A stretch of 64,000 bases of DNA from a virus: positions 31,647 to 95,646 of IMG/VR virus record IMGVR_UViG_3300036398_002892; one strand, given 5' to 3'. Below, piece after piece: positions 1 through 64,000 of the stretch. The stretch's first letter is position 1. The number at the start of each line of letters is the position of its first letter. Below the pieces are notes generated by a model. That model was given only the letters and a program-made list of their open reading frames with translations, had not been told where the DNA came from and searched no databases. Made by a program: the position numbers and the translations under genes.

Positions 1-323
1 ATCACGTTGAGAATAAACCAAGTGAGAAAAGAATTAAAGAAATTTTATTATCAGCGTTAGAGATTGAAAAAGAATTTATTACTGAATCTATACCAGTATC
101 TTTAATTGGTATGAACTCAAACTTGATGAAACAATATCTTGAATTTGTGACTGATGGTTTATTAGTTAAATTTGGATGTAAAAAACAATTTAACGTAGAA
201 CAACCATTTAAGTTTATGGAACAAATTGCTGTTGAAACAAAGGGTAACTTCTTTGAATCAAGAACTATGGAGTACCAAAAAGCTAAATTGGGTGAGTCAT
301 TAACATTTACTGAAGATTTTTAA
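1..323 (+). CDS. nrdB: ribonucleotide reductase small subunit (NrdB), C-terminal part
   Basis: The frame is open from the left edge, so the gene starts outside the window. The internal ATG at 111 is not its start, because coding sequence continues upstream through [18 protein letters not shown]. This is the last ~106 residues of the class I beta subunit, which holds the di-metal/radical centre and supplies the radical to NrdA. NrdB-typical features are the 'GMN...[10 protein letters not shown]' helix, the NFFE..xxEYQ segment and an acidic, Phe-rich tail (TFTEDF) of the kind that docks on the large subunit. It ends 1 nt before nrdA, so the two are co-transcribed in the order B-A. Confidence 0.9.
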
Positions 324-324
324 T

Positions 325-2739
325 ATGATGTCATTAAAGATAAAAAAAAGAGGGGGGGACGAAGTTTCGTTCAACCCCCAAAAAATTTATAATAGAGTTA
401 AACGAGCAGCAAGAGGATTAAACGTAAATGCTGATGAGGTATTCATTAAGGTGATAACTTCAGTTCCAACAGAGGGTGTTATTACAACCAAAGAGTTGGA
501 TAAGTTAGTTTACGAGATTGCGGCGGCATACACCGGAAGTCATCATGACTACTCAAGATTAGCGTCTTCAGTAGCAATTTCTGCGTACCACAAAGAAACT
601 GATGATAGTTTTTGTAACACAATGCACACATTACACGTTGATGGTATTATTAATGATAAGTTAATGGAAACTATTGAAAAATATGGTCCTGAAAATATTG
701 ATTCTGTAATTAATCACGAGAATGATTACAATTTTGATTATTTTGCATGGAAATCATTACAAGAAATGTATTTGTTAAAAACTCCGGAAGGTAGAGTAAT
801 TGAAAGACCACAACATATGTATATGAGGGTGGCTTTATGGGTTACTAAATCATTTGAACAAGCGGTTGAGTATTACCAATCATTGTCAAACCAACTTATT
901 TCCCCGGCAACACCAATTATGATTAATGCGGGGACTAAAACACCTCAACTAGCGTCTTGTGTATTGAAATACAATCACGGGGACTCAAGAGAAGGTTTAT
1001 TACAAACATTAAATGATATTTCAACGTACTCTTCGGATGCTGCGGGAATTGGTTTATGTATGTCTAACATTCGTAGTAAAGAAAGTCGTATTAACTCATC
1101 AGGAGGATTTGCGGGTGGTTTATTGAAATACCTTAAAATAGTTAACGAATCATTACGTTTCTTTAATCAACAAGGAAGAAGACCGGGAAGTGCAGCTATC
1201 TACATTGAACCTTGGCATAAGGACATCATTGATTTACTTGAGATTAAAAAGAACACGGGTGCTGAAGAGATGAGAGCGAGAGATTTGTTTACATCAATAT
1301 GGTTACCGGACAACTTTATGGAGGCGGTTAAGAATAATTCTGATTGGTACTTATTCTGTCCTAACGACATTAAAAAGGCGGGTATCAAACCATTACAGGA
1401 AACTTATGGTGAAGAATACGAACATAGTTATAACAGAGCAGTTGAACTAGGTCTTGGTAAAAAAGTAAAGGCACAAACAATTTGGAATAAAATTATAGAA
1501 TCTCAAGTTGAAACCGGAGTTCCTTACTTATGTTCAAAAGATAGTGCGAACAGAAAAACAAACCATCAAAACATTGGGGTGATTAAACAATCTAACCTAT
1601 GTAATGAGATTTACCAATATACTGATGAGAACACTACTGCAATCTGTACTTTATCATCTATGGTATTGAAAAACTTTATTATTAAAGGTGAGTTCGACTT
1701 CAAATTACTTTATAATGAGGTTAGAAAGGTTGTTAGAGCACTTAACAAAGTTGTTGACATTAATAGTTACTCAACTGAACAAGGTAGAAAAGGTGGTTTA
1801 GAACAAAGAGCGATAGCTATCGGAACTCAAGGACTTGCTGACGTATTCTATTTAATGGATTACATCTTCACATCTGAAGAAGCTCGACAATTAAATAAAG
1901 AGATTTTTGAAACCATATACTTTGCGGCAATCACCGAGAGTATGGAATTATGTAAATCAGGTGAATATAAACCATACAAATTCTTTAAAGGGTCACCAAT
2001 GTCAAAAGGTATATTCCAATTTGATATGTGGGGGTTAGATTACGAAGGATTAGGTAGAATGTGGGATTGGGACTCACTTAAGTTAGAAGTATCCAACCAC
2101 GGGGTTTGTAACTCGTTATTCACGGCTCAGATGCCGGTTGCATCTTCTGCTAAGATTACAGGTTCATTTGAAATGACAGAACCGGCTCACTCGGCATTAT
2201 TTAATCGTCGTGTAGTTGGGGGTGAAATCTTAATTGTTAATAAATACTTAATTAATGATTTTGAAAAAATTGGTATTTGGTCTGAAGATTTGAAAAATGA
2301 GATTATAATGAATGAGGGTTCAATTCAAAACATTAACTTTAATCATTATCTTGATGTTGAAGATAAAAACTACAACAAGAAAGTTAAGAGAATTGAACAT
2401 TTAATTCCAAAATACAAAACAATTTGGGAAATATCTCAAAGAGAACTTATTGATATGGCTGCTGACAGAGCACCATTCATTGACCAATCACAATCAATGA
2501 ATATCTATATGTCTAACCCAACATTATCAAAGATTTCATCATCACACTTCCATTCTTGGGGTAAAGGATTAAAAACTCTTTGTTATTATGTTAGAACTAA
2601 AGCAATATCAACCGGAGCAAAACATTTGGCTGTGGATATTTCAAAAGTGGGTCAACCAAAACCTATTGAAAAACCAACCGTTGAAATAAATCAAAAACCA
2701 AAAGACAGTGAATTTGAGTGTTTTGGGTGTGGTTCTTAA
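325..2739 (+). CDS. nrdA: ribonucleotide reductase large subunit (NrdA)
   Basis: This 804-residue class Ia alpha subunit reduces ribonucleoside diphosphates to deoxy forms for phage DNA synthesis. An ATP-cone regulatory domain occupies the first ~95 residues (KRGGDEVSFNPQKIYNRVKR). The catalytic barrel follows, with SCVLKYNHGDS, the NLCNEI..CTLSS active-site region and the late YMSNPTLSKISSSHFHSWGKGL segment. The C-terminus ends ECFGCGS, a CxxC pair of the type that re-reduces the active site. Two adjacent ATGs (325 and 328) are possible starts. Length and domain order are normal for the family. A strong terminator follows, which closes the nrd operon. Thioredoxin and glutaredoxin genes that could supply electrons lie at 62683-63283. 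Confidence 0.96.
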   Translation: MMSLKIKKRGGDEVSFNPQKIYNRVKRAARGLNVNADEVFIKVITSVPTEGVITTKELDKLVYEIAAAYTGSHHDYSRLASSVAISAYHKETDDSFCNTMHTLHVDGIINDKLMETIEKYGPENIDSVINHENDYNFDYFAWKSLQEMYLLKTPEGRVIERPQHMYMRVALWVTKSFEQAVEYYQSLSNQLISPATPIMINAGTKTPQLASCVLKYNHGDSREGLLQTLNDISTYSSDAAGIGLCMSNIRSKESRINSSGGFAGGLLKYLKIVNESLRFFNQQGRRPGSAAIYIEPWHKDIIDLLEIKKNTGAEEMRARDLFTSIWLPDNFMEAVKNNSDWYLFCPNDIKKAGIKPLQETYGEEYEHSYNRAVELGLGKKVKAQTIWNKIIESQVETGVPYLCSKDSANRKTNHQNIGVIKQSNLCNEIYQYTDENTTAICTLSSMVLKNFIIKGEFDFKLLYNEVRKVVRALNKVVDINSYSTEQGRKGGLEQRAIAIGTQGLADVFYLMDYIFTSEEARQLNKEIFETIYFAAITESMELCKSGEYKPYKFFKGSPMSKGIFQFDMWGLDYEGLGRMWDWDSLKLEVSNHGVCNSLFTAQMPVASSAKITGSFEMTEPAHSALFNRRVVGGEILIVNKYLINDFEKIGIWSEDLKNEIIMNEGSIQNINFNHYLDVEDKNYNKKVKRIEHLIPKYKTIWEISQRELIDMAADRAPFIDQSQSMNIYMSNPTLSKISSSHFHSWGKGLKTLCYYVRTKAISTGAKHLAVDISKVGQPKPIEKPTVEINQKPKDSEFECFGCGS

Positions 2740-2754
2740 TAGAAATAAATATTA

Positions 2755-2780
2755 ATCACGACTTTGGTCGTGATTTTTTA
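2755..2780 (+). terminator. Rho-independent terminator after nrdA
   Basis: A perfect 8-bp inverted repeat, ATCACGAC / GTCGTGAT, with a TTTG loop is followed by a run of T. It lies between the nrdA stop and the baseplate genes and separates nucleotide metabolism from the structural operon. Confidence 0.85.
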
Positions 2781-2788
2781 TTTTACTC

Positions 2789-2823
2789 TATTTATAAGAA
2801 ATAATTACGACACTATATTTATA
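2789..2823 (+). promoter_or_regulatory. two TATTTATA elements (candidate late promoter)
   Basis: TATTTATA occurs at 2789-2796 and again at 2816-2823, directly after the nrdA terminator and before the gp25 start at 2827. The first copy is 30 nt from the ATG and the second 3 nt. The same octamer or TATTTATT heads several other structural units here. That it is a phage promoter is inferred from position and recurrence. Confidence 0.5.
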
Positions 2824-2826
2824 GAT

Positions 2827-3285
2827 ATGGCAGATGGAAAAACATATGGTATTAATTTCCCTTTTAGGGATTCTTATGATGGAAAGTATTTAGACCTTTC
2901 CACAGATAGTACTGAAGAAACAAGAACGGACTTAATACATTTATTATTAACTAGAAAAGGAAGTAGATATTTTTTACCCGATTTTGGTACAAGATTGTAT
3001 GAATTTATTTTTGAACCATTAGATGGTCCTACATTTTCAGATATTGATGCTGAAATTAGAGATGCTGTTGAAGAATACATACCGGGAATAACAATTAAAA
3101 ATATAAGTATTACTGCGGCATCAGATGGTGAGGAAGATAAAGGTACTTATGTTGACCAATATGATACACGTGTTTTTAGAGTACCGGGTATTGGAACTAA
3201 AGAACACACTGCGAAAGTAAAAATAGATTATCAAATAAATAATGACGTGTTTAACGCTAGTGATTTTGTAATCCTAAATATTTAA
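2827..3285 (+). CDS. 25: baseplate wedge protein, gp25-like
   Basis: This 152-residue protein has the gp25/IraD-like fold signature. The N-terminal half reads LLLTRKGSRYFLPDFGTRL, followed by YEFIFEPLDGPTFSDIDAEI, the family's typical 'G.r...p.fG..l...lfep......' pattern. In contractile tails gp25 is the small wedge subunit that contacts the sheath and gp6. The frame is open upstream to 2764, but the extra residues come from the terminator and leader, so I chose ATG 2827. It lies 5 nt before the gp6-like gene, an arrangement expected for interacting wedge proteins. Confidence 0.88.
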   Translation: MADGKTYGINFPFRDSYDGKYLDLSTDSTEETRTDLIHLLLTRKGSRYFLPDFGTRLYEFIFEPLDGPTFSDIDAEIRDAVEEYIPGITIKNISITAASDGEEDKGTYVDQYDTRVFRVPGIGTKEHTAKVKIDYQINNDVFNASDFVILNI

Positions 3286-3290
3286 AGAAT

Positions 3291-5129
3291 ATGGCAAATA
3301 AAAAAATATCGTATACTACGAGAGATTTTCAATCAATTAGAACTGAGTTAATAAACTTTACAAGAACTTATTATCCGGATTTAGTTGACAATTTTAATGA
3401 TGCAAGTGTGTTCTCTGTATTATTAGACCTAAACGCTGCGGTTACCGACAACCTTCAATTCAACATAGATAGAAGTATTCAAGAGACGGTATTACAGTAT
3501 GCTCAACAAAGGTCATCAGTATTTAACATTGCCAAAACTTATGGGTTAAAAGTTCCGGGTCAAAGACCGTCAGTAGCTTTAGTTGATTTTTCAATTACTG
3601 TACCGGCTTTTGGTGATAAAGAGGATTTAAGATATTGTGGTATTTTACGTAGAGGTTCTCAAGTAAGTGGTGCTGGTCAAGTATTTGAAACTGTTTATGA
3701 TATTGATTTTTCATCACCATCAAATGCGGATGGGTTTCCTAATAGATTAAAAATTCCAAATTTTGATTCAAACAATAAGTTATTAAATTATACTATTGTA
3801 AAACGTGAGACCATTGTTAACGGTATTACTAAAGTTTTCAAGAGAGTTATTACTGCTAATGACGTAAGACCATTTTTTGAAATATTTTTACCTGAAAAGA
3901 CCGTATTAGGTGTAACAAGTGTGTTATTGAAAGATGGTACTCAATATGCCAATGTACCTTCAAATCAAGAATTTTTAGGTGTTGATAATAGATGGTTTGA
4001 AGTTCAAGCTTTAGCTCAAGATAGAGTTTTTATTGAAGACCCAACAAAAGTTTCTGACAACCCCGGGATTAAAGTAGGTAGATATGTAAATACTGCCACT
4101 AAATTTATTACGGAATTTACACCTGAAGGGTTCTTTAAAATGACCTTTGGTGGAGGTAGTCAATCTGCTGACGAACAATTAAGAGAATTTGCTCGAGATG
4201 GTAAACCATTAAATTTATACAAATATTCTAATAACTTTGCGTTAGGTAGCACTTTAAAACCTAATTCAACCCTATTCGTTCAATATAGGATTGGTGGTGG
4301 TACAGGAAGTAATTTAGGTGTTGGAGTTATTACACAAATTGGAACAGTTTCATTCTTTGTAAATGGTCCGTCTGAATCTGTTAATACTACAGTTGTTAAT
4401 TCATTAAGATGTAACAACGTAACAGCGGCTATAGGTGGGGCAAATTATCCAACAACAGAAGAAGTTAGGAATTTAGTATCGTATAACTTTACGGCTCAAA
4501 ACAGAGCAGTTACTGTAAATGATTATGAATCAATTATTAGAACAATGCCATCACAATTTGGTGCACCGGCTAAAGTTGCAATAACTGAAGAAAACAATAA
4601 AATTAAAGTTCAAATGTTATCATATGATGAGACCGGTAGATTAACCGAGATAGTTTCAAACACATTAAAAAATAATGTGGCGAATTATCTATCAAATTAC
4701 CGTATGATTAATGATTATGTATCAATTGAAAGTGCAAATGTTATTGACTTAGCTATAAATGTTGATGTTGTGTTAGATAATTCACAAAATCAAGGTTCAA
4801 TTATTTCTCAAGTAATTAATATAATCACAGATTATTTTGACCCGACAAACCAAGAAATGGGTGAAAATGTTAATGTATCGGAATTAAGAAGATTAGTTCA
4901 AAGTGAAAATGGTATTATTTCCGTTTCTGATATGACATTTTTTAATAAAGTTGGTGGTCAATATTCTTCATCTCAAACATCTCAAAGATATATCGATTCG
5001 GAAACAAAACAAATTGAATTAGTTGATGATACAATTTTTGCCGAACCAAGACAAGTGTATCAAGTTAGATATCCAAACAAAGATATCAATGTGAGAGTTA
5101 AAAATATTAAAACGGTTAATTTCTCTTAG
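3291..5129 (+). CDS. 6: baseplate wedge protein, gp6/gpJ-like
   Basis: This 612-residue protein belongs to the baseplate J / T4 gp6 family, which forms the wedge ring that opens on sheath contraction. The start is typical: YTTRDFQSIRTELINFTRTY, then a DASVFSVLLDLNAAVTDNL segment, as in gp6-like proteins of cyanophages and jumbo phages. The middle has beta-rich 'GGGSQSADEQLREFARDGKP' and 'GGGTGSNLGVGVI' loops. Then comes the NFTAQNRAVTVNDYESIIR segment conserved in J proteins. Its place next to gp25 supports the assignment. No defect is visible. Confidence 0.88.
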   Translation: MANKKISYTTRDFQSIRTELINFTRTYYPDLVDNFNDASVFSVLLDLNAAVTDNLQFNIDRSIQETVLQYAQQRSSVFNIAKTYGLKVPGQRPSVALVDFSITVPAFGDKEDLRYCGILRRGSQVSGAGQVFETVYDIDFSSPSNADGFPNRLKIPNFDSNNKLLNYTIVKRETIVNGITKVFKRVITANDVRPFFEIFLPEKTVLGVTSVLLKDGTQYANVPSNQEFLGVDNRWFEVQALAQDRVFIEDPTKVSDNPGIKVGRYVNTATKFITEFTPEGFFKMTFGGGSQSADEQLREFARDGKPLNLYKYSNNFALGSTLKPNSTLFVQYRIGGGTGSNLGVGVITQIGTVSFFVNGPSESVNTTVVNSLRCNNVTAAIGGANYPTTEEVRNLVSYNFTAQNRAVTVNDYESIIRTMPSQFGAPAKVAITEENNKIKVQMLSYDETGRLTEIVSNTLKNNVANYLSNYRMINDYVSIESANVIDLAINVDVVLDNSQNQGSIISQVINIITDYFDPTNQEMGENVNVSELRRLVQSENGIISVSDMTFFNKVGGQYSSSQTSQRYIDSETKQIELVDDTIFAEPRQVYQVRYPNKDINVRVKNIKTVNFS

Positions 5130-5179
5130 CAATTTATTTTAAAATTTATTGAATTATCTTTTGAAAATAGTATATAAAC

Positions 5180-5187
5180 TATTTATT
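5180..5187 (+). promoter_or_regulatory. TATTTATT element upstream of giant baseplate gene
   Basis: TATTTATT ends 13 nt before the ATG at 5201, in a 71-nt gap (5130-5200) that otherwise holds only AT-rich sequence. The spacing matches other copies of this element at operon heads. A weak TATCTTTTG string at 5156-5164 has one T too many for the host-type consensus, and I did not call it. Confidence 0.45.
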
Positions 5188-5200
5188 AAAAAAGATTATT

Positions 5201-8200
5201 ATGTCCAATTCATTTAGAATACGTACAGAGCCGGGTGTTGACAAATCACTTAACGTCTTGATAGACCAAGAATTTGAGTATTTAGAAATATTATCTCTAA
5301 AATTATTACAAAGTCAAATATACACTAGACAATGCTCTGATTACGGGGTTATTGTTGGTAGGGTAAGTGTGAACAATGGTTTTGGTATTCCAAATGCTAA
5401 AGTTTCTGTGTTTATACCTTTAGACACAAATGACGAACTTAATCCGGTTACTTCTGATTTATATCCGTATAAAACATTAACAGATTTGAATGAAGATGGT
5501 TATAGATATAATCTACTACCATATGTTAAATCTCATAGTGGACATAATCCAACAGGAACTTTTTTTAATCGGGAGGATGTTTTAACCGACCCAACTTTAA
5601 TACAGGTATATGACAAATACTTCAAATACTCTACAGTAACAAACTCTAGCGGTGACTATATGATTTTTGGTGTACCAACCGGAAGTCAAACAGTTGTTGT
5701 TGATATTGACTTATCAGATATTGGGGAATTCTCATTATCACCCCAAGATTTGATAAGAATGGGTCTTGCAACGCCAGCTCAAGTTGCGGGTATAAATTTT
5801 AAATCTTCTACAAATTTAAATTCGTTACCTCAAATTATTAATTTTAATAGAACTATTGAGGTTGAGCCGTTATGGGGTCAACCTGAAATATGTAATTTGG
5901 GTATAACAAGAACTGATTTTGATTTATCTAAAGAATCCGGTATTGATATTAGACCAACATCCATCTTTATGGGTTCGATTGTTTCAAGTAACGATGACGA
6001 AGCCCTTCCAAGAAATTGTAAACCCCGACTTAAATCCGGTTCACAATGTACTTTAGTGACCGGTCCGGGAGAAATATTGGCTATAAGACAAACTATTTTT
6101 TTAGACGCTCAAGGTAAACCAATTTTAGAGACAGTGGATTTAGAAGAGGGTGGTCAAGTTATTGATGATAATGGTGCGTGGTTAGTAGATGTCCCAATGA
6201 ATTTGGATTATTTAATAACTAATGAGTTTGGTGAACAAGTTATATCTGATGACCCTAAAAAAGGTATTCCAACTAAAGGTAAATATCGTTTCAAAGTTAA
6301 ATGGAATCAATCACCATCAATATCAGAACCTGTTAGAAGAGGGTATTTTTTAGTACCAAATGTTAAAGAACATGGTTGGACTAATAGTGGTTCAAACCCA
6401 AACGCAACACTTAAAAAAAAGTCATACGCGTTTAGTTTAGATTGGGATGATTATGTTGATTTTCAATCGGCAATAGATTGTACAGATACGTTTTATTTAA
6501 TGCAATATAATAAAGTTTATACTGTCTCTCAATTAGTTGACCAATATAGAAAAGGTTATTTAAATACACAATTTATAGGTATTAAAAATATTTTAGATGA
6601 ATCTTGTGAAAGTGAAAATAACAAGTTCCCAACAAATGATGGTGTTTTTAGGTTTGACTTAATTTATTTTTTATTTTGGATTATGTTATTTTTATTCAGA
6701 CCGGTTTTTATATCATTAATACCTGTTATTCATATTCTTTGGTTTGTTCTTAAAATTTTAGCATTACTTTTAACAGTGATTATCGCTATTATTATGACAG
6801 TTGTTATTTTAATTTGTAATATTTTATATGGTATTGTAAGTGTTTTGGCTAATTTACCTAATTGGTTAGGTGGTAAAACATTTAAAAAATGGAAAGATAA
6901 ATTGGATTGTCCTACTTTTGCGGATTTAAATAAAATGATAAAGGATATTAATGAATTTCCTGATAAATTAAAAAACATTAAAATACCTAATTTATCATAT
7001 CCTGAATGTTCATTTTGTGATTGTGGGGATAACAGTAATTTACCTAAAGATGAACCGGGTGTGGAACAGTTAGCGGTAGATACTGAAGATGTTACACAAT
7101 ATGAAGGGGTTGGTACGTCGTTACTAACACCATTTCAAATTTCTTCACAATATGGTAATAAACCTAGCTATTCAGGAACATCAGGTAACCCTGGTATTTA
7201 TAGCTCAGATTCTAACTATCAGTTTATGTTTGCGGGGCAATCTTTAGGGTTTACTGAACAGGAAACTTTAACGGTTTCTACTAGAGTACCTGAAATGGTG
7301 ATATCTACAAATAATGATGAGAATACCGCGGCTAGTGGTACATCAGAACCTGATTCACCAGAGTTTGCATATTTCACATCAAGTTTAACTATACCTGAAA
7401 GATTAAATTTATTTAACACCAAGGCAAAATATTTTAATGAAAGTCCTAGTAATCCGGGAGGTGGTGTTAATAGAATTAAAGTAACATTTCAACCGAATTT
7501 GAATAATCCATTAACTAAATTTCACTATGATAATGTAATCGCGATTGTTTGTACACCAAATGCTACTAATTTAGAACCTGGTACCATGTTGTCTTTCCAA
7601 GATTTTGCACTATCAAAAGATAAAAATGTTATTAATACCGGAACAACATTAAATGAGTATGGTACAAATACCATTACAGGTACGACAATAAATAGTGGGT
7701 CAACAACTAATCCCGGAACAATAAAAATTAACTATGCGAATCCGAATGGTTCGGGTAATATGCCTACAGAGGTAGAATATCAAATTGTTACTTTTTCAGG
7801 TGACCCTAAATATGCTAGATTCCCTATGGATGTTGAATATTTTCAAGTTATTACAGGTATGACTTATTCTGAATATAGCGGAATGTGTAATAGTAACACG
7901 GCTTCATCACCTAATGATTGGAATAGTAATAATTCATTTAATAATAGGTTTTTAAGTAACGATATGAGATTTTATCGTATAACTCAATTTCAAACTGATG
8001 ATACAGTAAGTGGGTTTCCTTGTGGTAGACCATTATCTTGGGATACTACTGAAAGGTTTTTTTCTCCTGTCGAGTATTATAAATCAATTGAGAAACAAAG
8101 AGTCATATTTTTAGTTAGAGGTGTTGACCCTAATTCATCTAGAACTAAAGTTCAATATGATTTAAGTCGATTATTTGGTTATAATTTTGGTAATTCATCA

Positions 8201-10561
8201 ACAATAATAACAGGTAATAATTATAAATTAAATTACCCAATTCAAGGTACTTTAAATTGTGTTAATCATATTACCACAAGTAATTTAACATCTAATTTTT
8301 ATTTTAATTCGTTTCGTTTTGAACCATCTATAACACCACCTCCACCAACAGTTCTACCACCACTACCACCATTACCTGAAACGTTTGGTTTTAGTTCGTT
8401 CACGAGTAATCTACATACATTTTATTCTAATCTAGATTCGACAAATGGTAGTTTTACTCCCGGACAAGGGGCTCTACCATTGTCGTCAGTCACATTACCA
8501 TCATCTTCCCCAATTAAAGTGGTTAATGATTACATAAATAATTCTCCACCACCATTTTCATTTTCGGATGGAACACAAGGTTGGAATGGGTTTATTGTTG
8601 AGTGGGATATTCAGTATACTCGTCTTGTTAATTGTGTTGGGCCTTTTACTAAACTTTATAATAGAAGGGCCGGTACTGAAAATGTGTCACCAACTGATAA
8701 TAGAGGTTACTATCCTGGTGAGATTGTTGAGGGTGGTTCAATGTTTTATCAAAGATTAAATATAAACCAAGCCATATCGCCAGACCCACTTTTACTTGAT
8801 AATGTTTACTACGCACCAAAATATCCAAGCTCGGGAACAACACCTGCAGAAATTACGGCAGCGTCTTTAATTTTTAATTTAAATAGTACGAATCAAACTA
8901 AAATAGTGATGAGGTCGGATAGATTACCGACTTCAACATTAGTTCAGAATAATTTAGGTAATAGTTTTCCGTTACATACAAATAGTAATTTTGTAATCTT
9001 TGTTGTGACTGATGATGGTGCGACTATTAATCAAAGTGTTGGTGGGACGGGGTCATCAAGTGTATTTGTGGGAGAAGCAGGTGCTTTTGCTCCTGAACCA
9101 ATTGTTGGCCCGGATGCTGAACCAGAGCTTGTTAATCAAATTTTAAAGTCATTTAATTGTGGCGATATGGCACCGTTAGGTTGTTATTATAGTGATGAAC
9201 CTTCTCCGGGTAAATATAATTTAAAAATATACGATAAAGGAAATCCTTGTTGGAGTTTTGGTTCCGGTAAAGTTAAGTTTGACGGTGGTTGCTATATATT
9301 GATTACTCAACCAATACTTTCTTTATTATCGGGTCAAGATTTTCAAGTAGTGTTTGAATGGACAAATAGGATTCAAGTAATGTTTGGTGCGTGTAGAAAC
9401 GTATTTTCACATTTATTTACGAACAATTGGATTAATGGGGTTCTTTATCCTTTTTCATTTTCTAATGATATTGTTTTCAATAGTCAAAATCGACCTGTGA
9501 GTAGAATTTGTAGTGAAAATATTTATTTTGACCAAGATACCAATAATTTTTATTATAGAAGTAGTCCTTGGAATGATAGTACTTCTGAATTTGTTGGTAT
9601 GGATAGACCAGAACCGAATCCTATTATAAGTGGTATATTTGGTGGTTATGGAGGTAATTTAAAAAATTTAAAATATCCAACAACTATCATGGATTTAGGT
9701 CCAAGAAACTTATATATACAAGAATTGGTCATGTCTGATGATTTTGATGGGTATGTTGCTAATCGATTAAATACGTCAAGTTATGGTGATGTTTCTGAAT
9801 TATTAAATCTTTTAATTATTACAAGATTAGCTAGTCCCGGATTTTTGGAAAGAATTGGGGTAACTAATGTCGGTATCCTATCATTTTTCAGTAGAACTAA
9901 ACTTATGATTGATGGTGATTACGCTCAAATGATTGCAATTAATTCTGAATTATCGGTGGCGCCGTTCCAATCGTTAAATTATCCTGACAATCCTGCTGGA
10001 CAGCAAAACCCAATATATTATAACCCGTCAAGTGATATTAATAAGGTGGTGTTTGGTGTTTTCTTTTCTTCAGATACTCAAACGCGAGATTTTATATCAC
10101 CAAAAAGAACGATTATTGACCCTGATGGGATTGCGAATCAACCGTGTACTTTTAGTTATTTTTCGGTATTCACTCAAACGGTTCCATTTTATCAATGGAA
10201 TATAAAACCAGATGACACCAATAGTATTTTTGGGTCTCAAAAAAATGGGTGGTATACTAATCCAATAAACAATCCGGCATTTTTTAATTATCCTTATCAA
10301 TTGTTAGACAGAATTGAACCTTCATCAAGATATATGAGAACATCTCAAAGTCCTGAAAACAAATACTTTAAAGGTTATATTTATTCTGTTTATCCTGATG
10401 GAACATTAAATCCGGAGTTTAACTCTATTGAATCAAATTCATACGATGACAGATTGTTTAATACCGGAGCTCCGTTTTATTTTTATTTTGGATTGAAAAA
10501 AGGTAAATCGGCATTTGATAGATTCACAACTAAATGGTTAGATACAACAACAACATTATAA
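5201..10561 (+). CDS. giant baseplate/tail structural protein with a hydrophobic membrane-like segment
   Basis: This 1786-residue protein follows gp6, the slot of T4 gene 7, and I treat it as a wedge or peripheral baseplate protein by position only. The N-terminus (FRIRTEPGVDKSLNVLIDQE) leads to a carboxypeptidase-regulatory-like beta sandwich at ~45-185, with 'GRVSVNNGFGIPNAKVSVFI' and 'NSSGDYMIFGVPTGSQTVVV'. Residues ~485-555 form a very hydrophobic stretch that would make two or three membrane helices (LIYFLFWIMLFLFRPVF and ILALLLTVIIAIIMTVVILI). A Cys cluster (CSFCDC) follows at ~605. The rest is beta-rich, with a proline-rich hinge (PPPPTVLPPLPPLP) near 1045. Membrane helices are unusual in a baseplate subunit. 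The gene ends 1 nt before the next start. Confidence 0.7.
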   Translation: MSNSFRIRTEPGVDKSLNVLIDQEFEYLEILSLKLLQSQIYTRQCSDYGVIVGRVSVNNGFGIPNAKVSVFIPLDTNDELNPVTSDLYPYKTLTDLNEDGYRYNLLPYVKSHSGHNPTGTFFNREDVLTDPTLIQVYDKYFKYSTVTNSSGDYMIFGVPTGSQTVVVDIDLSDIGEFSLSPQDLIRMGLATPAQVAGINFKSSTNLNSLPQIINFNRTIEVEPLWGQPEICNLGITRTDFDLSKESGIDIRPTSIFMGSIVSSNDDEALPRNCKPRLKSGSQCTLVTGPGEILAIRQTIFLDAQGKPILETVDLEEGGQVIDDNGAWLVDVPMNLDYLITNEFGEQVISDDPKKGIPTKGKYRFKVKWNQSPSISEPVRRGYFLVPNVKEHGWTNSGSNPNATLKKKSYAFSLDWDDYVDFQSAIDCTDTFYLMQYNKVYTVSQLVDQYRKGYLNTQFIGIKNILDESCESENNKFPTNDGVFRFDLIYFLFWIMLFLFRPVFISLIPVIHILWFVLKILALLLTVIIAIIMTVVILICNILYGIVSVLANLPNWLGGKTFKKWKDKLDCPTFADLNKMIKDINEFPDKLKNIKIPNLSYPECSFCDCGDNSNLPKDEPGVEQLAVDTEDVTQYEGVGTSLLTPFQISSQYGNKPSYSGTSGNPGIYSSDSNYQFMFAGQSLGFTEQETLTVSTRVPEMVISTNNDENTAASGTSEPDSPEFAYFTSSLTIPERLNLFNTKAKYFNESPSNPGGGVNRIKVTFQPNLNNPLTKFHYDNVIAIVCTPNATNLEPGTMLSFQDFALSKDKNVINTGTTLNEYGTNTITGTTINSGSTTNPGTIKINYANPNGSGNMPTEVEYQIVTFSGDPKYARFPMDVEYFQVITGMTYSEYSGMCNSNTASSPNDWNSNNSFNNRFLSNDMRFYRITQFQTDDTVSGFPCGRPLSWDTTERFFSPVEYYKSIEKQRVIFLVRGVDPNSSRTKVQYDLSRLFGYNFGNSSTIITGNNYKLNYPIQGTLNCVNHITTSNLTSNFYFNSFRFEPSITPPPPTVLPPLPPLPETFGFSSFTSNLHTFYSNLDSTNGSFTPGQGALPLSSVTLPSSSPIKVVNDYINNSPPPFSFSDGTQGWNGFIVEWDIQYTRLVNCVGPFTKLYNRRAGTENVSPTDNRGYYPGEIVEGGSMFYQRLNINQAISPDPLLLDNVYYAPKYPSSGTTPAEITAASLIFNLNSTNQTKIVMRSDRLPTSTLVQNNLGNSFPLHTNSNFVIFVVTDDGATINQSVGGTGSSSVFVGEAGAFAPEPIVGPDAEPELVNQILKSFNCGDMAPLGCYYSDEPSPGKYNLKIYDKGNPCWSFGSGKVKFDGGCYILITQPILSLLSGQDFQVVFEWTNRIQVMFGACRNVFSHLFTNNWINGVLYPFSFSNDIVFNSQNRPVSRICSENIYFDQDTNNFYYRSSPWNDSTSEFVGMDRPEPNPIISGIFGGYGGNLKNLKYPTTIMDLGPRNLYIQELVMSDDFDGYVANRLNTSSYGDVSELLNLLIITRLASPGFLERIGVTNVGILSFFSRTKLMIDGDYAQMIAINSELSVAPFQSLNYPDNPAGQQNPIYYNPSSDINKVVFGVFFSSDTQTRDFISPKRTIIDPDGIANQPCTFSYFSVFTQTVPFYQWNIKPDDTNSIFGSQKNGWYTNPINNPAFFNYPYQLLDRIEPSSRYMRTSQSPENKYFKGYIYSVYPDGTLNPEFNSIESNSYDDRLFNTGAPFYFYFGLKKGKSAFDRFTTKWLDTTTTL

Positions 10562-10562
10562 T

Positions 10563-12425
10563 ATGGGAAATAGAATTGATACTAGAGTAATTTTAGGTTC
10601 TTTACGATATAAATCGGCACCGGACACCAATCTGATGTTCAATGTTCCATTAGTTCAAACCGCTCAAATAAATGTTGAATTTGATAGGAATATTGATGTT
10701 AGTTTGGAACAAGTGTTTGATGATGAAAGACAAAAATCTGACATATTTAGACCTACCTGTAAATTTTCATTATTATTTAATAATTCATATACAGGTAGTA
10801 CGGATTACATGCCATTTGAAAATAATCTGTATTATGTTAATGAAGCTCAAGCGGCTGCGGATAATTGTACCCCAACTGGTATAAATCCAAGTGTTATTTG
10901 GTCAGGATTTCCACAATATAATGAATTTGATTTCATTAGAACTGATTACAATGTTCCGGGTTATACTCAACCACCATATAATCATTTGACGTTTGTAAGC
11001 AAAAGTGCTTCAACATATAATTGGACACATTATGTTAGTTATCCATTTGAAAATGATTATCAAAAACAATTAAACGCAATTATAAAAATACCTTCAATTT
11101 CAAACGCTGTTACATTAGATTGGGTTGCTTCAGATGGTATTCCTTTTGTGGTTGAAAATGATGATACAACAGTATACAACGGAAGAGGGATTATTAAATG
11201 TATATGTCCGATGAAACACGGATTAATACCGGGAGAATTTGTTAAATTAAATTTTAATTATAATGGGGTTGATACTTTTGAAGTATATAGTTTAGGTGAT
11301 GGAAAATACGAAAGTGATTTATATGTTTTTAACATTTTTAATGTTGGGTTTACAGGAACAACATTTACTACAGGAACAGAAGGGACGTTTAAACGAATTA
11401 TAAACAGTGATAACCCAAGTGATACTATCTCAACATATTATGTTAGAAGACATAAAATTTTAACAAACCCTGATAATGCGATTTTAGTAAATGCGGGATT
11501 TGACCAAAATATTTTTGGCGTTAAGAAAAAATATGAAAGTAGTGGTTTTACACCTAACAGAATTGCTAGAGTTTCAATAAAGGAAGGTGCTCAATCTTAC
11601 ACATTATCATTTGATAAAGACGTTAAAATTAATGATTTAATTGATAATCAAAAAAGACCTTTAACTGAATTATTTTTTACAACAATTTGGAAAGGTTATT
11701 TTGGTTATACGTTTGGTAGGTTAATTGGACCGGGATTGGGTTATCAGGGTATGAAGTTTGGTTATGATTTTAATTTACCTTTAAATCCCCAAACTAAATT
11801 ACCTTCATATTGGTGGAGTGAACTAAATAATAATTCGGATACAAACATTCCAATAGATACCTATGTGAATACAACGTTAGGACCAAATGGTTTACCATTG
11901 GCTCAATATAATGGAGTACCAATAGTTTTCACATATAATAGGTCTTTAAAGGAAGGTGATACTTTAGATGGGGATTATTGTGAGTGGAATAATTTTGAAC
12001 AAACAGAAAGAGTTATATCTAATTTATATCATAAGATAACGTATAACGCAAAAGTATTTAATATTGGAAGACCAACTAGTTCAACAGGTTATCGTATGTC
12101 TTTGGACAATCCTTACGGGTATTATTATCAACCACATAATAGTTTAACTATTAGACAATTCTCAGATTACATTGAGGAGGGAGATAAGAAAAATGTGGTG
12201 GATGTTCCTAATTATGCGTATTACTCTCCAAGTAAAGATACTTTTTTATGGAAGGATTTATATAGTTACGGATTTATTGATTCTAATAATATTGGGGTTA
12301 ATTATCCATTTTTAAATGGGTCTCATTACCCTTATACAAATATTATTTTTAGAATAATACCTGAAGGTACTAATTATAATGAACAGACAATAACCGCAGA
12401 ACCAATAATAGACGATTGTGAGTAA
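10563..12425 (+). CDS. tail/baseplate structural protein, unknown
   Basis: I do not recognise the family of this 620-residue protein. It is soluble, rich in Asn, Tyr, Phe and Thr, with no signal peptide or membrane segment, and looks beta-rich like neighbouring tail proteins. The start MGNRIDTRVILGSLRYKSAP is unlike known enzymes. It begins 1 nt after the giant baseplate gene and overlaps the next gene by 8 nt, so it belongs to the same translationally coupled tail operon. A structural role is inferred from this context and composition. Confidence 0.65.
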   Translation: MGNRIDTRVILGSLRYKSAPDTNLMFNVPLVQTAQINVEFDRNIDVSLEQVFDDERQKSDIFRPTCKFSLLFNNSYTGSTDYMPFENNLYYVNEAQAAADNCTPTGINPSVIWSGFPQYNEFDFIRTDYNVPGYTQPPYNHLTFVSKSASTYNWTHYVSYPFENDYQKQLNAIIKIPSISNAVTLDWVASDGIPFVVENDDTTVYNGRGIIKCICPMKHGLIPGEFVKLNFNYNGVDTFEVYSLGDGKYESDLYVFNIFNVGFTGTTFTTGTEGTFKRIINSDNPSDTISTYYVRRHKILTNPDNAILVNAGFDQNIFGVKKKYESSGFTPNRIARVSIKEGAQSYTLSFDKDVKINDLIDNQKRPLTELFFTTIWKGYFGYTFGRLIGPGLGYQGMKFGYDFNLPLNPQTKLPSYWWSELNNNSDTNIPIDTYVNTTLGPNGLPLAQYNGVPIVFTYNRSLKEGDTLDGDYCEWNNFEQTERVISNLYHKITYNAKVFNIGRPTSSTGYRMSLDNPYGYYYQPHNSLTIRQFSDYIEEGDKKNVVDVPNYAYYSPSKDTFLWKDLYSYGFIDSNNIGVNYPFLNGSHYPYTNIIFRIIPEGTNYNEQTITAEPIIDDCE

Positions 12426-13218
12426 TAAATTTAGATTTGTAATCCCAAATGATGAACAGTACATTCTTTTACCGATTGAACTGAAGTGGGATATGTATGG
12501 ACAAGAAGATAGTATTGAACTTTATGAGGAAGATGTTATCAAGGATATCATTGGTGTTGCTGAAGATTTTGAGTTATTGAGATTTTCACATAAACCATAT
12601 GATAATGATACAAAAACAGATGTTAAATATGATTTTCATTTCTATAGTGGTAATGTTAATAATGTTACGACCGCAACAAGTAATGATTGGGTGAATAGTT
12701 ATTTACCTGAAGGATTTGATAAGAGTGAAATATATTATTATGAAAAACCTTTTACCAAGTCATTCTTTAAATTGGATTTCTATGATACAATGGATGGTAA
12801 ATCACAAACTAATTATTTCACAATAATTATCCCTGTTCAACAGGGGTTTACGGAATTGGTTACATTATCTCCTTACATTCCGGATGTTTTAATTAAACGT
12901 CCATCTTACAAATTAGATTTTGTTGGTGATAAGGAAGGTTTTTTCATTTATTGGTTAAAGAATATTAAGTTTTATAATTTAACTACTTTTTATATGAGTG
13001 CTAAATTTTTTGATGGTAAGTTAGGTGTGTTTGTTAAAATGATGAAAGTACCTCAATCATCACCATTGATTCCAAGTGCTTTCGAGTTTGAATCAAAGTA
13101 TTTTTATTATAAAGTTAATTTAGATTATGTTAATAAAACATATGAGATTTTAGATGAGTTAAATGTTAGAGTAGGAACAACTAGTTCCATAAAATGGTAT
13201 GAATATATAAATCCATAA
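12418..13218 (+). CDS. tail structural protein, unknown (GTG start)
   Basis: A 266-residue protein with no recognised domain. It starts at a GTG inside the last codons of the upstream gene (8-nt overlap), and its TAA stop overlaps the next ATG by 1 nt (TAATG), so expression is coupled on both sides. The first residues, SNKFRFVIPNDEQYILLPIE, and the alternating aromatic/charged pattern suggest a beta-structured tail component. No membrane segment is visible. Confidence 0.6.
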   Translation: MSNKFRFVIPNDEQYILLPIELKWDMYGQEDSIELYEEDVIKDIIGVAEDFELLRFSHKPYDNDTKTDVKYDFHFYSGNVNNVTTATSNDWVNSYLPEGFDKSEIYYYEKPFTKSFFKLDFYDTMDGKSQTNYFTIIIPVQQGFTELVTLSPYIPDVLIKRPSYKLDFVGDKEGFFIYWLKNIKFYNLTTFYMSAKFFDGKLGVFVKMMKVPQSSPLIPSAFEFESKYFYYKVNLDYVNKTYEILDELNVRVGTTSSIKWYEYINP

Positions 13219-14444
13219 TGAGTGCAAATACTTATCGTATAAGAATATCTCCTGAAGTAATTAATGGTGATGTTTTTAAAATTAGTTATATCGGAGACCC
13301 GTATCTTGAACAACAAAAAATACCATTTTGTTGTGATATCTATACTCGTGAGGTGACCAAGTATATTGATGGGAATGCTTATGTATATTCGTCAATGACT
13401 CAAATATTAACAGGTGCGACAGGAACAACCGCGACTTCTAATATTTCAAAAGCAACACTCAAACGAGGTACATCATTATTAACAGGAATGACTATTCCAA
13501 TATTAATAACTGAAAATACTGTGGACGTTGGATATTATTCTGTATTTGATGGTATGATTGTTCAACAAGAAGTTATGACTAACTTTTTATTTTCGGCTAA
13601 TACCGCATTCCCCTATACGTACAATTTTTATAATACTTCAGATGTTGAATTTAAAAAATATTTAGAGTTTTCATCTTATGAAATAGATTGGGGTGATGGA
13701 ACACCAAAACAAACGGTTACAAATGTCAGTCCTAATTTTTATTCGCATCCATACTCACAATCCGGTGAATTTACGATTAGTATGTCAGGTATGAGTCCGT
13801 GGGGTTCTAATGTGGTAAAGAAAACGGTTACAGTACCATTTACTAATACGACTATATTAGACCCAAAAGGTACGACTTGTTTTACTCCAATGGGTGGTAG
13901 TTGGTCGGCAACACCAATTTGTTATGACTTTATTTATAGTGGTGATACGAGTTGTGAAACTTATCAAAGTGGTATTAATCCTTATTTAACCGTACCATTA
14001 GTTGTTAGTGGATACACTCAATCAACTGTATCGGATTTAAGAGTTTATGGTAACAAATCTACTTTAGTTGATGGATATTATAAGATTGGTGTTCAAATAA
14101 CAGGCACAACAGGTGTTGTTGGAACATATTGGGGGGGAAGTGCAAACGGTAATCAATTATACACCGGGTATACAATAAATGGAGTTGATTACTATGATTA
14201 TAGTGATGGAACAACACTCTTTGTGGTTAGTGGTGTAACACCGATAGACACGGTATGTGAACCAATTGTAAAAAATGAGGCATTATTAAATGTAATTGAT
14301 GAGCCGGAAGTTCAATCCAATGTGTTCATTGAACGGGGAAAAGTTTCTGGATTTGAATCAATGGAACGATTAGGTGAAGTAGATAATTTGGGTGACCTTG
14401 AAAAATATGGGTATAAGTTTTTTAATATAATTAAAATTGATTAA
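13218..14444 (+). CDS. tail protein with a PKD-like domain
   Basis: This 408-residue protein carries a PKD-type Ig-like domain at ~135-200, recognisable from YEIDWGDGTPKQTVTN followed by YSHPYSQSGEFTISMSG, the usual 'DWGDGt ... H.Y...G.yti' pattern. PKD domains mediate extracellular protein or polysaccharide contact and are common in Bacteroidota surface proteins. The flanks are Gly/Thr-rich and beta-like. The C-terminal ~60 residues are charged (VFIERGKVSGFESMERLGEV) and may anchor it to the baseplate. It overlaps the upstream stop by 1 nt and is followed by a 75-nt gap with a TATTTATC element and a 16-codon frame. Confidence 0.65.
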   Translation: MSANTYRIRISPEVINGDVFKISYIGDPYLEQQKIPFCCDIYTREVTKYIDGNAYVYSSMTQILTGATGTTATSNISKATLKRGTSLLTGMTIPILITENTVDVGYYSVFDGMIVQQEVMTNFLFSANTAFPYTYNFYNTSDVEFKKYLEFSSYEIDWGDGTPKQTVTNVSPNFYSHPYSQSGEFTISMSGMSPWGSNVVKKTVTVPFTNTTILDPKGTTCFTPMGGSWSATPICYDFIYSGDTSCETYQSGINPYLTVPLVVSGYTQSTVSDLRVYGNKSTLVDGYYKIGVQITGTTGVVGTYWGGSANGNQLYTGYTINGVDYYDYSDGTTLFVVSGVTPIDTVCEPIVKNEALLNVIDEPEVQSNVFIERGKVSGFESMERLGEVDNLGDLEKYGYKFFNIIKID

Positions 14445-14458
14445 AAACATAAATTTGA

Positions 14459-14466
14459 TATTTATC
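14459..14466 (+). promoter_or_regulatory. TATTTATC element in the tail operon
   Basis: A one-base variant of the TATTTATA element in the only sizeable gap (14445-14519) between tail genes. It is 3 nt before a 16-codon frame and 53 nt before the ATG at 14520, a spacing unlike most other copies. The call is weak. Confidence 0.3.
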
Positions 14467-14469
14467 AAT

Positions 14470-14520
14470 ATGAAACAAAAAAACACTAAAAATAATAAAT
14501 TAATTAAAAAAGAAATATAA
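14470..14520 (+). CDS. possible 16-residue leader peptide
   Basis: The frame encodes MKQKNTKNNKLIKKEI, very basic. Its TAA overlaps the next ATG by 1 nt in the same TAATG arrangement used by other gene pairs in this operon. It fills most of an otherwise empty gap. It could be a coupled leader peptide, or chance in A-rich DNA, since poly-A leaders readily encode Lys/Asn. No family is known to me. Confidence 0.25.
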   Translation: MKQKNTKNNKLIKKEI

Positions 14521-15437
14521 TGGCGACTGGCACCTATGGAACTATAAGACCCGCAGATGTATCACCCGAAGATGTGGACATCATTCTTAATTATACACCA
14601 TCAAGAGATGAAACAGATAATTTTGTATTAACAAAGTTAGATGCGGTATCTATATTGAGACCTTATTTTAATAATTCACAGACAAATCCTTCAAGTCCTA
14701 ACCCTAATGTAGAAATATTAGGTGGGTTATACAATTTAAGATTGCCTGCGGAACAATTTAACCAATTAGGTATCTACACCTTATACATAAGACCTGCGGA
14801 GATTAGAACGAGTATATTAGATTGTGGTGTGTTATCATCATTACCTAACGTAAAAGGACTTGTTATTGATTTAAATAATGTTCCAAGTCAATTTAGAAAT
14901 AAATTTGTTAATCAAGGTTTAGTTGGTTTTAGAATTGAGTATTTAAACTCTGATGGAACAAAAATACCTAATTTTTTTAGAATTGTAACATCATCATTCT
15001 TTTGTGAACCGGTTGTACAAAATTTAACAAATACTTCACAAAAAGCAATTAGATATAGATATACTGATAACAATACAAATTTAATCTTTTGTACTGTTTC
15101 TCCGTCGTCATCTCCGACAAACAAACCAAATGCGACCCCATATATTGGGCAGCCAAATCAAACTATTATAATGTCTAATACCTTCTTTAATCCGATAACA
15201 CTTGATATTGAGATTGCAGACCAAGATTTCTCAACATTGGCAATTGCTCTTTATGGTAATCAAACTAAATCTATGGATGATGGTATTTACACTATTTACG
15301 ACGCGAATAACAACATTTACCAACAATATAATCTATACGAAATTAGAGACCAATTTAATACGTTATTATATGAAGTTAGACAAAATAGAGGTGATAATAT
15401 TGATTTTAGTAAAAACTTTACAAACATAACTGAATAA
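14520..15437 (+). CDS. tail/baseplate structural protein, unknown
   Basis: A 305-residue protein of unknown family. The N-terminus TYGTIRPADVSPEDVDIILN and a segment resembling a binding scaffold (LGIYTLYIRPAEIRTSILDC) are followed by a Ser/Pro/Asn-rich patch (SPSSSPTNKPNATPYIG) near 198-214. It is coupled by TAATG overlap to the following 1005-residue tail protein. In contractile-tail clusters, small beta proteins in this position usually belong to the baseplate. That role is inferred from position. Confidence 0.6.
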   Translation: MATGTYGTIRPADVSPEDVDIILNYTPSRDETDNFVLTKLDAVSILRPYFNNSQTNPSSPNPNVEILGGLYNLRLPAEQFNQLGIYTLYIRPAEIRTSILDCGVLSSLPNVKGLVIDLNNVPSQFRNKFVNQGLVGFRIEYLNSDGTKIPNFFRIVTSSFFCEPVVQNLTNTSQKAIRYRYTDNNTNLIFCTVSPSSSPTNKPNATPYIGQPNQTIIMSNTFFNPITLDIEIADQDFSTLAIALYGNQTKSMDDGIYTIYDANNNIYQQYNLYEIRDQFNTLLYEVRQNRGDNIDFSKNFTNITE

Positions 15438-18400
15438 TGGCATTACAAAAATTTACATGTCCTCCACAAGGTCCATCCGGTGCAAGTTCATTCTCTGATG
15501 ATTTAGTTGGTTTCCAACTAGTTACGGGGGGTGGTTTGACACAGGGTAATTTTGAATTTGCGACTTCTTTTAACGAAAAGACAAATAGAAAGTTTAACAC
15601 AGGTACATTCTCCGACCCAATCAGTTTAGAAGGGTTAGGATTAGAGAGTACACTTCAGTCAAGAACTATATTTGAAAATAACTTTAAAGTTTATCCAAAT
15701 TTTGATTTAAGTCAAATTACTAATTTTACTCAATACGGGTCTTTAGTGAAAAGATTATCCACAGCAGTTGAAACAATCATCGCAAAATTCCCTGCGGCGC
15801 TTGAAGCAACCCTTATGGGTGAGAACTATATTAAAGGAGAAACGGCAACAAATATAAGTTATAATGAGATTGACAATATTACTAGTTTTGATTTAGATGT
15901 CGCTCGTTTAAGGAATCCTTTTGCGATTGATTTTACTATTAACTCAACTAGAAACCTTGAATTAAAAGAGATTCAGGTATCTTCGCTTAGAGATATGACG
16001 GTTCAATACGCTAATTATAGTTTATATTATAATGGTAATGGATATAATGTAACTGCGATTATTCCAACAACATCGATGACATCGGGGACTTTAAACATAA
16101 GTGTTAGTGGTCATCCATTTCCATTTCAAACAGTTACTTTTGATGATTTAGTTATTAGACCAAATGATTATGAGGTTAATAGAATTTTCAATGAACATTT
16201 AGATGAGGTTGAAAATTTTCTTTTAAATAGAAATGTTACACCAAAATACACTGCGAGTTTTAATGTGCCAAGAGACGCTGAAGATGGAACATATTTTTCT
16301 TCACAGGAATTTATAACATTCCCATTAAATGGTTCTTGGAATTTAGATATTGTAACAAATGCGTTCACCAATTATTTAGTTCAATTAAATGATATTGGTG
16401 TATCAATGGATGAGTATAAAACCAACATTGTTGCAAGATTTTTAACTACCGGTGCGTTCCAAGAGTTTGACACAATAGGTCAAAAAATGGAAAAGGTATT
16501 ACAAATTTACGGTAGAAGTTTTGACGAAACAAATAAATTCATAAGTGCGTTAGCGTTTATGAACTCAGTTCATTATAACCCTGGTGATGATATCCCATCT
16601 CAGTTACTTAAAAACTTAGCGCAAACATTAGGTTGGCAAACAAATATGTCACCTGTATCTACAGATGATTTTTTAAGTTCAGTTTTTGGTCAAACAAATA
16701 CTGATAGGTCTCAATATCCGGGTATTTCAGATGCTACAACACCTGATGAGTTAAATTATCAATATTATAGAAACTTAATATTAAACTCGGCATATTTGTT
16801 TAAATCAAAAGGTACAAGAAAATCAATTGAAACGTTAATGGCTTTAATTGGTGCCCCTGACGCTTTAGTTGAATTTAACGAATACATTTATTTAGCTGAC
16901 CAAAGAATTAATGTTAATCAATTCAACACACAGTTTGCTCAAATATCAGGTGGTACGTATACTCAAGAACTACCAACACTTGAGGCGGGTAATACATATA
17001 GATTAAGAGATATTGAATATACTGGTTTTACAACAACCACAGTAATTAAAGATGTTAATATAACTAAAGACGAGTATCCAATGGATGATTTAGGATTTCC
17101 TAAAGCACCACCAAATACTGAGGATTTTTTCTTTGAAAAAGGTAGTGGTTGGTTTGAACAAACACCAAAACATAGAGCTCCTGAAGAAGTAAGTTTTACT
17201 AATAGTGTATTTACAGGTGCAAATCCTAATTATCAAACAGTTCTAACACCATATAGTTATGGTCAAGAATATTTTAATAGGTTTAGAGATTTTCCTTTTA
17301 TGACTTTAGGGTATAATCTAACTCAAACTATTGATAATAATAAAAGTTGGGTTGATACCGAAGTTGGACTACGTTCAAATTTAGAAGGTGGATACAACGC
17401 AAGATATTTTACAACAAACGATGCGTTAGTTCTTAATGCCAAAAATACCGATTTATTTTTGAATCCGGCTCAAGGTCTTTCATATGATGTATGGACTATG
17501 TCAAGGGAATATAATTTCCCAATACCAAATGAAGGTTTAAATTATATTCAACCAACATATTGTGACCCGAATCCGGTATCTAATTATCCAATGAGAGGTG
17601 GTGTGGATTGGACAGAAATAAATCCACAACCAAAACGTAAGACATTCTTTGAGTTTGCTCAAACATTTTGGAAAAACATGATTAATGTTAGAAATAGACA
17701 ATTCTCAACTGACGGTAAAACAATGGGGTATCCAACCCTTCAGTCAATTTATTGGAAATATTTAGACGCTCAAAAATTAGCCGGAGTACCGGATGGTAGT
17801 TTCAACTATACTAATATGATTGAGTATGTAGATGGAATGGGTGATTATTGGGTGAGATTAGTTGAACAAATGGTTCCAGCAAGTACAATATGGAATACGG
17901 GTGTTAAATATGAAAACTCTATCTTTCATAGACAAAAATTTGTTTGGAGAAGACAAGAAGGTTGTCAATTAATACCAGTTCCTTGTAACCCATGTTCAAT
18001 GGTTAGTAACCTTTACACTTATGACTGTGATGTTCAGTCAGTACAATGTTCTATCTATCCATGGCAAACTAATCCTCTATTGACAGAATTTAGTGCGGTG
18101 TTAGGATATCTGTTAACTAATTATTTGGAGCCACAAGGTTATGAGTTAGATGATTGTAAACTGAATACTTTAAAAAGTACTTGGTATGTGGTGTTAAGTT
18201 TAGATGATGTTGAAATAGTTCAAAATCAATTCTTTACAGGTACAGGATATACAAACACTGATTTGAGTTCACCAACAACGGCTCAATGGAACACCGCATT
18301 AGAAACTGCATTAAATGGTTTAGATTTGTACGGTTATGAGTATATTTTAAATGATACTGACGTTATTGTTTATAACTCAATTTGTTCAGTAAATGATACG

Positions 18401-18454
18401 GGAATCAATTTTAAATTGAATGTTGGAATAAATTTTGAAATTTTATGTAATTAA
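15437..18454 (+). CDS. large tail/baseplate protein with a P2 gpI-like segment
   Basis: A 1005-residue structural protein. Around residues 454-472, [19 protein letters not shown] resembles the motif in P2 tail protein I-type baseplate proteins, where a helix 'l...KGT..si..ll.l.G' precedes the fibre attachment domain. Upstream are beta-rich repeats and a helical region ([20 protein letters not shown]). Downstream is a long Asn/Phe/Pro-rich region. The C-terminal part has a Cys-rich stretch ([20 protein letters not shown]). It may connect the baseplate to the SprB-repeat protein encoded immediately downstream (1-nt TAATG overlap). The gpI relation is a pattern match, not an alignment. Confidence 0.6.
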
Positions 18455-21400
18455 TGGCTTGTAGTTTATCATATGTATTAACGAGTTTATCGGGAGATTG
18501 TACTAATTCTAATTTAGGTGGGTTTAGTATTGATATAACAGGAACCGCACCGGATTATAGTATTCAGTGGGTTAGTCCTGCGTTAGGGACTATTGTATTA
18601 GGTGCCGGTGTTACAGGTTATACCGCAACAACACTGTCGGCGGGAACATATTCATTTAATATCCTTGATTCATGTTCACCTACTATGACTTCATTACCGG
18701 TTAATATTAATATTTCTAGTGGTACATGTGCAAGTATTGTTGGGATATCAAACACGACGTGTAATAACAATAATGGGGTATTAACAGGGCAAACTTCTAA
18801 TCTTTATGGTATAAGTACGTTTAGTTTATATAATACCTTAACAGGTTTTATTACTTCAGGGGTATCATTTACTAATAATTATATTTTTAATGATTTATCT
18901 CCGGGTATATACTACGTTAATGCTGACGATGGTGGTGGATGTAGTGGTCAGAGTGAAACAACTATTATTCAACCTTCGACAAATATTACGTGGGGATTTT
19001 ATACTGTAATGGATTCCGGATGTGGTAATGTTGATTCGGGAAAAATATATGTAACAGGTCTTACCGGTAATCCACCATTTACTTATTTATGGTCAAATGG
19101 TGAAACAACAGATTTTATTACGGGTTTAACTGCGGGTGTTTATTCCGTAGTGATAACAGATAGTTTAGGATGTACACAATCACAAAGTGCGACTGTGACA
19201 GAAGTTGACCCATTAGGATTTGGTGAATTTAGTGTGATACCTCCAACATGTTTTAATAGTGATGGTCAAGTAACTCTTGTAATTACGGGAGGTACTGGTC
19301 CATATTATTATTCAGCATCGACAGGGGTGGTAGCAGTTTCTTTTAGTTCGTCTCAAACATTTTATAATATTGGTGGTGGACCATTTGCTGTTGAAGTTAC
19401 TGACGCGGCTTTATGTAAAATAACTCCAACAACAACAATTATACCTCCAAACGGGTTTAATATTGTAAGTATAACAACAACTAATTCAAATTGTGGTAAT
19501 CGTGATGGTAAAATAAATATTGAGGTAAGTGGTGGTGCAGTTCCTTTTACTTATACTTTAACAGATTCTTTAGGTAATAGTATTATTGACCCTACTAATT
19601 TTAGAAGTTGGGCTTTTCCTAATTTAGCGTCGGGGACTTATACTTTAACTATTTCAGATAATGGGGGTTGCACTTATGTTAGTTCACCTATTTCTATAAA
19701 TAATGTTCCTTTATTTACGTTTACTGCAGATACTACCGGTACAACCTGTAATTTAAATAATGGTTATGTTGCCATTACAGTATCAGGTGGTACACCGCCT
19801 TACACATATACCGTTGGGGGTGAATTTTCTTATGAATCTATTCAAACACCATTAAGTGCTTATACTTTTAATAATTTATATTATGGAGATTATTCGTTAG
19901 AAATAACAGAATCAACTCCTGGTGTTATTTGTAAGCAAACAGGTAGTTTTGAAATAGAAACATCAAATAATGTTGATTTTATGTTATCAGGTACTAACGC
20001 TAACAATGGTAATGATGGAACAGTTTCTGCATATATTACAAATGGAATACCACCATTCACATTATTATGGAGTAATAACGTAAATGGTCAAACAGGGTAT
20101 TATTTAAGTAATTTAAGTGCCGGAACATACAGTTTACAAGTAACCGATAGTGAAGGATGTGTTAAAAATAGAGAGGTAACTATAGACGGATTTGATTCAA
20201 TATCGTCGTTTCAAACGTTTAATATTTGTGATAGTGAATTTGAAAACATTGGTGAGTTAGTTAAAAAAGGACCTAAACAAATGTTGAATGAAGGGTATTA
20301 TGATTTAACATCCGGATACACAAATTGTATACTTAATCAAGCGGTATTCAATATTGTCGCAACAATTGGAGTTATTACTAATATTTCACAATTTTATGTC
20401 AGTACCGCATTAAATGATTTCCCAACAGATAATGAATATTTTGACGCTTTAGTTGCGTTACTAAAAACTTTTGACCAAGTTGCTCAAGTTAATATTGACC
20501 CATTAAATAATGGGATTCAAGTGATTGCAAAATGTGAAGAACAATATTTGGTAGCAACTGATGTAACTGTTGATATGTTTATTGAATATAATATTTCTTG
20601 TCAATATTGTAGTTTACCACCAACATTAACTCCAACGTCAACACCAACACAGACACCAACACCTACTAACACACCAACACCTGGTCAATCGCCAAGTCCA
20701 ACACCTACTCAAACAATGACACCAACGCCTACTCAAACAATAACCCCAACAATGACTAAAACTCCAACACCTACACCAACATTAACACCTACACCAACAT
20801 CTAGTTCGGCTCAATTATGGTATTTATATTCGTCTTGTTTATTAGTGGATGGAGAGTCACAAGTTATCTTACAACCAATATTAGTATTACCGACATTAAC
20901 TATTGGTGACGTGTTTGTTTTCAATGTACCGGATAGTAAACCTGAATGTTGGTCATTAATTAATACTTATAATGGTTTACCATCATCAATTCCGTTTGGT
21001 GCTTTAGTATTTAATACTAATTATTTCACATCAGTATCTAACACTATTTACCCATTTAATGAAGGTAGAGAATGTGATGAATGTCAAGAAGGTATAAATA
21101 ATATTGAACCAATAACTAATAATTTTTTAGTTACAGTATATAAATCTAATTGTAACATAACAAATATTTCACCACCATTTTACTTTTCTAATGATTCTAC
21201 ATTCCCAATTGATATTAGTAGTCCATTTGTTGGTGTACATTCAGGTTTTAATGGTGATTTATCCATAACCGTTGTTAGTACATTAAATCAAAGTCAATGT
21301 GTTTCCTTGATTGTAGATGGTGTAACTTATTTATCACCACAAACAATAACATTTAACTATCTTGAACCTCAAACTCAAGTTGTTGAGTTTTTAAATGTAA

Positions 21401-21456
21401 ATATATCTGAGAATTCTACATTTGAAATTAATCTGACCGGAGGGTCTTGTTTATAA
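18454..21456 (+). CDS. tail adhesin with SprB-like repeats and a Pro/Thr linker
   Basis: A 1000-residue protein. From residue ~20 to ~583 it carries five or six ~80-90-residue modules of SprB type, with '[20 protein letters not shown]' and '[16 protein letters not shown]' as the clearest example, then variants such as [12 protein letters not shown] and [11 protein letters not shown] ... [16 protein letters not shown]. SprB repeats are named after the Flavobacterium gliding adhesin. A conserved non-repeat block (~590-720) follows, then a Thr/Pro linker at ~724-785 (units such as TPTPTQT), then a C-terminal globular domain. No signal peptide is visible. I infer a receptor-contact fibre or tip protein. 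It is the last gene of the plus-strand tail operon and is followed by a bidirectional terminator. Confidence 0.75.
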
Positions 21457-21461
21457 TAAAA

Positions 21462-21492
21462 AACCCCCTCGTTAAAAGGGGGTTATTTTTTT
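21462..21492 (+). terminator. bidirectional terminator between convergent tail operons
   Basis: The inverted repeat AACCCCCT / AGGGGGTT (21462-21469 and 21477-21484) has a 7-nt loop, with T-runs downstream and A-runs upstream, so it can end transcription from both sides. It sits between the stop of the SprB-repeat gene and the stop of the minus-strand resolvase gene. Confidence 0.9.
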
Positions 21493-22091
21493 TACCATAT
21501 TTTTTCTTGTTTCATATGACCTATAACACAACAGTAAGCATCTGTTTGGTCAAAATTTTCTTTTTTCAGGGTATTGTTTCTTGTATATAACCAAGTGATT
21601 TGAGGTTCTTTTTTGGCTATTAAATCCCATATAATCATTTTCTTGTCAATGTCTTTAGGAAGTCCTCCGAATAGTACGTATTTACCTTTATCATTTAATT
21701 GAGTTAACTCCGGAAAGGCGAATTTACGAGAATTGTATGTTGATATAAAATCAGGTACGACACCTAATACATCATATATCTCTTTAGTAACTAAAGTATT
21801 GAACCTTAATAAAGTTTGAACTGTGTAAACATTGTTTGAGTTCAATAAAGGTTCTTCAATAATAACTTTAGTAATACCCATGTCTTTATATTCTAAAAGT
21901 TTAGTTCTAAAGATTTGACCTTTTAGAAGTAATTCTTTTATTTTATTTTCTTCTTTTGGTTTTGGAACGGGTGATATATGAGTTAATTCAAGTAGTTGTT
22001 GACTTTGTATATCAAATAACGCCCAACCAATTGTTTTTGTACTCACATCTAATCCTAAAACTTTAGGACTTTCTTTAAGTGTTTTTTTCAT
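21492..22091 (-). CDS. RuvC-like Holliday junction resolvase (RNase H fold)
   Basis: A 199-residue nuclease of the RuvC/RNase H superfamily. The first strand is VLGLDVSTKTIGWALFD (Asp15), the second acidic site is KVIIEEPLL (Glu79/80), and the last motif is FDQTDAYCCVIGH (Asp181, Asp184), which gives the usual D-E-D-D set. RuvC-like enzymes cut four-way junctions, and in phages such enzymes trim branched DNA before packaging. T4 uses an unrelated enzyme (gp49). It lies 6 nt downstream of a tail gene on the minus strand, so it is probably transcribed late with the fibres, which fits a packaging role. Confidence 0.82.
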   Translation of the reverse strand: MKKTLKESPKVLGLDVSTKTIGWALFDIQSQQLLELTHISPVPKPKEENKIKELLLKGQIFRTKLLEYKDMGITKVIIEEPLLNSNNVYTVQTLLRFNTLVTKEIYDVLGVVPDFISTYNSRKFAFPELTQLNDKGKYVLFGGLPKDIDKKMIIWDLIAKKEPQITWLYTRNNTLKKENFDQTDAYCCVIGHMKQEKIW

Positions 22092-22097
22092 AATTTA

Positions 22098-24587
22098 TTA
22101 GAAATCAAATTTAACCAAAAACTGTTGAATCCCTTGTCTTAACACAGGAGATTGTAGCTTTGATACAATCATAAGATTCATATCAGAATCGTAAAGCCCA
22201 ATTTCAGTAATATATGAACTTGTTCCTTTAGTCCATGTAGGGTTTGATGTTGATTGAAACTCTGCTTGACCAAGATTAATCTTATATTTCATTTCATAAA
22301 TGGTTGCTTCAATATCCGTTTCTAATGAACCGTAGAAATAATATTCATCACCAAAATTTAATGAAGGTGAAGTTGTATTATTATCTACTAATGGAATGAA
22401 TAGATTTAAGTTATAATCATCAGCCGCTGCATAGTTTTCTTCAGTGATTGTAAATGTTGTTCCTGTTAAACTATCTACGGTTAAATAACCATTGATTGTG
22501 GTTGCACTTATTTGAGGTGTAAAATCAATTATTTTCCAATCATTCGGGTCAGGTCTACCTGTACCAATTACTTTTTGACAAATAACTTGGAATGTGTCAG
22601 CGTAAAACCCTGTTATTAAGTCACAGGAAGGACACAGAGTCGTTGTTGTTGTCGTTGTGGTAGTTGTGGTTGGAATTAACGTTGGTTGGTTTAAACAAGG
22701 GAATTCAGCTCCAAATCTAATTGAAACGTTTTGTTCAGTTAAACCTCCACAAGAAATGTTTGGTCCTTGAATTTTGGTGTAGTAATTACAATGTAATGAA
22801 TTCGTAAAAATATCGGTATTACTAAATCTATAAGTTACGTACATATATTCAGTGTCCGCTGTTAATATACCGTTAACTGTTGGTTGATTATTCTCAACCA
22901 CACAAGTGTTAGGTGTTGTTAGACCAACTTTAGGTGCGGGTAATGTCCAGTTACGATTTGACTTGTAAGACATTGCTGCGATAATCTCCTCATCATCAAT
23001 TATAATAATTTGTGAATCAGGGAACACTTTACCAACTCTACTTGGTAACCCGTTACTATTTGGATGGGTGTCCCAAAGTTGATAATATCTAATACCCGGC
23101 ATATTCATATCCGTATTTTTAGTAGAATATAAATACTCAACTTCAAATAATGGACTTCCTTCATCAGTTAAGTCATCAAAACCCGGTGGGTCAACCCAAA
23201 AAGTTTCACCTTTACAACATTCAGGATTTTTATGCCACATTAACCAAGGTAAATGTAATCTAAAGTTACGAGCTTCACCCGTTGTATCTGTAGGATTATT
23301 AGGGTCGTAAGGTTCAAAGGCAAATTTCTCACCATAGAAGAAATCAATTGATTGATTAGTATAGTGAATAATAGCAATAGCTTTTTGCTCACTTGGTTGA
23401 ACAACAACTTGTTCATCAAATGAATTATAATAATAAACAACACTTGTATCGGTTTGTCCACTATCTGACATATATCCAAAATATTCTTTACTACCTAAAT
23501 AAGACGCTGAACCAAAATATTGATAACCTTTATAAAATGAATCATACAACCCAGCAGGATTTTCCGACCAAGGAATATTCATATTCCAAATTTTAACATC
23601 GGACTCGTCTGTACTACATAAAGATTCAAAATTAATAACATTTTGATTCCAATGAGAACTTGGTGTAACACTATCGTATATTGTAGTCATATTTGGTGGG
23701 TATACTAATACTCTAGCAAAACATCCACTTGAAAAGTTTGAAAAATCAGGTGTTGGTCTGTCTAATGTATAATGACCTAAACAAATATCCACAATTTTAT
23801 AAGTTAATATCGGATAACAACTACTCATTGACATCTCACAGTTAGGTGGAGTCGGAGTCGGAGGTAATGGTGTTGTACAACAAGTTGAGGAAGGTGTTGG
23901 TGTAGGTGTAGGTGACTCACATAAATAAGTTGTTTGAGTTGGTGTTGGTGTAGGGGTTGGTGAAGAATCTATTGATGGTGTTACTGTTGGAGTTGGGGTT
24001 GATGTTGGTGTTACACCTGGTTCACAATAACAATTATATTCTCCTTGACCATCATAATATATTGTAACAAAATCACCAATCATTGGTAATCTTACAATAT
24101 TTGAATTACACCCTGAATATACTAATTGAATAACACTACCACCTGTTAATGTAGACATATCTACAAGATAGTTAGAGTTAATTGTATATTGGCTATTTGT
24201 TAACGCACTCCAATTAATTGTAGTTGCGGTTGTATTACCTGTAAAAAATCCTCTCATAGCCGCTCTATTATATACAGTTTGAGGAACTGACGCCATATAA
24301 GGGATTCCATATGTATTACCGGTTATTCCGTCAACATAATATGGATATTTAACATTTTGTTTGTTAGATTCAGGTTTACCTGTTGAATTTTGAGCATTAA
24401 ACGCTGGCTCAAGAATTTTTGTTGAGGTTTGATTATAAGGTGTTCCGGTTAATGTATTATAAGACACTTCACTATCACCTACTTGAAAATAAGATATGTT
24501 AAAACTACCTTCTGATAGTTTTTGTCTTGCAGTATCGGTTAGTCTTGTACTAAGTAAACCTTGTGTATTTTTTAATATGTATCCCAT
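22098..24587 (-). CDS. tail-fibre-like structural protein with PT and poly-Thr linkers
   Basis: An 829-residue protein. The N-terminus (LLSTRLTDTARQKLSEGSFN then ISYFQVGDSEV) matches the common tail-fibre start 'lT..Gr..la.g...f..f.iGds.v', which binds the baseplate. A low-complexity linker at ~190-255 is built from TPTPTP units separated by Cys-containing bits. Next comes a large beta domain with Cys/Gly/Tyr/Trp-rich sequence, and then an 11-Thr run near 636-650 before a C-terminal domain (~650-829) that resembles other phage fibre knobs only in composition. Its placement at the end of the minus-strand adhesin cluster supports a fibre role. Confidence 0.65.
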   Translation of the reverse strand: MGYILKNTQGLLSTRLTDTARQKLSEGSFNISYFQVGDSEVSYNTLTGTPYNQTSTKILEPAFNAQNSTGKPESNKQNVKYPYYVDGITGNTYGIPYMASVPQTVYNRAAMRGFFTGNTTATTINWSALTNSQYTINSNYLVDMSTLTGGSVIQLVYSGCNSNIVRLPMIGDFVTIYYDGQGEYNCYCEPGVTPTSTPTPTVTPSIDSSPTPTPTPTQTTYLCESPTPTPTPSSTCCTTPLPPTPTPPNCEMSMSSCYPILTYKIVDICLGHYTLDRPTPDFSNFSSGCFARVLVYPPNMTTIYDSVTPSSHWNQNVINFESLCSTDESDVKIWNMNIPWSENPAGLYDSFYKGYQYFGSASYLGSKEYFGYMSDSGQTDTSVVYYYNSFDEQVVVQPSEQKAIAIIHYTNQSIDFFYGEKFAFEPYDPNNPTDTTGEARNFRLHLPWLMWHKNPECCKGETFWVDPPGFDDLTDEGSPLFEVEYLYSTKNTDMNMPGIRYYQLWDTHPNSNGLPSRVGKVFPDSQIIIIDDEEIIAAMSYKSNRNWTLPAPKVGLTTPNTCVVENNQPTVNGILTADTEYMYVTYRFSNTDIFTNSLHCNYYTKIQGPNISCGGLTEQNVSIRFGAEFPCLNQPTLIPTTTTTTTTTTTLCPSCDLITGFYADTFQVICQKVIGTGRPDPNDWKIIDFTPQISATTINGYLTVDSLTGTTFTITEENYAAADDYNLNLFIPLVDNNTTSPSLNFGDEYYFYGSLETDIEATIYEMKYKINLGQAEFQSTSNPTWTKGTSSYITEIGLYDSDMNLMIVSKLQSPVLRQGIQQFLVKFDF

Positions 24588-24591
24588 GTGA

Positions 24592-24599
24592 TATAAATA
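24592..24599 (-). promoter_or_regulatory. TATTTATA element (minus strand)
   Basis: On the minus strand TATTTATA ends 4 nt before the ATG of the fibre gene that starts at 24587. Copies 3-4 nt from the start also occur at 2816 and 27274, while most others are 13-17 nt away. If this is a promoter, the transcript would be nearly leaderless, so a translational role is equally possible. Confidence 0.35.
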
Positions 24600-24617
24600 T
24601 TCTTATTTTTTTTATTT

Positions 24618-25643
24618 TTAATTGACACTTATTATTTCTACTCTACAACATCCACAACCACTAATACTAGCGTTACCAATTGAGAATAAATCCTGACTTG
24701 ATGTGTAAGTACAAGGTGTTAATGGGTCGTTTTGTGTTATTGTCGTTGTTGTGTTTAATATAATATTGTCTGAAGACGTAAAATTTAACGAATTCCAACT
24801 TTCGGTATAATAATCTAAATAATTAACTAAATTTTGGCAACCTTGTATTGGATTATAATCAGTGTTAGTTGTTGTTAAACCACTTGTTGTTAGTGGAATA
24901 GAAACATTATTTTTAGATAATATAGTATTAGTCGTTAAAGTTGCTGTGGTAGCGCTTGGTGAATAATAAAAAGTGTTATAATGTAATATGTTAAAATTAA
25001 CCGTAATACCACTTGGTAATGCCGGAATTACACTAAAAGTTGTTGTGTATTGTTTAGTTAATGTTGTATTTGTGTTAACTGGATTTGTTATTGTTGTATT
25101 TAATTTTAATTGATATAATGTCGGAGGTGCCGGCGCATTCAATGTCACGTTATTACTATTAGTATTACCACTCGAATCAATAACCTTAACACTATATATT
25201 CCTGAACACAAATTAGTAAATGTTGGGGAATTAAAATATGTAATACCATTATCAATTGAGTATTGATAAGGTGGATAACCTCCCGACGCGGATACCATTA
25301 AATTACCATCACACGTACAAATTGGTTGATTAACACTAAAAGTCAATGAGTTAACTCCTAATGGGTTACAAACCCCTTCATTTACTACCACAGTCCCGTT
25401 GGCTCCTAATATATACCAAGAGTTAAGCGGGGGTACTGATGATGGTAATGAAGAAAACATCAAATAAGATAAATTACCACCTGTTAGTTTCCATTTATTA
25501 ATAGAAGTGTCCCAAGTGATTAAATAAGTATAATCGTCTGACACCCATTGATTGTAATCATTAGAATCAACACCATAAGGGTTAAAATGTATTTGTAAAT
25601 TATCTATACTTGAATTTAAACAAAAATTATATTCTATTTCCAT
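24618..25643 (-). CDS. tail-associated protein with an SprB-like domain
   Basis: A 341-residue protein counted from the ATG at 25643 (MEIEYNFCLNSS), 2 nt after the upstream stop. An ATG 27 nt further up lies inside the upstream gene and is less likely. Residues ~105-165 form one SprB-like module: SVNQPICTCDGNLMVSASGG, YPPYQYSIDNG, LCSGIYSVKVIDSSGN. The C-terminal part is Thr/Asn-rich and ends in a Cys cluster (SGCGCCRVEIISVN) that may form disulfides or bind metal. Probably an external fibre or adhesin subunit. Confidence 0.6.
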   Translation of the reverse strand: MEIEYNFCLNSSIDNLQIHFNPYGVDSNDYNQWVSDDYTYLITWDTSINKWKLTGGNLSYLMFSSLPSSVPPLNSWYILGANGTVVVNEGVCNPLGVNSLTFSVNQPICTCDGNLMVSASGGYPPYQYSIDNGITYFNSPTFTNLCSGIYSVKVIDSSGNTNSNNVTLNAPAPPTLYQLKLNTTITNPVNTNTTLTKQYTTTFSVIPALPSGITVNFNILHYNTFYYSPSATTATLTTNTILSKNNVSIPLTTSGLTTTNTDYNPIQGCQNLVNYLDYYTESWNSLNFTSSDNIILNTTTTITQNDPLTPCTYTSSQDLFSIGNASISGCGCCRVEIISVN

Positions 25644-25645
25644 AA

Positions 25646-26206
25646 TTAAGTTGTTGAAGTTAATTGACATATAGTACTTGCTGTAAAATCACCCCAATAA
25701 TCAACAACAGTCACAGGATAAGAACCAACAGGTAAATTCATAACCGCGGGGCTAATATTCCCTAATACAGGACCACCCCAAATATATTTATAAGGTGGTG
25801 TACCACCGGTTATTGAGACAGATACTCTACCATCATTTGATGTTGGGGTTGTTGGGTTAATCGAATCACACTCAATTGTCATTGGGAATACCGTTATTAC
25901 ATCACATTCATTAGATTGAATAAAAGTAATTGCTGGTTGTGGTGGAGGTGGGGGAAAACAACTATAAGCATTTTCAATACAATCAGAGCAATCGGGATAT
26001 AATACGACACTTCCATTTCCCGCATCATATATTAATGACCCGGAAAGTATTGGTCCTTGTATTAGAGTTGCACATCCACTGAATGAAGGTATTGTTATTG
26101 AATAAACACTACCTAAAATCGGGAAAGGTAAAGTAAGGTCATTTACTCCGAAAAAATTATCGGATTCATCAAATTTTTCGCAACATTTTTTAAAATAATA
26201 TATCAT
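25646..26206 (-). CDS. small tail-associated protein with an SprB-like domain
   Basis: A 186-residue protein. The first half is Cys-rich (YYFKKCCEKFDESDNFFGV, then CSDCIENAYSC), followed by a poly-Pro bridge (CFPPPPPQPAI) and then a single SprB-like module, MTIECDSINPTTPTSNDGRV, SITGGTPPYKYIWGG, LPVGSYPVTVVD. It is coupled to the next gene by a 2-nt gap. A TATTTATAGTATAA element sits 21 nt upstream. Likely part of the host-contact apparatus. There is no signal peptide, as expected for a virion protein. Confidence 0.6.
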   Translation of the reverse strand: MIYYFKKCCEKFDESDNFFGVNDLTLPFPILGSVYSITIPSFSGCATLIQGPILSGSLIYDAGNGSVVLYPDCSDCIENAYSCFPPPPPQPAITFIQSNECDVITVFPMTIECDSINPTTPTSNDGRVSVSITGGTPPYKYIWGGPVLGNISPAVMNLPVGSYPVTVVDYWGDFTASTICQLTSTT

Positions 26207-26226
26207 TATAATTTGTTTCAGTTATA

Positions 26227-27207
26227 CTATAAATAATCCTTTATTTGTTTTTTCACCAAAGATTTCATAACTTCCACATATTTTTTTGTTGAACTTTGAG
26301 AACTTACATAATCAAAAAAGTTAATATCCTCTTTTAATTTATCTAATGGGTTAATATTAATAAAATCTCCTTTATAAAATTTATCTTGTTTTTGGTTACC
26401 GGTTACTCCTGCCATATGAAGAATTGGTTTATCTTCATATATTTTTATTGAGTCAGTTGCCCATGAAAATTCAAACTCGGGTGTAATTCTTGTCTCAATT
26501 CCGTGTAACCATAAGTTCCATAATAATGACCACATTTCTGCGGTCCAAAATTGAATTTCACCGGGACTTATTGGGAATCTTCTTTGATAATCTAACATTT
26601 GGTCATATAGTGGAACACAATCTGCATAAATTTTTTCCCATAATAACCAATCGGTGTTTTTAATTAGGTATTGACCACCACCTGAATTTTCTTGATTACA
26701 TTCGATACATTCGACTGAAACACCAATAACATCAGCCATTTCGTTAAGTAATTGACCTTTACCGGATGTAGGGTGAGCACTTTCATAACGATTACAACAA
26801 TCCATAATATAATTATATCCGATATAACCTATGGTATCGGATAAGTAAGTAATATCGTCATTAATTAAACTATCAAAATTTGGTAATTTTCTAAATATAA
26901 TATCAGAGTCGTGTAAGAAAAAACATTTACCATATTCAGGAAAATCTTTTAACCATTTTGAAATTAAAAAAGGTTTAACTGTTGGTATATAATGTTTTTG
27001 AGGTCTATCGTCAATATAATGATGTACGTTAACACCCGTATCTTTTAATTTTAAAGATTCTTCAGTTGGTTTACCATCTTCACTTATTATTCCAAGTAAT
27101 ACGTGTATTTGATTTGGGGGGACACCATGTTCAATAAAGTTATGTATATATACCATTATTTGCCAATGGAAATATGGTACATCAGGTTGAGCTGTAACAA
27201 AAATCAT
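26227..27207 (-). CDS. DxD-type glycosyltransferase-like protein
   Basis: A 326-residue protein that looks like a GT-A-fold glycosyltransferase. It starts with a Rossmann-like strand (MIFVTAQPDVPYFHWQIMVY). The metal/nucleotide-sugar motif is at 98-102 (FFLHDSDIIF, giving DSD). Later conserved-looking blocks are SGGGQYLIKN, IQFWTAEMWSLLWNLWLHGI and FEFSWATDSI. From memory these recall eukaryotic peptidyl arabinosyl/galactosyltransferases (HPAT/SGT type), a low-confidence comparison. The gene lies inside the fibre cluster among Thr/Pro-rich proteins, so one guess is glycosylation of virion proteins. Another is modification of the host surface. Confidence 0.6.
   Translation of the reverse strand: MIFVTAQPDVPYFHWQIMVYIHNFIEHGVPPNQIHVLLGIISEDGKPTEESLKLKDTGVNVHHYIDDRPQKHYIPTVKPFLISKWLKDFPEYGKCFFLHDSDIIFRKLPNFDSLINDDITYLSDTIGYIGYNYIMDCCNRYESAHPTSGKGQLLNEMADVIGVSVECIECNQENSGGGQYLIKNTDWLLWEKIYADCVPLYDQMLDYQRRFPISPGEIQFWTAEMWSLLWNLWLHGIETRITPEFEFSWATDSIKIYEDKPILHMAGVTGNQKQDKFYKGDFININPLDKLKEDINFFDYVSSQSSTKKYVEVMKSLVKKQIKDYL
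26228..26235 (-). promoter_or_regulatory. TATTTATA element (minus strand), extended form
   Basis: On the minus strand it reads TATTTATAGTATAA and ends 21 nt before the start at 26206. The same 14-mer precedes the giant fibre gene (motif 32648-32655). It overlaps the stop codon of the glycosyltransferase gene. Confidence 0.5.
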
Positions 27208-27232
27208 AATAATTAAAACGTTTTTAATTAAA

Positions 27233-27240
27233 TATAAATG
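27233..27240 (-). promoter_or_regulatory. CATTTATA element (minus strand)
   Basis: A one-base variant of TATTTATA, 25 nt before the glycosyltransferase start at 27207, in the divergent gap 27208-27285. A plus-strand TATTTATA copy lies 33 nt away. Confidence 0.35.
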
Positions 27241-27273
27241 ACAATCAAATGTAATAAATGGTAAAGATGATGA

Positions 27274-27281
27274 TATTTATA
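27274..27281 (+). promoter_or_regulatory. TATTTATA element before a small plus-strand gene
   Basis: A plus-strand TATTTATA, 4 nt before the ATG at 27286. It gives the small gene its own candidate start signal inside a minus-strand block. Confidence 0.35.
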
Positions 27282-27285
27282 TAAT

Positions 27286-27456
27286 ATGAAACTGATTAGA
27301 ACAATATCAAATTTGGTTACAGAATCTAAAAGAATTTACGAAGAGGCCTGTGAAAAAGGTGTCAACGAAAAAGAATTAGATAGATTAGAAAAAAACTACA
27401 ATGAATCTTTAAAACTTTTAAAGTTGTACGAAGGTTTAGGTAAAAAAACGGAATAA
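27286..27456 (+). CDS. small helical protein, unknown (56 aa)
   Basis: A 56-residue frame on the plus strand inside the minus-strand fibre cluster, reading MKLIRTISNLVTESKRIYEE and ending LKLYEGLGKKTE. The sequence is charged and strongly helical, with heptad-like Leu spacing (LDRLEKNYNESLKLLKLYEG), unlike the Thr/Pro-rich neighbours. Its stop is 2 nt from the stop of the giant fibre gene on the other strand. It has its own upstream TATTTATA. Function is unknown; a small regulator or chaperone would suit the size. Confidence 0.55.
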   Translation: MKLIRTISNLVTESKRIYEEACEKGVNEKELDRLEKNYNESLKLLKLYEGLGKKTE

Positions 27457-27458
27457 TA

Positions 27459-30400
27459 TTACGTTCCGTAAACTATTTCAATACCTTCAATGTGTATAGT
27501 CCATCTTAAAGTTTCTCCAACAACACCGGTTACCTGTATGTCTAAAGCGTCATTAGTATCGTCAGCGGTAATTGCAACGTCATAAGATGAGTTAGTTTCT
27601 ACATCAGTACCAATAGTTGATACAGTACCGATTAAAGAAGTTACTCCACCTACATTCTTAATCGCAACTTTTCTTATATAGTGAGCTCCTCCTGAACCAT
27701 CTGATTTAATACCACCAATATTTACTGTAACAAACATTGCAGTTCCTGCAATTACGGATATAAGTTGAGTTGTTCCATCTAAAAATATATTAACTGGTGT
27801 CGCATTTGTTGTTTTATTTCTACCAACTAAGTCAATTTGTTGTGATGTTCCTTTTATTAAACCATTAAAACTACCTGAAGAAAAAGACCTTTGACCGAAA
27901 CGAGGTGCACATGATAATGTTCCACCAAGAATTGATGAATAACAACCTGTGGTAGTGTTGCCACAACCTCCACCAATAAATGAATGGGTACCACATGAAA
28001 TATTTGATATACCACCAACAATTGCCGAACAACCACTAAACACGACATTTCCATTACCACCACCAACAAAAGAACCTGATGAACAAACCCCATTTACGTT
28101 TCCACCAACAATTACAGATAGGGTTGTACTTGATAATGCGGGTGTTGCAATACAGTTTGATTGACCACCACCAATAAAGTTAGAATCACCATGAGTTCTA
28201 TTTGACATACCGCTAACAATTGCTGAGTATCCATATACCCATTGGCATGTAATACAGTTTCCATTACCCCCACCTATAAATGAAAAACTTAAACGAGTTG
28301 TATTATTATTACCCCCACCAATAAATGAAGAGTTTCCTATAGTAATATTACAATAACCACCACCAATTGTTGAACATCCCCCACTTGAATTATTCTTTTG
28401 ACCACCACCAATTGTTGAAGTATCTCCTGATGAGATATTATTATATCCACCACTGATTGTTGAAGTGGCTCCTGATAAACGGTTTTTAGCTCCACCTCCA
28501 ATTGTTGATATTCTACCACATATCACATTACTATAACCACCACTAATTGTTGTGAAATAACATGATGATGATGTATTATCACAACCACCGGCAATTACCG
28601 AACAATTTCCACAAGCGCGATTTTTATATCCACCACCAATTGTTGAGGTAGCACCGGATGAGACATTACATCTACCACCAACAACAGTTGACCAACTACC
28701 TGAAGATAAATTACAAACCCCACCACCAATTGTTGAACACGCCCCTGATGCGATGTTTCTATAACCTCCACTTATTGTTGATAATTTACCCGCATTAAAT
28801 GTACAAGTTGGACTAGTCGTTACAGCTCCTGTTGTAAAGTTAAATGTTCCTCCACTAGTATTATTAAAAATACCACCACCGATAGTTGTACCTAAAGAAC
28901 AACATTCGTTATTTGGTGATTGTATTCTATTATTAAGACCACCACCAATTGTTGAAAATCTTGCATTTATTATGTTAATACAACCACCACCAATTGTTGA
29001 AGTATAACCTGAAGAATTATTATTACTACCACCACCAACAGTTCCAAGTATTCCGTAGACACGATTGTCAATACCACCCCCAATTGTTCCACCATCACCA
29101 AAAATTCTTTGTGATTGACCACCACTAATCGTTGCTCCTAAACAATACACAACATTTAATGCACCTCCTCCAATGGTTGAAGTATTTCCGCTGATTACAT
29201 TATCAATTCCACCCCCAATGAATGAATCACTACCCGATACACTATTAGACCTACCACCACCAATTATTGAACATAAACCTGATGCGGTATTCTTACAGCC
29301 ACCACCAACAAATGAACAATTTCCTGATGCGGTATTACAAAAACCACCTAAAATTGATGACCTTAAACCTGATGCGGTATTACATTGACCACCACTTACT
29401 GTTGAATAATTACATGATGATATATTTTTAAAACCACCACCAATTGTTGAACAAACCCCTATGGCTTGATTACAAATTCCTCCGGCAATTGTTGAAGTAG
29501 TTCCTGTTGCGATATTATTACATCCTCCCCCAATTGTTGAACTATTACCCACAACAAAATTTTTACAACCACCACCAATAAATGAATGGGTACTTGTTAT
29601 AGTATTTTGACTACCACCAACAATACTTGAAGTGGCTCCTGATACTGTATTACCAATACCTCCACCAATAAATCCTTGACAAAATCCACCTGAACTTGTT
29701 GTAAAATTTCGTAAAAATGGTTGTGAGGAAGAAAAAGGACTCACAGAGACAGTTGCACCACTAACATACAAGTTTGTATATGGTGAGGAATATGTTTGTC
29801 CTGTAATAACTACGTTTCTACTACATCCGAAGTTATCATATGTTAATAAAAGGTCGTTTACGCTAAATGATGATAATTGATTCCCGAACAATTGTAATGT
29901 ACAAGTATTTGCGGAATATGAACTTATTAGTTGAGAATTGCCTATAAAGTTTAATGTTCCACCTCCAATTATAGAATGTCTTGCGTAACTTACGTTAACG
30001 CTTCCACCCCCAATAACACCAAATTCTAACACAACTTTATTATTATTACCACTTACAATACCACCACCATAAGAACATTGAGCCAAACAGTTACCACATC
30101 CTCCTAAAATTGCTGCTCTAACTCCATATGTTTTATTAGCTGTTCCACCGGCTATAACACCATCTTCACCAACACCTGTTGTTCCTGATATTAAGTTACC
30201 TCTACCTCCACCAATAAATCCGAATTCGTTACATATTTTATTATTTGTTCCACCTGCGATTACTGAATTTGATGGGTTCATTGTATTACTAGTTATACAA
30301 TTGTAAAAACCACCACCTATTGTAGAATATGTTCCACAAACGAGATTAAGTCTACCACCGGCAATTGTTGAGTTATTACAACATGTTGTATTACAACAAC

Positions 30401-32630
30401 CACCACCAACAAATGAAAAACATCCTGATGATGTATTTCCTAATCCACCACCAATAAATGAACAAGCACCACATGCACAATTTGATATACCACCACCAAT
30501 CGTTGAATGACTTCCACATGATATATTAGACTCACCACCACCAATTGTTGAGTAATTACAATATGTTCTATTATACGAACCTCCGGCTATTGTTGAACAA
30601 TTACCGTAAGTGCAATTGTGATTACCGCCACCAATAAATGAATTATAACCTGACGATAAATTATTAGTACCATTACCAATAAATGAGTATTGACCACTAG
30701 CGACATTATAACTTCCCGCCCCAATAAATGACGAATAATTACTTGATGTATTACTTGAACCACCACCTATAAAAGATTTAATACCGCTAGCAGTATTTTG
30801 TTGACCTCCAACAACACTTGACGCATTTCCACTTGCGGTGTTTAATACTCCCGCTCCAATAAACGAGCCGTATGAACCACTTGCGTTATTACAATAACCC
30901 CCACCGATAAATGACCAATTTCCTGTTGATGTATTTTTACAACCACCACCAATAAATGAATGTGTTCCTCCACTAACTATATTTTGTCGTCCACCAACCA
31001 CAACTGAAAAATCTGTTGTTGCAGAGTTTGATAAACCACCTAATACTGCACTACAATTTCCTGATGCAAGATTACTAACACCACATCTAACAGATGAGTT
31101 AACGCCTGTTCCTGTAATGATTACGGCTGATGAACCACCTCCACCACCGGCAATAGGTACTAAAAGTCCATTTGTACTAACTCCAACATAACAACCACTA
31201 CAAGTACTCATAGAAGTAATAATCATGTCGTTAACAAATGTCGTACAATCTCTATTTGATGTTATATTTGAACCAATAATGAAAGATTCATTATTTGAAA
31301 CCGTATTATTCACACCTCCGGCTATAAAACTTCCAACACCAATGGCGTTATTTGTTCCACCACCAACTATTGATGAAAGAACACCACTTGCGGTATTTGA
31401 ACCAAACGAATTCCCACCACCACCTACAAATGAACGATATCCTGATGCGGTATTACCGCAACCTCCACCAACAAAAGAACCATCACACGACGCGGTATTC
31501 TTACTACCACCACCAATTGTTGAGGTAGTACCTGATGCTATATTACAAAAACCACCACCTATTGTTGAATCATTACCTGATGATATGTTAATACGTCCAC
31601 CACCAATGAATGAACAAGTTCCTGATATTGAATTACATTGACCACCGGCAATTGTTGATTTATCACCACAAACGGTATTTGATTGACCACCTCCAATAGT
31701 TGAACTATCACAATAAGCTTTATTACCACCACCTCCGGCAATTGTTGAGTTGTTGGATAAGGCTTGATTACAATAACCACCACCAACGGTTGCGTCACCA
31801 TTATTTGGATATGGTCCGGTAACACAAGCTATATTATATCCACCACCTGCAATAGTATTTCTTGGTCCGACAACAAGATTACAACAACCACCACCTATTG
31901 TTGATGTATTTCCTGATATTCTATTTAAATGACCACCACCAATAAATGAATGAGTTCCTCCGCTAATAACGTTTTGACAACCTCCACCAATTGTTGCTCC
32001 GGATGTTGTTAATATGTTACAAAATCCACCACTTATAGTTGAATCATTATTTGATACCGTATTACAACGACCACCTCCAATTATTGAGCAACAACCCGAT
32101 ACGACATTACAATAACCACCACCAATTGATGAAATAAATCCTGAAACCTCATTTCTACATCCACCACCAATAATTGAGGCATTCCCTGACGCAGTATTTC
32201 TAGTACCACCACCAACAGTTGAAGCGAAACTTCCTGATATATTACAACGACCACCACTTATTGTTGAATAACAACCTGCGTTATTATTTTTATAACCACC
32301 ACCAATTAATGAATGTGTTCCACCACTAACTATATTTTGTCGTCCACCAACAACCATTGAATAATTTGTTGTTGCTGAATTTGATAACCCTCCTAACGCG
32401 CCGGAATTATTACCACATGCTAGATTATTAACATCTCTTCTAATTGATGAGTTAACACCTGTTCCACTTACAATTACAACAAATGGTGAACCACTAATTG
32501 CTTCGTCAATTGTTGATTTATATGATGAACCTGCAGGATTCTGAGTCGGGTTATTAGTATCAACAATGTGAATTAATGTTTGATTAGTTGTAAACCCTGA
32601 TGGTGAATATGTTCTTTGAGTTAAAATCAT
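27459..32630 (-). CDS. giant tail fibre/adhesin of GGGxxN beta-roll repeats
   Basis: A 1723-residue protein. Most of it is a ~16-residue repeat of the form GGGxxNxxSGxxSxIG, as in the YadA-like heads of trimeric autotransporter adhesins and in some phage fibres. From length I estimate 80-90 copies. The array is broken at residues ~460-510 (linker FVNDMIITSMSTCSGCYVGV and a Gly run) and at ~890-980 (a non-repeat beta insert, SSYSANTCTLQLFGNQLSSF). The last ~145 residues form a different domain (IDLVGRNKTTNATPVNIFLD, later ITADDTNDALDIQVTG and TLRWTIHIEGIEIV) that matches a C-terminal domain common in phage fibres. Probably a long trimeric fibre. Coding is intact throughout. Confidence 0.75.
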   Translation of the reverse strand: MILTQRTYSPSGFTTNQTLIHIVDTNNPTQNPAGSSYKSTIDEAISGSPFVVIVSGTGVNSSIRRDVNNLACGNNSGALGGLSNSATTNYSMVVGGRQNIVSGGTHSLIGGGYKNNNAGCYSTISGGRCNISGSFASTVGGGTRNTASGNASIIGGGCRNEVSGFISSIGGGYCNVVSGCCSIIGGGRCNTVSNNDSTISGGFCNILTTSGATIGGGCQNVISGGTHSFIGGGHLNRISGNTSTIGGGCCNLVVGPRNTIAGGGYNIACVTGPYPNNGDATVGGGYCNQALSNNSTIAGGGGNKAYCDSSTIGGGQSNTVCGDKSTIAGGQCNSISGTCSFIGGGRINISSGNDSTIGGGFCNIASGTTSTIGGGSKNTASCDGSFVGGGCGNTASGYRSFVGGGGNSFGSNTASGVLSSIVGGGTNNAIGVGSFIAGGVNNTVSNNESFIIGSNITSNRDCTTFVNDMIITSMSTCSGCYVGVSTNGLLVPIAGGGGGSSAVIITGTGVNSSVRCGVSNLASGNCSAVLGGLSNSATTDFSVVVGGRQNIVSGGTHSFIGGGCKNTSTGNWSFIGGGYCNNASGSYGSFIGAGVLNTASGNASSVVGGQQNTASGIKSFIGGGSSNTSSNYSSFIGAGSYNVASGQYSFIGNGTNNLSSGYNSFIGGGNHNCTYGNCSTIAGGSYNRTYCNYSTIGGGESNISCGSHSTIGGGISNCACGACSFIGGGLGNTSSGCFSFVGGGCCNTTCCNNSTIAGGRLNLVCGTYSTIGGGFYNCITSNTMNPSNSVIAGGTNNKICNEFGFIGGGRGNLISGTTGVGEDGVIAGGTANKTYGVRAAILGGCGNCLAQCSYGGGIVSGNNNKVVLEFGVIGGGSVNVSYARHSIIGGGTLNFIGNSQLISSYSANTCTLQLFGNQLSSFSVNDLLLTYDNFGCSRNVVITGQTYSSPYTNLYVSGATVSVSPFSSSQPFLRNFTTSSGGFCQGFIGGGIGNTVSGATSSIVGGSQNTITSTHSFIGGGCKNFVVGNSSTIGGGCNNIATGTTSTIAGGICNQAIGVCSTIGGGFKNISSCNYSTVSGGQCNTASGLRSSILGGFCNTASGNCSFVGGGCKNTASGLCSIIGGGRSNSVSGSDSFIGGGIDNVISGNTSTIGGGALNVVYCLGATISGGQSQRIFGDGGTIGGGIDNRVYGILGTVGGGSNNNSSGYTSTIGGGCINIINARFSTIGGGLNNRIQSPNNECCSLGTTIGGGIFNNTSGGTFNFTTGAVTTSPTCTFNAGKLSTISGGYRNIASGACSTIGGGVCNLSSGSWSTVVGGRCNVSSGATSTIGGGYKNRACGNCSVIAGGCDNTSSSCYFTTISGGYSNVICGRISTIGGGAKNRLSGATSTISGGYNNISSGDTSTIGGGQKNNSSGGCSTIGGGYCNITIGNSSFIGGGNNNTTRLSFSFIGGGNGNCITCQWVYGYSAIVSGMSNRTHGDSNFIGGGQSNCIATPALSSTTLSVIVGGNVNGVCSSGSFVGGGNGNVVFSGCSAIVGGISNISCGTHSFIGGGCGNTTTGCYSSILGGTLSCAPRFGQRSFSSGSFNGLIKGTSQQIDLVGRNKTTNATPVNIFLDGTTQLISVIAGTAMFVTVNIGGIKSDGSGGAHYIRKVAIKNVGGVTSLIGTVSTIGTDVETNSSYDVAITADDTNDALDIQVTGVVGETLRWTIHIEGIEIVYGT
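27890..32400 (-). repeat. 48-bp-period repeat array in the giant fibre gene
   Basis: Reading the plus strand, units such as CCACCACCAATTGTTGAA recur about every 48 nt, the DNA form of the 16-residue protein repeat. Units are diverged in the variable positions and strongly conserved over the codons for the Gly run. The array is interrupted near 31110-31250 and 29690-29960. The in-frame protein explains the periodicity, so it is not a CRISPR array. Confidence 0.85.
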
Positions 32631-32647
32631 TGGTTTTTGTTTTATAC

Positions 32648-32655
32648 TATAAATA
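32648..32655 (-). promoter_or_regulatory. TATTTATA element (minus strand) before the giant fibre gene
   Basis: The minus strand reads CTATTTATAGTATAA, 17 nt before the ATG of the fibre gene that starts at 32630. The core TATTTATAGTATAA is identical to the element before the gene starting at 26206. Confidence 0.55.
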
Positions 32656-32660
32656 GTTCA

Positions 32661-32966
32661 TTATTGGAAATCGAATATCTCAAAGTCCATAAATTCAAAA
32701 TATTCGTAATCTTGGAATTGTTTTGGAACTGGTGGTAATAAGTTACAATATACCACTTCAAATCTTTCACAACCATCCCCATAAATAACTTTAATACCTA
32801 CTGCGGCAACATTATTAAATTGTGGAGGTAAGACAATAACATTATCCGGAGGTACTGATGTAACAATTGTTGCAATTAATATACATTGGTTACCATAAAC
32901 ATCACACGCATAAATTGTATACGGGAAGTTTGAACCTGTAATTGATTGTATGTTAATTGCTGTCAT
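32661..32966 (-). CDS. small tail-associated protein, paralogue of the gene at 36102
   Basis: A 101-residue protein. The first ~70 residues (INIQSITGSNFPYTIYACDV ... VIVLPPQFNNVAAVGIKVIY) match the 71-residue product of 36102-36317 (ITISNITGASPFQVYLCDNP ... FNIKVIDDNNCES) in order and spacing. A short acidic/aromatic tail (DYEYFEFMDFEIFDFQ) is unique to this copy and could bind a partner. The fold looks like a small beta sandwich. It lies 3 nt after the stop of a 734-residue tail protein. Role unknown; part of the fibre cluster. Confidence 0.55.
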   Translation of the reverse strand: MTAINIQSITGSNFPYTIYACDVYGNQCILIATIVTSVPPDNVIVLPPQFNNVAAVGIKVIYGDGCERFEVVYCNLLPPVPKQFQDYEYFEFMDFEIFDFQ

Positions 32967-32969
32967 ATG

Positions 32970-35174
32970 TTAAAAAGCGTATGATGGGTTAAATGATGTA
33001 ACTACCCCATTAACAACTGTTACCGCTGTAACGGGATAGTTTGATGTGGTTATTGCACCATTAACAATTATATTTGAGTTGATTGTGAAAGTGTTACTTG
33101 TAACTCCTTGTGTCACTTCAAAGTCATAAAGAGTTACCTCTTGACGTTTAGATTGACCTGATGATAATGTTCGTCCTTTAGAACTGTAATCACATGTTTG
33201 TGATGATAATGAGGGTATTTGTATATATGGTGAACTATTACCCGAAAAAGGGATGGTTGAATTATATGTGTCACAAAAATTGTAAAAACCATAAACCCTA
33301 TATTTTGGATTATTTTGTGATACTAAATTTATATAACTATATTTAGCAAAAGGGTCAATATATCTTGAACCGGTATTATTGGTTAATACTCTATTATTAC
33401 TTGTGGCAATTGATGAATTATTAATATTAGTTACAATAGAATTTGTAACAAATTCACAACCAACATCACAATTTGTAAAATTTAAATTATTTTGAATTGT
33501 TGGCATTGTTATTTTTAAGGTATAGTTATTAGAGGTCTCACCTGTTTCTACAATACTTGAAAAGTGGATATTATAAGTCAATTCCTCAATATTATCACCA
33601 CAAGGTTGATTATTTGGTGTGTTAGGTATTGAAAGTATTGCGTATTGATAATAAAGAATATTTGTTGAGTCATTAATCCATCCAGACGATGATTTTTTCG
33701 ATTCATAAGATGATTTATATGCGATTAAATCACTTAAATTACTAAAAGTCATATTAATAACACCTTCTACTGATGGACCTGGTATATTTTTTATAAATGA
33801 AATAGTATTTGTGTTTTGAAGTGAGCAAGAGATTTGTCCACCAATCGGTTGTAGGTTACATTGAACATAGTTTGTAGTTGTGTAAGCCTCGCGAGTTATT
33901 AATGAAGTTGTATTATTACAGAAAACTTGTTCAAAATTATTATTAATATTTACTGATGTTTCTGTTGCCATATACTTATAAATGTCAGAGTTTGTAATTG
34001 CGGATGTGGTACATCCTGATAGATTAAATTTAATAGTGTTTAGACCACAAGAAGCAGGGATGTTTATAATAGATGAAGTATCTATTTTATATGGGCTGTT
34101 TAAATAATCATCTAAACATAATGAACAATCAAAAGTATCTAAACAAGTAAAATAAAAATCCCAATTGGTTTGTTGATTATTTGGATTCGGAATCACTTCT
34201 AAAATTAAATAATCGCCAGGATTTCTAGATAATGATGTTAATGAAGTCACTTTAGATAAATAAGTACTATCTGGAATCCCGGAATTAATAAATGAACGCG
34301 TTGATGCTGATTTAGGTAATGTTAATAAATTTAAATTTGTAACGGTATCAACACCTATCGTTATAAATTCTAAAATAATTGGTTCACTATATGATGAACC
34401 ATAAAAAGTGATTTTAAGAGTGTCAGGGACATTATTACCTTTAAACTTCCATGCAAAATAATCAGTTGTTGCTGATAATTCAAATGTTGAATTTATTGCT
34501 AATGGGATTACACCTGCCGCGGCACCGGCAAAATTAACTCTATGAGTATAATCCCCCTCTTCAGTTCCATTATCACATCTAAATGGTGCAACATTAACAG
34601 TTATTGCGTTAAAACAATCTAACTCGGCTTGTATATAATTAGTACCACCTGTTTGAGAGAAATTAAGACCATCTAATTTAACTTTATCGATTATTGGAAT
34701 ATAATTTCCGGCTGGTTGCATTAGATTGGATAGTGGGTGTGTATTTTCGTAGGGTGAAAATTCACTACCATAACCTGATGTAAACGCTAATTGATTAGGG
34801 TTATCAGGTCCGTACCAAAATATTCTATAATCAGATATTGTGTTTTGACAGCTACCGGTTAATTCTCCCGCAACTATTACTCCAACAGTATTAGTTTCAT
34901 AATCCTCAAATCCTAATTCACACGTTTCACATAAATCGTTAGATAATATATCAATAGTAACACAACATTTTGATAATGTATCAATAATTTTAATAATTGT
35001 TGTCCCGTCAGGTACATTACCCATAATGTATGGACAGTTGTTAAATAATTGAGAATAAGTTACGTTTGATTGGAACTCATTAAAAAATTGGTCAACATTA
35101 GAATAAATGTTGAATAACCCTCCTAATGGTATTGTACCGGAATTTGTTAAACAAGTTGATGCTGAAAATGACAT
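32970..35174 (-). CDS. tail-associated structural protein, unknown (734 aa)
   Basis: A 734-residue Ser/Thr/Asn-rich beta-type protein without a recognised domain. Cys pairs recur (KCCVTIDILSNDLCETC, CLDTFDCSLC, CDVGCEF), which suggests disulfides or metal-linked beta domains like those in neighbouring proteins. The N-terminus SASTCLTNSGTIPLGGLFNI resembles the Cys-containing starts of the flanking genes. No signal peptide or membrane helix is seen. Probably a fibre or adhesin domain protein, from context. Confidence 0.55.
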   Translation of the reverse strand: MSFSASTCLTNSGTIPLGGLFNIYSNVDQFFNEFQSNVTYSQLFNNCPYIMGNVPDGTTIIKIIDTLSKCCVTIDILSNDLCETCELGFEDYETNTVGVIVAGELTGSCQNTISDYRIFWYGPDNPNQLAFTSGYGSEFSPYENTHPLSNLMQPAGNYIPIIDKVKLDGLNFSQTGGTNYIQAELDCFNAITVNVAPFRCDNGTEEGDYTHRVNFAGAAAGVIPLAINSTFELSATTDYFAWKFKGNNVPDTLKITFYGSSYSEPIILEFITIGVDTVTNLNLLTLPKSASTRSFINSGIPDSTYLSKVTSLTSLSRNPGDYLILEVIPNPNNQQTNWDFYFTCLDTFDCSLCLDDYLNSPYKIDTSSIINIPASCGLNTIKFNLSGCTTSAITNSDIYKYMATETSVNINNNFEQVFCNNTTSLITREAYTTTNYVQCNLQPIGGQISCSLQNTNTISFIKNIPGPSVEGVINMTFSNLSDLIAYKSSYESKKSSSGWINDSTNILYYQYAILSIPNTPNNQPCGDNIEELTYNIHFSSIVETGETSNNYTLKITMPTIQNNLNFTNCDVGCEFVTNSIVTNINNSSIATSNNRVLTNNTGSRYIDPFAKYSYINLVSQNNPKYRVYGFYNFCDTYNSTIPFSGNSSPYIQIPSLSSQTCDYSSKGRTLSSGQSKRQEVTLYDFEVTQGVTSNTFTINSNIIVNGAITTSNYPVTAVTVVNGVVTSFNPSYAF

Positions 35175-35188
35175 ATATATTTTAAATT

Positions 35189-36100
35189 TTAAGTTTTAGT
35201 ATAAGCATAACCTTCTAATCCACAAGTAGTGATACATTCTGAAGGCATTCCTGATGGAGTTACTGTTGGTGTCGGTGATGGTGTTGGTACAATTGATTCA
35301 GAACAGAAAATACAATCCGCACCTATTTGACTTCCATAAGGTCCAATTAGTAATGTAATGTTATCAATACCAATTGTGTTATTATTTATACCCATATAAC
35401 TGATACAAATAATTTCACCATTAACATTCGCTTGATAAACTTCAAATTGTGTGATAGTATTACCGGTAGGTGTTATAATTTGATTAGTTGTGAATAACAT
35501 CTTACCTGTACCATAACACTCTTGGAATTGATAACTATAAGGACATACTATATTGTCGTCTATAGTGTTAAATGTTACCCCACCTTCAAAAGTACAATCA
35601 CGACTAATCACCGGTGACGATGATGGTGTTATTGTTGGAGTTGGAGTTGGTGTTGGTGACACACTTTGAATTGTTGCGCTTATAATAACATTACATAAGT
35701 TAGTTGGTGTCGGAGTTGGTGTTGGTGTTGAGGTTGTTGTTGGAGTTGGAGTAGGTGTAGGTGTTGCGGGAAAATCACAATCAAAAATAGCTGAAAAATT
35801 TAAACTTGAACAATTTTGAGTTGGACTAGGTGTGGGTGTTGGACACGCTCCACTTGAGAAATAAACATCATCTAAATCCGGACATGGGTTAAAACAAGGT
35901 GACTGACCTGATAAATCACAAGTTCCGTCTAAAGCGGTTGATAAACACCATTGAGTTGACCCTGTGTTATAATAAATAAATAATCCATTTGTTTGACCGG
36001 TCCAATATAGTTCGGAGTTATGTGTCCCGGCACTAAAATAGATATCATCAAATGTTGGGTAACCAGTGTTTGAAAGGCAATATATTGAACTACACGGCAT
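35189..36100 (-). CDS. tail-associated protein with several Pro/Thr linkers
   Basis: A 303-residue modular protein. Two short related Cys/aromatic modules at the N-terminus (YPTFDDIYFSAGTHN and CPDLDDVYFSSGACP) are followed by small domains separated by at least four PT linkers (TPTPSPTQN, TPTPTPTPTTTSTPTPTPTP, SPTPTPTPTITPSSSP, PTPSPTPTVTPSG). The same linker type occurs in the proteins encoded at 18454 and 22098. Extended PT linkers act as stiff spacers in secreted enzymes and could be glycosylated. Function is inferred as part of a flexible host-binding structure. Confidence 0.6.
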   Translation of the reverse strand: MPCSSIYCLSNTGYPTFDDIYFSAGTHNSELYWTGQTNGLFIYYNTGSTQWCLSTALDGTCDLSGQSPCFNPCPDLDDVYFSSGACPTPTPSPTQNCSSLNFSAIFDCDFPATPTPTPTPTTTSTPTPTPTPTNLCNVIISATIQSVSPTPTPTPTITPSSSPVISRDCTFEGGVTFNTIDDNIVCPYSYQFQECYGTGKMLFTTNQIITPTGNTITQFEVYQANVNGEIICISYMGINNNTIGIDNITLLIGPYGSQIGADCIFCSESIVPTPSPTPTVTPSGMPSECITTCGLEGYAYTKT

Positions 36101-36101
36101 A

Positions 36102-36317
36102 TTATAATGTTAAATTTAAAATTGATTCACAATTATTGTCATCAATAACTTTTATGTTAAAAGATGTTAACGAACTCCAAATAGGTGGTATTGTTACATT
36201 ATATGGAAACGTTGAAATTGTGTCTATATATATTGATAAAGTAATAGGGTTATCGCATAGATACACTTGAAAAGGCGATGCTCCGGTAATATTACTTATA
36301 GTTATTTGTGTGCTCAT
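36102..36317 (-). CDS. small tail-associated protein, paralogue of the gene at 32661
   Basis: A 71-residue protein aligning by eye with the first 70 residues of the product of 32661-32966: both have I-x-I/Q-x-S/N-I-T-G near the start, Y-x-CD, a central PP motif and IKVI. It is the first gene of the minus-strand fibre block and is preceded at 16 nt by TATTTATT. Its stop is 1 nt before the next gene's start codon. Role unknown. Confidence 0.55.
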   Translation of the reverse strand: MSTQITISNITGASPFQVYLCDNPITLSIYIDTISTFPYNVTIPPIWSSLTSFNIKVIDDNNCESILNLTL

Positions 36318-36333
36318 TTCTTTAGGTTATCTC

Positions 36334-36341
36334 AATAAATA
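36334..36341 (-). promoter_or_regulatory. TATTTATT element (minus strand) heading the fibre block
   Basis: The minus strand reads TATTTATT, 16 nt before the ATG at 36317. It lies back to back with the plus-strand host-type promoter of the primase gene, so this short region would control two divergent units with different promoter classes. Confidence 0.5.
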
Positions 36342-36367
36342 TAATGGGAATGAAAAACTTGTGAAGA

Positions 36368-36398
36368 TTGACAGTTATATTATTTTTTCTTATCTTTG
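36368..36398 (+). promoter_or_regulatory. Bacteroidota-type promoter (TTG-N20-TATCTTTG) before primase
   Basis: TTG at 36368-36370 and TATCTTTG at 36391-36398, separated by 20 nt, match the Bacteroidota primary sigma consensus (TTG near -33, TAnnTTTG near -7). The element ends 4 nt before the chosen primase ATG, so the transcript would be leaderless or nearly so. Confidence 0.7.
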
Positions 36399-36402
36399 CT
36401 GT

Positions 36403-37302
36403 ATGTCAGATGATGCGGAAATTTTATTAGAAATACTACACGATATTCTTGGAGATGAAAAACTCCACTATGAATCAAAAGGTCAAATATCTTTTGACTG
36501 TCCGATATGCGATGAAGACCAACATAAAGGAAACCTCGAGGTAAATTACTTTGAACACGTATATAAGTGTTGGAGTTGTGGTGATGAGAATAACACAAAA
36601 GGCCCTCTTGGTAAACTTATAGATAACTTTGGAGACAAGAAACAAAAGAAAATATATAACTTACTTCAACCTGAAAACCATAAACCAAAAGAGAAACGTA
36701 AGGATTATTTAAAGTTACCGACAGGATTTACATTATTTAAAGATAGTAGTTTGGTTTATCCGGTTCGTCGTCAAGCTTACAATTACCTTAAACAACGTGG
36801 TATTACTGATGAGATTATTGAGAAGTATGGTATTGGGTTCTGTGATACGGGAGCATTCTCGGGTAGAATTATTATACCGTCTTATGATAATAAGGGTGTT
36901 TTAAATTATTTTATTGCAAGAAGTTGGGACCCAAACTCAAGGGCAAAATATAAAAATCCTGAAGCGTCCAAAGATGAGATAATATTTTTTGAGAACACAA
37001 TAAATTGGAATGAAGATATCCATCTTTGTGAAGGTGCGTTTGATGCTATATTCCTACCTAATAGTATTGCTATGTTAGGGAAACATATGTCCGAGTTATT
37101 ACTTAACACGTTGTATGAGAAAGCTAATGGTAATATAATTATATGTCTCGATTCAGATGCTTGGGCAGATGCTGTTAAGTTATACCACAATTTAAATGGT
37201 GGTAGATTATATGGTAAGGTTAAAATAATAAAATTAACGGGTGATGCTGATGTTGCCGATTTAAGGGGTAACATCAGTGATTACTATTATAAAATGAAAT
37301 AG
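36403..37302 (+). CDS. DNA primase, DnaG-type (zinc-binding plus TOPRIM)
   Basis: A 299-residue primase that makes RNA primers at the phage fork. A zinc-binding site at the N-terminus uses CPIC (Cys33, Cys36) and CWSCG (about Cys56, Cys59). A central DnaG-like segment (YLKQRGITDEIIEKYGIGFC, then FSGRIIIPSYDNKG) follows. The TOPRIM acidic motifs are HLCEGAFDAI (Glu ~209) and CLDSDAWADA (~247-256). No helicase domain is attached. The frame is open to 36310, but the host-type promoter at 36368-36398 lies in that extension, so I chose ATG 36403. It ends immediately before the nuclease gene. Confidence 0.85.
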   Translation: MSDDAEILLEILHDILGDEKLHYESKGQISFDCPICDEDQHKGNLEVNYFEHVYKCWSCGDENNTKGPLGKLIDNFGDKKQKKIYNLLQPENHKPKEKRKDYLKLPTGFTLFKDSSLVYPVRRQAYNYLKQRGITDEIIEKYGIGFCDTGAFSGRIIIPSYDNKGVLNYFIARSWDPNSRAKYKNPEASKDEIIFFENTINWNEDIHLCEGAFDAIFLPNSIAMLGKHMSELLLNTLYEKANGNIIICLDSDAWADAVKLYHNLNGGRLYGKVKIIKLTGDADVADLRGNISDYYYKMK

Positions 37303-38166
37303 ATGATTGATTTAAATGAAGTTGCAAAAGAAATAAGAGGGTTATTAGATAAACGAAGAGAAGAACTTGAACTAACATTCGTTGAGGACACCCACACTTA
37401 TTATATGAAGGATGAGACCGGAGTTATTAGAAGTGATTATCCATCAGTTAGTAAGGTAATGAAATACTTCTATGAAGAGTTTGATACTGAAGGGATATCA
37501 TTCAAGAAAGCCAAAGGTGACGTGTTTGTCCAACAACAATTATTAGATGAGTGGAAAGCTGCTGGGGATTATTCAACTAATATGGGTAGTAGGGTTCACT
37601 ATATGTTAGAGAAGAAAACCATTGAAATGTTTGGAAATTACAAAGAAGTAAGACAACCAATATTTGAATGTGACTTCACCCAAATATTAAAAGGTGATAG
37701 TATGATATCTGCCGGAACAGCATACTTAAACCTTATGATTGAGAGAGGTGCGGTGTTATTAGATACTGAGATTGTATTGGGTGACCCTGAATTAAAATAT
37801 ACCGGGCAACCCGATAAGGTATGGTTGATAATGAATAAGGAACAAACCGAGTTTGGATTAGTGATAACCGATTGGAAATCAAATAAACCAAAGAACTTTG
37901 AGGAGAGTCATTTTACCAAAAAAATGTATTATCCATTTGATAAATTACCAAACAACGCATTGGGTCACTACTTTACTCAATTACCATTTTATGGGAAACT
38001 CCTTATTAAAATGTTACAAGGAACAAAATATGAGAACATAAAATTGTATGGGTGTATTATAGTTCTTGTTAAAGAAATTGGGGAGTATGAAGAATTCCGT
38101 GTTCCAAAAGGAGTTCAAGAAACAATATTACAAATGGATATGTCGAAGTATTTGACTAAAAAATAA
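37303..38166 (+). CDS. PD-(D/E)XK superfamily nuclease
   Basis: A 287-residue nuclease of the RecB/Cas4-like type. The catalytic set is visible: Glu156 in LLDTEIVLG, Asp171 in GQPDKVWLI, Asp190-Trp-Lys192 in LVITDWKSNK, then Gln226 and Tyr230 in HYFTQLPFYGKLL, matching the E...D...(D/E)xK...QxxxY order. An N-terminal helix has a GSRVH motif (95-99), also common in this group. It probably processes DNA ends in replication or recombination. It starts directly after the primase stop and is followed by a 28-nt gap with nothing notable. Confidence 0.78.
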   Translation: MIDLNEVAKEIRGLLDKRREELELTFVEDTHTYYMKDETGVIRSDYPSVSKVMKYFYEEFDTEGISFKKAKGDVFVQQQLLDEWKAAGDYSTNMGSRVHYMLEKKTIEMFGNYKEVRQPIFECDFTQILKGDSMISAGTAYLNLMIERGAVLLDTEIVLGDPELKYTGQPDKVWLIMNKEQTEFGLVITDWKSNKPKNFEESHFTKKMYYPFDKLPNNALGHYFTQLPFYGKLLIKMLQGTKYENIKLYGCIIVLVKEIGEYEEFRVPKGVQETILQMDMSKYLTKK

Positions 38167-38194
38167 AAATTAACTAAATTTAAAATAAAAACAT

Positions 38195-38410
38195 ATGGAC
38201 GATTTATTAAAACCAAAAATTGATTTAAAACAACAACCGACATTAGTGTGTGAGGAATGTAGTGGTATCTACTTCAAAGAAGTTGTGATGATAAAAAAAG
38301 TTAACAAATTGTTAACAGGAAGTCAGGAAGATACTATCGTTCCGTTTCCAACTTACAGATGCGATGATTGTGGTCACGTAAATGAAGAATTTAAATTATT
38401 TGATAAGTAA
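38195..38410 (+). CDS. small zinc-ribbon protein
   Basis: A 71-residue protein with two CxxC knuckles: Cys19/Cys22 (LVCEECSGIYF) and about Cys56/Cys59 (YRCDDCGHVNEEF), which together make a four-Cys zinc ribbon. Such small ribbons in replication clusters may bind nucleic acid or a polymerase. It overlaps the next start by 1 nt (TAATG). Confidence 0.65.
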   Translation: MDDLLKPKIDLKQQPTLVCEECSGIYFKEVVMIKKVNKLLTGSQEDTIVPFPTYRCDDCGHVNEEFKLFDK

Positions 38411-38598
38411 TGAGATTAATTAAACGACCTGAAGTTTGTGGTATTTGTACCGCATCATTGTGGTGGATACCAACAATGACTTACTTCATTATGAAAATGA
38501 ATGGTGTTATTGCTCCGAGTAAAGAATGGGTGTGGTGGGTAGCAATTCCTGTTATGTTTTTAATTTGGGTATTATTAAATTGGAAAATAAAAAAATAA
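38410..38598 (+). CDS. small membrane protein, unknown (62 aa)
   Basis: A 62-residue protein with two predicted membrane helices (SLWWIPTMTYFIMKM at ~15-29 and WVWWVAIPVMFLIWVLLNW at ~40-58), a short loop and a basic tail (KIKK). It lies between the zinc-ribbon and gp47-like genes, coupled on both sides. Function unknown. Confidence 0.6.
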   Translation: MRLIKRPEVCGICTASLWWIPTMTYFIMKMNGVIAPSKEWVWWVAIPVMFLIWVLLNWKIKK

Positions 38599-38599
38599 G

Positions 38600-39388
38600 A
38601 TGATAAAAAAATTAGTTCACTTTAGTGACTTACATATAAGATTATTTAAAGACCACGACTTATATCGTGGAATCTTGAATAATATGTTGGAACAATTCAG
38701 AGAGATTGCTCCGGACAGAATTGTCTTTACCGGAGACCTAGTTCATTCCAAAAACCAAATGACACCGGAACTTATTGAGTTTGTTGCTTGGATTCTTACG
38801 GAATGTTCTCAAATAGCAAAAACGATTATTATAATTGGAAACCACGACTTCTTGGAGAGTAACTCTTCAAGGTTGGATGCTCTTACACCAGTGATTGATT
38901 CGTTGAAGAACGACAACATCGTGTATTTGAAGAACAGAGGTGAATATGAGGACGATAATGTTGATTGGGTAGTGTATTCATTACTTGACCATAACATTCC
39001 ACCTGAGATTGAAAAAACCGGTAGATTGAAGATTGGTTTATTTCACGGGCCAGTTCAGGGATTAACAACCGACATTGGATATAAGTTTGAAACCGGATTT
39101 GAAACAGATAAATTTAACGGATGTGATTTGGTTTTATGTGGGGATATTCACAAAAGACAAATCTTTAATATTCCGGGTGGAAAGAAAGCATATATGGTGG
39201 GTTCGACAATTCAACAGAACTATGGTGAGACCATAACCAAACACGGGTTTGGTATCTACAATCTTGAGACAGATGATTATTCATTTGTTGATTTGGATAA
39301 TCCAAAACCTTTCTTATCATTTAAGATGAAATCATTTGATGATATAATAAACGGAACTGAAAAATTAGTTAATAGTGGGAAATCTTAG
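38600..39388 (+). CDS. 47: recombination nuclease, gp47/SbcD/Mre11-like
   Basis: A 262-residue calcineurin-like phosphoesterase. All metal motifs are seen: HFSDLHIR (Asp10, His12), VFTGDLVHS (Asp46), IIGNHDF (Asn81, His82), GLFHGPV (His ~154) and LCGDIHKRQ (~182-190). In T4, gp47 with gp46 resects double-strand ends to start recombination-dependent replication, and gp46 is encoded at 41946. The protein is about 75 residues shorter than T4 gp47, mostly at the C-terminus. Seven small genes separate the two partners, while in T4 they are nearly adjacent. Confidence 0.9.
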   Translation: MIKKLVHFSDLHIRLFKDHDLYRGILNNMLEQFREIAPDRIVFTGDLVHSKNQMTPELIEFVAWILTECSQIAKTIIIIGNHDFLESNSSRLDALTPVIDSLKNDNIVYLKNRGEYEDDNVDWVVYSLLDHNIPPEIEKTGRLKIGLFHGPVQGLTTDIGYKFETGFETDKFNGCDLVLCGDIHKRQIFNIPGGKKAYMVGSTIQQNYGETITKHGFGIYNLETDDYSFVDLDNPKPFLSFKMKSFDDIINGTEKLVNSGKS

Positions 39389-39632
39389 AGACAAATATAC
39401 TGATGAAGAGTGGGATGAACTTGAAAGAGAGATTGAACACGAAAAAAAATTGGGACAACCCGATGATAGGTATTTAACAATTTTTGTTGATAATTTAACT
39501 AAAGACCAATTAATTCAACTCAAAAATAAATTAATTGAATGTGATACACCAAGACATCAATATTGGAGAATTGATGATTGGATAAAGTATAGAGAAAATA
39601 AAGAACGTGAGACAAATACAATTAACGACTAG
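39375..39632 (+). CDS. small acidic/helical protein, unknown (85 aa, GTG start)
   Basis: An 85-residue charged protein with a GTG start inside the end of the gp47-like gene (14-nt overlap). The sequence begins MGNLRDKYTDEEWDELEREI and has an FVDNLTKDQLIQLKNKLIEC helix with a D/E-x2-L pattern. It overlaps the next gene by 26 nt. No known family, although the long overlaps suggest coupled expression. Confidence 0.5.
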   Translation: MGNLRDKYTDEEWDELEREIEHEKKLGQPDDRYLTIFVDNLTKDQLIQLKNKLIECDTPRHQYWRIDDWIKYRENKERETNTIND

Positions 39633-40296
39633 TCAATTAAAATCTGTACAAGAATATTGTAAATTAAATAAAATTGAAGATGTCGACAATTTTATCACAA
39701 AATGTTTTGCGTCCGGATTTAGTATTGAAAAGTACGGGTTACTTGGTGAAGATTCGGAAAAACCGGTAGAGATTGAAATTATCAAAGAAATACGGGTTGA
39801 AGTTCCGGTTGAAGTCATCAAGGAGGTTGAAAAAATTGTTGAAGTTGTTAAGGAAGTTCCGGTCGAAACCATCAAAGAAGTTGAGGTCATCAAATATGTT
39901 GATAGAGAGGTGGTTAAGGAGGTTAAAGTGGAAGTTCCTGTCGAAAAAATAGTATATATTCACGACAAAAAAGAAGAAGAAAGTGTCACAAATTTAGACA
40001 ATATTTGTGACAAACCTGAACCAATAATAGTTGAAAAAATAGTTGAAATTATTAAGGAAGTTCCGGTTGAAAAAATAGTAGAGAAAATTGTAGAAGTTGA
40101 AAAGATTGTTGAGGTAGAAAAACCAAATGATAAGGTATTACTTCTTCAAGAAACTTTACAGACATTAAAAAAAGAATTATCTTTAAAAAACACAAAGATT
40201 GAAGAACTTGAAAATAAAAATAAACAATTAGAATCTAATATCACAAATCAAAAAGCGGTGTATTTGAAAGGTTCTAACTTAAATGAAACAATGTAA
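39607..40296 (+). CDS. VPVEVIKEVEKIVEV repeat protein with a C-terminal coiled coil
   Basis: A 229-residue protein with a likely GTG start (26-nt overlap upstream). Residues ~54-115 and ~140-173 consist of Val/Glu/Lys repeats, with units such as EVPVEVIKEVEKIVEV. A coiled coil follows at ~176-220 (LQTLKKELSLKNTKIEELEN). The N-terminal 50 residues have a small helical domain (LTTSQLKSVQEYCKLNKIED). The same repeat type forms the tail of the membrane protein at 49126-49914. The repeats could form a charged extended strand for self-association. Function unknown. Low complexity makes homology searches unreliable. Confidence 0.55.
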   Translation: MRQIQLTTSQLKSVQEYCKLNKIEDVDNFITKCFASGFSIEKYGLLGEDSEKPVEIEIIKEIRVEVPVEVIKEVEKIVEVVKEVPVETIKEVEVIKYVDREVVKEVKVEVPVEKIVYIHDKKEEESVTNLDNICDKPEPIIVEKIVEIIKEVPVEKIVEKIVEVEKIVEVEKPNDKVLLLQETLQTLKKELSLKNTKIEELENKNKQLESNITNQKAVYLKGSNLNETM

Positions 40297-40642
40297 TATG
40301 GTATTATTAATTTGGTTACTAGCGGCATACGGAATGTCAAACATATTGGTCTATGGGTCAATATTTCAAGGATTAAGAAATTTTATAAAAGCGTGGGGTG
40401 AATCGGTATTACCTTTCAATGGGTTAGCTAAATTCATTGGGGATTTACTATCTTGTATGATGTGTACAAGTGCGTGGGTTGGTTTTTTCTTTGGAATTGC
40501 TTATTATTCACCATCAACATCTTTGATTGGAACACCAACTTGGATTGGATGGTTCTTTGATGGGTTGATTGCGTCAGGGTTTGTTTGGGCATTCAACTCG
40601 ATGGTAGAATGGTTTGAAGAAAATAGACCAACAAAGAATTAG
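40283..40642 (+). CDS. membrane protein, DUF1360-like
   Basis: A 119-residue protein with three likely membrane segments: VLLIWLLAAYGMSNILVYGS, AWVGFFFGIAYYS and WFFDGLIASGFVWAFNSMV. The LLSCMMCTSAWVGFFFG stretch resembles DUF1360 proteins, where a CxxCtxfWvG motif is conserved. The start could be 40283 (14-nt overlap) or the ATG at 40298, just after the upstream stop. Role in phages is unknown. Confidence 0.55.
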   Translation: MKQCNMVLLIWLLAAYGMSNILVYGSIFQGLRNFIKAWGESVLPFNGLAKFIGDLLSCMMCTSAWVGFFFGIAYYSPSTSLIGTPTWIGWFFDGLIASGFVWAFNSMVEWFEENRPTKN

Positions 40643-40645
40643 AAT

Positions 40646-41161
40646 ATGGAAAAAAGTTTAGGTGAATTTGTAATTAAGTTTTTACAAGACAAAACTCAAA
40701 CAAGAAAGATTATTAAGTGTGATGATTTTTTCCAATTGATTGAGGATATGGGTATTACTGATGAAAGTGACGATGTTATAAGTATTATAAATTATTTAGA
40801 AGAAAATAATACGGATATTAACTTTCACGGAGCAAACACTCAAAATTTTTACACTAGATATCGAAATATTGAAAGAAAAGTTCAGATGTCTAAAATGTTA
40901 AAAGGGTCTAAACCGGAAGTACAAAAACTAATTGAAAAAGTTGAAAGTATAACAGTTAAAGAAAGACCAGATTGGTTAGAAACGTATAGAAATGATGATG
41001 AGGGTGAATCACCTGTCGCTTATACAGATAAAGATAATAATTTAGGTAAAAGTATTCTTGATAGATTAACTAATGAAATTAGAGAACGAGTTGAAAATGA
41101 ACCGGGGATTACTTTAGATGAAATACAAGAACAAATGAATAACGAAATAAATAACAATTAA
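40646..41161 (+). CDS. hypothetical protein (171 aa)
   Basis: A 171-residue acidic protein without a recognised domain. The first third is helical (SLGEFVIKFLQDKTQTRKII), with a basic patch in the middle (YRNIERKVQMSKMLKGSKP) and an acidic C-terminus (LDEIQEQMNNEINNN). It may be a DNA- or protein-binding accessory factor of the adjacent recombination genes. This is only positional. Confidence 0.5.
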   Translation: MEKSLGEFVIKFLQDKTQTRKIIKCDDFFQLIEDMGITDESDDVISIINYLEENNTDINFHGANTQNFYTRYRNIERKVQMSKMLKGSKPEVQKLIEKVESITVKERPDWLETYRNDDEGESPVAYTDKDNNLGKSILDRLTNEIRERVENEPGITLDEIQEQMNNEINNN

Positions 41162-41177
41162 ATAAATAAATACAATT

Positions 41178-41441
41178 ATGCCAAAGTCAAAATTACGTGG
41201 TGGAGCAAAGGCTCACAACAAAAGAGTTACAACAAGAAACAACACTCTTAGAGGATTAAGAAAGAAAGCTCAAGCGGAGTATCAAGAAATGTTTGAGAAA
41301 CAAATGGAAGCGTTAAAAGTTCAATACCAAAATGAAAATGGTGAAACTACTGAATTAAATGCTGAGGTTCTTGGTGACGCAAATGATATTAACGTAACGG
41401 ATGTTGAAGTTGTAACTCCTGAAGTAACTGATGAGAACTAA
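41178..41441 (+). CDS. small protein with a basic N-terminus and acidic C-terminus
   Basis: An 87-residue protein with a strongly basic first ~30 residues (PKSKLRGGAKAHNKRVTTRN), a helix (YQEMFEKQMEALKVQYQN) and an acidic tail (NVTDVEVVTPEVTDEN). The basic arm suggests nucleic acid binding. It overlaps the next gene by 11 nt. No family recognised. Confidence 0.5.
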   Translation: MPKSKLRGGAKAHNKRVTTRNNTLRGLRKKAQAEYQEMFEKQMEALKVQYQNENGETTELNAEVLGDANDINVTDVEVVTPEVTDEN

Positions 41442-41940
41442 GATAGTATCAGCATTTCCCGGAGTAGGGAAAACAACTTTTCATAAAAATAATCCGGAAA
41501 CAACTTTGGATTCTGATTCAAGTGGGTTTAGTTGGGTTATAAATGAAAATGGTGAAAAGATAAGAAATCCTGAGTTCCCACAGAACTATATTACCCATAT
41601 CAAAGAGAATATTGGTAAATACAAATACATCTTTGTTTCTTCACATAAAGAAGTTAGAGATGCGTTATTGGATAATTGTCTATATTTCTATTTGGTTTAT
41701 CCGGATGATAACCGAAAAGATGAGTTTATTCAACGATATAGAGATAGAGGTAACGACGAGAACTTTATTAAGTTGGTTGATTCTAAATGGAATGAATGGA
41801 TGTCAGAATACTATTGGATGGATAGAGGTTGTGAAAAACTAACCGCATACGATGATTGGAATTTAGATACCGTGTTGGAAGCTCAAGATAGGAGAGACGG
41901 TGGTGATGTCATTGAAGAAGATGTAGAAGAACTGAATTAA
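41431..41940 (+). CDS. P-loop protein, probable nucleotide kinase-like
   Basis: A 169-residue protein with a Walker A motif at the N-terminus (VSAFPGVGKTTF), a likely lid/base-binding region (DSDSSGFSWVINENGEKIRN) and a YFYLVYPDDNRKDEFIQRYR strand-helix that recalls the Arg-containing segment of nucleoside/nucleotide kinases. No clear Walker B beyond YIFVSS is seen. A metabolic kinase role is plausible next to replication genes, but the substrate cannot be told. An 11-nt overlap upstream and a 5-nt gap before gp46 indicate one operon. Confidence 0.55.
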   Translation: MRTKIVSAFPGVGKTTFHKNNPETTLDSDSSGFSWVINENGEKIRNPEFPQNYITHIKENIGKYKYIFVSSHKEVRDALLDNCLYFYLVYPDDNRKDEFIQRYRDRGNDENFIKLVDSKWNEWMSEYYWMDRGCEKLTAYDDWNLDTVLEAQDRRDGGDVIEEDVEELN

Positions 41941-41945
41941 AACAA

Positions 41946-44315
41946 ATGGATTTATTTAATCCCCCAATCGAATTTAATTACACAATAATGATAAAAGATT
42001 TAGATATCACAAGTTTTGATAATCCTTACCTACAGATTGTATGGGAGGACTATGCTGAAAACTTTACACAAGAAAAAATAAAAAGTGTTCGTCATTACTT
42101 CCAAAAGAAGTACAACACAACCAATGTCAACGTAATTACGAAGACAAAGGTTGCTCAAGACACCACACATACCGTAGACATATCCTTTAACATCTTGGAT
42201 GAGAACTATCAATTAGAATTAGTTCGTTCATTCTTGGAGTCAAAAGGGAATATGGAACACTACGATGATATCTACCAACTTAATAGTATTGTAGATAACA
42301 AATTATTACAAGACCAAACCGATGTCACTCCGTTTAAGAGATGGTACATTAAGAACATTGAGTTCTCAAACTTTTTATCCTATGGTGAGAATCAGAAGAT
42401 AGATTTTGAGAAGTGTGATGGGATTACGGTTGTAGAGTCAAACCCACCTAACTTTGGGGGTAAGACAGTTCTTACTGTGGATTTACTTATGTTCTTATTT
42501 TTTAATGAGACAACCAAGACATCAAAAGCTGAGGAGATATTCAACAGATTTACTGAAAGAAACAAAGTTGCCGTAAAAGGTGAGATAACAATCGATGGTG
42601 AGGAGTACATCATATTGAGAAATATTGAGAGAAAGTTATCAAAGAAAAATGAATGGAACGTTAAAACCGAGTTGGACTTTTATAAAAGATTGTCTGATGG
42701 TAGTTTACAGAACTTCACCGGAGAACAACGAAGAGAGACCGAGGCGTTTATTAAAACGTCAATCGGGACTAAAGAGGACTTCTTAATGACCATTTTAACA
42801 ACTGCCACCAACTTGGAAGAACTAATTGATGCCAAACCTACGGCGAGGGGTCAAGTTCTTTCAAGATTTATGGGGTTGGATTTCCTTAAACGAAAAGAAG
42901 AAGCTGCCAAAGAAATTTATAGTGATTTCTCAAAAGGAATGTTATCAAACATTTATAACTCGGAACAACTTAAAACTGACAACCAAACTAATCAAGAAAC
43001 CATTGATACTCTAACGGAAACTAATGTTACGTTGGACACTCAATTGGAAGACGTTAAAGGTAGAATTGTTAAGGGTCAGGAGTATCGTGATGGATTATTA
43101 AAATCCAAACACAACATTGATAAGGAATTGACAATGGTATCTCCGGACAAAGTTCAAGAGGAGATTAATGGATTGGATTTACAAAAGGGTAAAGCCATTT
43201 CCGATAGAGATGGGGTTAAGGTTATTGAACCATCTGAATTTTACCACGAGGACAAACACGATGAGGTAAAACAAGAGATTAAGGACTTGATTACCAAACA
43301 AGCGGAGAACAACGCAAAGATTAAAAGTATTGAAGAACTTAAGAGTTCGGTTGATGGTGGAATCAAATGTGAACATTGTGGTATTGAACTTATGAATGCA
43401 GCTATAACCAACGCAAAAATTGGTGAACTTGCCGGGTTTATCACGCACAAAGAGGAATTGGAGGGGTTAATGAGTGAATTAACCAGCAAAGAAGAAGGTT
43501 TTGTCAATCTTAAAAAAGAGTTTGATGAGTATGAAAAAAACAAACTTATCAAAGAGAAATATGAATTAAGTGTTGAACGTTTCCAATTGATGATTGACTC
43601 ATTGAAAACCAAATTGGAAAGATATTCTGAAGTTCAGGATAAGATTGTGGAAAACAATAAGACAGACGGATTATTGATTAAAGCGGGAATCAGAATTGAT
43701 GAACTTGAGGGTGAGAAAAAAACCATTGAAACTAGTATCTCAAACAATAAGTTCACCATTAAAACTCTAACCGATAAAATTAATTCTAACTTGGAAACAA
43801 TTAGAAAAATCGCAGAAGAGGCCGAAAGAGAAAGAATTTATAAAATCTATTTGGAAATCTTTGGTAAGAATGGGGTAACCAAACTTATAATGAAAACTAT
43901 GATGCCACTTATTAATAGTGAACTTCAAAGATTGTTGGAAGATAGTTGTCACTTCAGATTAGAGGTTAAGATTAATGATAAGAATGAAGTTGACTTCCTT
44001 ATGATTGATAATAACACTCAAGTTGAAAAACCAATGTCTTCCGGTTCAGGGTATGAAAGAACAATTGCCTCACTAGCGTTAAGAGCGGTATTAAGTAAAA
44101 TCTGTTCATTACCAAGAGCAAATGTTGTTGTGTTTGATGAGGTATTCGGAAAAATATCCAACGACAACTTGGAGATGGTATCGGAGTTCTTCACAAAAAT
44201 TAAAGAATACTTTGAAAAGATATTTGTAATCACACATAATCCACTAGTAACGAATTGGTCGGATAATGTGGTGAGGATTAGAAAAGAAGAAAATATTAGT
44301 TATGTTTCCCAATAA
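41946..44315 (+). CDS. 46: recombination ATPase, gp46/SbcC/Rad50-like
   Basis: A 789-residue SMC-like ATPase that works with the gp47-like nuclease in end resection. The N-terminal ~130 residues are extra before the usual start (KNIEFSNFLSYGENQKIDFE). Walker A is atypical (SNPPNFGGKTVLTV, ~164-177). Two coiled-coil arms flank a Rad50 zinc hook (KCEHCGIELM, ~474-483). The signature is SSGSGYERTIASLALR, as in T4 gp46, and Walker B is NVVVFDEVFGKIS (~724-736), followed by FVITHNPLVT. The extra N-terminal domain is not recognised. The stop codon lies in the loop of a terminator hairpin. Confidence 0.9.
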   Translation: MDLFNPPIEFNYTIMIKDLDITSFDNPYLQIVWEDYAENFTQEKIKSVRHYFQKKYNTTNVNVITKTKVAQDTTHTVDISFNILDENYQLELVRSFLESKGNMEHYDDIYQLNSIVDNKLLQDQTDVTPFKRWYIKNIEFSNFLSYGENQKIDFEKCDGITVVESNPPNFGGKTVLTVDLLMFLFFNETTKTSKAEEIFNRFTERNKVAVKGEITIDGEEYIILRNIERKLSKKNEWNVKTELDFYKRLSDGSLQNFTGEQRRETEAFIKTSIGTKEDFLMTILTTATNLEELIDAKPTARGQVLSRFMGLDFLKRKEEAAKEIYSDFSKGMLSNIYNSEQLKTDNQTNQETIDTLTETNVTLDTQLEDVKGRIVKGQEYRDGLLKSKHNIDKELTMVSPDKVQEEINGLDLQKGKAISDRDGVKVIEPSEFYHEDKHDEVKQEIKDLITKQAENNAKIKSIEELKSSVDGGIKCEHCGIELMNAAITNAKIGELAGFITHKEELEGLMSELTSKEEGFVNLKKEFDEYEKNKLIKEKYELSVERFQLMIDSLKTKLERYSEVQDKIVENNKTDGLLIKAGIRIDELEGEKKTIETSISNNKFTIKTLTDKINSNLETIRKIAEEAERERIYKIYLEIFGKNGVTKLIMKTMMPLINSELQRLLEDSCHFRLEVKINDKNEVDFLMIDNNTQVEKPMSSGSGYERTIASLALRAVLSKICSLPRANVVVFDEVFGKISNDNLEMVSEFFTKIKEYFEKIFVITHNPLVTNWSDNVVRIRKEENISYVSQ

Positions 44316-44339
44316 AAGTTTGGGGAACATAATTTTTTT
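44301..44339 (+). terminator. terminator overlapping the gp46 stop and the next promoter
   Basis: A 12-bp stem, TATGTTTCCCAA / TTGGGGAACATA (44301-44312 and 44320-44331) with one T-G pair, has a 7-nt loop containing the gp46 stop codon and is followed by seven T. The downstream arm includes the TTTG of the next promoter. Confidence 0.85.
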
Positions 44340-44349
44340 ATTATCTTTG
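44319..44349 (+). promoter_or_regulatory. Bacteroidota-type promoter (TTTG-N19-TATCTTTG)
   Basis: TTTG at 44319-44322 and TATCTTTG at 44342-44349 with 19 nt between, an excellent match to the host-type consensus. It drives the nuclease-methyltransferase gene, with a leader of about 35 nt. Confidence 0.8.
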
Positions 44350-44386
44350 TAACCTAATATGGAATTTAAAAACAAAACTATAGACT

Positions 44387-46843
44387 ATGACAAACACTGA
44401 TAAAAGATTATCATCAATTTTAGTTGAGAAAGACGTTGAAAATATTTATCGACAATATTTAACCAAAAAGTTTGGGGATATTATTTTTAACTCACCATTT
44501 AAATGCGATGGATATGGGGAATCCAAAAAACACAATATTAGACTTATTTGTGAATTCAAAGATATACTTGATTTAACCCTCAGAATAAATCAAATTAAAT
44601 CATTGTGTCAAGCATTATATTATATTAAAAAATTTGAAATTTCAGGTAAAATTTTACCTTCAGTTATTTTTATTGGTGACCGAAGTAAATGTTTTGCGAT
44701 TCACACTAATGAAATATTTAATTATTTAGGGATGGATTTTGATTGGTCTATTGCACCATCTAAATCTTATACTAATATTGAATTAGTTAATTTAATGATG
44801 GTGGATGAGAAAATTAATCCACACATATTTGGTATTAAAGATATTGCAAATTGTGTTGATAAGATTAAAGACCTTAATGATGGTGTTAAGAGATTAATAC
44901 CAATTACCCCACATAATGTTACCGAAGTATTTAAACACTTTGAAGATAATGTTATTGGTACTCACAAATTAGATACTAATCAATTGGCTAATTTATTTGT
45001 ACAGTTATTAGTAAATCCTGATGAAAATTATCTTCATCCAGTTGTTCGTAGAAAAACTGTTGTGACTAAATCATTTCGTGAAGTAAATCTTAAAAATAGA
45101 GAAGTTTTTGTATCATTTTTTTCACATTTTTCTCGTGAATATACCCCAAGTCAAAAAGAACATTTAACAGCTGTTGTTGACCGTTTAGTACAAGATATAA
45201 CTCGTCGTAAACAAGGTGAGTTTTTTACCCCGACTATTTGGGTAAATAAAGCTCACGAATATATTGAGTCAGTTTATGGGGAAGATTGGAAAGAAAAATA
45301 TGTGGTATGGGACCCAGCGTGGGGGACCGGTAATTTAACTCGTGATTATAGATTTAAAGAACTTTATGTGTCAACATTAAATTATAGTGATATTCAAACG
45401 GCAGAACAAATGGGTTTTAACCCGGAATCAATTAAGTTTCAGTCAGATTTTTTAAATGATGATTACAGTTATTTACCTAAAAAATTAAAAGACTCTATAG
45501 AAGGGGGTAAACCAATTTTTATTTTATTAAATCCGCCCTATGTTGCATCAGCTAATTTTGGGGAAAGTGATAAAAAAGGTGCGTCACAAACAGTTACAAG
45601 TATTAATATGGTTAAAGATGGGTTTGGTAAATCGTCTCAAAATTTATACGCTCAGTTCCTTTATCAAATTTATAAATTAAAGGAAAAAAATAATAATATT
45701 AATATTGGGATTTTTTCACCTTCATTATTTTTTACAGGTTCAAGTTTTAAAATGTTTAGAAAAAAATTTTTTAATGAGTTCAAATATGAAAAAGGGTTTT
45801 TATTTGATGCGTCTAATTTTGACGATGTTTCAAAAGATTGGGGGATAAATTTTGTTTTATTCAGTAGTGGTATTAATGATTCAAATATTTTTAATTTAGA
45901 TACAATTAAAAAAAATAAAAATGATTTTTCATCTGAATTTAATGGTGATGAATATTCATTAGAAGTTATTGGTGATAAGACTTTATATAATTGTGACTCA
46001 AATGTTGCGGCATCTGAGTGGGTTAGGTCTGAAATAAAAAATATTAAAACAGATTCTTCTTTACCACAATTTCAAAACGCAACTAAATTAAGAACGCAAG
46101 GAAAACTTAGTGGTGGATATATTGAAGACTCGTTAGGTTATTTTTATAATAATTCAAATAATATTGACAAGAACAGTCAGAATGTTGCTATGTGGTCGGC
46201 AGGATTTTATGCTGGTCACGGAGTATCGGTTATTAATGAAAATTTTTATAAGTGTGTTTCATTATTCGCAGCAAGAAAATTAATATCTAAAAATTGGGAA
46301 AATTCTAAAGATGAATATCTTTCACCAAATGAGAATTCGGACAATTATTTTCAATTCAAAATTGACTCTATAGTTCATTCTTTATTTCATATACATTCTT
46401 ATCAATCTAGTTTAAGACAAGTAGCACATAATGACCAATTATGGGATATTAAAAATGAATTTTTTTGGATGAGTAAAAACGAAATGACAGGTTTTGCGAA
46501 TCAAAATAATTACACTGAGTTATACAATGATGTGAGAACTGATTCGGACCGTTATGTACACACTTTATTGTTTGGGGAAGATGGTGTTTATGAACAACTT
46601 TCAAACGAGGCTAAGGAAGTTTTAGATGCTGCGACTAATTTAGTTAGACTATCATTCGGAATGAGAAGAAATTTTGCTGATAACACAAATTATCTTAATA
46701 GTTGGGATGCTGGTTATGCTCAACTAAAGTTACTTTGGAAAGAATATTTTCCTGAACAATTTAAAGACTTTAGGGTAAAATATAAATTACTTGAAGATAA
46801 AATGAGACCAATGGTTTATGAATTAGGATTTTTATTACCATAA
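44387..46843 (+). CDS. nuclease-DNA methyltransferase fusion (type IIG-like)
   Basis: An 818-residue protein. The N-terminal ~150 residues look like a PD-(D/E)XK nuclease: an Asp in FKCDGYGES, then LICEFK (Glu56, Lys58), then Gln/Tyr in QALYYIKKF. A gamma-type N6-adenine methyltransferase follows: RKQGEFFTPTIWVNKA (~280), AdoMet motif VVWDPAWGTGNLTRD (~305), catalytic LLNPPYVA (~382). The last ~300 residues, with GHGVSV and aromatic blocks, are probably the target-recognition part. This order is that of type IIG/IIL enzymes that cut and methylate in one chain. It has its own terminator-promoter unit and a partner gene 3 nt downstream. It may only methylate if the nuclease is inactive. Confidence 0.75.
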   Translation: MTNTDKRLSSILVEKDVENIYRQYLTKKFGDIIFNSPFKCDGYGESKKHNIRLICEFKDILDLTLRINQIKSLCQALYYIKKFEISGKILPSVIFIGDRSKCFAIHTNEIFNYLGMDFDWSIAPSKSYTNIELVNLMMVDEKINPHIFGIKDIANCVDKIKDLNDGVKRLIPITPHNVTEVFKHFEDNVIGTHKLDTNQLANLFVQLLVNPDENYLHPVVRRKTVVTKSFREVNLKNREVFVSFFSHFSREYTPSQKEHLTAVVDRLVQDITRRKQGEFFTPTIWVNKAHEYIESVYGEDWKEKYVVWDPAWGTGNLTRDYRFKELYVSTLNYSDIQTAEQMGFNPESIKFQSDFLNDDYSYLPKKLKDSIEGGKPIFILLNPPYVASANFGESDKKGASQTVTSINMVKDGFGKSSQNLYAQFLYQIYKLKEKNNNINIGIFSPSLFFTGSSFKMFRKKFFNEFKYEKGFLFDASNFDDVSKDWGINFVLFSSGINDSNIFNLDTIKKNKNDFSSEFNGDEYSLEVIGDKTLYNCDSNVAASEWVRSEIKNIKTDSSLPQFQNATKLRTQGKLSGGYIEDSLGYFYNNSNNIDKNSQNVAMWSAGFYAGHGVSVINENFYKCVSLFAARKLISKNWENSKDEYLSPNENSDNYFQFKIDSIVHSLFHIHSYQSSLRQVAHNDQLWDIKNEFFWMSKNEMTGFANQNNYTELYNDVRTDSDRYVHTLLFGEDGVYEQLSNEAKEVLDAATNLVRLSFGMRRNFADNTNYLNSWDAGYAQLKLLWKEYFPEQFKDFRVKYKLLEDKMRPMVYELGFLLP

Positions 46844-46846
46844 TTA

Positions 46847-47374
46847 ATGAAACAACTAACATATAATAGAAAAGGGGTGTTACACACACCCCTCCTTTAC
46901 TGGCAAACCGACGACAAAACTACAATCGCGATATATCAAGGAATGAGGGGTGAAAATCCGGAACTTGATTTTATTGTAAAATATAAGGAGGATGGTAAAC
47001 GATTAAGAATGCCCTCACACACTCATTGGATTGTGGATTTATTGGTTAAAGCGGAACACAATAAAGAATTATTATTATCTTATGTTAATAATTTGATTTT
47101 AATTTATGAAAACTCTGAACCATTTAATTGTGTTGAAGAAAGAGATACTTATGAATTAAGACATAATTATGTTATGGATTTAAGATATAATGAGTTAAAT
47201 GGTTGTGGGTATTATAGTATTTCTACTTTGACGGCATTTATTGAGTTATTTTCAATTTGTGAAAAACAAACAAGTGGGGCGTTTATGTTCAAAGGGTTAC
47301 TTGAAATGGTTAAAGAATATTGTCAAGGAAAAAAAGATTTTTACCAAATAGTTGGTTATTCCAAAAGAGTTTAG
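46847..47374 (+). CDS. partner of the nuclease-methylase, unknown
   Basis: A 175-residue protein 3 nt after the nuclease-methylase stop, hence co-expressed. No family recognised. It starts KQLTYNRKGVLHTPLLYWQT, has a MPSHTHWIVDLLVKAEHNKE stretch with two His, and a Cys/Tyr-rich C-terminal half (LNGCGYYSISTLTAFIELF). It could be a specificity or modulator subunit of the upstream enzyme. The last 23 nt carry the next promoter. Confidence 0.5.
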   Translation: MKQLTYNRKGVLHTPLLYWQTDDKTTIAIYQGMRGENPELDFIVKYKEDGKRLRMPSHTHWIVDLLVKAEHNKELLLSYVNNLILIYENSEPFNCVEERDTYELRHNYVMDLRYNELNGCGYYSISTLTAFIELFSICEKQTSGAFMFKGLLEMVKEYCQGKKDFYQIVGYSKRV

Positions 47375-47382
47375 TACTTTTG
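47352..47382 (+). promoter_or_regulatory. Bacteroidota-type promoter (TTG-N20-TACTTTTG) for the sigma operon
   Basis: TTG at 47352-47354 and TACTTTTG at 47375-47382 with a 20-nt spacer. It overlaps the end of the upstream gene and ends 30 nt before the ATG at 47413, so it drives the two-gene sigma operon. Confidence 0.7.
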
Positions 47383-47412
47383 TAACATAATTTAAATTTA
47401 AACGTATAACGT

Positions 47413-47988
47413 ATGGATGGTTTAACCAAATACATTTTATTTGTCTTTGCAAAAAATGACAACCCAAAAGAATTTACAGAACAAATCGCAGAAGAATTAT
47501 GTGTCATTTCCGACACACCCAATCTTAATTATTATTTCGGACCGGAGTCATCCGTGTTTACCATTTCAACATTAGATTCATATGAGGATGTAAAAGATTT
47601 TGTTGATATGATTTTAGGTGTGGGTGAAATTATGTATATATTACTACCTTTTACTCCTGACAAAATGTCATATGGATTACCTAAAAAAATATCTGAACAT
47701 CTGTTTAATGATGGGATTAGTGACTTTATGTCAGGAAAATCTAACAATTCAGAGCCAAATGAATTTGAGGTACGAAAAATGATACAAGACAAAATCCGTG
47801 ATACATTTAATTTAAACATTGAAAACTTTGACTTTGAATATGATGAAGATGAATGGTCTGACATTGATGAAATTAAAAATAAACAACGTAGTCCATCTTT
47901 AGATGAATTATTAGAAAAGATTAAAGAAAAGGGTTTAAATTCGCTAACTGAAAAAGAATTAATATTTTTAAACAAATACTCAAATTAA
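47413..47988 (+). CDS. unknown protein with a DUF6576-like C-terminus, sigma operon
   Basis: A 191-residue acidic protein. The N-terminal half is an alpha/beta domain (KYILFVFAKNDNPKEFTEQI, then SSVFTISTLDSYEDVKDFVD). The last ~35 residues (SPSLDELLEKIKEKGLNSLT, then EKELIFLNKYS) resemble the short helical motif at the C-terminus of Bacteroidota rhomboid and other proteins (DUF6576). It ends 1 nt before the sigma gene. An anti-sigma or co-activator role is attractive from context but is speculation. Confidence 0.55.
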   Translation: MDGLTKYILFVFAKNDNPKEFTEQIAEELCVISDTPNLNYYFGPESSVFTISTLDSYEDVKDFVDMILGVGEIMYILLPFTPDKMSYGLPKKISEHLFNDGISDFMSGKSNNSEPNEFEVRKMIQDKIRDTFNLNIENFDFEYDEDEWSDIDEIKNKQRSPSLDELLEKIKEKGLNSLTEKELIFLNKYSN

Positions 47989-47989
47989 T

Positions 47990-48790
47990 ATGAAAGAAAA
48001 AAATTCCGGTATTCCGATTAATCAAGAAGAGATTCAATTATATCTTAAAGATATTCGTAAGATTAAAGTGATGACCCCTGAAAGAGAACGTGAGTTATCT
48101 AAATTGATTACCTCGGGTACTCTAACAGAGAACGAGATTAAGGAGATTAATAAAGAATTATTAGAAGGTAATTTACGTTTTGTAATTACCGTGGCGAAAC
48201 AATATCAAAATCAAGGGTTGGATTTCCCTGATTTAATCGCTGAAGGTAATCTAGGATTGATGAAAGCCATCAACAATTTTGATTGGTCAAAGAATTTACG
48301 TTTCATTTCTTATGCGGTGTGGTGGGTTAAACAATCAATCCTTCAATCGTTGAATGACAATGCTCGTACAATCCGACTACCGGTTAATGTGGTTCAAGAT
48401 TTACATAGAGCCAAAAAAGAAATTGAATCTAATGGTGGTAAGTTAGATGATAAGTTTCAAAACCTACCTTCAATGATTGATTTAGATATGAATATCAATG
48501 AAGATGGTGATACCCTTGTTGACGTGATTAAAAATGAAGGTGCCGATATGCCTGATGAAGCATTTAATGGTAAAGATTTGTTGAAAGCAAAATTAATTTC
48601 ATTGTTAAATGTTTTAGATGAACGTGAAAAAGTTATTGTTGAGGACTATTTCGGATTAACCGGAACACAGAGAACCCTTGAAGATATTGGTAGTGATTTT
48701 AATCTAACCAAAGAAAGGGTTAGACAAATTAAAGAGAAAGCCTTACGAAAATTAAGGAACGACTGTTCGGTATTGTTTGATTATATGTAA
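47990..48790 (+). CDS. phage-encoded sigma-70 family factor
   Basis: A 266-residue sigma factor, close in plan to Bacteroidota primary sigma (~287 aa). Region 1.2 is QLYLKDIRKIKVMTPERERE. Region 2 spans ~62-135, with NLRFVITVAKQYQNQGLDFP, GNLGLMKAINNFDW and FISYAVWWVKQSILQSLNDN. Region 3 is shortened and acidic (NINEDGDTLVDVIKNEG). Region 4 has the HTH TLEDIGSDFNLTKERVRQIK (~225-244). T4 instead uses the very divergent gp55. It probably redirects host RNA polymerase to phage promoters, and the TATTTATW elements are the obvious candidate targets. A terminator follows. Confidence 0.93.
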   Translation: MKEKNSGIPINQEEIQLYLKDIRKIKVMTPERERELSKLITSGTLTENEIKEINKELLEGNLRFVITVAKQYQNQGLDFPDLIAEGNLGLMKAINNFDWSKNLRFISYAVWWVKQSILQSLNDNARTIRLPVNVVQDLHRAKKEIESNGGKLDDKFQNLPSMIDLDMNINEDGDTLVDVIKNEGADMPDEAFNGKDLLKAKLISLLNVLDEREKVIVEDYFGLTGTQRTLEDIGSDFNLTKERVRQIKEKALRKLRNDCSVLFDYM

Positions 48791-48799
48791 AAATTTTAG

Positions 48800-48831
48800 A
48801 ACCTTCTATTTATTATAATAGAAGGTTTTTT
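48800..48831 (+). terminator. terminator after the sigma gene
   Basis: A perfect 10-bp stem, AACCTTCTAT / ATAGAAGGTT (48800-48809 and 48818-48827), with an 8-nt AT loop and a T-run, 9 nt after the sigma stop. The gap to the next gene (48832-48860) is AT-rich with only a weak TACTTTTA string. Confidence 0.88.
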
Positions 48832-48860
48832 ACTTTTATGATAAAACTAAAACAAAAATT

Positions 48861-49133
48861 ATGAAAGCAATATTAAATTTTATTGATGTGTGGGGAAACA
48901 GAATCATGTTTTTCTTAATTATTATCGTGTTCTTTAAAACTTGTACCACTAATGGTAGAGTAGATAAAGTGACAAAAAAAGTTGATACTTTAGAAGTTAA
49001 AATGACTAAAGAAATCAAAATTGAAGGATTAAAATCTGAAAAAAGAATGATTCAAGCAACAGACAGAAAAATCATGGATGTTAACAGACAGACAGAAATT
49101 GATAAAGAGATAACTAAAATCACAAATGATTAA
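48861..49133 (+). CDS. small membrane/coiled-coil protein (holin or spanin-like candidate)
   Basis: A 90-residue protein with one N-terminal membrane helix (RIMFFLIIIVFFKTC) followed by a charged, coiled-coil-like tail (VDKVTKKVDTLEVKMTKEIK). The junction TTNG after the helix is also found in the product of 51131-51490, which has the same layout. Position two genes before the endolysin suggests lysis. It overlaps the next gene by 8 nt. Confidence 0.55.
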   Translation: MKAILNFIDVWGNRIMFFLIIIVFFKTCTTNGRVDKVTKKVDTLEVKMTKEIKIEGLKSEKRMIQATDRKIMDVNRQTEIDKEITKITND

Positions 49134-49914
49134 GTCAATTATAAATTGGGTTAAAGAACATCCTGTAAGAGCAATGTTCTTAATCCCGATACTTTTAGTT
49201 GCGGGTATCTCAATATCTCACGTTGTGTCTTGGTACGACTTAACAAATCCAATTAGTTGGGCGATTTACCTATCAATAGCTATTGAAGTTGGTGCTATGA
49301 CCGCATTGGTTGCTGCTACAAACAGAATTAAAGGTGGTGTATGGTTTATGTTTGGATTAGTGACCTTTATACAAATGATTGGTAATATCTTCTTTTCATT
49401 TAAAGAAATTGATGTTAACGGAGATTTATTTAAATCTTGGGTTGAACTAACGTCACCTGTTTGGGAAATGTTAGGGTCTGATATTAATGACGTGGTTTCA
49501 CAAAAAAGATGGTTAGCGTTTTTAGGAGGAGGATTACTTCCAATTATTTCACTAACATCATTACACTTTTTTGTAAAATATGACGAATTAACTAAAGAAG
49601 GTGACGACGAAGTTAAAACCGTTGAGGTTGAAGTCATTAAGGAAGTTGAAAAAATTGTTGAAGTTCCGGTAGAAGTTATCAAGGAAGTTGAAAAAATAGT
49701 TGAGGTCATCAAAGAAGTTGAAGTCCCGGTAGAAGTTATCAAGGAAGTTGAAAAAATAGTTGAGGTTGAGAAGATTGTTGAAGTACCTGTTGAGGTTGTT
49801 AAAGAGATTATAGTAACCAATCAACAACCAATGAATGTTAATTACGCGGACTCGACAACTACAACAACAACCAATGATGGTCTTGTTAGATTAAGTTATG
49901 TAAAAAACACCTAA
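49126..49914 (+). CDS. multi-pass membrane protein with a VEVIKEV repeat tail
   Basis: A 262-residue protein. Four membrane segments are likely (about 16-34, 42-62, 69-90, 126-147), followed by a cytoplasmic or periplasmic tail of VEVIKEVEKIVEVPVEV repeats (~165-228) and a short Thr/Asn-rich end (STTTTTTNDG). The repeat is the same as in the soluble coiled-coil protein at 39607. It lies directly before the endolysin, so a holin or lysis-timing role is possible, but the repeat tail is not a known holin feature. Confidence 0.5.
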   Translation: MIKSIINWVKEHPVRAMFLIPILLVAGISISHVVSWYDLTNPISWAIYLSIAIEVGAMTALVAATNRIKGGVWFMFGLVTFIQMIGNIFFSFKEIDVNGDLFKSWVELTSPVWEMLGSDINDVVSQKRWLAFLGGGLLPIISLTSLHFFVKYDELTKEGDDEVKTVEVEVIKEVEKIVEVPVEVIKEVEKIVEVIKEVEVPVEVIKEVEKIVEVEKIVEVPVEVVKEIIVTNQQPMNVNYADSTTTTTTNDGLVRLSYVKNT

Positions 49915-49945
49915 CATAATCAAATAAACTTTAAAGTTATAGATT

Positions 49946-50545
49946 ATGATAGACATAATAGATGGTTTTAAACCATGTGGAAAACAAAAGAAAAAAAATC
50001 AAATAATCCTCACACATTCTTCAAGAAGTGTTGGGGATTATTTGCAATCATTAAAACTTAGATTTAATGGTAAATTTAAACGAATACCTAATTACATCGT
50101 TACTCGAGATGGACAAATACTTCAATTATTAGGTAATAATGAACATTCAAATTATTTTACTTCAGAGAACATAAATAGAAATTCTATCATCGTTTGTTTG
50201 GAAAATTTAGGGTGGTTAGAAAAAGAACCACTAACTAATCATTACGTTAACTGGATTGGTGATATTTATAAAGGTAATGTGTTTGAAAAAAAATGGAGAG
50301 ATTATTATTTTTGGCAACCTTACACATCCATTCAAGTTGAAAACACTTCTATTTTGTGTAGTGAGTTACTAAAAGAAATGAAAATTAAAAACCAAGTAAT
50401 TGGACATAATACAAAAATAAATGGTATAGAAAGATATGACGGAATAGTTAGTAAAAGTAACTTTGACACTGATTATACAGATGTTAGTCCGGCATTTAAT
50501 TTTGAAGAATTTTTAAAAAAAATAGAGCATGAGCAATTCACATGA
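49946..50545 (+). CDS. endolysin, N-acetylmuramoyl-L-alanine amidase (Amidase_2/PGRP)
   Basis: A 199-residue amidase that cuts the peptide stem off peptidoglycan. The zinc site is partly visible: His24 in IILTHSSRS, His in QVIGHNTKI (~154) and a likely Cys/Asp partner near FERYDGIVSKSNF-type sequence. The PGRP core is seen in NYIVTRDGQILQLLG and SIIVCLENLGWLE. There is no signal peptide, so release needs a holin. Size and layout are normal for phage amidases. It overlaps the next gene by 17 nt, and genes on both sides encode membrane/coiled-coil proteins. Confidence 0.85.
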   Translation: MIDIIDGFKPCGKQKKKNQIILTHSSRSVGDYLQSLKLRFNGKFKRIPNYIVTRDGQILQLLGNNEHSNYFTSENINRNSIIVCLENLGWLEKEPLTNHYVNWIGDIYKGNVFEKKWRDYYFWQPYTSIQVENTSILCSELLKEMKIKNQVIGHNTKINGIERYDGIVSKSNFDTDYTDVSPAFNFEEFLKKIEHEQFT

Positions 50546-51131
50546 TGAAATAAAAAGATTGGTAGAGGCATCTAGAAAGATGTTATCTAATAGTACAATT
50601 AACGAGGACATTAATCGTATTAGACAAAAACACGGTATCATAAACGAACAAGTCGATTTAGCAGACGACAATGTTACCTCAAAATTAAATGTGACAAAAA
50701 ATGTTGAGGATAAAATTGATGATGATACAGATAGTCCGGAAGATAAATCACAAGGATATAGAGTTGTAGGTGGTATTATTGTCTTACACGGTAAAGATAA
50801 TAATGATTTAGATTTAACCACAGATGAAAAGATTGCTTTCCAAGAAACAATGAATGAATTTGTTGAGCAAGTTTCGGATTTAGTGGATTTCAATAAATTA
50901 AACGTATATCCAAATAACGTGGAGTGGTCAGGTAGAATTATTGATTTTGATTTGGACTTCTTTTTTACTATTGGAGAAGAAAACGGTGTTTACATTAACG
51001 GTGAGATGTTAAAAACTGATGACGATTTTTTAGAAATGATTAATAAATTAAAAGTTTTCTACGAAAAATTTAAATCAAAATGGGCAAAAGTTTTAGCATC
51101 AAGAAAACAAACAAGTAATACTGAAGAGTAA
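50529..51131 (+). CDS. hypothetical protein in the lysis region (200 aa)
   Basis: A 200-residue acidic protein. The N-terminal ~70 residues are helical and charged (SHDEIKRLVEASRKMLSNST). The second half has a small alpha/beta region (GYRVVGGIIVLHGKDNNDLD, then SGRIIDFDLDFFFTIGEENG). It has no membrane segment or known domain. It starts inside the endolysin gene and overlaps the next start by 1 nt. In similar phages, proteins with such an N-terminus are sometimes virion proteins, so its link to lysis is only positional. Confidence 0.5.
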   Translation: MSNSHDEIKRLVEASRKMLSNSTINEDINRIRQKHGIINEQVDLADDNVTSKLNVTKNVEDKIDDDTDSPEDKSQGYRVVGGIIVLHGKDNNDLDLTTDEKIAFQETMNEFVEQVSDLVDFNKLNVYPNNVEWSGRIIDFDLDFFFTIGEENGVYINGEMLKTDDDFLEMINKLKVFYEKFKSKWAKVLASRKQTSNTEE

Positions 51132-51490
51132 TGAAAAATATTGTAACTAATAACAAACAAAATATATTATTAATCATCGTTATTGTATTGGCGGCTTGGA
51201 ACATATTCACTACCAATGGAATTAAAACAGATGTTAAATCATATAAAGATAAAATAAATTCAATTCAAACTGAAATTGATTCGGCTAAAGCGATTAACGA
51301 AGGAATTGATGTTAAGATTGATTCAGTAAAAGGTAATGTGGTTAAAATTACAAAAGAAATTCATCACATAGATAATAACATAACAATAATTAAAAAACAA
51401 ACAGATGAGAAAGTTAATAGTGTTGACACTCTTACTGCTAACGAGCTTGAGCAGTTTTTCACAAACAGATACGATAAAACCTCAAACTAA
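51131..51490 (+). CDS. i-spanin-like membrane/coiled-coil protein
   Basis: A 119-residue protein with an N-terminal membrane anchor (NILLIIVIVLAAWNIFTTNG, ~9-28) and a long coiled coil (VKSYKDKINSIQTEIDSAKA and onward to ~110). This is the layout of inner-membrane spanins (Rz type). The last 86 nt overlap the next gene in a different frame, a nested arrangement typical of Rz/Rz1 pairs. No sequence family was recognised, so the call rests on architecture and on the endolysin gene two genes upstream. Confidence 0.5.
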   Translation: MKNIVTNNKQNILLIIVIVLAAWNIFTTNGIKTDVKSYKDKINSIQTEIDSAKAINEGIDVKIDSVKGNVVKITKEIHHIDNNITIIKKQTDEKVNSVDTLTANELEQFFTNRYDKTSN

Positions 51491-51851
51491 TATACCTACA
51501 ACTCAAAGTGATACCACTAAGATTAGGTTAAAAGTTCCGGTTGCTAAGTTAGTTATTAAGGATATTCTTAAAGGTGATGGGTGTCAGTTGGAATTGAAAG
51601 AAACGCAGGTGAAAGTTATTAAATTAGAGACTAGGGAAAAAGAGAAAGATTCCCATATTGTTTTTCTTGAAGAAAAAGATAAGAATAATAATTTTATGTT
51701 AGGTAAAAAAGACGAACAATTAAAAGTTTCTGAAGACCTAACAAAAAGTTTACATAAAGAATTAAAAGGACAAAGAACAAAAACTTTCTTATGGAAAGTT
51801 GGTACTTTCGCTGGTATATTGGCATCAACATATCTTATTATAACAAAATAG
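51405..51851 (+). CDS. signal-peptide protein with C-terminal membrane helix (spanin-pair candidate)
   Basis: A 148-residue protein that starts inside the i-spanin-like gene in another frame. It has a Bacteroidota-like signal peptide (KLIVLTLLLLTSLSSFSQ, ~3-20), a charged helical middle (KDKNNNFMLGKKDEQLKVSE) and a C-terminal membrane helix (WKVGTFAGILASTYLIITK). There is no lipobox Cys after the signal, so it is not a classical o-spanin or u-spanin. It might still bridge membranes. Confidence in the gene is good, in the role low. Confidence 0.55.
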   Translation: MRKLIVLTLLLLTSLSSFSQTDTIKPQTNIPTTQSDTTKIRLKVPVAKLVIKDILKGDGCQLELKETQVKVIKLETREKEKDSHIVFLEEKDKNNNFMLGKKDEQLKVSEDLTKSLHKELKGQRTKTFLWKVGTFAGILASTYLIITK

Positions 51852-51858
51852 AATAATT

Positions 51859-52740
51859 ATGAAAACTAAAGAAAGTATGTCAGCTGACTTAATAAATAAA
51901 GTTGAGGATGAAATGAGTAAAGCCGGAGTTTATAGTAAAGGTATTGAAGGGATGATGGCAGTTAATGATTTTAAAAATTCATTAGGTGAGGAAAGTGAAA
52001 TTGATGAAAAATGGTCAAAAAAATATAAAGACAGTATAGATTGTAAAAACCCTAAAGGTTTCTCACAAAAAGCTCATTGTCAAGGAAAAAATAAAAAAAC
52101 TGAAACTGATGAATCAACTGGTTCAGGTTCTGCAGGTGGGTTTTCCGCTCCATTATTCTCAACAACTAAACAAGAAATGCAAGAAAAATGTTGGCCGGGG
52201 TATCAACAAAAAGGTATGAAAAAAAAAGGTGGAAGGATGGTGCCTAATTGTGTGAACGAAAGTAAAGAAGAGTATTGTGATTCTTGTGATAGAGTTAAAT
52301 CTAAATGTGTTTGTGGTGAGAAAAAAACTAAAGAAAAAAAATATTTAGATATTGAAGATATGATTCCTGAATTAAGAAAACAACTTAATAAAGGGACTAG
52401 ATTAGACAAAGACACAAAAAAAGTTGAAGCAACTGAAGCAACAGGTTCAGGGTCATCAGGACAATATTCAACGACGGCAGCTTGGGCTAAATCAACAAAT
52501 AAAAAAGATTGGATGGGTAAATCTAAACCTCAAATACCTGGTGGTAAATTTGTCCAAGTTAAGAAAAAATGTAAAAAATTCCCATACTGTAATCAAGGTG
52601 ACATTAAAGCCCTTAAGATATATGAGAATGAGACGGTTAAGAAAGCTATTAAAAATATTAGTGAAAAACACAATATTAGTGAGAATGTAATCAAATCAAT
52701 TATTTCATATGAGTACGAAAAATTAAAATCAAATAAATAA
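51859..52740 (+). CDS. low-complexity Cys/Lys-rich phage protein
   Basis: A 293-residue protein, largely disordered. It contains DCKNPKGFSQKAHCQGK (~60-76) and CWPGYQQKGMKKKGG (~111-125), two short motifs I recall from unannotated proteins of other T4-like phages, where they often lie in virion or head-related genes. A putative zinc site is CDSCDRVKSKCVCG (~140-153). Two near-identical Gly/Ser/Thr patches (STGSGSAGG and ATGSGSSGQ) flank the centre. The end is basic and helical. Function unknown. Confidence 0.5.
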   Translation: MKTKESMSADLINKVEDEMSKAGVYSKGIEGMMAVNDFKNSLGEESEIDEKWSKKYKDSIDCKNPKGFSQKAHCQGKNKKTETDESTGSGSAGGFSAPLFSTTKQEMQEKCWPGYQQKGMKKKGGRMVPNCVNESKEEYCDSCDRVKSKCVCGEKKTKEKKYLDIEDMIPELRKQLNKGTRLDKDTKKVEATEATGSGSSGQYSTTAAWAKSTNKKDWMGKSKPQIPGGKFVQVKKKCKKFPYCNQGDIKALKIYENETVKKAIKNISEKHNISENVIKSIISYEYEKLKSNK

Positions 52741-52755
52741 AGTAAAAAACTAATA

Positions 52756-52763
52756 TATTTATA
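52756..52763 (+). promoter_or_regulatory. TATTTATA element before the EF-hand protein
   Basis: TATTTATA, 14 nt before the ATG at 52778, in a 37-nt gap with no other feature. Spacing is as in the other operon-head copies. Confidence 0.5.
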
Positions 52764-52777
52764 ATAAAAAAACAACA

Positions 52778-54298
52778 ATGAAAAAATTAAATATAACTTA
52801 TTTAGAAAAAATGATTTCTAAAGTATTGAAAGAAAACTTAGGTGAAAAGGCGGAAACTTTAGTATCTAAAATTAAATCGTCTATTAAAGAAAATTCAGAA
52901 GTTTGTGAACAGTGTGGTGGTAATATGAATGAAGACGTTTGTGAACAGTGTGGTGGAAAAATGATGGATGAAGGGATTTATGATGTAGAAGACATCAATA
53001 ATAAAGATGAATTTGATTATGTTCAAGAAGAAGAAGATATCGAAACAAATATGGAGAATGAGGAATCTTGTAAATACCATATGGATAACTTTGGTCCGGA
53101 GGATGAAAGAACTAAACAATTTTGTGGTGACTCAATGAATGAGGGGTTAAAAGGTCGTCAAAAAAAATTAGATAAAAACAAAAACAATAAAATTGATTCG
53201 GAGGACTTTAAACTTTTACGTAAAGAAAAAAAAGGAAATAGCATGAAATTTAAGGATAGACATGGTATGGAAGAAGGTAAACATTTTGGTTCATTTGATG
53301 ACAACGAATGGATAGATGATAAAGACAGAATTTTTAACAATGATTTTGACTTTGATTATGATGAGGAAGAATTTAACGATTACCCATCATTCAAAGAAAA
53401 ACATCCGGATTCTAAATGGTTTGGTGGTAAAGATTATTTTGACACTTACAAAAAACATCACAACCGTCCATTAAAAGTTAGAAGTAGAAAATTTGAAACA
53501 GATGAAGGTAATGCGTTTTCAGGAGCTTTAGCTGACGCTAAAAAAAGTAGTAGAGATTCTTTTGAAGTTGATGGTAAAAAATATCCGGTTAAAGAATCGG
53601 TTAGAATGACTGAAACTGAGTTAGTTAATTTGATTGAAAAAATTATTTCAGAACAAAAATCAACAGATGTTAAAGACCCTGCGGAGAAAAATAATCTAAA
53701 AACTATTGGAAGTGCACCAGGGTTAGACAAATACAAACAAGTCCATAAAAAAGACGGTAAAGAAAATGAAGATAACCTTAAAGCTGTTGCTCAAAAAATG
53801 AAAGATTATTTGAAAGATGGGTCTAAAGGTGAATACGATACAAATCCAAAAATTTTCCCTAAAGGAAACGGGGAGTTAGCAAAAATGAGTAAGAAGGCGT
53901 ATGTTCCATCAGGAGCGGTTGAAGATTATATTGATAACTTTACAGCGGCAGCTTTAGAGAATTTGGATTATGATGGTATAGAACCTAATGAAGAATGGGT
54001 GACTAATAACATAGAAGGTTCTTCAAAAACAGGTAATAATCCTGATTGGGCAAACACTGGCGAATCTGATGTTAATAAAAAACGTAATAAAATTAGAAAA
54101 GATAATTTATTAGGTAAACTTAAAAGAAAGGCTTATAACAAATCTCCTCAACCGGTTATCAATGATAAGTCGGGTGAAGATAAAGGAAGTGAGATTATGA
54201 CTAAATTAGAATCGGTTAACGATAAAAAAACAAAACAAATTAATGAAGAGTTTGACAGAATGAAATCTTTAATGGGTTACAATCAAAAAACTCAATAA
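52778..54298 (+). CDS. disordered protein with an EF-hand-like loop and two CxxC motifs
   Basis: A 506-residue, acidic and Lys-rich, mostly disordered protein. Two copies of CEQCGG (~43-48 and ~54-59) may form a zinc knuckle. At ~131-143, DKNKNNKIDSEDF fits the EF-hand/dockerin calcium loop (D-x-N-x-N-x-x-I-x-x-x-D). A long Asp/Glu/Lys region follows, then a short helix (MTETELVNLIEKIISE, ~283). It ends with INEEFDRMKSLMGYNQKTQ, a compact tail that looks like a docking or processing signal. It may be a head core, scaffold or injected protein. The TATTTATA upstream marks it as probably late. Confidence 0.5.
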   Translation: MKKLNITYLEKMISKVLKENLGEKAETLVSKIKSSIKENSEVCEQCGGNMNEDVCEQCGGKMMDEGIYDVEDINNKDEFDYVQEEEDIETNMENEESCKYHMDNFGPEDERTKQFCGDSMNEGLKGRQKKLDKNKNNKIDSEDFKLLRKEKKGNSMKFKDRHGMEEGKHFGSFDDNEWIDDKDRIFNNDFDFDYDEEEFNDYPSFKEKHPDSKWFGGKDYFDTYKKHHNRPLKVRSRKFETDEGNAFSGALADAKKSSRDSFEVDGKKYPVKESVRMTETELVNLIEKIISEQKSTDVKDPAEKNNLKTIGSAPGLDKYKQVHKKDGKENEDNLKAVAQKMKDYLKDGSKGEYDTNPKIFPKGNGELAKMSKKAYVPSGAVEDYIDNFTAAALENLDYDGIEPNEEWVTNNIEGSSKTGNNPDWANTGESDVNKKRNKIRKDNLLGKLKRKAYNKSPQPVINDKSGEDKGSEIMTKLESVNDKKTKQINEEFDRMKSLMGYNQKTQ

Positions 54299-54326
54299 TT
54301 TACAAACAAATTAAATCAATTATATT

Positions 54327-54360
54327 TTCTCCATAGACAAACATCTATGGAGAATTTTTT
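54327..54360 (+). terminator. 11-bp hairpin with T-run that contains a start codon
   Basis: A perfect inverted repeat, TTCTCCATAGA / TCTATGGAGAA (54327-54337 and 54344-54354), with a 6-nt loop and a T-run after it, looks like a terminator for the upstream gene. The ATG of the next gene (54347) lies in the downstream arm. Confidence 0.75.
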
Positions 54361-54814
54361 TAACTACATAACGAAACCATTAAAACCTGAAGATATTGAT
54401 ATATGGTTTAAGATGAATAATATAATTTCTGAAAAAATGGAATTATATTCTGACTTCTGCCATACATTATATATTTTAATATACGACACGTATTTAGGTC
54501 AAGATGATGTGTCCACCGAAACTAAAATTAAATTAACGGAAGATGATAATTTAAAACACTTTGAATGGTGTTGGATGAAAGTCATAAATAATTTTGGTAA
54601 AGAAAATATTAACTTCAATAAAAAAGGTGACCATTTCGATTATTTTTATTCATTCTTCAGTGAAATATATTATCTCCAAGTTGAAGATAAAGTTAAAAAC
54701 TCTATTAATAGTTTTTTTACAGACCTATTTAATACTAAAAAAACTTTCACAAAATCAGATTTAGATATGGTTTTAACCATTTATAAAATATTAGACAAAA
54801 ATCTTAAAAAATAA
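54347..54814 (+). CDS. hypothetical protein (155 aa), start inside a hairpin
   Basis: A 155-residue protein, aromatic and charged (DFCHTLYILIYDTYLGQDDV and FYSFFSEIYYLQVEDKVKNS), without a known domain. The start MENFFNYITKPLKPEDIDIW lies in the 3' arm of a terminator-like hairpin. If that hairpin terminates, the true start may be the ATG at residue 23 (MNNIISEKMELYSD). No promoter of either class is visible directly upstream. Confidence 0.5.
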   Translation: MENFFNYITKPLKPEDIDIWFKMNNIISEKMELYSDFCHTLYILIYDTYLGQDDVSTETKIKLTEDDNLKHFEWCWMKVINNFGKENINFNKKGDHFDYFYSFFSEIYYLQVEDKVKNSINSFFTDLFNTKKTFTKSDLDMVLTIYKILDKNLKK

Positions 54815-54818
54815 AAAA

Positions 54819-54844
54819 ATCCTTTATAGTGTTTACTATAGGAT
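54819..54844. other. imperfect hairpin after the hypothetical gene
   Basis: ATCC-TT-TATAGT / ACTATA-GGAT with a GTTT loop. The T-run that would complete a terminator lies on the minus strand, not the plus strand, so it would terminate minus-strand transcripts or act as an RNA 3' end structure. Confidence 0.4.
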
Positions 54845-54896
54845 AAAAAAAATTATTTTATAAGTATTAAAAATAAATTAATTAACACAATTTGAA

Positions 54897-55073
54897 ATGG
54901 AAACATTAGAACAAATTAAATCTTTAACCGAAGAGTTATCTGTTGATACTTCAAAATTTTTTGGAGGTAATAAAAGTGCAGGAACAAGAGCAAGAAAATC
55001 AGCACAAGATTTGAAAAAATTATTAGATAGCTTAAGAAAAGAGATTTTATCTGAAAGAAAAAAAGAAGAGTAA
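54897..55073 (+). CDS. histone H1-like DNA-binding protein (Hc1 type), 58 aa
   Basis: A 58-residue basic protein. Its core NKSAGTRARKSAQDLKKLL follows the pattern of Bacteroidota/Chlamydia Hc1-like histone proteins (KGN.aAGTRaRk..qelk.l..eiRkei). An N-terminal helix (LEQIKSLTEELSVDTSKFF) and a basic tail (RKEILSERKKEE) fit the family length. These proteins bind and compact DNA. The stop overlaps the next ATG by 1 nt. A phage copy could compact or bind phage or host DNA. Confidence 0.75.
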   Translation: METLEQIKSLTEELSVDTSKFFGGNKSAGTRARKSAQDLKKLLDSLRKEILSERKKEE

Positions 55074-55261
55074 TGGATAGTATTGATACAATTTTTTTAT
55101 TTGTATTTATCTTTTCAGTTTTAACCGTTTTTAGAACGGTTACTAGATTGGTAAGTTCCCTGTTCTCAAACCCACCAAAGAGATTCCAATGGAATAGAGG
55201 GGAACTTATTTATCTTGGATTGGCAATATCGTATTGTTTAACCTACATTATTAAAAATTAA
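55073..55261 (+). CDS. small membrane protein (62 aa)
   Basis: A 62-residue protein with two membrane helices (TIFLFVFIFSVLTVFRTVTR and LIYLGLAISYCLTYI) joined by a polar loop (SNPPKRFQWNRGE). Coupled to the histone-like gene by a 1-nt overlap, it precedes the next gene by 2 nt. Unknown. Confidence 0.55.
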   Translation: MDSIDTIFLFVFIFSVLTVFRTVTRLVSSLFSNPPKRFQWNRGELIYLGLAISYCLTYIIKN

Positions 55262-55263
55262 TT

Positions 55264-55710
55264 ATGAGTTTGTATAAAGAATTTTCGGAATTATTACCGT
55301 ACATTCAATCAGTAAGAAAGATTGAAAAATATTTATCGTTTGATATTAGTTTTCCAACATCGTGGAAACTACCTAAAAAATATGTCCAAGAAGATAAAGT
55401 AATGGAGCAGGAGAATAAAATACCTGGTAACCGTACATTTTCTTTTGTTGCGGAAATTAACGAAAGTGATGTAGAACAAGTGACTGAAAATTTACAAAAC
55501 ATTATAAAATATAATCTTGAGAGAGAAGAAAAAGATAGATTATTTCAAAATAAAGTTGACGAGTTAAAATCTATTTTTGAAAAACAAAATTTAGAGAGTT
55601 TACAGAATTTAAAATTTGATTTAAAATCTAAAACATTAAGTAAATTAAAACTTGACGATAATGAAGAAGAACTTACAACAACTAGAGTGGTTGCAGAACG
55701 AGATAATTAA
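55264..55710 (+). CDS. hypothetical phage protein with a coiled coil (148 aa)
   Basis: A 148-residue protein. The N-terminus is compact (LPYIQSVRKIEKYLSFDISF, then TSWKLPKKYVQED), followed by NRTFSFVAEINESDVEQVTE and a long charged helix (KDRLFQNKVDELKSIFEKQN). I recall similar proteins in other T4-like phages of Bacteroidota, but no function. Its 3' end overlaps the next gene by 50 nt. Confidence 0.55.
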   Translation: MSLYKEFSELLPYIQSVRKIEKYLSFDISFPTSWKLPKKYVQEDKVMEQENKIPGNRTFSFVAEINESDVEQVTENLQNIIKYNLEREEKDRLFQNKVDELKSIFEKQNLESLQNLKFDLKSKTLSKLKLDDNEEELTTTRVVAERDN

Positions 55711-55846
55711 AGATAAAATTATTCTTGACCAAGAAAAGTCAAAATTAATCGATAATATTAAAAAATTAAAAAAGGAAGATATTCTTCCAAAACCTCCGGA
55801 AAAATTAACATTATGGCAGAGAATCAAAAAAGTATTGATGGGATAA
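55661..55846 (+). CDS. small helical overlapping gene (61 aa)
   Basis: Reads MKKNLQQLEWLQNEIIKDKI, with charged helices and a basic-proline C-terminus (KPPEKLTLWQRIKKVLMG). It is embedded between two genes with long overlaps (50 nt upstream, 34 nt downstream). I chose ATG 55661, the second in frame, since the first (55652) only adds three residues. Function unknown; the chain of overlaps suggests coupling. Confidence 0.5.
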   Translation: MKKNLQQLEWLQNEIIKDKIILDQEKSKLIDNIKKLKKEDILPKPPEKLTLWQRIKKVLMG

Positions 55847-56049
55847 TTGAAAAGTTAGCAATGATTGTTGACGCTGCAGATGAATTATTTCCCGATGGAA
55901 AAATGTTATTAGCGTTTGAATTAAAAGAAACTGAATTTAAAAAAGTTCAAGGAAACTTTAGAGAAATCGATAAATCTTTTAAACAGTTTAAAATAGAAAT
56001 GTCGGGTAATGATATTATGTTTTTGTTGGATGAGTCGTCGAATGTCTAA
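55813..56049 (+). CDS. hypothetical protein (78 aa), convergent overlap
   Basis: A 78-residue protein, mostly helical (SIDGIIEKLAMIVDAADELF then EMSGNDIMFLLDESSNV). It overlaps the gene before by 34 nt and, tail-to-tail, the minus-strand gene 56015-56656 by 35 nt. No family recognised. Confidence 0.55.
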   Translation: MAENQKSIDGIIEKLAMIVDAADELFPDGKMLLAFELKETEFKKVQGNFREIDKSFKQFKIEMSGNDIMFLLDESSNV

Positions 56050-56656
56050 TTAAATAATTTTTAGGAAATCCGTTTTCTTCTAATAAATTATATAGGTATT
56101 TTCTTTGTGAGGTACTATAATCTTTAACAAACATACAATCGTATCGTTTTTCATTTATGAAGTGTTCCGACACATTATCAATAAATCTTAAACTATCATC
56201 ATCATTTTTAAATGTTAATAAATTAAATTTATCATCATTTTGAATGATGATTTTATTATTTAATTTAGATATTAATTTAAGACCGTCTACTTTTAAATAA
56301 GTTTTTAATAATTCACCTAACCCTATTTTTTTATTTTTTGAATAATCTAAAAACAATTCTTCAATTTTAAATTTCATAATTTTTAAAATTGTAAAGTCAT
56401 CGTCATCTAAATTTACTTTAACTTTTCTCCCGTATTCGTCTTTCAAAAATATAGGTAAAAAAGTTCCCGATGTTTTTTCTAATAACGCTAATTCGTAACT
56501 ACACTCCACACCATTTTCATATTTCTTATCAAATATAACTGAATCACTTTCATCCATAAGTGAATCAAAATAATTATTTGCCCTTTTATGGGTTATAAAT
56601 TTCTTGATTATTTTCTTTTTTGTTTTATTTTTAAACAATACTATCTGATAGTTCAT
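56015..56656 (-). CDS. hypothetical protein (213 aa), minus strand
   Basis: A 213-residue charged protein. It starts NYQIVLFKNKTKKKIIKKFI and contains a SYELALLEKTSGTFLPIFLK strand region and a KLISKLNNKIIIQNDDKFNL segment. The C-terminus is LIRHSTTHPTKT. A TATTTATT element sits 14 nt upstream on the minus strand. It overlaps the convergent plus-strand gene by 35 nt. It has no known domain; a virion or injected protein is possible if the element marks late genes. Confidence 0.55.
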   Translation of the reverse strand: MNYQIVLFKNKTKKKIIKKFITHKRANNYFDSLMDESDSVIFDKKYENGVECSYELALLEKTSGTFLPIFLKDEYGRKVKVNLDDDDFTILKIMKFKIEELFLDYSKNKKIGLGELLKTYLKVDGLKLISKLNNKIIIQNDDKFNLLTFKNDDDSLRFIDNVSEHFINEKRYDCMFVKDYSTSQRKYLYNLLEENGFPKNYLIRHSTTHPTKT

Positions 56657-56670
56657 ATTGGGTGTGTATT

Positions 56671-56678
56671 AATAAATA
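56671..56678 (-). promoter_or_regulatory. TATTTATT element (minus strand)
   Basis: On the minus strand TATTTATT ends 14 nt before the ATG at 56656. The divergent gap to dnaJ (56657-56711) holds no host-type promoter match. Confidence 0.5.
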
Positions 56679-56711
56679 AGTTAGTTTTATATTAAATATA
56701 AGTAAATAAGT

Positions 56712-57629
56712 ATGGAGAATTTTTATCAAACACTAGGTGTAAATGAAAACGCAACTCAAGATGAGATTAAGAAAGCATATCGTAAATTAGCGGTAGAACA
56801 TCATCCGGACAAAGGTGGGAATGAAGATACTTTTAAAAAAATATCGCAAGCTTATGATACCGTAGGTGACGAAAGTAAAAGAAAACAATACGATAACCAA
56901 AGAAGTAACCCATTTTCTAATATGGGTGGAGGAGGGTTTAATCCTTTTGAAGATATGTTTCAAAATGGTTTTTACCAACAAAGAAGAAGAGCCGCTCCTG
57001 ATAAAATTATTGAAGTTACCGTTGGTACAATACAATCTTATAATGGTTCAGAAAAAAGTTTTACGTATAATAGAAAACATAAATGTGAACCGTGTAATGG
57101 TAATGGTGGTGAAAGAATAAACTGTAATTCGTGTGGAGGTGAAGGATTTATTACACAAAGAGTTGGTTCAGGATTATTTGTTCAACTTGTAAGACAAACT
57201 TGTAATTCGTGTGGTGGTAAAGGATTTTCGTATAAAACAGTTTGTGGTTCGTGTAATGGTGAGACAACAGTAACTAAACCTGAGACAATTACTATTAAAC
57301 TTCCTCACGGTATAGATGAAGGTCAATTTTTAAAACTACAGGGTAAAGGTGACTATGTGAATGGTGTTTATGGTAATTTAGTTATCAAAGTTAAAGTAAC
57401 GTCAGAAGATAATTTTGAAAAATCAGGTGATGATTTAATATATAATGCGTATTTTGATTTGAATACGATTAAGAATGAAAAGTTAGATATTAAACATCCA
57501 AAAGGTACGATGTCTATAAAATTACCTGAAGAGTTTGATACAGAAAAACCCCTTCGAGTAAAATCAAAAGGGTTTCATAATACGGGGGATTTATTTGTTA
57601 AGTTACACGTTAAATTTAAACGAACTTAA
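56712..57629 (+). CDS. dnaJ: DnaJ (Hsp40) co-chaperone
   Basis: A 305-residue type I DnaJ. The J domain ([27 protein letters not shown] with HPD at ~32-34) is followed by a Gly/Phe region ([14 protein letters not shown]), four CxxCxGxG-like zinc units ([31 protein letters not shown]) and the C-terminal beta domain ([20 protein letters not shown]). It works with DnaK, here presumably host DnaK, in folding or replication-complex remodelling. About 70 residues shorter than typical bacterial DnaJ, mostly after the second beta domain. The fourth zinc unit ends CNGE rather than CxGxG. Its stop overlaps the convergent minus gene by 4 nt. Confidence 0.92.
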
Positions 57630-57829
57630 AAAAAATTAATTAGTTCTTTTACTAATTTGATTGTACCGTAAATTGATGAGAATAAAACATATGTTGATAT
57701 AATCACCATAACCCAATGTGATTTAGATAATGACTTACGTTTACATGTTTTACATTCTTTTTTAGGTTGTTCAGGGGTGTCGTAGATAATATCCTTTTCT
57801 TCGATAATTTGTCCTTCAAGTTGTTCCAT
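57626..57829 (-). CDS. small membrane protein with CxxC (67 aa)
   Basis: A 67-residue protein with an acidic N-terminus ([20 protein letters not shown]), a basic CKTCKRK segment (~26-32) and one membrane helix ([20 protein letters not shown]). Preceded on the minus strand by TATTTATT at 14 nt. It overlaps the dnaJ stop by 4 nt. Unknown. Confidence 0.55.
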
Positions 57830-57843
57830 AGTAATATATTTTA

Positions 57844-57851
57844 AATAAATA
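57844..57851 (-). promoter_or_regulatory. TATTTATT element (minus strand)
   Basis: On the minus strand TATTTATT ends 14 nt before the ATG at 57829, as for 56671-56678. The divergent gap to dam (57830-57922) has no TAnnTTTG match, only a TATACTTA string. Confidence 0.45.
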
Positions 57852-57922
57852 TAATAAAAAATATTTGAAAGAGAAACTTGCTTTTTAACTTTTTATTTCT
57901 TATACTTAAAAAAAAGAAAATT

Positions 57923-58771
57923 ATGGCATTATCGTACATCGGAGGTAAATCAAAAATAGGTAAATGGATTGTTCCATTCATACCTCAAGATATTGAAACA
58001 TACATTGAACCATTTTCAGGTATGTTTTGGGTATTTTTTAATATGGACTTAACAAAGTACCCAAACTTAAAGAACGTTGTTTACAACGACTTTAATCCAC
58101 TAAACTACAATTTATTTCAATGTCTTCAGAATCCGGAAAGATTATTAGAAGAAGTGAATAATATTCCTTGTCAACAAAGGAATGAGTTTCCGACACCGGA
58201 GATATATAAAGAACAATTTATCAGGTTCCAAGCTGAAATATTTGAAACCAATTTCAGCGTACAAGCTTACGATTATGTGGTTGCTGCTAAATACGCTTAT
58301 GTATTGGCTCAGGTATTCTCAGGGTCTAAACCTGAAACAAGTTCATTTATTGATTTGAAAGGTAAGTATAAATCAAAGTATCTTACATTCAGAGATAAAT
58401 TATCTAAACCGGATTGGGTAGAACACTTTTTAAAAATTACTCACGTTGAGAATATGGACTTCCAAGACGTTATCCAAAAATATGATGGACCATCAACATA
58501 TGTTTATGCTGACCCCCCATATTGGAAGACAGAGAACTATTACAACAACCACGACTTTGATAGTAAAGACCATGAGAGATTGGCGGATTGTCTAAAAGGT
58601 ATTCAGGGTAAGTTTTCATTATCCTATTATGATTTCCCACAATTACATACTTGGTTTCCACCTCTTCAGTATGTTTGGGAGAAGAAAGAATTTGCTAAGG
58701 CGGCGGCTGCGAAGAAAGGTAAAACACAAAATATGGGGGAAGAACTCCTTATTATGAATTACCAAAAATAA
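57923..58771 (+). CDS. dam: Dam-like DNA adenine methyltransferase (D12 class)
   Basis: A 282-residue alpha-class N6-adenine methylase. The N-terminus (SYIGGKSKIGKWIVPFIP) and EPFSGMFWVFFN are the FxGxG-type AdoMet site, slightly altered. The catalytic motif is YADPPYWKTENYY (DPPY, ~196-199). Family length is 260-290. I chose ATG 57923 rather than the frame opening at 57878, since the family begins with this glycine-rich segment. It methylates adenines, probably GATC-like sites, to protect phage DNA or regulate packaging. The specificity cannot be told. The next gene has a host-type promoter in the following gap. Confidence 0.9.
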   Translation: MALSYIGGKSKIGKWIVPFIPQDIETYIEPFSGMFWVFFNMDLTKYPNLKNVVYNDFNPLNYNLFQCLQNPERLLEEVNNIPCQQRNEFPTPEIYKEQFIRFQAEIFETNFSVQAYDYVVAAKYAYVLAQVFSGSKPETSSFIDLKGKYKSKYLTFRDKLSKPDWVEHFLKITHVENMDFQDVIQKYDGPSTYVYADPPYWKTENYYNNHDFDSKDHERLADCLKGIQGKFSLSYYDFPQLHTWFPPLQYVWEKKEFAKAAAAKKGKTQNMGEELLIMNYQK

Positions 58772-58802
58772 TTTGTAATTTAAAAAATAAGTGTTATCTT
58801 TG
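58772..58802 (+). promoter_or_regulatory. Bacteroidota-type promoter (TTTG-N19-TATCTTTG)
   Basis: TTTG at 58772-58775 and TATCTTTG at 58795-58802 with a 19-nt spacer, directly after the dam stop. A TATTTATA element follows at 58855, so the LRR gene could be read by both promoter classes. Confidence 0.8.
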
Positions 58803-58822
58803 TCCTCGTTAAAGAAAAGTAA

Positions 58823-58876
58823 ATGGATTTAACGAATTATTTACAAAATTCAAATATTTATATTAAAAACGTTTAA
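58823..58876 (+). CDS. possible 17-residue leader peptide
   Basis: The frame encodes MDLTNYLQNSNIYIKNV, starts 20 nt after the TATCTTTG element and ends 1 nt before the LRR gene start. Translation of this leader could couple or attenuate the LRR gene. The TATTTATA element lies in its codons. It may be chance. Confidence 0.3.
   Translation: MDLTNYLQNSNIYIKNV
58855..58862 (+). promoter_or_regulatory. TATTTATA element before the LRR gene
   Basis: TATTTATA, 15 nt before the ATG at 58878. It is 52 nt downstream of the host-type promoter, giving a tandem arrangement of both classes. Confidence 0.5.
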
Positions 58877-58877
58877 A

Positions 58878-60254
58878 ATGAGACTAACTAACACATTATC
58901 AACTTTAATTACAGAACAATCGCGTTTCCAAGTGTTATATGACAAATTGGTGAAACCTTCTGACAAGCCAACAAGACCGGGTGAAAAACCTAAAGGTGCG
59001 ATGGATTTTGAAACATTAAAGGCCATTATACTTGCTGACCCGACTACAATCGTTCCTGAAGGAATGGACATTGATACAATTTCTTTAGAGGATATGGAAA
59101 AAGTTAAAGTTGGGAAATACTCTCAATGGCTACTTAAAAACTTCATAAAACCGGTATTTACCGATGAGAAAGCTGGTTTAGAACCGGGAACACCTGAATA
59201 TAAAAAGGCGGCTCAAGAGTATAGAAGATTATTCTTGGAGGATTTATATAAGGTAACTTCTGACTTAAGAAAATACGAAAAAGTTAAACAATACTTACCT
59301 CAAGAGGCAAGAGATATTAACAAAGTAACTGCGGCTGAGTTATTCAAATTATTGGATGAGTTTGTAATGCCGGAGAAAAAACAAAAAGAATTAGAGAAGA
59401 AGGTAGCTAAGAAGACCCGAGAAGGATTTAATCACGCAGGTGGTGAGATTGTATGGGAAGGTCCAAATTGGACTATGATTAGAATCTCTGATAAAGGTGA
59501 GGTAGGGAAAGACGCTGCGGTTTATTACGGTGGATTCCACGAATATGACCAAGGAGAATCAAGATGGTGTACATCATCACCTGGTTTAACATACTTCAAT
59601 GGGTATATCAAAGATGGTCCATTATATGTTGTATTCCCTAATGACGATAAAGGTGAGGTTGGGTTAAAAACCGGTTTACCAAAAGAAAGATATCAATTCC
59701 ACTTCCCATCTAACCAATATATGGATAGAACGGATAGACAAATTAACTTGGTTGAATACTTGAATGGTCCTATGTCGGAACTTAAAGATTTCTTCAAACC
59801 TGAATTTGCTAAAGGATTGGTTAAAGCGGGGACAAGTGATGTTGTAGATATTTCTTATCCTGATAACGCAGCTGGTAAATTCGTTGCATTATATGGTTTT
59901 GATGAATTGTTTGAAAGTTTACCTGATACTATTGTTAGATTATTAATCAGTAATAAATCAAATGAGAATATTGCTTTAGATGTTCCGGAATCAATCGGTA
60001 GATTTAAAAACTTACAAGCGTTAAAATTAGAGAAAATTTGTAGAACTATTCCAAGTTCAGTTTGTGAATTAAAAGAATTGAATTTCTTGGCTCTACCAAA
60101 TAACAAAGATTTAAAATCTTTACCTGAATGTTTAATCAACTTAACTGATTTAGCGTTTATCAATTTAAAAGATAGTAACCCAAATGTTGAAATCCCACCA
60201 AAATTAAAGGAGAGATTGACAGACGAAGGAATGGGATTCTATTATTTTGACTAG
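58878..60254 (+). CDS. phage protein with a central GESRWCTSS domain and C-terminal LRRs
   Basis: A 458-residue protein. The N-terminus is helical (MRLTNTLSTLITEQSRFQVL), followed by an acidic Lys-rich region. Around residue 200-270 there is a domain with GESRWCTSS, FNGYIKDGPLYVVF and RYQFHFPSNQY, which I recall from uncharacterised phage proteins where RWCT..., then 'GpLY.i', is conserved. Residues ~370-440 are leucine-rich repeats (NIALDVPESIGRFKNLQALK; ELKELNFLALPNNKDLKSLP; LINLTDLAFINLKDSN). LRRs bind proteins, so the protein may target a host factor. No signal peptide or membrane helix. It has two promoters of different classes. Confidence 0.6.
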   Translation: MRLTNTLSTLITEQSRFQVLYDKLVKPSDKPTRPGEKPKGAMDFETLKAIILADPTTIVPEGMDIDTISLEDMEKVKVGKYSQWLLKNFIKPVFTDEKAGLEPGTPEYKKAAQEYRRLFLEDLYKVTSDLRKYEKVKQYLPQEARDINKVTAAELFKLLDEFVMPEKKQKELEKKVAKKTREGFNHAGGEIVWEGPNWTMIRISDKGEVGKDAAVYYGGFHEYDQGESRWCTSSPGLTYFNGYIKDGPLYVVFPNDDKGEVGLKTGLPKERYQFHFPSNQYMDRTDRQINLVEYLNGPMSELKDFFKPEFAKGLVKAGTSDVVDISYPDNAAGKFVALYGFDELFESLPDTIVRLLISNKSNENIALDVPESIGRFKNLQALKLEKICRTIPSSVCELKELNFLALPNNKDLKSLPECLINLTDLAFINLKDSNPNVEIPPKLKERLTDEGMGFYYFD

Positions 60255-60279
60255 TATTAATATTTAAACACCATACAAA

Positions 60280-60570
60280 ATGAAAAATGTTGACGTTGAA
60301 ATCTACATTAATCAATTTAAAACTTTCTTTAACAACAACCCCAACGACTTAATTCAGTTGATTGGGGATGTTTTAAAGGACGACTTCTACGACAGAGTAA
60401 AACAACAATCATTAGATAATTTTGAGAACGGAGAGGACGTTTCCTTAACTCAAAAACAAATCATCTCTATTGTTGTGTCACTTAAACAATCTCAAAACGA
60501 TGAGGTTGATATGGATAAGATTAAGTCCATAATTTATCACACAGAATTTGCTCACTTTTCTCTTAACTAA
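60280..60570 (+). CDS. hypothetical protein (96 aa)
   Basis: A 96-residue acidic helical protein (EIYINQFKTFFNNNPNDLIQ, then NGEDVSLTQKQIISIVVSLK). No family recognised. Its stop lies next to the promoter of the PcfJ-like gene. Confidence 0.55.
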   Translation: MKNVDVEIYINQFKTFFNNNPNDLIQLIGDVLKDDFYDRVKQQSLDNFENGEDVSLTQKQIISIVVSLKQSQNDEVDMDKIKSIIYHTEFAHFSLN

Positions 60571-60602
60571 TTTGTATAATTAAACTTATTGTACTATCTT
60601 TG
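60571..60602 (+). promoter_or_regulatory. Bacteroidota-type promoter (TTTG-N20-TATCTTTG)
   Basis: TTTG at 60571-60574 and TATCTTTG at 60595-60602 with a 20-nt spacer, 18 nt before the ATG at 60621. It drives the PcfJ-like gene and probably the redox genes behind it. Confidence 0.8.
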
Positions 60603-60620
60603 TACAATTAATTGTATGTT

Positions 60621-62357
60621 ATGAGAGAAGAACTATTTAATCTTACTAGAAAAGAATATCGGGTACACGAACACTCCGACACAAATAGTGTTATCTATAA
60701 AAAAAACGAGAAAGAAATAGATATTTTTGGAGGTAGTGTAACTGAATTTCGTAGTAGTGCTCCTTGGGGACATTTTAGTTTTAAAACTGAACATACTTCT
60801 GAAGAAAAGTTTACCGAACATTACGGGAATCCGTTGGCGACTGTTGATATGACAAGAAGGATAATGTGTATTACCAAAGAGGGTGATAAGATTACCTTTA
60901 AAATGTTTTGGTACAACAGACGAAGAAGAGTTGCGTCAAAATGGTTTAAGACTAGTACTCAATGTAAATTCGTTACCTTCAATTATAAAACCAATGCGTT
61001 GTATACTGGTTCATTGGATAACTACCATTTGAAAAGAAATTGTCGTAAAAGAATTAGAAGAGTTTTATTCAATAGTGACCCAATAAATAAAATTAGACAT
61101 TGGGTTAGAGATAGTTTTAGTTCGGAAGATAAAAAAACAATAGATGTACCAACGATTGTAAATCAAGTGGTGTCGGTCTTTGTTAACTCCATTCCCGGAA
61201 CTGAAAAATATCCTGAATTATTACCGGAACAAAAAATATACAGACGTTATTTGGACGCTCAAGGTGTTAAGTATCCGAACAATTGGTTTGAACTTATTGA
61301 CGCATATCCTCAACCAAAGAAAAAAGATTTGGTTAAGTGTGATTACAAGTATGTTGATGCTTTAATGAGAGCTCATAACTTAAAGGGTGATAAAATTAAA
61401 AAATCATTACATACTATTAATAGGTTTGTTGATGCAAATCATTTCAATACAACTTGTAAGATTTTTGGTGAGAAATTTATATTAAATCAACCTGATGAGG
61501 TGATTAATCTTTTTTTAAGCACGTGGGATATAACTATTTTATCTGAAAATGTTATACGTATGTCAGGTTTAACCAAATCTGAAAAATTAAACTTTTTTGA
61601 AATTTATAAATTATATTATAAAAAGTTAATTAATTACCATACTATTTCTGACCACATTAGATTTTATGGGTTATTAAAAAATTTAGAACCGGTTAAATGG
61701 AAATCAAAAACTCACGATGAATTTACTCAAGAACATTACGATTGGTCTGAAAAATATAATTATTATACCAATGGTGACTTTACACGAATTTACAATCCAA
61801 CTTTTGTTGAGAAAATAAATGAGGTAATATTAACCAAAGATGGGCCGTACTATCCTGAAGTATTGTTAACATCCAAACGATATAACAATGAGTCGTTCTT
61901 CCAGTCTAATTGTGTAAAGACATATGTTAAACGAATAGATTCTCTATTAATCTCTATGAGACGAGGTCAAGGTGAAACTGAAGAGAGAGCGTCAATCGAG
62001 TATCGTATTAATTTAAATCTAAAACATAATACTTTTGATTTAGAGAGAGTTCAAACTTTGGGTAAACGTAACGAAAGATTAGACAATAGTTGGACAGACG
62101 CTTTGGTTAAATTGGATAGTAGAGTATTTGAATATGAAGATTTATTCGATACTTTACAGATTGAAGGTGATTTTGGTAACAGAAAAGTATTTTCTGATTG
62201 GGGGACTAAAGAAGTTGTAAGATATTCTGTAACTAAAACCGGAAAAGACATCACTGAACAACAATTATGTTGGAAAAACGATTCAATTATGAAATTAAAT
62301 TCATATAATTATAACATCGTCGAGGTTCGAGCATGGGACGATGAACTAGGATTTTAA
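60621..62357 (+). CDS. PcfJ-like protein
   Basis: A 578-residue protein. The C-terminal half fits the PcfJ-like family: YYPEVLLTSKRYNNESFFQS, then NCVKTYVKRIDSLLISMRRG (~428-447), then ASIEYRI (~453). PcfJ was named from a conjugative plasmid of Enterococcus, and related genes occur in phages. No biochemical role is established for it to my knowledge. The basic N-terminal half (RRRRVASKWFK, RNCRKRIRRVLF) suggests nucleic acid contact. I took ATG 60621. A TTG at 60612 would add three residues. It ends 1 nt before the next gene. Confidence 0.7.
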   Translation: MREELFNLTRKEYRVHEHSDTNSVIYKKNEKEIDIFGGSVTEFRSSAPWGHFSFKTEHTSEEKFTEHYGNPLATVDMTRRIMCITKEGDKITFKMFWYNRRRRVASKWFKTSTQCKFVTFNYKTNALYTGSLDNYHLKRNCRKRIRRVLFNSDPINKIRHWVRDSFSSEDKKTIDVPTIVNQVVSVFVNSIPGTEKYPELLPEQKIYRRYLDAQGVKYPNNWFELIDAYPQPKKKDLVKCDYKYVDALMRAHNLKGDKIKKSLHTINRFVDANHFNTTCKIFGEKFILNQPDEVINLFLSTWDITILSENVIRMSGLTKSEKLNFFEIYKLYYKKLINYHTISDHIRFYGLLKNLEPVKWKSKTHDEFTQEHYDWSEKYNYYTNGDFTRIYNPTFVEKINEVILTKDGPYYPEVLLTSKRYNNESFFQSNCVKTYVKRIDSLLISMRRGQGETEERASIEYRINLNLKHNTFDLERVQTLGKRNERLDNSWTDALVKLDSRVFEYEDLFDTLQIEGDFGNRKVFSDWGTKEVVRYSVTKTGKDITEQQLCWKNDSIMKLNSYNYNIVEVRAWDDELGF

Positions 62358-62358
62358 T

Positions 62359-62679
62359 ATGAAAGAAATACCACAACATTGTATTGATACCTTCAAGGAA
62401 AGGTTCGGAGCACATCCTAGTATTGTTGAGTTAACACCTACAATGTCTAGTGAAGACACAGATAAGTTTTTAAGTAAAGCTCATTTGTTATGGTTTGAAA
62501 ATTTTGTGAATGATGAATATAAGATTGTTCCTATGGACAGATTATATGAATATGACTCTAGTGGTATTTTAATACTCCGAAAGTCACATACCAAGATATT
62601 TATTTTAACAAAGGTGGATAAACAAAATGTGGTAGATTTTATATTACTACAATTAAAAAGATTAACAAAAAAAGATTAA
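62359..62679 (+). CDS. hypothetical protein (106 aa)
   Basis: A 106-residue protein (QHCIDTFKERFGAHPSIVEL ... ILILRKSHTKIFILTKVDKQ), compact alpha/beta. It lies 1 nt after the PcfJ-like gene and 3 nt before thioredoxin. No domain recognised. Confidence 0.55.
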   Translation: MKEIPQHCIDTFKERFGAHPSIVELTPTMSSEDTDKFLSKAHLLWFENFVNDEYKIVPMDRLYEYDSSGILILRKSHTKIFILTKVDKQNVVDFILLQLKRLTKKD

Positions 62680-62682
62680 AAA

Positions 62683-63006
62683 ATGGAAATTACACAAGAA
62701 TTATTACAAGAAAAAATTAACAATGGTGAAAAATTAGTAGTTGACTTTTGGGCTCCATGGTGTGGGCCTTGTAAAGTTATGAAACCGGCTTTTGAAAAAG
62801 TTTCTGAAGAATTTAGAAACGAAAACTCTGAAGTTCAATTGTTCACCTTAAATGTTGAAGAAAATAAAGAATTTGCTGCATCATTAGGTATTAGAGCAAT
62901 CCCTACGGTTAAATCATTTTCAGATGGTAAAGAAGTTTATTCTCAACCGGGAATGCAAATGGAAAGTCAAATTAAACAATTAGTGACTAACCTAATCAAT
63001 GGATAA
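62683..63006 (+). CDS. thioredoxin
   Basis: A 107-residue thioredoxin with the standard active site DFWAPWCGPCKVM (Cys27 and Cys30) and cis-Pro in IRAIPTVKSF. It can reduce the phage ribonucleotide reductase (encoded at 1-2739). Normal length. It overlaps the glutaredoxin gene by 8 nt. Confidence 0.93.
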   Translation: MEITQELLQEKINNGEKLVVDFWAPWCGPCKVMKPAFEKVSEEFRNENSEVQLFTLNVEENKEFAASLGIRAIPTVKSFSDGKEVYSQPGMQMESQIKQLVTNLING

Positions 63007-63283
63007 GTTATTAATTCTTTTCACTATGAAAGGTTGTCCTTATTGTGATATGATGAAGGAACAACTTATTAAAAATGATATTGGATTTGTTATAAGAGAT
63101 ATTGATGAACATAAAGATGAATATGATATGTTTGTCGAAGTAACTGAAAACGAATTTGTCCCAGCTTTTATGATTGTTGAATCTCCGGATGAATCACCTA
63201 AAAGTTATTTATACGCACCTGAAAGAGATTTTGATGAAATTGATGAAGGTGTTGAAATAATTAAAGAACATTTTAAAAAATAA
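62999..63283 (+). CDS. glutaredoxin-like protein
   Basis: A 94-residue protein with the CPYC active site in TMKGCPYCDMMKEQL (Cys13, Cys16) and a cis-Pro segment (ENEFVPAFMIVES). It probably works with thioredoxin and NrdAB in dNTP synthesis. A terminator follows. Confidence 0.85.
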   Translation: MDKLLILFTMKGCPYCDMMKEQLIKNDIGFVIRDIDEHKDEYDMFVEVTENEFVPAFMIVESPDESPKSYLYAPERDFDEIDEGVEIIKEHFKK

Positions 63284-63286
63284 AAA

Positions 63287-63312
63287 AAATCCCCTTAATT
63301 GGGGATTTTCTT
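63287..63312 (+). terminator. bidirectional terminator between convergent genes
   Basis: AAATCCCC / GGGGATTT (63287-63294 and 63301-63308) with a TTAATT loop, A-run before and T-rich run after. It separates the redox operon from the minus-strand gene at the right edge. Confidence 0.88.
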
Positions 63313-63313
63313 T

Positions 63314-64000
63314 TTAAAATAGTATAAGGTCTTTAATTTTATCTCTGGTTAGCCAAGGTTTTTTATCGAATGGCAAAGTAGTGTCTTCAATAATATCATA
63401 ATTCTTAATCTTATCGTTAAACATCAACATATCAAAATCAAACACGTCTAACACCATTGATATTATATCTTTTTTTGGATGTATTGAATTACTAACAATG
63501 TCAATTTGATTATCCTCATCCACTTTAACAGAAGAATATTTAAAAGTTAACTTGTCTGTTAGTAGTACATTAAATAATTGATTACAGATGTATTCTGAAT
63601 AGTATAACTCTTGTCTACCCATACTTAAACTATATCCGTGTGGAAACTCCGATGAAATATTTAATGGTGAGTATGTGTAATAATTTAAATTAGAGGTATC
63701 ATCTTCAGAATAATCTAATTCGTATTCTAATCTATTGTTATTATACGATATTGAATTGAATTTAGGTTGGGGATTATCAATTAAATCGTTCATTATAGAT
63801 GAATGATATATTGGTCGTGAAGAATTATGGAAATCAAAAATATATTCGGGTTTTTTGGATAATTCAGTGTCATATATAATAACATCGATAATATTTAAAA
63901 TTTTATATCCAAATTGTTCCATTAAAGGTTGATATTCTTTATAGAATTCCTCTTTAACAATTACCATATCCAATATTTTATCTGAATTGGTTAATCCATT
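63314..64000 (-). CDS. hypothetical protein, N-terminus outside the window
   Basis: At least 219 residues, reading on the minus strand. The frame stays open to the right edge through NGLTNSDKILDMVIVKEEFY, so the start may lie outside, and the ATG at 63967 is only one candidate. The sequence is acidic and aromatic with DFDMLMFNDKIKNYDIIEDT near the end. No family recognised. Confidence 0.55.
   Translation of the reverse strand, partial: NGLTNSDKILDMVIVKEEFYKEYQPLMEQFGYKILNIIDVIIYDTELSKKPEYIFDFHNSSRPIYHSSIMNDLIDNPQPKFNSISYNNNRLEYELDYSEDDTSNLNYYTYSPLNISSEFPHGYSLSMGRQELYYSEYICNQLFNVLLTDKLTFKYSSVKVDEDNQIDIVSNSIHPKKDIISMVLDVFDFDMLMFNDKIKNYDIIEDTTLPFDKKPWLTRDKIKDLILF

Follow-up and report, generated by a model that had tools for sequence, protein, structure and literature searches.

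The late promoter of phage T4, TATAAATA, is served by gp55, gp33 and gp45, and this late-transcription scheme is described for phages that infect Proteobacteria or cyanobacteria. The DNA-pocket residues of T4 gp55 are F86, Y97 and T99, with Thr99 hydrogen-bonded to A(-8). In the T4 structure as described in PMC7892883, A(-12) and A(-8) are flipped and occupy deep pockets. Cyanophages that are relatives of T4 with a gene 55 homologue are described with late promoters of the form NATAAATA (PMC2984593), in which the central AA is kept, unlike in the element considered here. The sigma-A promoter of Bacteroidota, as set out in PMC6847099, combines TTTG at -33 with TAHHTTTG at -7, and has a start 4-5 nt past the element and AT-rich patches upstream. 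Here we compare with these systems a recurrent octamer, TATTTATW, in a window of 64,000 nt (positions 31,647-95,646 of the 95.6-kb record IMGVR_UViG_3300036398_002892) from a giant phage that probably infects Bacteroidota.

The initial annotation of this DNA had noticed the octamer ahead of the first genes of several units and named it a candidate phage-specific late promoter. Its recurrence there is confirmed, every exact copy then named being present at the distance then given. On the forward strand, TATTTATA at 2789..2796 lies 30 nt before the ATG at 2827 of a baseplate gene and is the distal member of a twin pair, the second member (2816..2823) lying only 3 nt from the same ATG. Further forward copies are TATTTATT at 5180..5187, 13 nt before the ATG at 5201 of a 1786-aa gene of the structural module, and TATTTATA at 27274..27281 (4 nt before the ATG at 27286 of a 56-aa ORF that the initial annotation had not listed), 52756..52763 (14 nt before 52778) and 58855..58862 (15 nt before 58878). 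On the reverse strand, TATTTATA at 24592..24599 stands 4 nt before the ATG at 24587 of an 829-aa gene; the longer shared form TATTTATAGTATAA, with two exact occurrences in the 95.6-kb record, stands at 26228..26235 (21 nt before 26206) and 32648..32655 (17 nt before 32630, a 1723-aa gene); and TATTTATT stands at 36334..36341 (16 nt before 36317), 56671..56678 (14 nt before 56656) and 57844..57851 (14 nt before 57829). The gene at 27207 has a one-base variant, CATTTATA, at a gap of 25 nt.

Most of these unit-head copies are conserved in orthologues. Among 39 distinct orthologue upstreams of the 2827 gene, TATTTATW is found at a gap of 3-4 nt in 35 (38 if any base is allowed after TATTTAT), and the twin at 29-30 nt is retained in 24. 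The 5201 gene has the W form in 14/30 distinct orthologue upstreams and TATTTAT plus any base in 28/30. Copies are kept in 3/3 orthologues of the 27286 ORF (gap 3-4), 3/3 of the 32630 gene, 2/2 of 52778, 4/4 of 58878 and 1/1 of 26206, and in 4/5 orthologues each of 24587 and 36317, the remaining sequences reading TATTTATC and TATTTATG, respectively. Retention is partial for 56656 (2/4, one at gap 0), and the copy before 57829, kept in 0/3, is doubtful. For the 44387 gene the comparison recovered no orthologue starts.

The window holds 39 copies in total, 12 of them sense-oriented and no more than 30 nt ahead of a start codon, the others being mostly intragenic and on either strand; one copy, at 48807, sits within a terminator-like hairpin. 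Against dinucleotide-shuffled upstream regions, 10 of 60 window genes have TATTTATW within 39 nt upstream where 1.44 are expected, the maximum in any of 300 shuffles being 4. The annotation's argument that the spacing cluster at 13-17 nt speaks against simple AT-richness is borne out: gaps of 12-17 nt occur in 6 window genes against 0.18 in shuffles, and gaps of 3-5 nt in 3 genes against 0.13. Enrichment over shuffles extends to the relatives G002, G003 and G004. A reversed-pattern control is unfit for this motif, whose reverse overlaps it, and shuffles and the antisense strand were used instead. The phages PTm1 and phi38:1 took the place of host chromosomes as motif controls.

In a non-redundant set of 886 genes, sense gaps to ATG fall at 3-5 nt (45 genes) and 12-17 nt (83), with only 4 at 6-10 nt, while antisense copies are distributed flatly. 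In the 12-17 nt class, AAA occupies the fourth to sixth nucleotides after the element in 68/88, independent of the distance to ATG; the same AAA follows 12/213 intragenic copies, and counted relative to ATG (-3 to -12) it reaches at most 43/88. Positions 14-16 upstream of the element contain almost no G or C. The octamer would occupy a -10 place, without a conserved -35 element, the distance to the start being deduced from the AAA and ATG positions. RNA synthesis would most likely begin at the fourth nucleotide after TATTTATW, slightly nearer than the 5-10 nt downstream that the annotation had predicted. Since both distance classes put the start 4 nt past the element, copies 3-5 nt before ATG, among them the three at 2816, 24599 and 27274, would form a separate, leaderless class.

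These spacings also bear on whether the octamer might act in translation, as an A/T leader signal that aids ribosomes. The octamer does lie near ATG, and Bacteroidota, lacking Shine-Dalgarno (SD) sequences, are described as using leader bases instead (PMC6847099). A ribosomal signal would not readily explain why the distances split into two classes with a nearly empty interval between them, or why AAA keeps its place relative to the element but not relative to the start codon. Genes within operons need translation too, and, as the annotation had held, they lack the element: it is absent from the orthologue upstreams of seven such genes (3291, 0/38; 10563, 0/25; 13218, 0/24; 15437, 0/9; 18454, 0/4; 35174, 0/5; 36100, 0/5). 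A point on the other side is gene 14520, for which the window shows no copy but 3/20 relatives do. In PTm1, a phage of Flavobacteriia with similar GC, the bias is absent or reversed (7 sense against 21 antisense of 312 genes). We thus regard a translation-initiation role, which the annotation had left as its alternative, as very improbable.

A promoter could in principle be a weak variant of the host sigma-A type. The distance to the inferred start is nearly that described for the host -7 element, 4-5 nt (PMC6847099), and AT-rich stretches lie at similar places. TATTTATW does not, however, show the host combination of TAHHTTTG with TTTG at -33: the terminal TTTG, nearly invariant in the host element according to PMC6847099, is missing, and TTG at -25..-17 accompanies 26/167 copies of TATTTATW as against 26/41 of the host-type TATCTTTG. 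Genuine host-type elements moreover form a separate class in the same phages, heading other units. In the window, all on the forward strand, TATCTTTG occurs at 36391..36398, 4 nt before the ATG at 36403 of the primase gene (no exact TTTG at its -33 place); at 44342..44349, with TTTG 19 nt upstream, ahead of a gene run, inferred to be one unit, that includes an RpoD-like sigma gene; at 58795..58802, again with TTTG 19 nt upstream, as a second promoter before the 58878 gene; and at 60595..60602, ahead of the gene at 60612. A sigma-A variant is accordingly a highly unlikely explanation of TATTTATW, and by far the best interpretation is a phage-specific promoter.

The closest likeness is to the T4 late promoter, which also places an octamer at -10 without a conserved -35 element, has an AT-rich stretch downstream and serves structural genes through a phage sigma to which the candidate reader described below is homologous. 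The differences from T4 are a central TT in place of AA, a predicted RNA start about two nucleotides nearer, a putatively leaderless third of the close copies (45/128) and a host class without SD. The element had been described as the reverse complement of the T4 one, which is correct but follows solely from the palindromic frame TATnnATA; a simpler description is the T4 octamer with its central AA changed to TT. The idea of an inverted T4 promoter was dropped for a two-letter change in unchanged orientation. The central-AA form itself is not favoured in these phages, genes with TATAAATA numbering 22 sense and 61 antisense in G002, 20 and 49 in G004, and 11 and 38 in G003. A control stretch of T4, with 42 chosen CDS, gave 10 sense TATAAATA and 5 sense TATTTATA upstream. 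A gp45-type clamp was above the PF02916 cut-off in 0/11 records, several of them fragments, with a weak match in LR756508 (E 0.011).

The probable reader, judged by sequence comparison, is a diverged relative of the T4 sigma gp55, which is present in the long relatives of the window and in immuto, Mel-JY01 and LR756508. Matches to phrog_234 were found in G004 (E 3.4e-5), G002 (0.005) and immuto (0.008), and at E ≤ 1 in 17/21 aligned members (best 4.5e-4), a level also reached in 7/14 control bacterial and archaeal genomes; in that search of the 21 members, the G002 protein itself had no PHROG match. PF04542 matches weakly in G002 and G004, and phrog_12791, another late-sigma family, had no match in 8 records. 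The profile of the family finds T4 gp55 (7d7c_F) as its top match in the PDB (E 0.013). For a structural model of moderate quality, the top VIA row is the same chain (Z 10.5, rmsd 4.0, 116 aligned), although rows within 1 Z, sigma-E region 2 included, count as tied and Z below about 13 for helical models may mean a common arrangement only. Foldseek against the PDB gave nothing under E 0.001 and, among its best 50 rows, predominantly sigma factors and no gp55 chain; BFVD gave one unnamed match under E 0.001. Individually modest but mutually agreeing, these scores point to sigma region 2 homology and a place in the gp55 family. In the same register as T4, TATTTATW retains both the A(-12) and A(-8) letters, and in a profile alignment of the 21 members Y97 corresponds to Y109 in 21/21 and F86 to F98 in 19/21 (otherwise Y), while the T99 position is G, S or Q in 18, 2 and 1.

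The gp55-like gene was not found in the 95.6-kb record or in G001, G003, G005 and G006 (all ≤214.8 kb, probably fragments), and the same promoter might instead be read by the RpoD-like sigma factor of the window (47990..48790, forward strand, 266 aa; regions 1.2, 2 and 4; PF00140, PF04542 and PF04545). That protein occurs in 7/7 family records searched (G000-G006), including those without a detected gp55-like gene, and lies in the gene run behind a host-type promoter, as expected of an early regulator. It is, however, an ordinary sigma with region 4, for which a -33/-35 element would be predicted. In immuto, which has TATTTATW on virion genes, no sigma-70 region 2 match was seen at E ≤ 0.1, and tblastn with the RpoD-like protein gave nothing at E ≤ 1 (the best match in Mel-JY01 had E 0.49; positive controls, 1e-167 in G002 and 2.5e-49 in MT835471). 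One gut phage record encodes a 36% relative of the protein and has 0 copies in 95 upstream regions, although its GC is 0.445. The RpoD-like sigma is thus an unlikely reader. When genome contigs were searched with it, 53 loci were recovered, most of them from Bacillota and not one titled as Bacteroidota. For the gp55-like reader, immuto and Mel-JY01 carry both protein and motif; the immuto protein is more closely related to its counterparts in Mel-JY01 and LR756508 than to the one in the window's family, so that the correspondence between motif and protein is imperfect. The sense bias in Mel-JY01 is weak over all genes (18 vs 11) and clear in noncoding stretches only (12 vs 2), and the first 200 kb of LR756508 show no enrichment despite its gp55-like protein.

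The label 'late' holds in part. Virion units carry the element: for the recognised virion genes of G002 and G004, TATTTATN lies either no more than 60 nt away or at the head of their unit, and in the cultured Flavobacterium phage immuto the element is on 9/20 CDS with virion or packaging names against 24/208 others (p = 5e-4). SSB/RecA and DnaB/Nrd replication units are also headed by it in 4/4 records examined; the link to virion genes is one of position and not exclusive.

We consider it likely that TATTTATW forms the -10-type core of a promoter specific to the phage and that a phage gp55-like sigma reads it. In the mechanism that we propose, host RNA polymerase with this diverged, phage-encoded homologue of T4 gp55 would melt the octamer and begin transcription at the fourth nucleotide after it; where ATG stands at that nucleotide the transcript would be leaderless, and at other spacings it would begin with a short leader, rich in A and about 9-14 nt long. 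TATTTATW would serve the units for head, tail and baseplate along with some of those for replication, while host-type TATCTTTG promoters, often with TTTG 19 nt upstream, would serve others, including those of the primase and the RpoD-like sigma. A more speculative extension, to which we give a minor chance, is a two-sigma cascade in which a clamp-free late sigma of T4 lineage would read a re-lettered octamer and, through its placement exactly 3-5 nt ahead of ATG, put a large number of phage genes on leaderless mRNAs, letting promoter choice set the mode of translation during take-over.

We found no published report of a TATTTATW element in the open literature, subscription journals lying outside the scope of the search. 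If the proposal is true, the T4 late-transcription scheme extends, with a different octamer, to large phages that probably infect Bacteroidota. TATTTATW could then be used directly to map operons in hundreds of uncultured contigs (one baseplate protein has 597 relatives), and the re-lettered octamer would offer a natural experiment on element recognition by gp55. Leaderless translation in a phylum that lacks SD could be studied cleanly in the sharply defined leaderless class, and the cultured relative immuto makes these claims testable.

Copies of TATTTATW that the initial annotation had listed at gene starts, with their distances to the ATG, were all recovered; the window holds 39, of which 12 lie in the sense direction no more than 30 nt upstream of starts. 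The enrichment expected of a promoter was upheld when every upstream region was compared with 300 dinucleotide-shuffled versions of itself: a copy lies within 39 nt of 10/60 window genes (expected 1.44, maximum 4), and of 84/422 genes in the long relative G002 (shuffle expectation 12.1), 72/348 in G004 (9.8) and 52/265 in G003 (7.6), while the antisense strand of the identical regions gave 4 (window), 24 (G002), 21 (G004) and 15 (G003). Most unit heads, named here by the window position of their ATG, keep the element in distinct orthologous upstreams: 2827 (35/39), 24587 (4/5), 32630 (3/3), 36317 (4/5), 27286 (3/3), 52778 (2/2), 58878 (4/4), 26206 (1/1) and 5201 (14/30, or 28/30 with the last base free). 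Its proposed absence inside operons held at all seven genes tested, whose orthologous upstreams contain none (3291, 0/38; 10563, 0/25; 13218, 0/24; 15437, 0/9; 18454, 0/4; 35174, 0/5; 36100, 0/5). Counting against a promoter reading are the copies at 57829 (0/3 orthologues) and 56656 (kept in 2/4), the one-base variant at 27207 (0/1 orthologue) and gene 14520, which lacks a copy in the window and has one in 3/20 relatives. Separately, the TATTTATT within 48801-48831 was rejected as a promoter copy; it belongs to a hairpin resembling a terminator, ACCTTCTAT...ATAGAAGGTTTTTT, that follows the gene for an RpoD-like sigma factor (47990..48790, + strand).

In a non-redundant set of 886 genes drawn from eight records, the sense-strand gap between element and ATG falls into two classes: 30, 10 and 5 genes at 3, 4 and 5 nt, and 7, 22, 17, 13, 14 and 10 genes at 12-17 nt, with gaps of 6-10 nt nearly empty (0, 1, 0, 2, 1) and antisense counts flat. 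Among the 88 genes with a gap of 12-19 nt, 68 have an AAA whose first base is the fourth nucleotide after the element, 38 have one starting a place earlier and 9 two places earlier; aligned on the ATG instead, the best column reaches only 43/88, and intragenic copies have AAA from the fourth nucleotide in 12/213. In the 3-nt class it is the ATG that occupies this fourth position. The simplest account would be a shared RNA start at this position in the two classes, and a class of leaderless mRNAs is strongly suggested. G and C are almost excluded 14-16 positions upstream of the element, recalling the AT-rich motif reported at -28 for Flavobacterium johnsoniae (PMC6847099). The proposal that TATTTATW is a phage-specific promoter element is supported by its position, its conservation and a coupled initiator.

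The window (GC about 32%), which spans bases 31647-95646 of a 95,646-base virus record, carries T4-type virion genes, such as that of a Baseplate_J/gp6-like protein, and also encodes SbcC, primase and NrdA. A scan with the baseplate protein (at least 597 confirmed stretches, 80 kept) found the nearest relatives of the window's record among other IMG/VR records; named relatives of the protein were all distant, namely the huge phage LR756508 (28%), Flavobacterium phage immuto (26%) and Microcystis phage Mel-JY01 (25%). The host-type -7 element TATCTTTG, with consensus TTTG 19 nt upstream, is likewise enriched in these phages, and from the TTTG-N19-TATCTTTG promoters we infer a Bacteroidota host. 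TTG at -25..-17 accompanies 26/41 TATCTTTG sites versus 26/167 TATTTATW sites; judged by sequence, TATTTATW is not the host promoter. In the window, TATCTTTG stands at 36391 ahead of primase, at 44342 ahead of the gene run ending with the RpoD-like sigma, at 60595 ahead of gene 60612 and at 58795 ahead of gene 58878, besides the TATTTATA of that gene, so that 58795-58862 is possibly an early-plus-late pair. In the window's record and the three long relatives (window, stretches L083-L125), TATCTTTG shows a leaderless peak at gap 4 (12/50 sites); leaderless mRNAs would thus extend beyond the TATTTATW class.

T4 late promoters, as described in PMC2988020, have an octamer in the -10 place, no conserved -35 and an AT-rich stretch downstream. 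Placed at -13 to -6, TATTTATA differs from the T4 octamer TATAAATA only at -10 and -9. The part of PMC7892883 on base recognition by T4 gp55 assigns A(-12) and A(-8) to deep pockets and A(-9) to a shallow one; in that register TATTTATA retains both deep-pocket adenines, and counted from the inferred start it would lie two nucleotides nearer than the T4 octamer. A 249-aa gp55-like protein, encoded in G002 (28630-29379) and G004 (43791-44540), is the likely candidate for its reader. It has 217 relatives in IMG/VR (80 loci kept, one being G002 itself). The T4 gp55 profile phrog_234 matches in G004 (E 3.4e-5), G002 (E 0.005) and immuto (E 0.008), with matches at E <= 1 also in 7/14 control genomes; at E <= 1 it matches 17/21 aligned members (best 4.5e-4), but these 17 do not include the protein of G002. 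Among solved structures, T4 gp55 (7d7c_F) ranks first both in the profile search (E 0.013) and in VIA-align (Z 10.5, rmsd 4.0, 116 residues), where rows within 1 Z, including sigma-E region 2, are tied, Z below about 13 is not decisive for helical models, and the model itself is moderate (pLDDT 72, pTM 0.41). In the profile alignment, T4 Tyr97, which stacks on A(-12), corresponds to Tyr109 in 21/21 members, and Thr99, which hydrogen-bonds A(-8), aligns with Gly, Ser or Gln. For the gp45 clamp, nothing exceeded the PF02916 cut-off in 11 records, with one weak match in LR756508.

The gp55-like protein is also encoded by immuto, Mel-JY01 and LR756508, and has no match at E <= 1 in the Flavobacteriia phage PTm1, G003 or G006. 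The window's own record and G003 have no gp55-like gene, and because terminase, portal and capsid homologues are missing too, both look like fragments. TATTTATW is clear in immuto (33 sense vs 13 antisense genes) and shows up in the noncoding upstream stretches of Mel-JY01 (12 vs 2 reverse; 18 vs 11 over all genes); the bias is reversed in PTm1 (7 vs 21), and the first 200 kb of LR756508 give no signal despite the gp55-like protein. Distances to the start are mixed in Mel-JY01 (L224-L233), with 11/21 copies at 31-43 nt and GGAG-like sequences often in between, as would be expected of longer leaders in an SD-using host. The RpoD-like sigma, found in 7/7 family records searched, could alternatively read the element; it is an improbable reader in immuto, since tblastn detected no credible relative (best E 0.31) in that phage, in Mel-JY01, in PTm1 or in the first 200 kb of LR756508, with positive controls at 1e-167 (G002) and 2.5e-49 (MT835471).

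A conserved 56-aa ORF at 27286-27456 (+), overlooked in the initial annotation, has an N-terminus, MKLIRTISNLVTESKR, resembling that of gene 58878, MRLTNTLSTLITEQSR; a few other proteins of G002 and G003 begin somewhat similarly. By analogy with T4, this is perhaps a capsid-targeting or protease-cleaved leader. Another repeated element of immuto, TATATTTAGGTATCAATAATTAAAA (L126-L129), precedes 18/228 CDS; most of these are small genes, and the 52 CDS of the structural modules all lack it. It is likely a separate early promoter.

Homologues of immuto virion genes were sought in the window's record, G002, G003 and G004, with portal, capsid and terminase found in G002 and G004 only. The TATTTATN motif stands at the unit head or within 60 nt upstream of these homologues (portal, protease, capsid unit, terminase unit, sheath, tube, hub and baseplate), for several at 28-44 nt from the start. 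It also heads the SSB/RecA and DnaB/Nrd units in 4/4 records. TATCTTTG precedes primase in 3/4 records, G003 having none there, and, in G002 and G004, a metallophosphoesterase or the unit containing it; upstream of ThyA, PhoH and the gp55-like gene neither type was found. In immuto, TATTTATW lies within 45 nt of 9/20 virion- or packaging-named CDS versus 24/208 others (Fisher p = 5e-4), and, with module boundaries set by the analyst, of 17/52 structural-module CDS versus 16/176 (p = 8e-5). The description of a late structural promoter thus stands in its leaning to virion genes and not in its restriction to them: the class would be broader than 'late structural', yet leaning that way.
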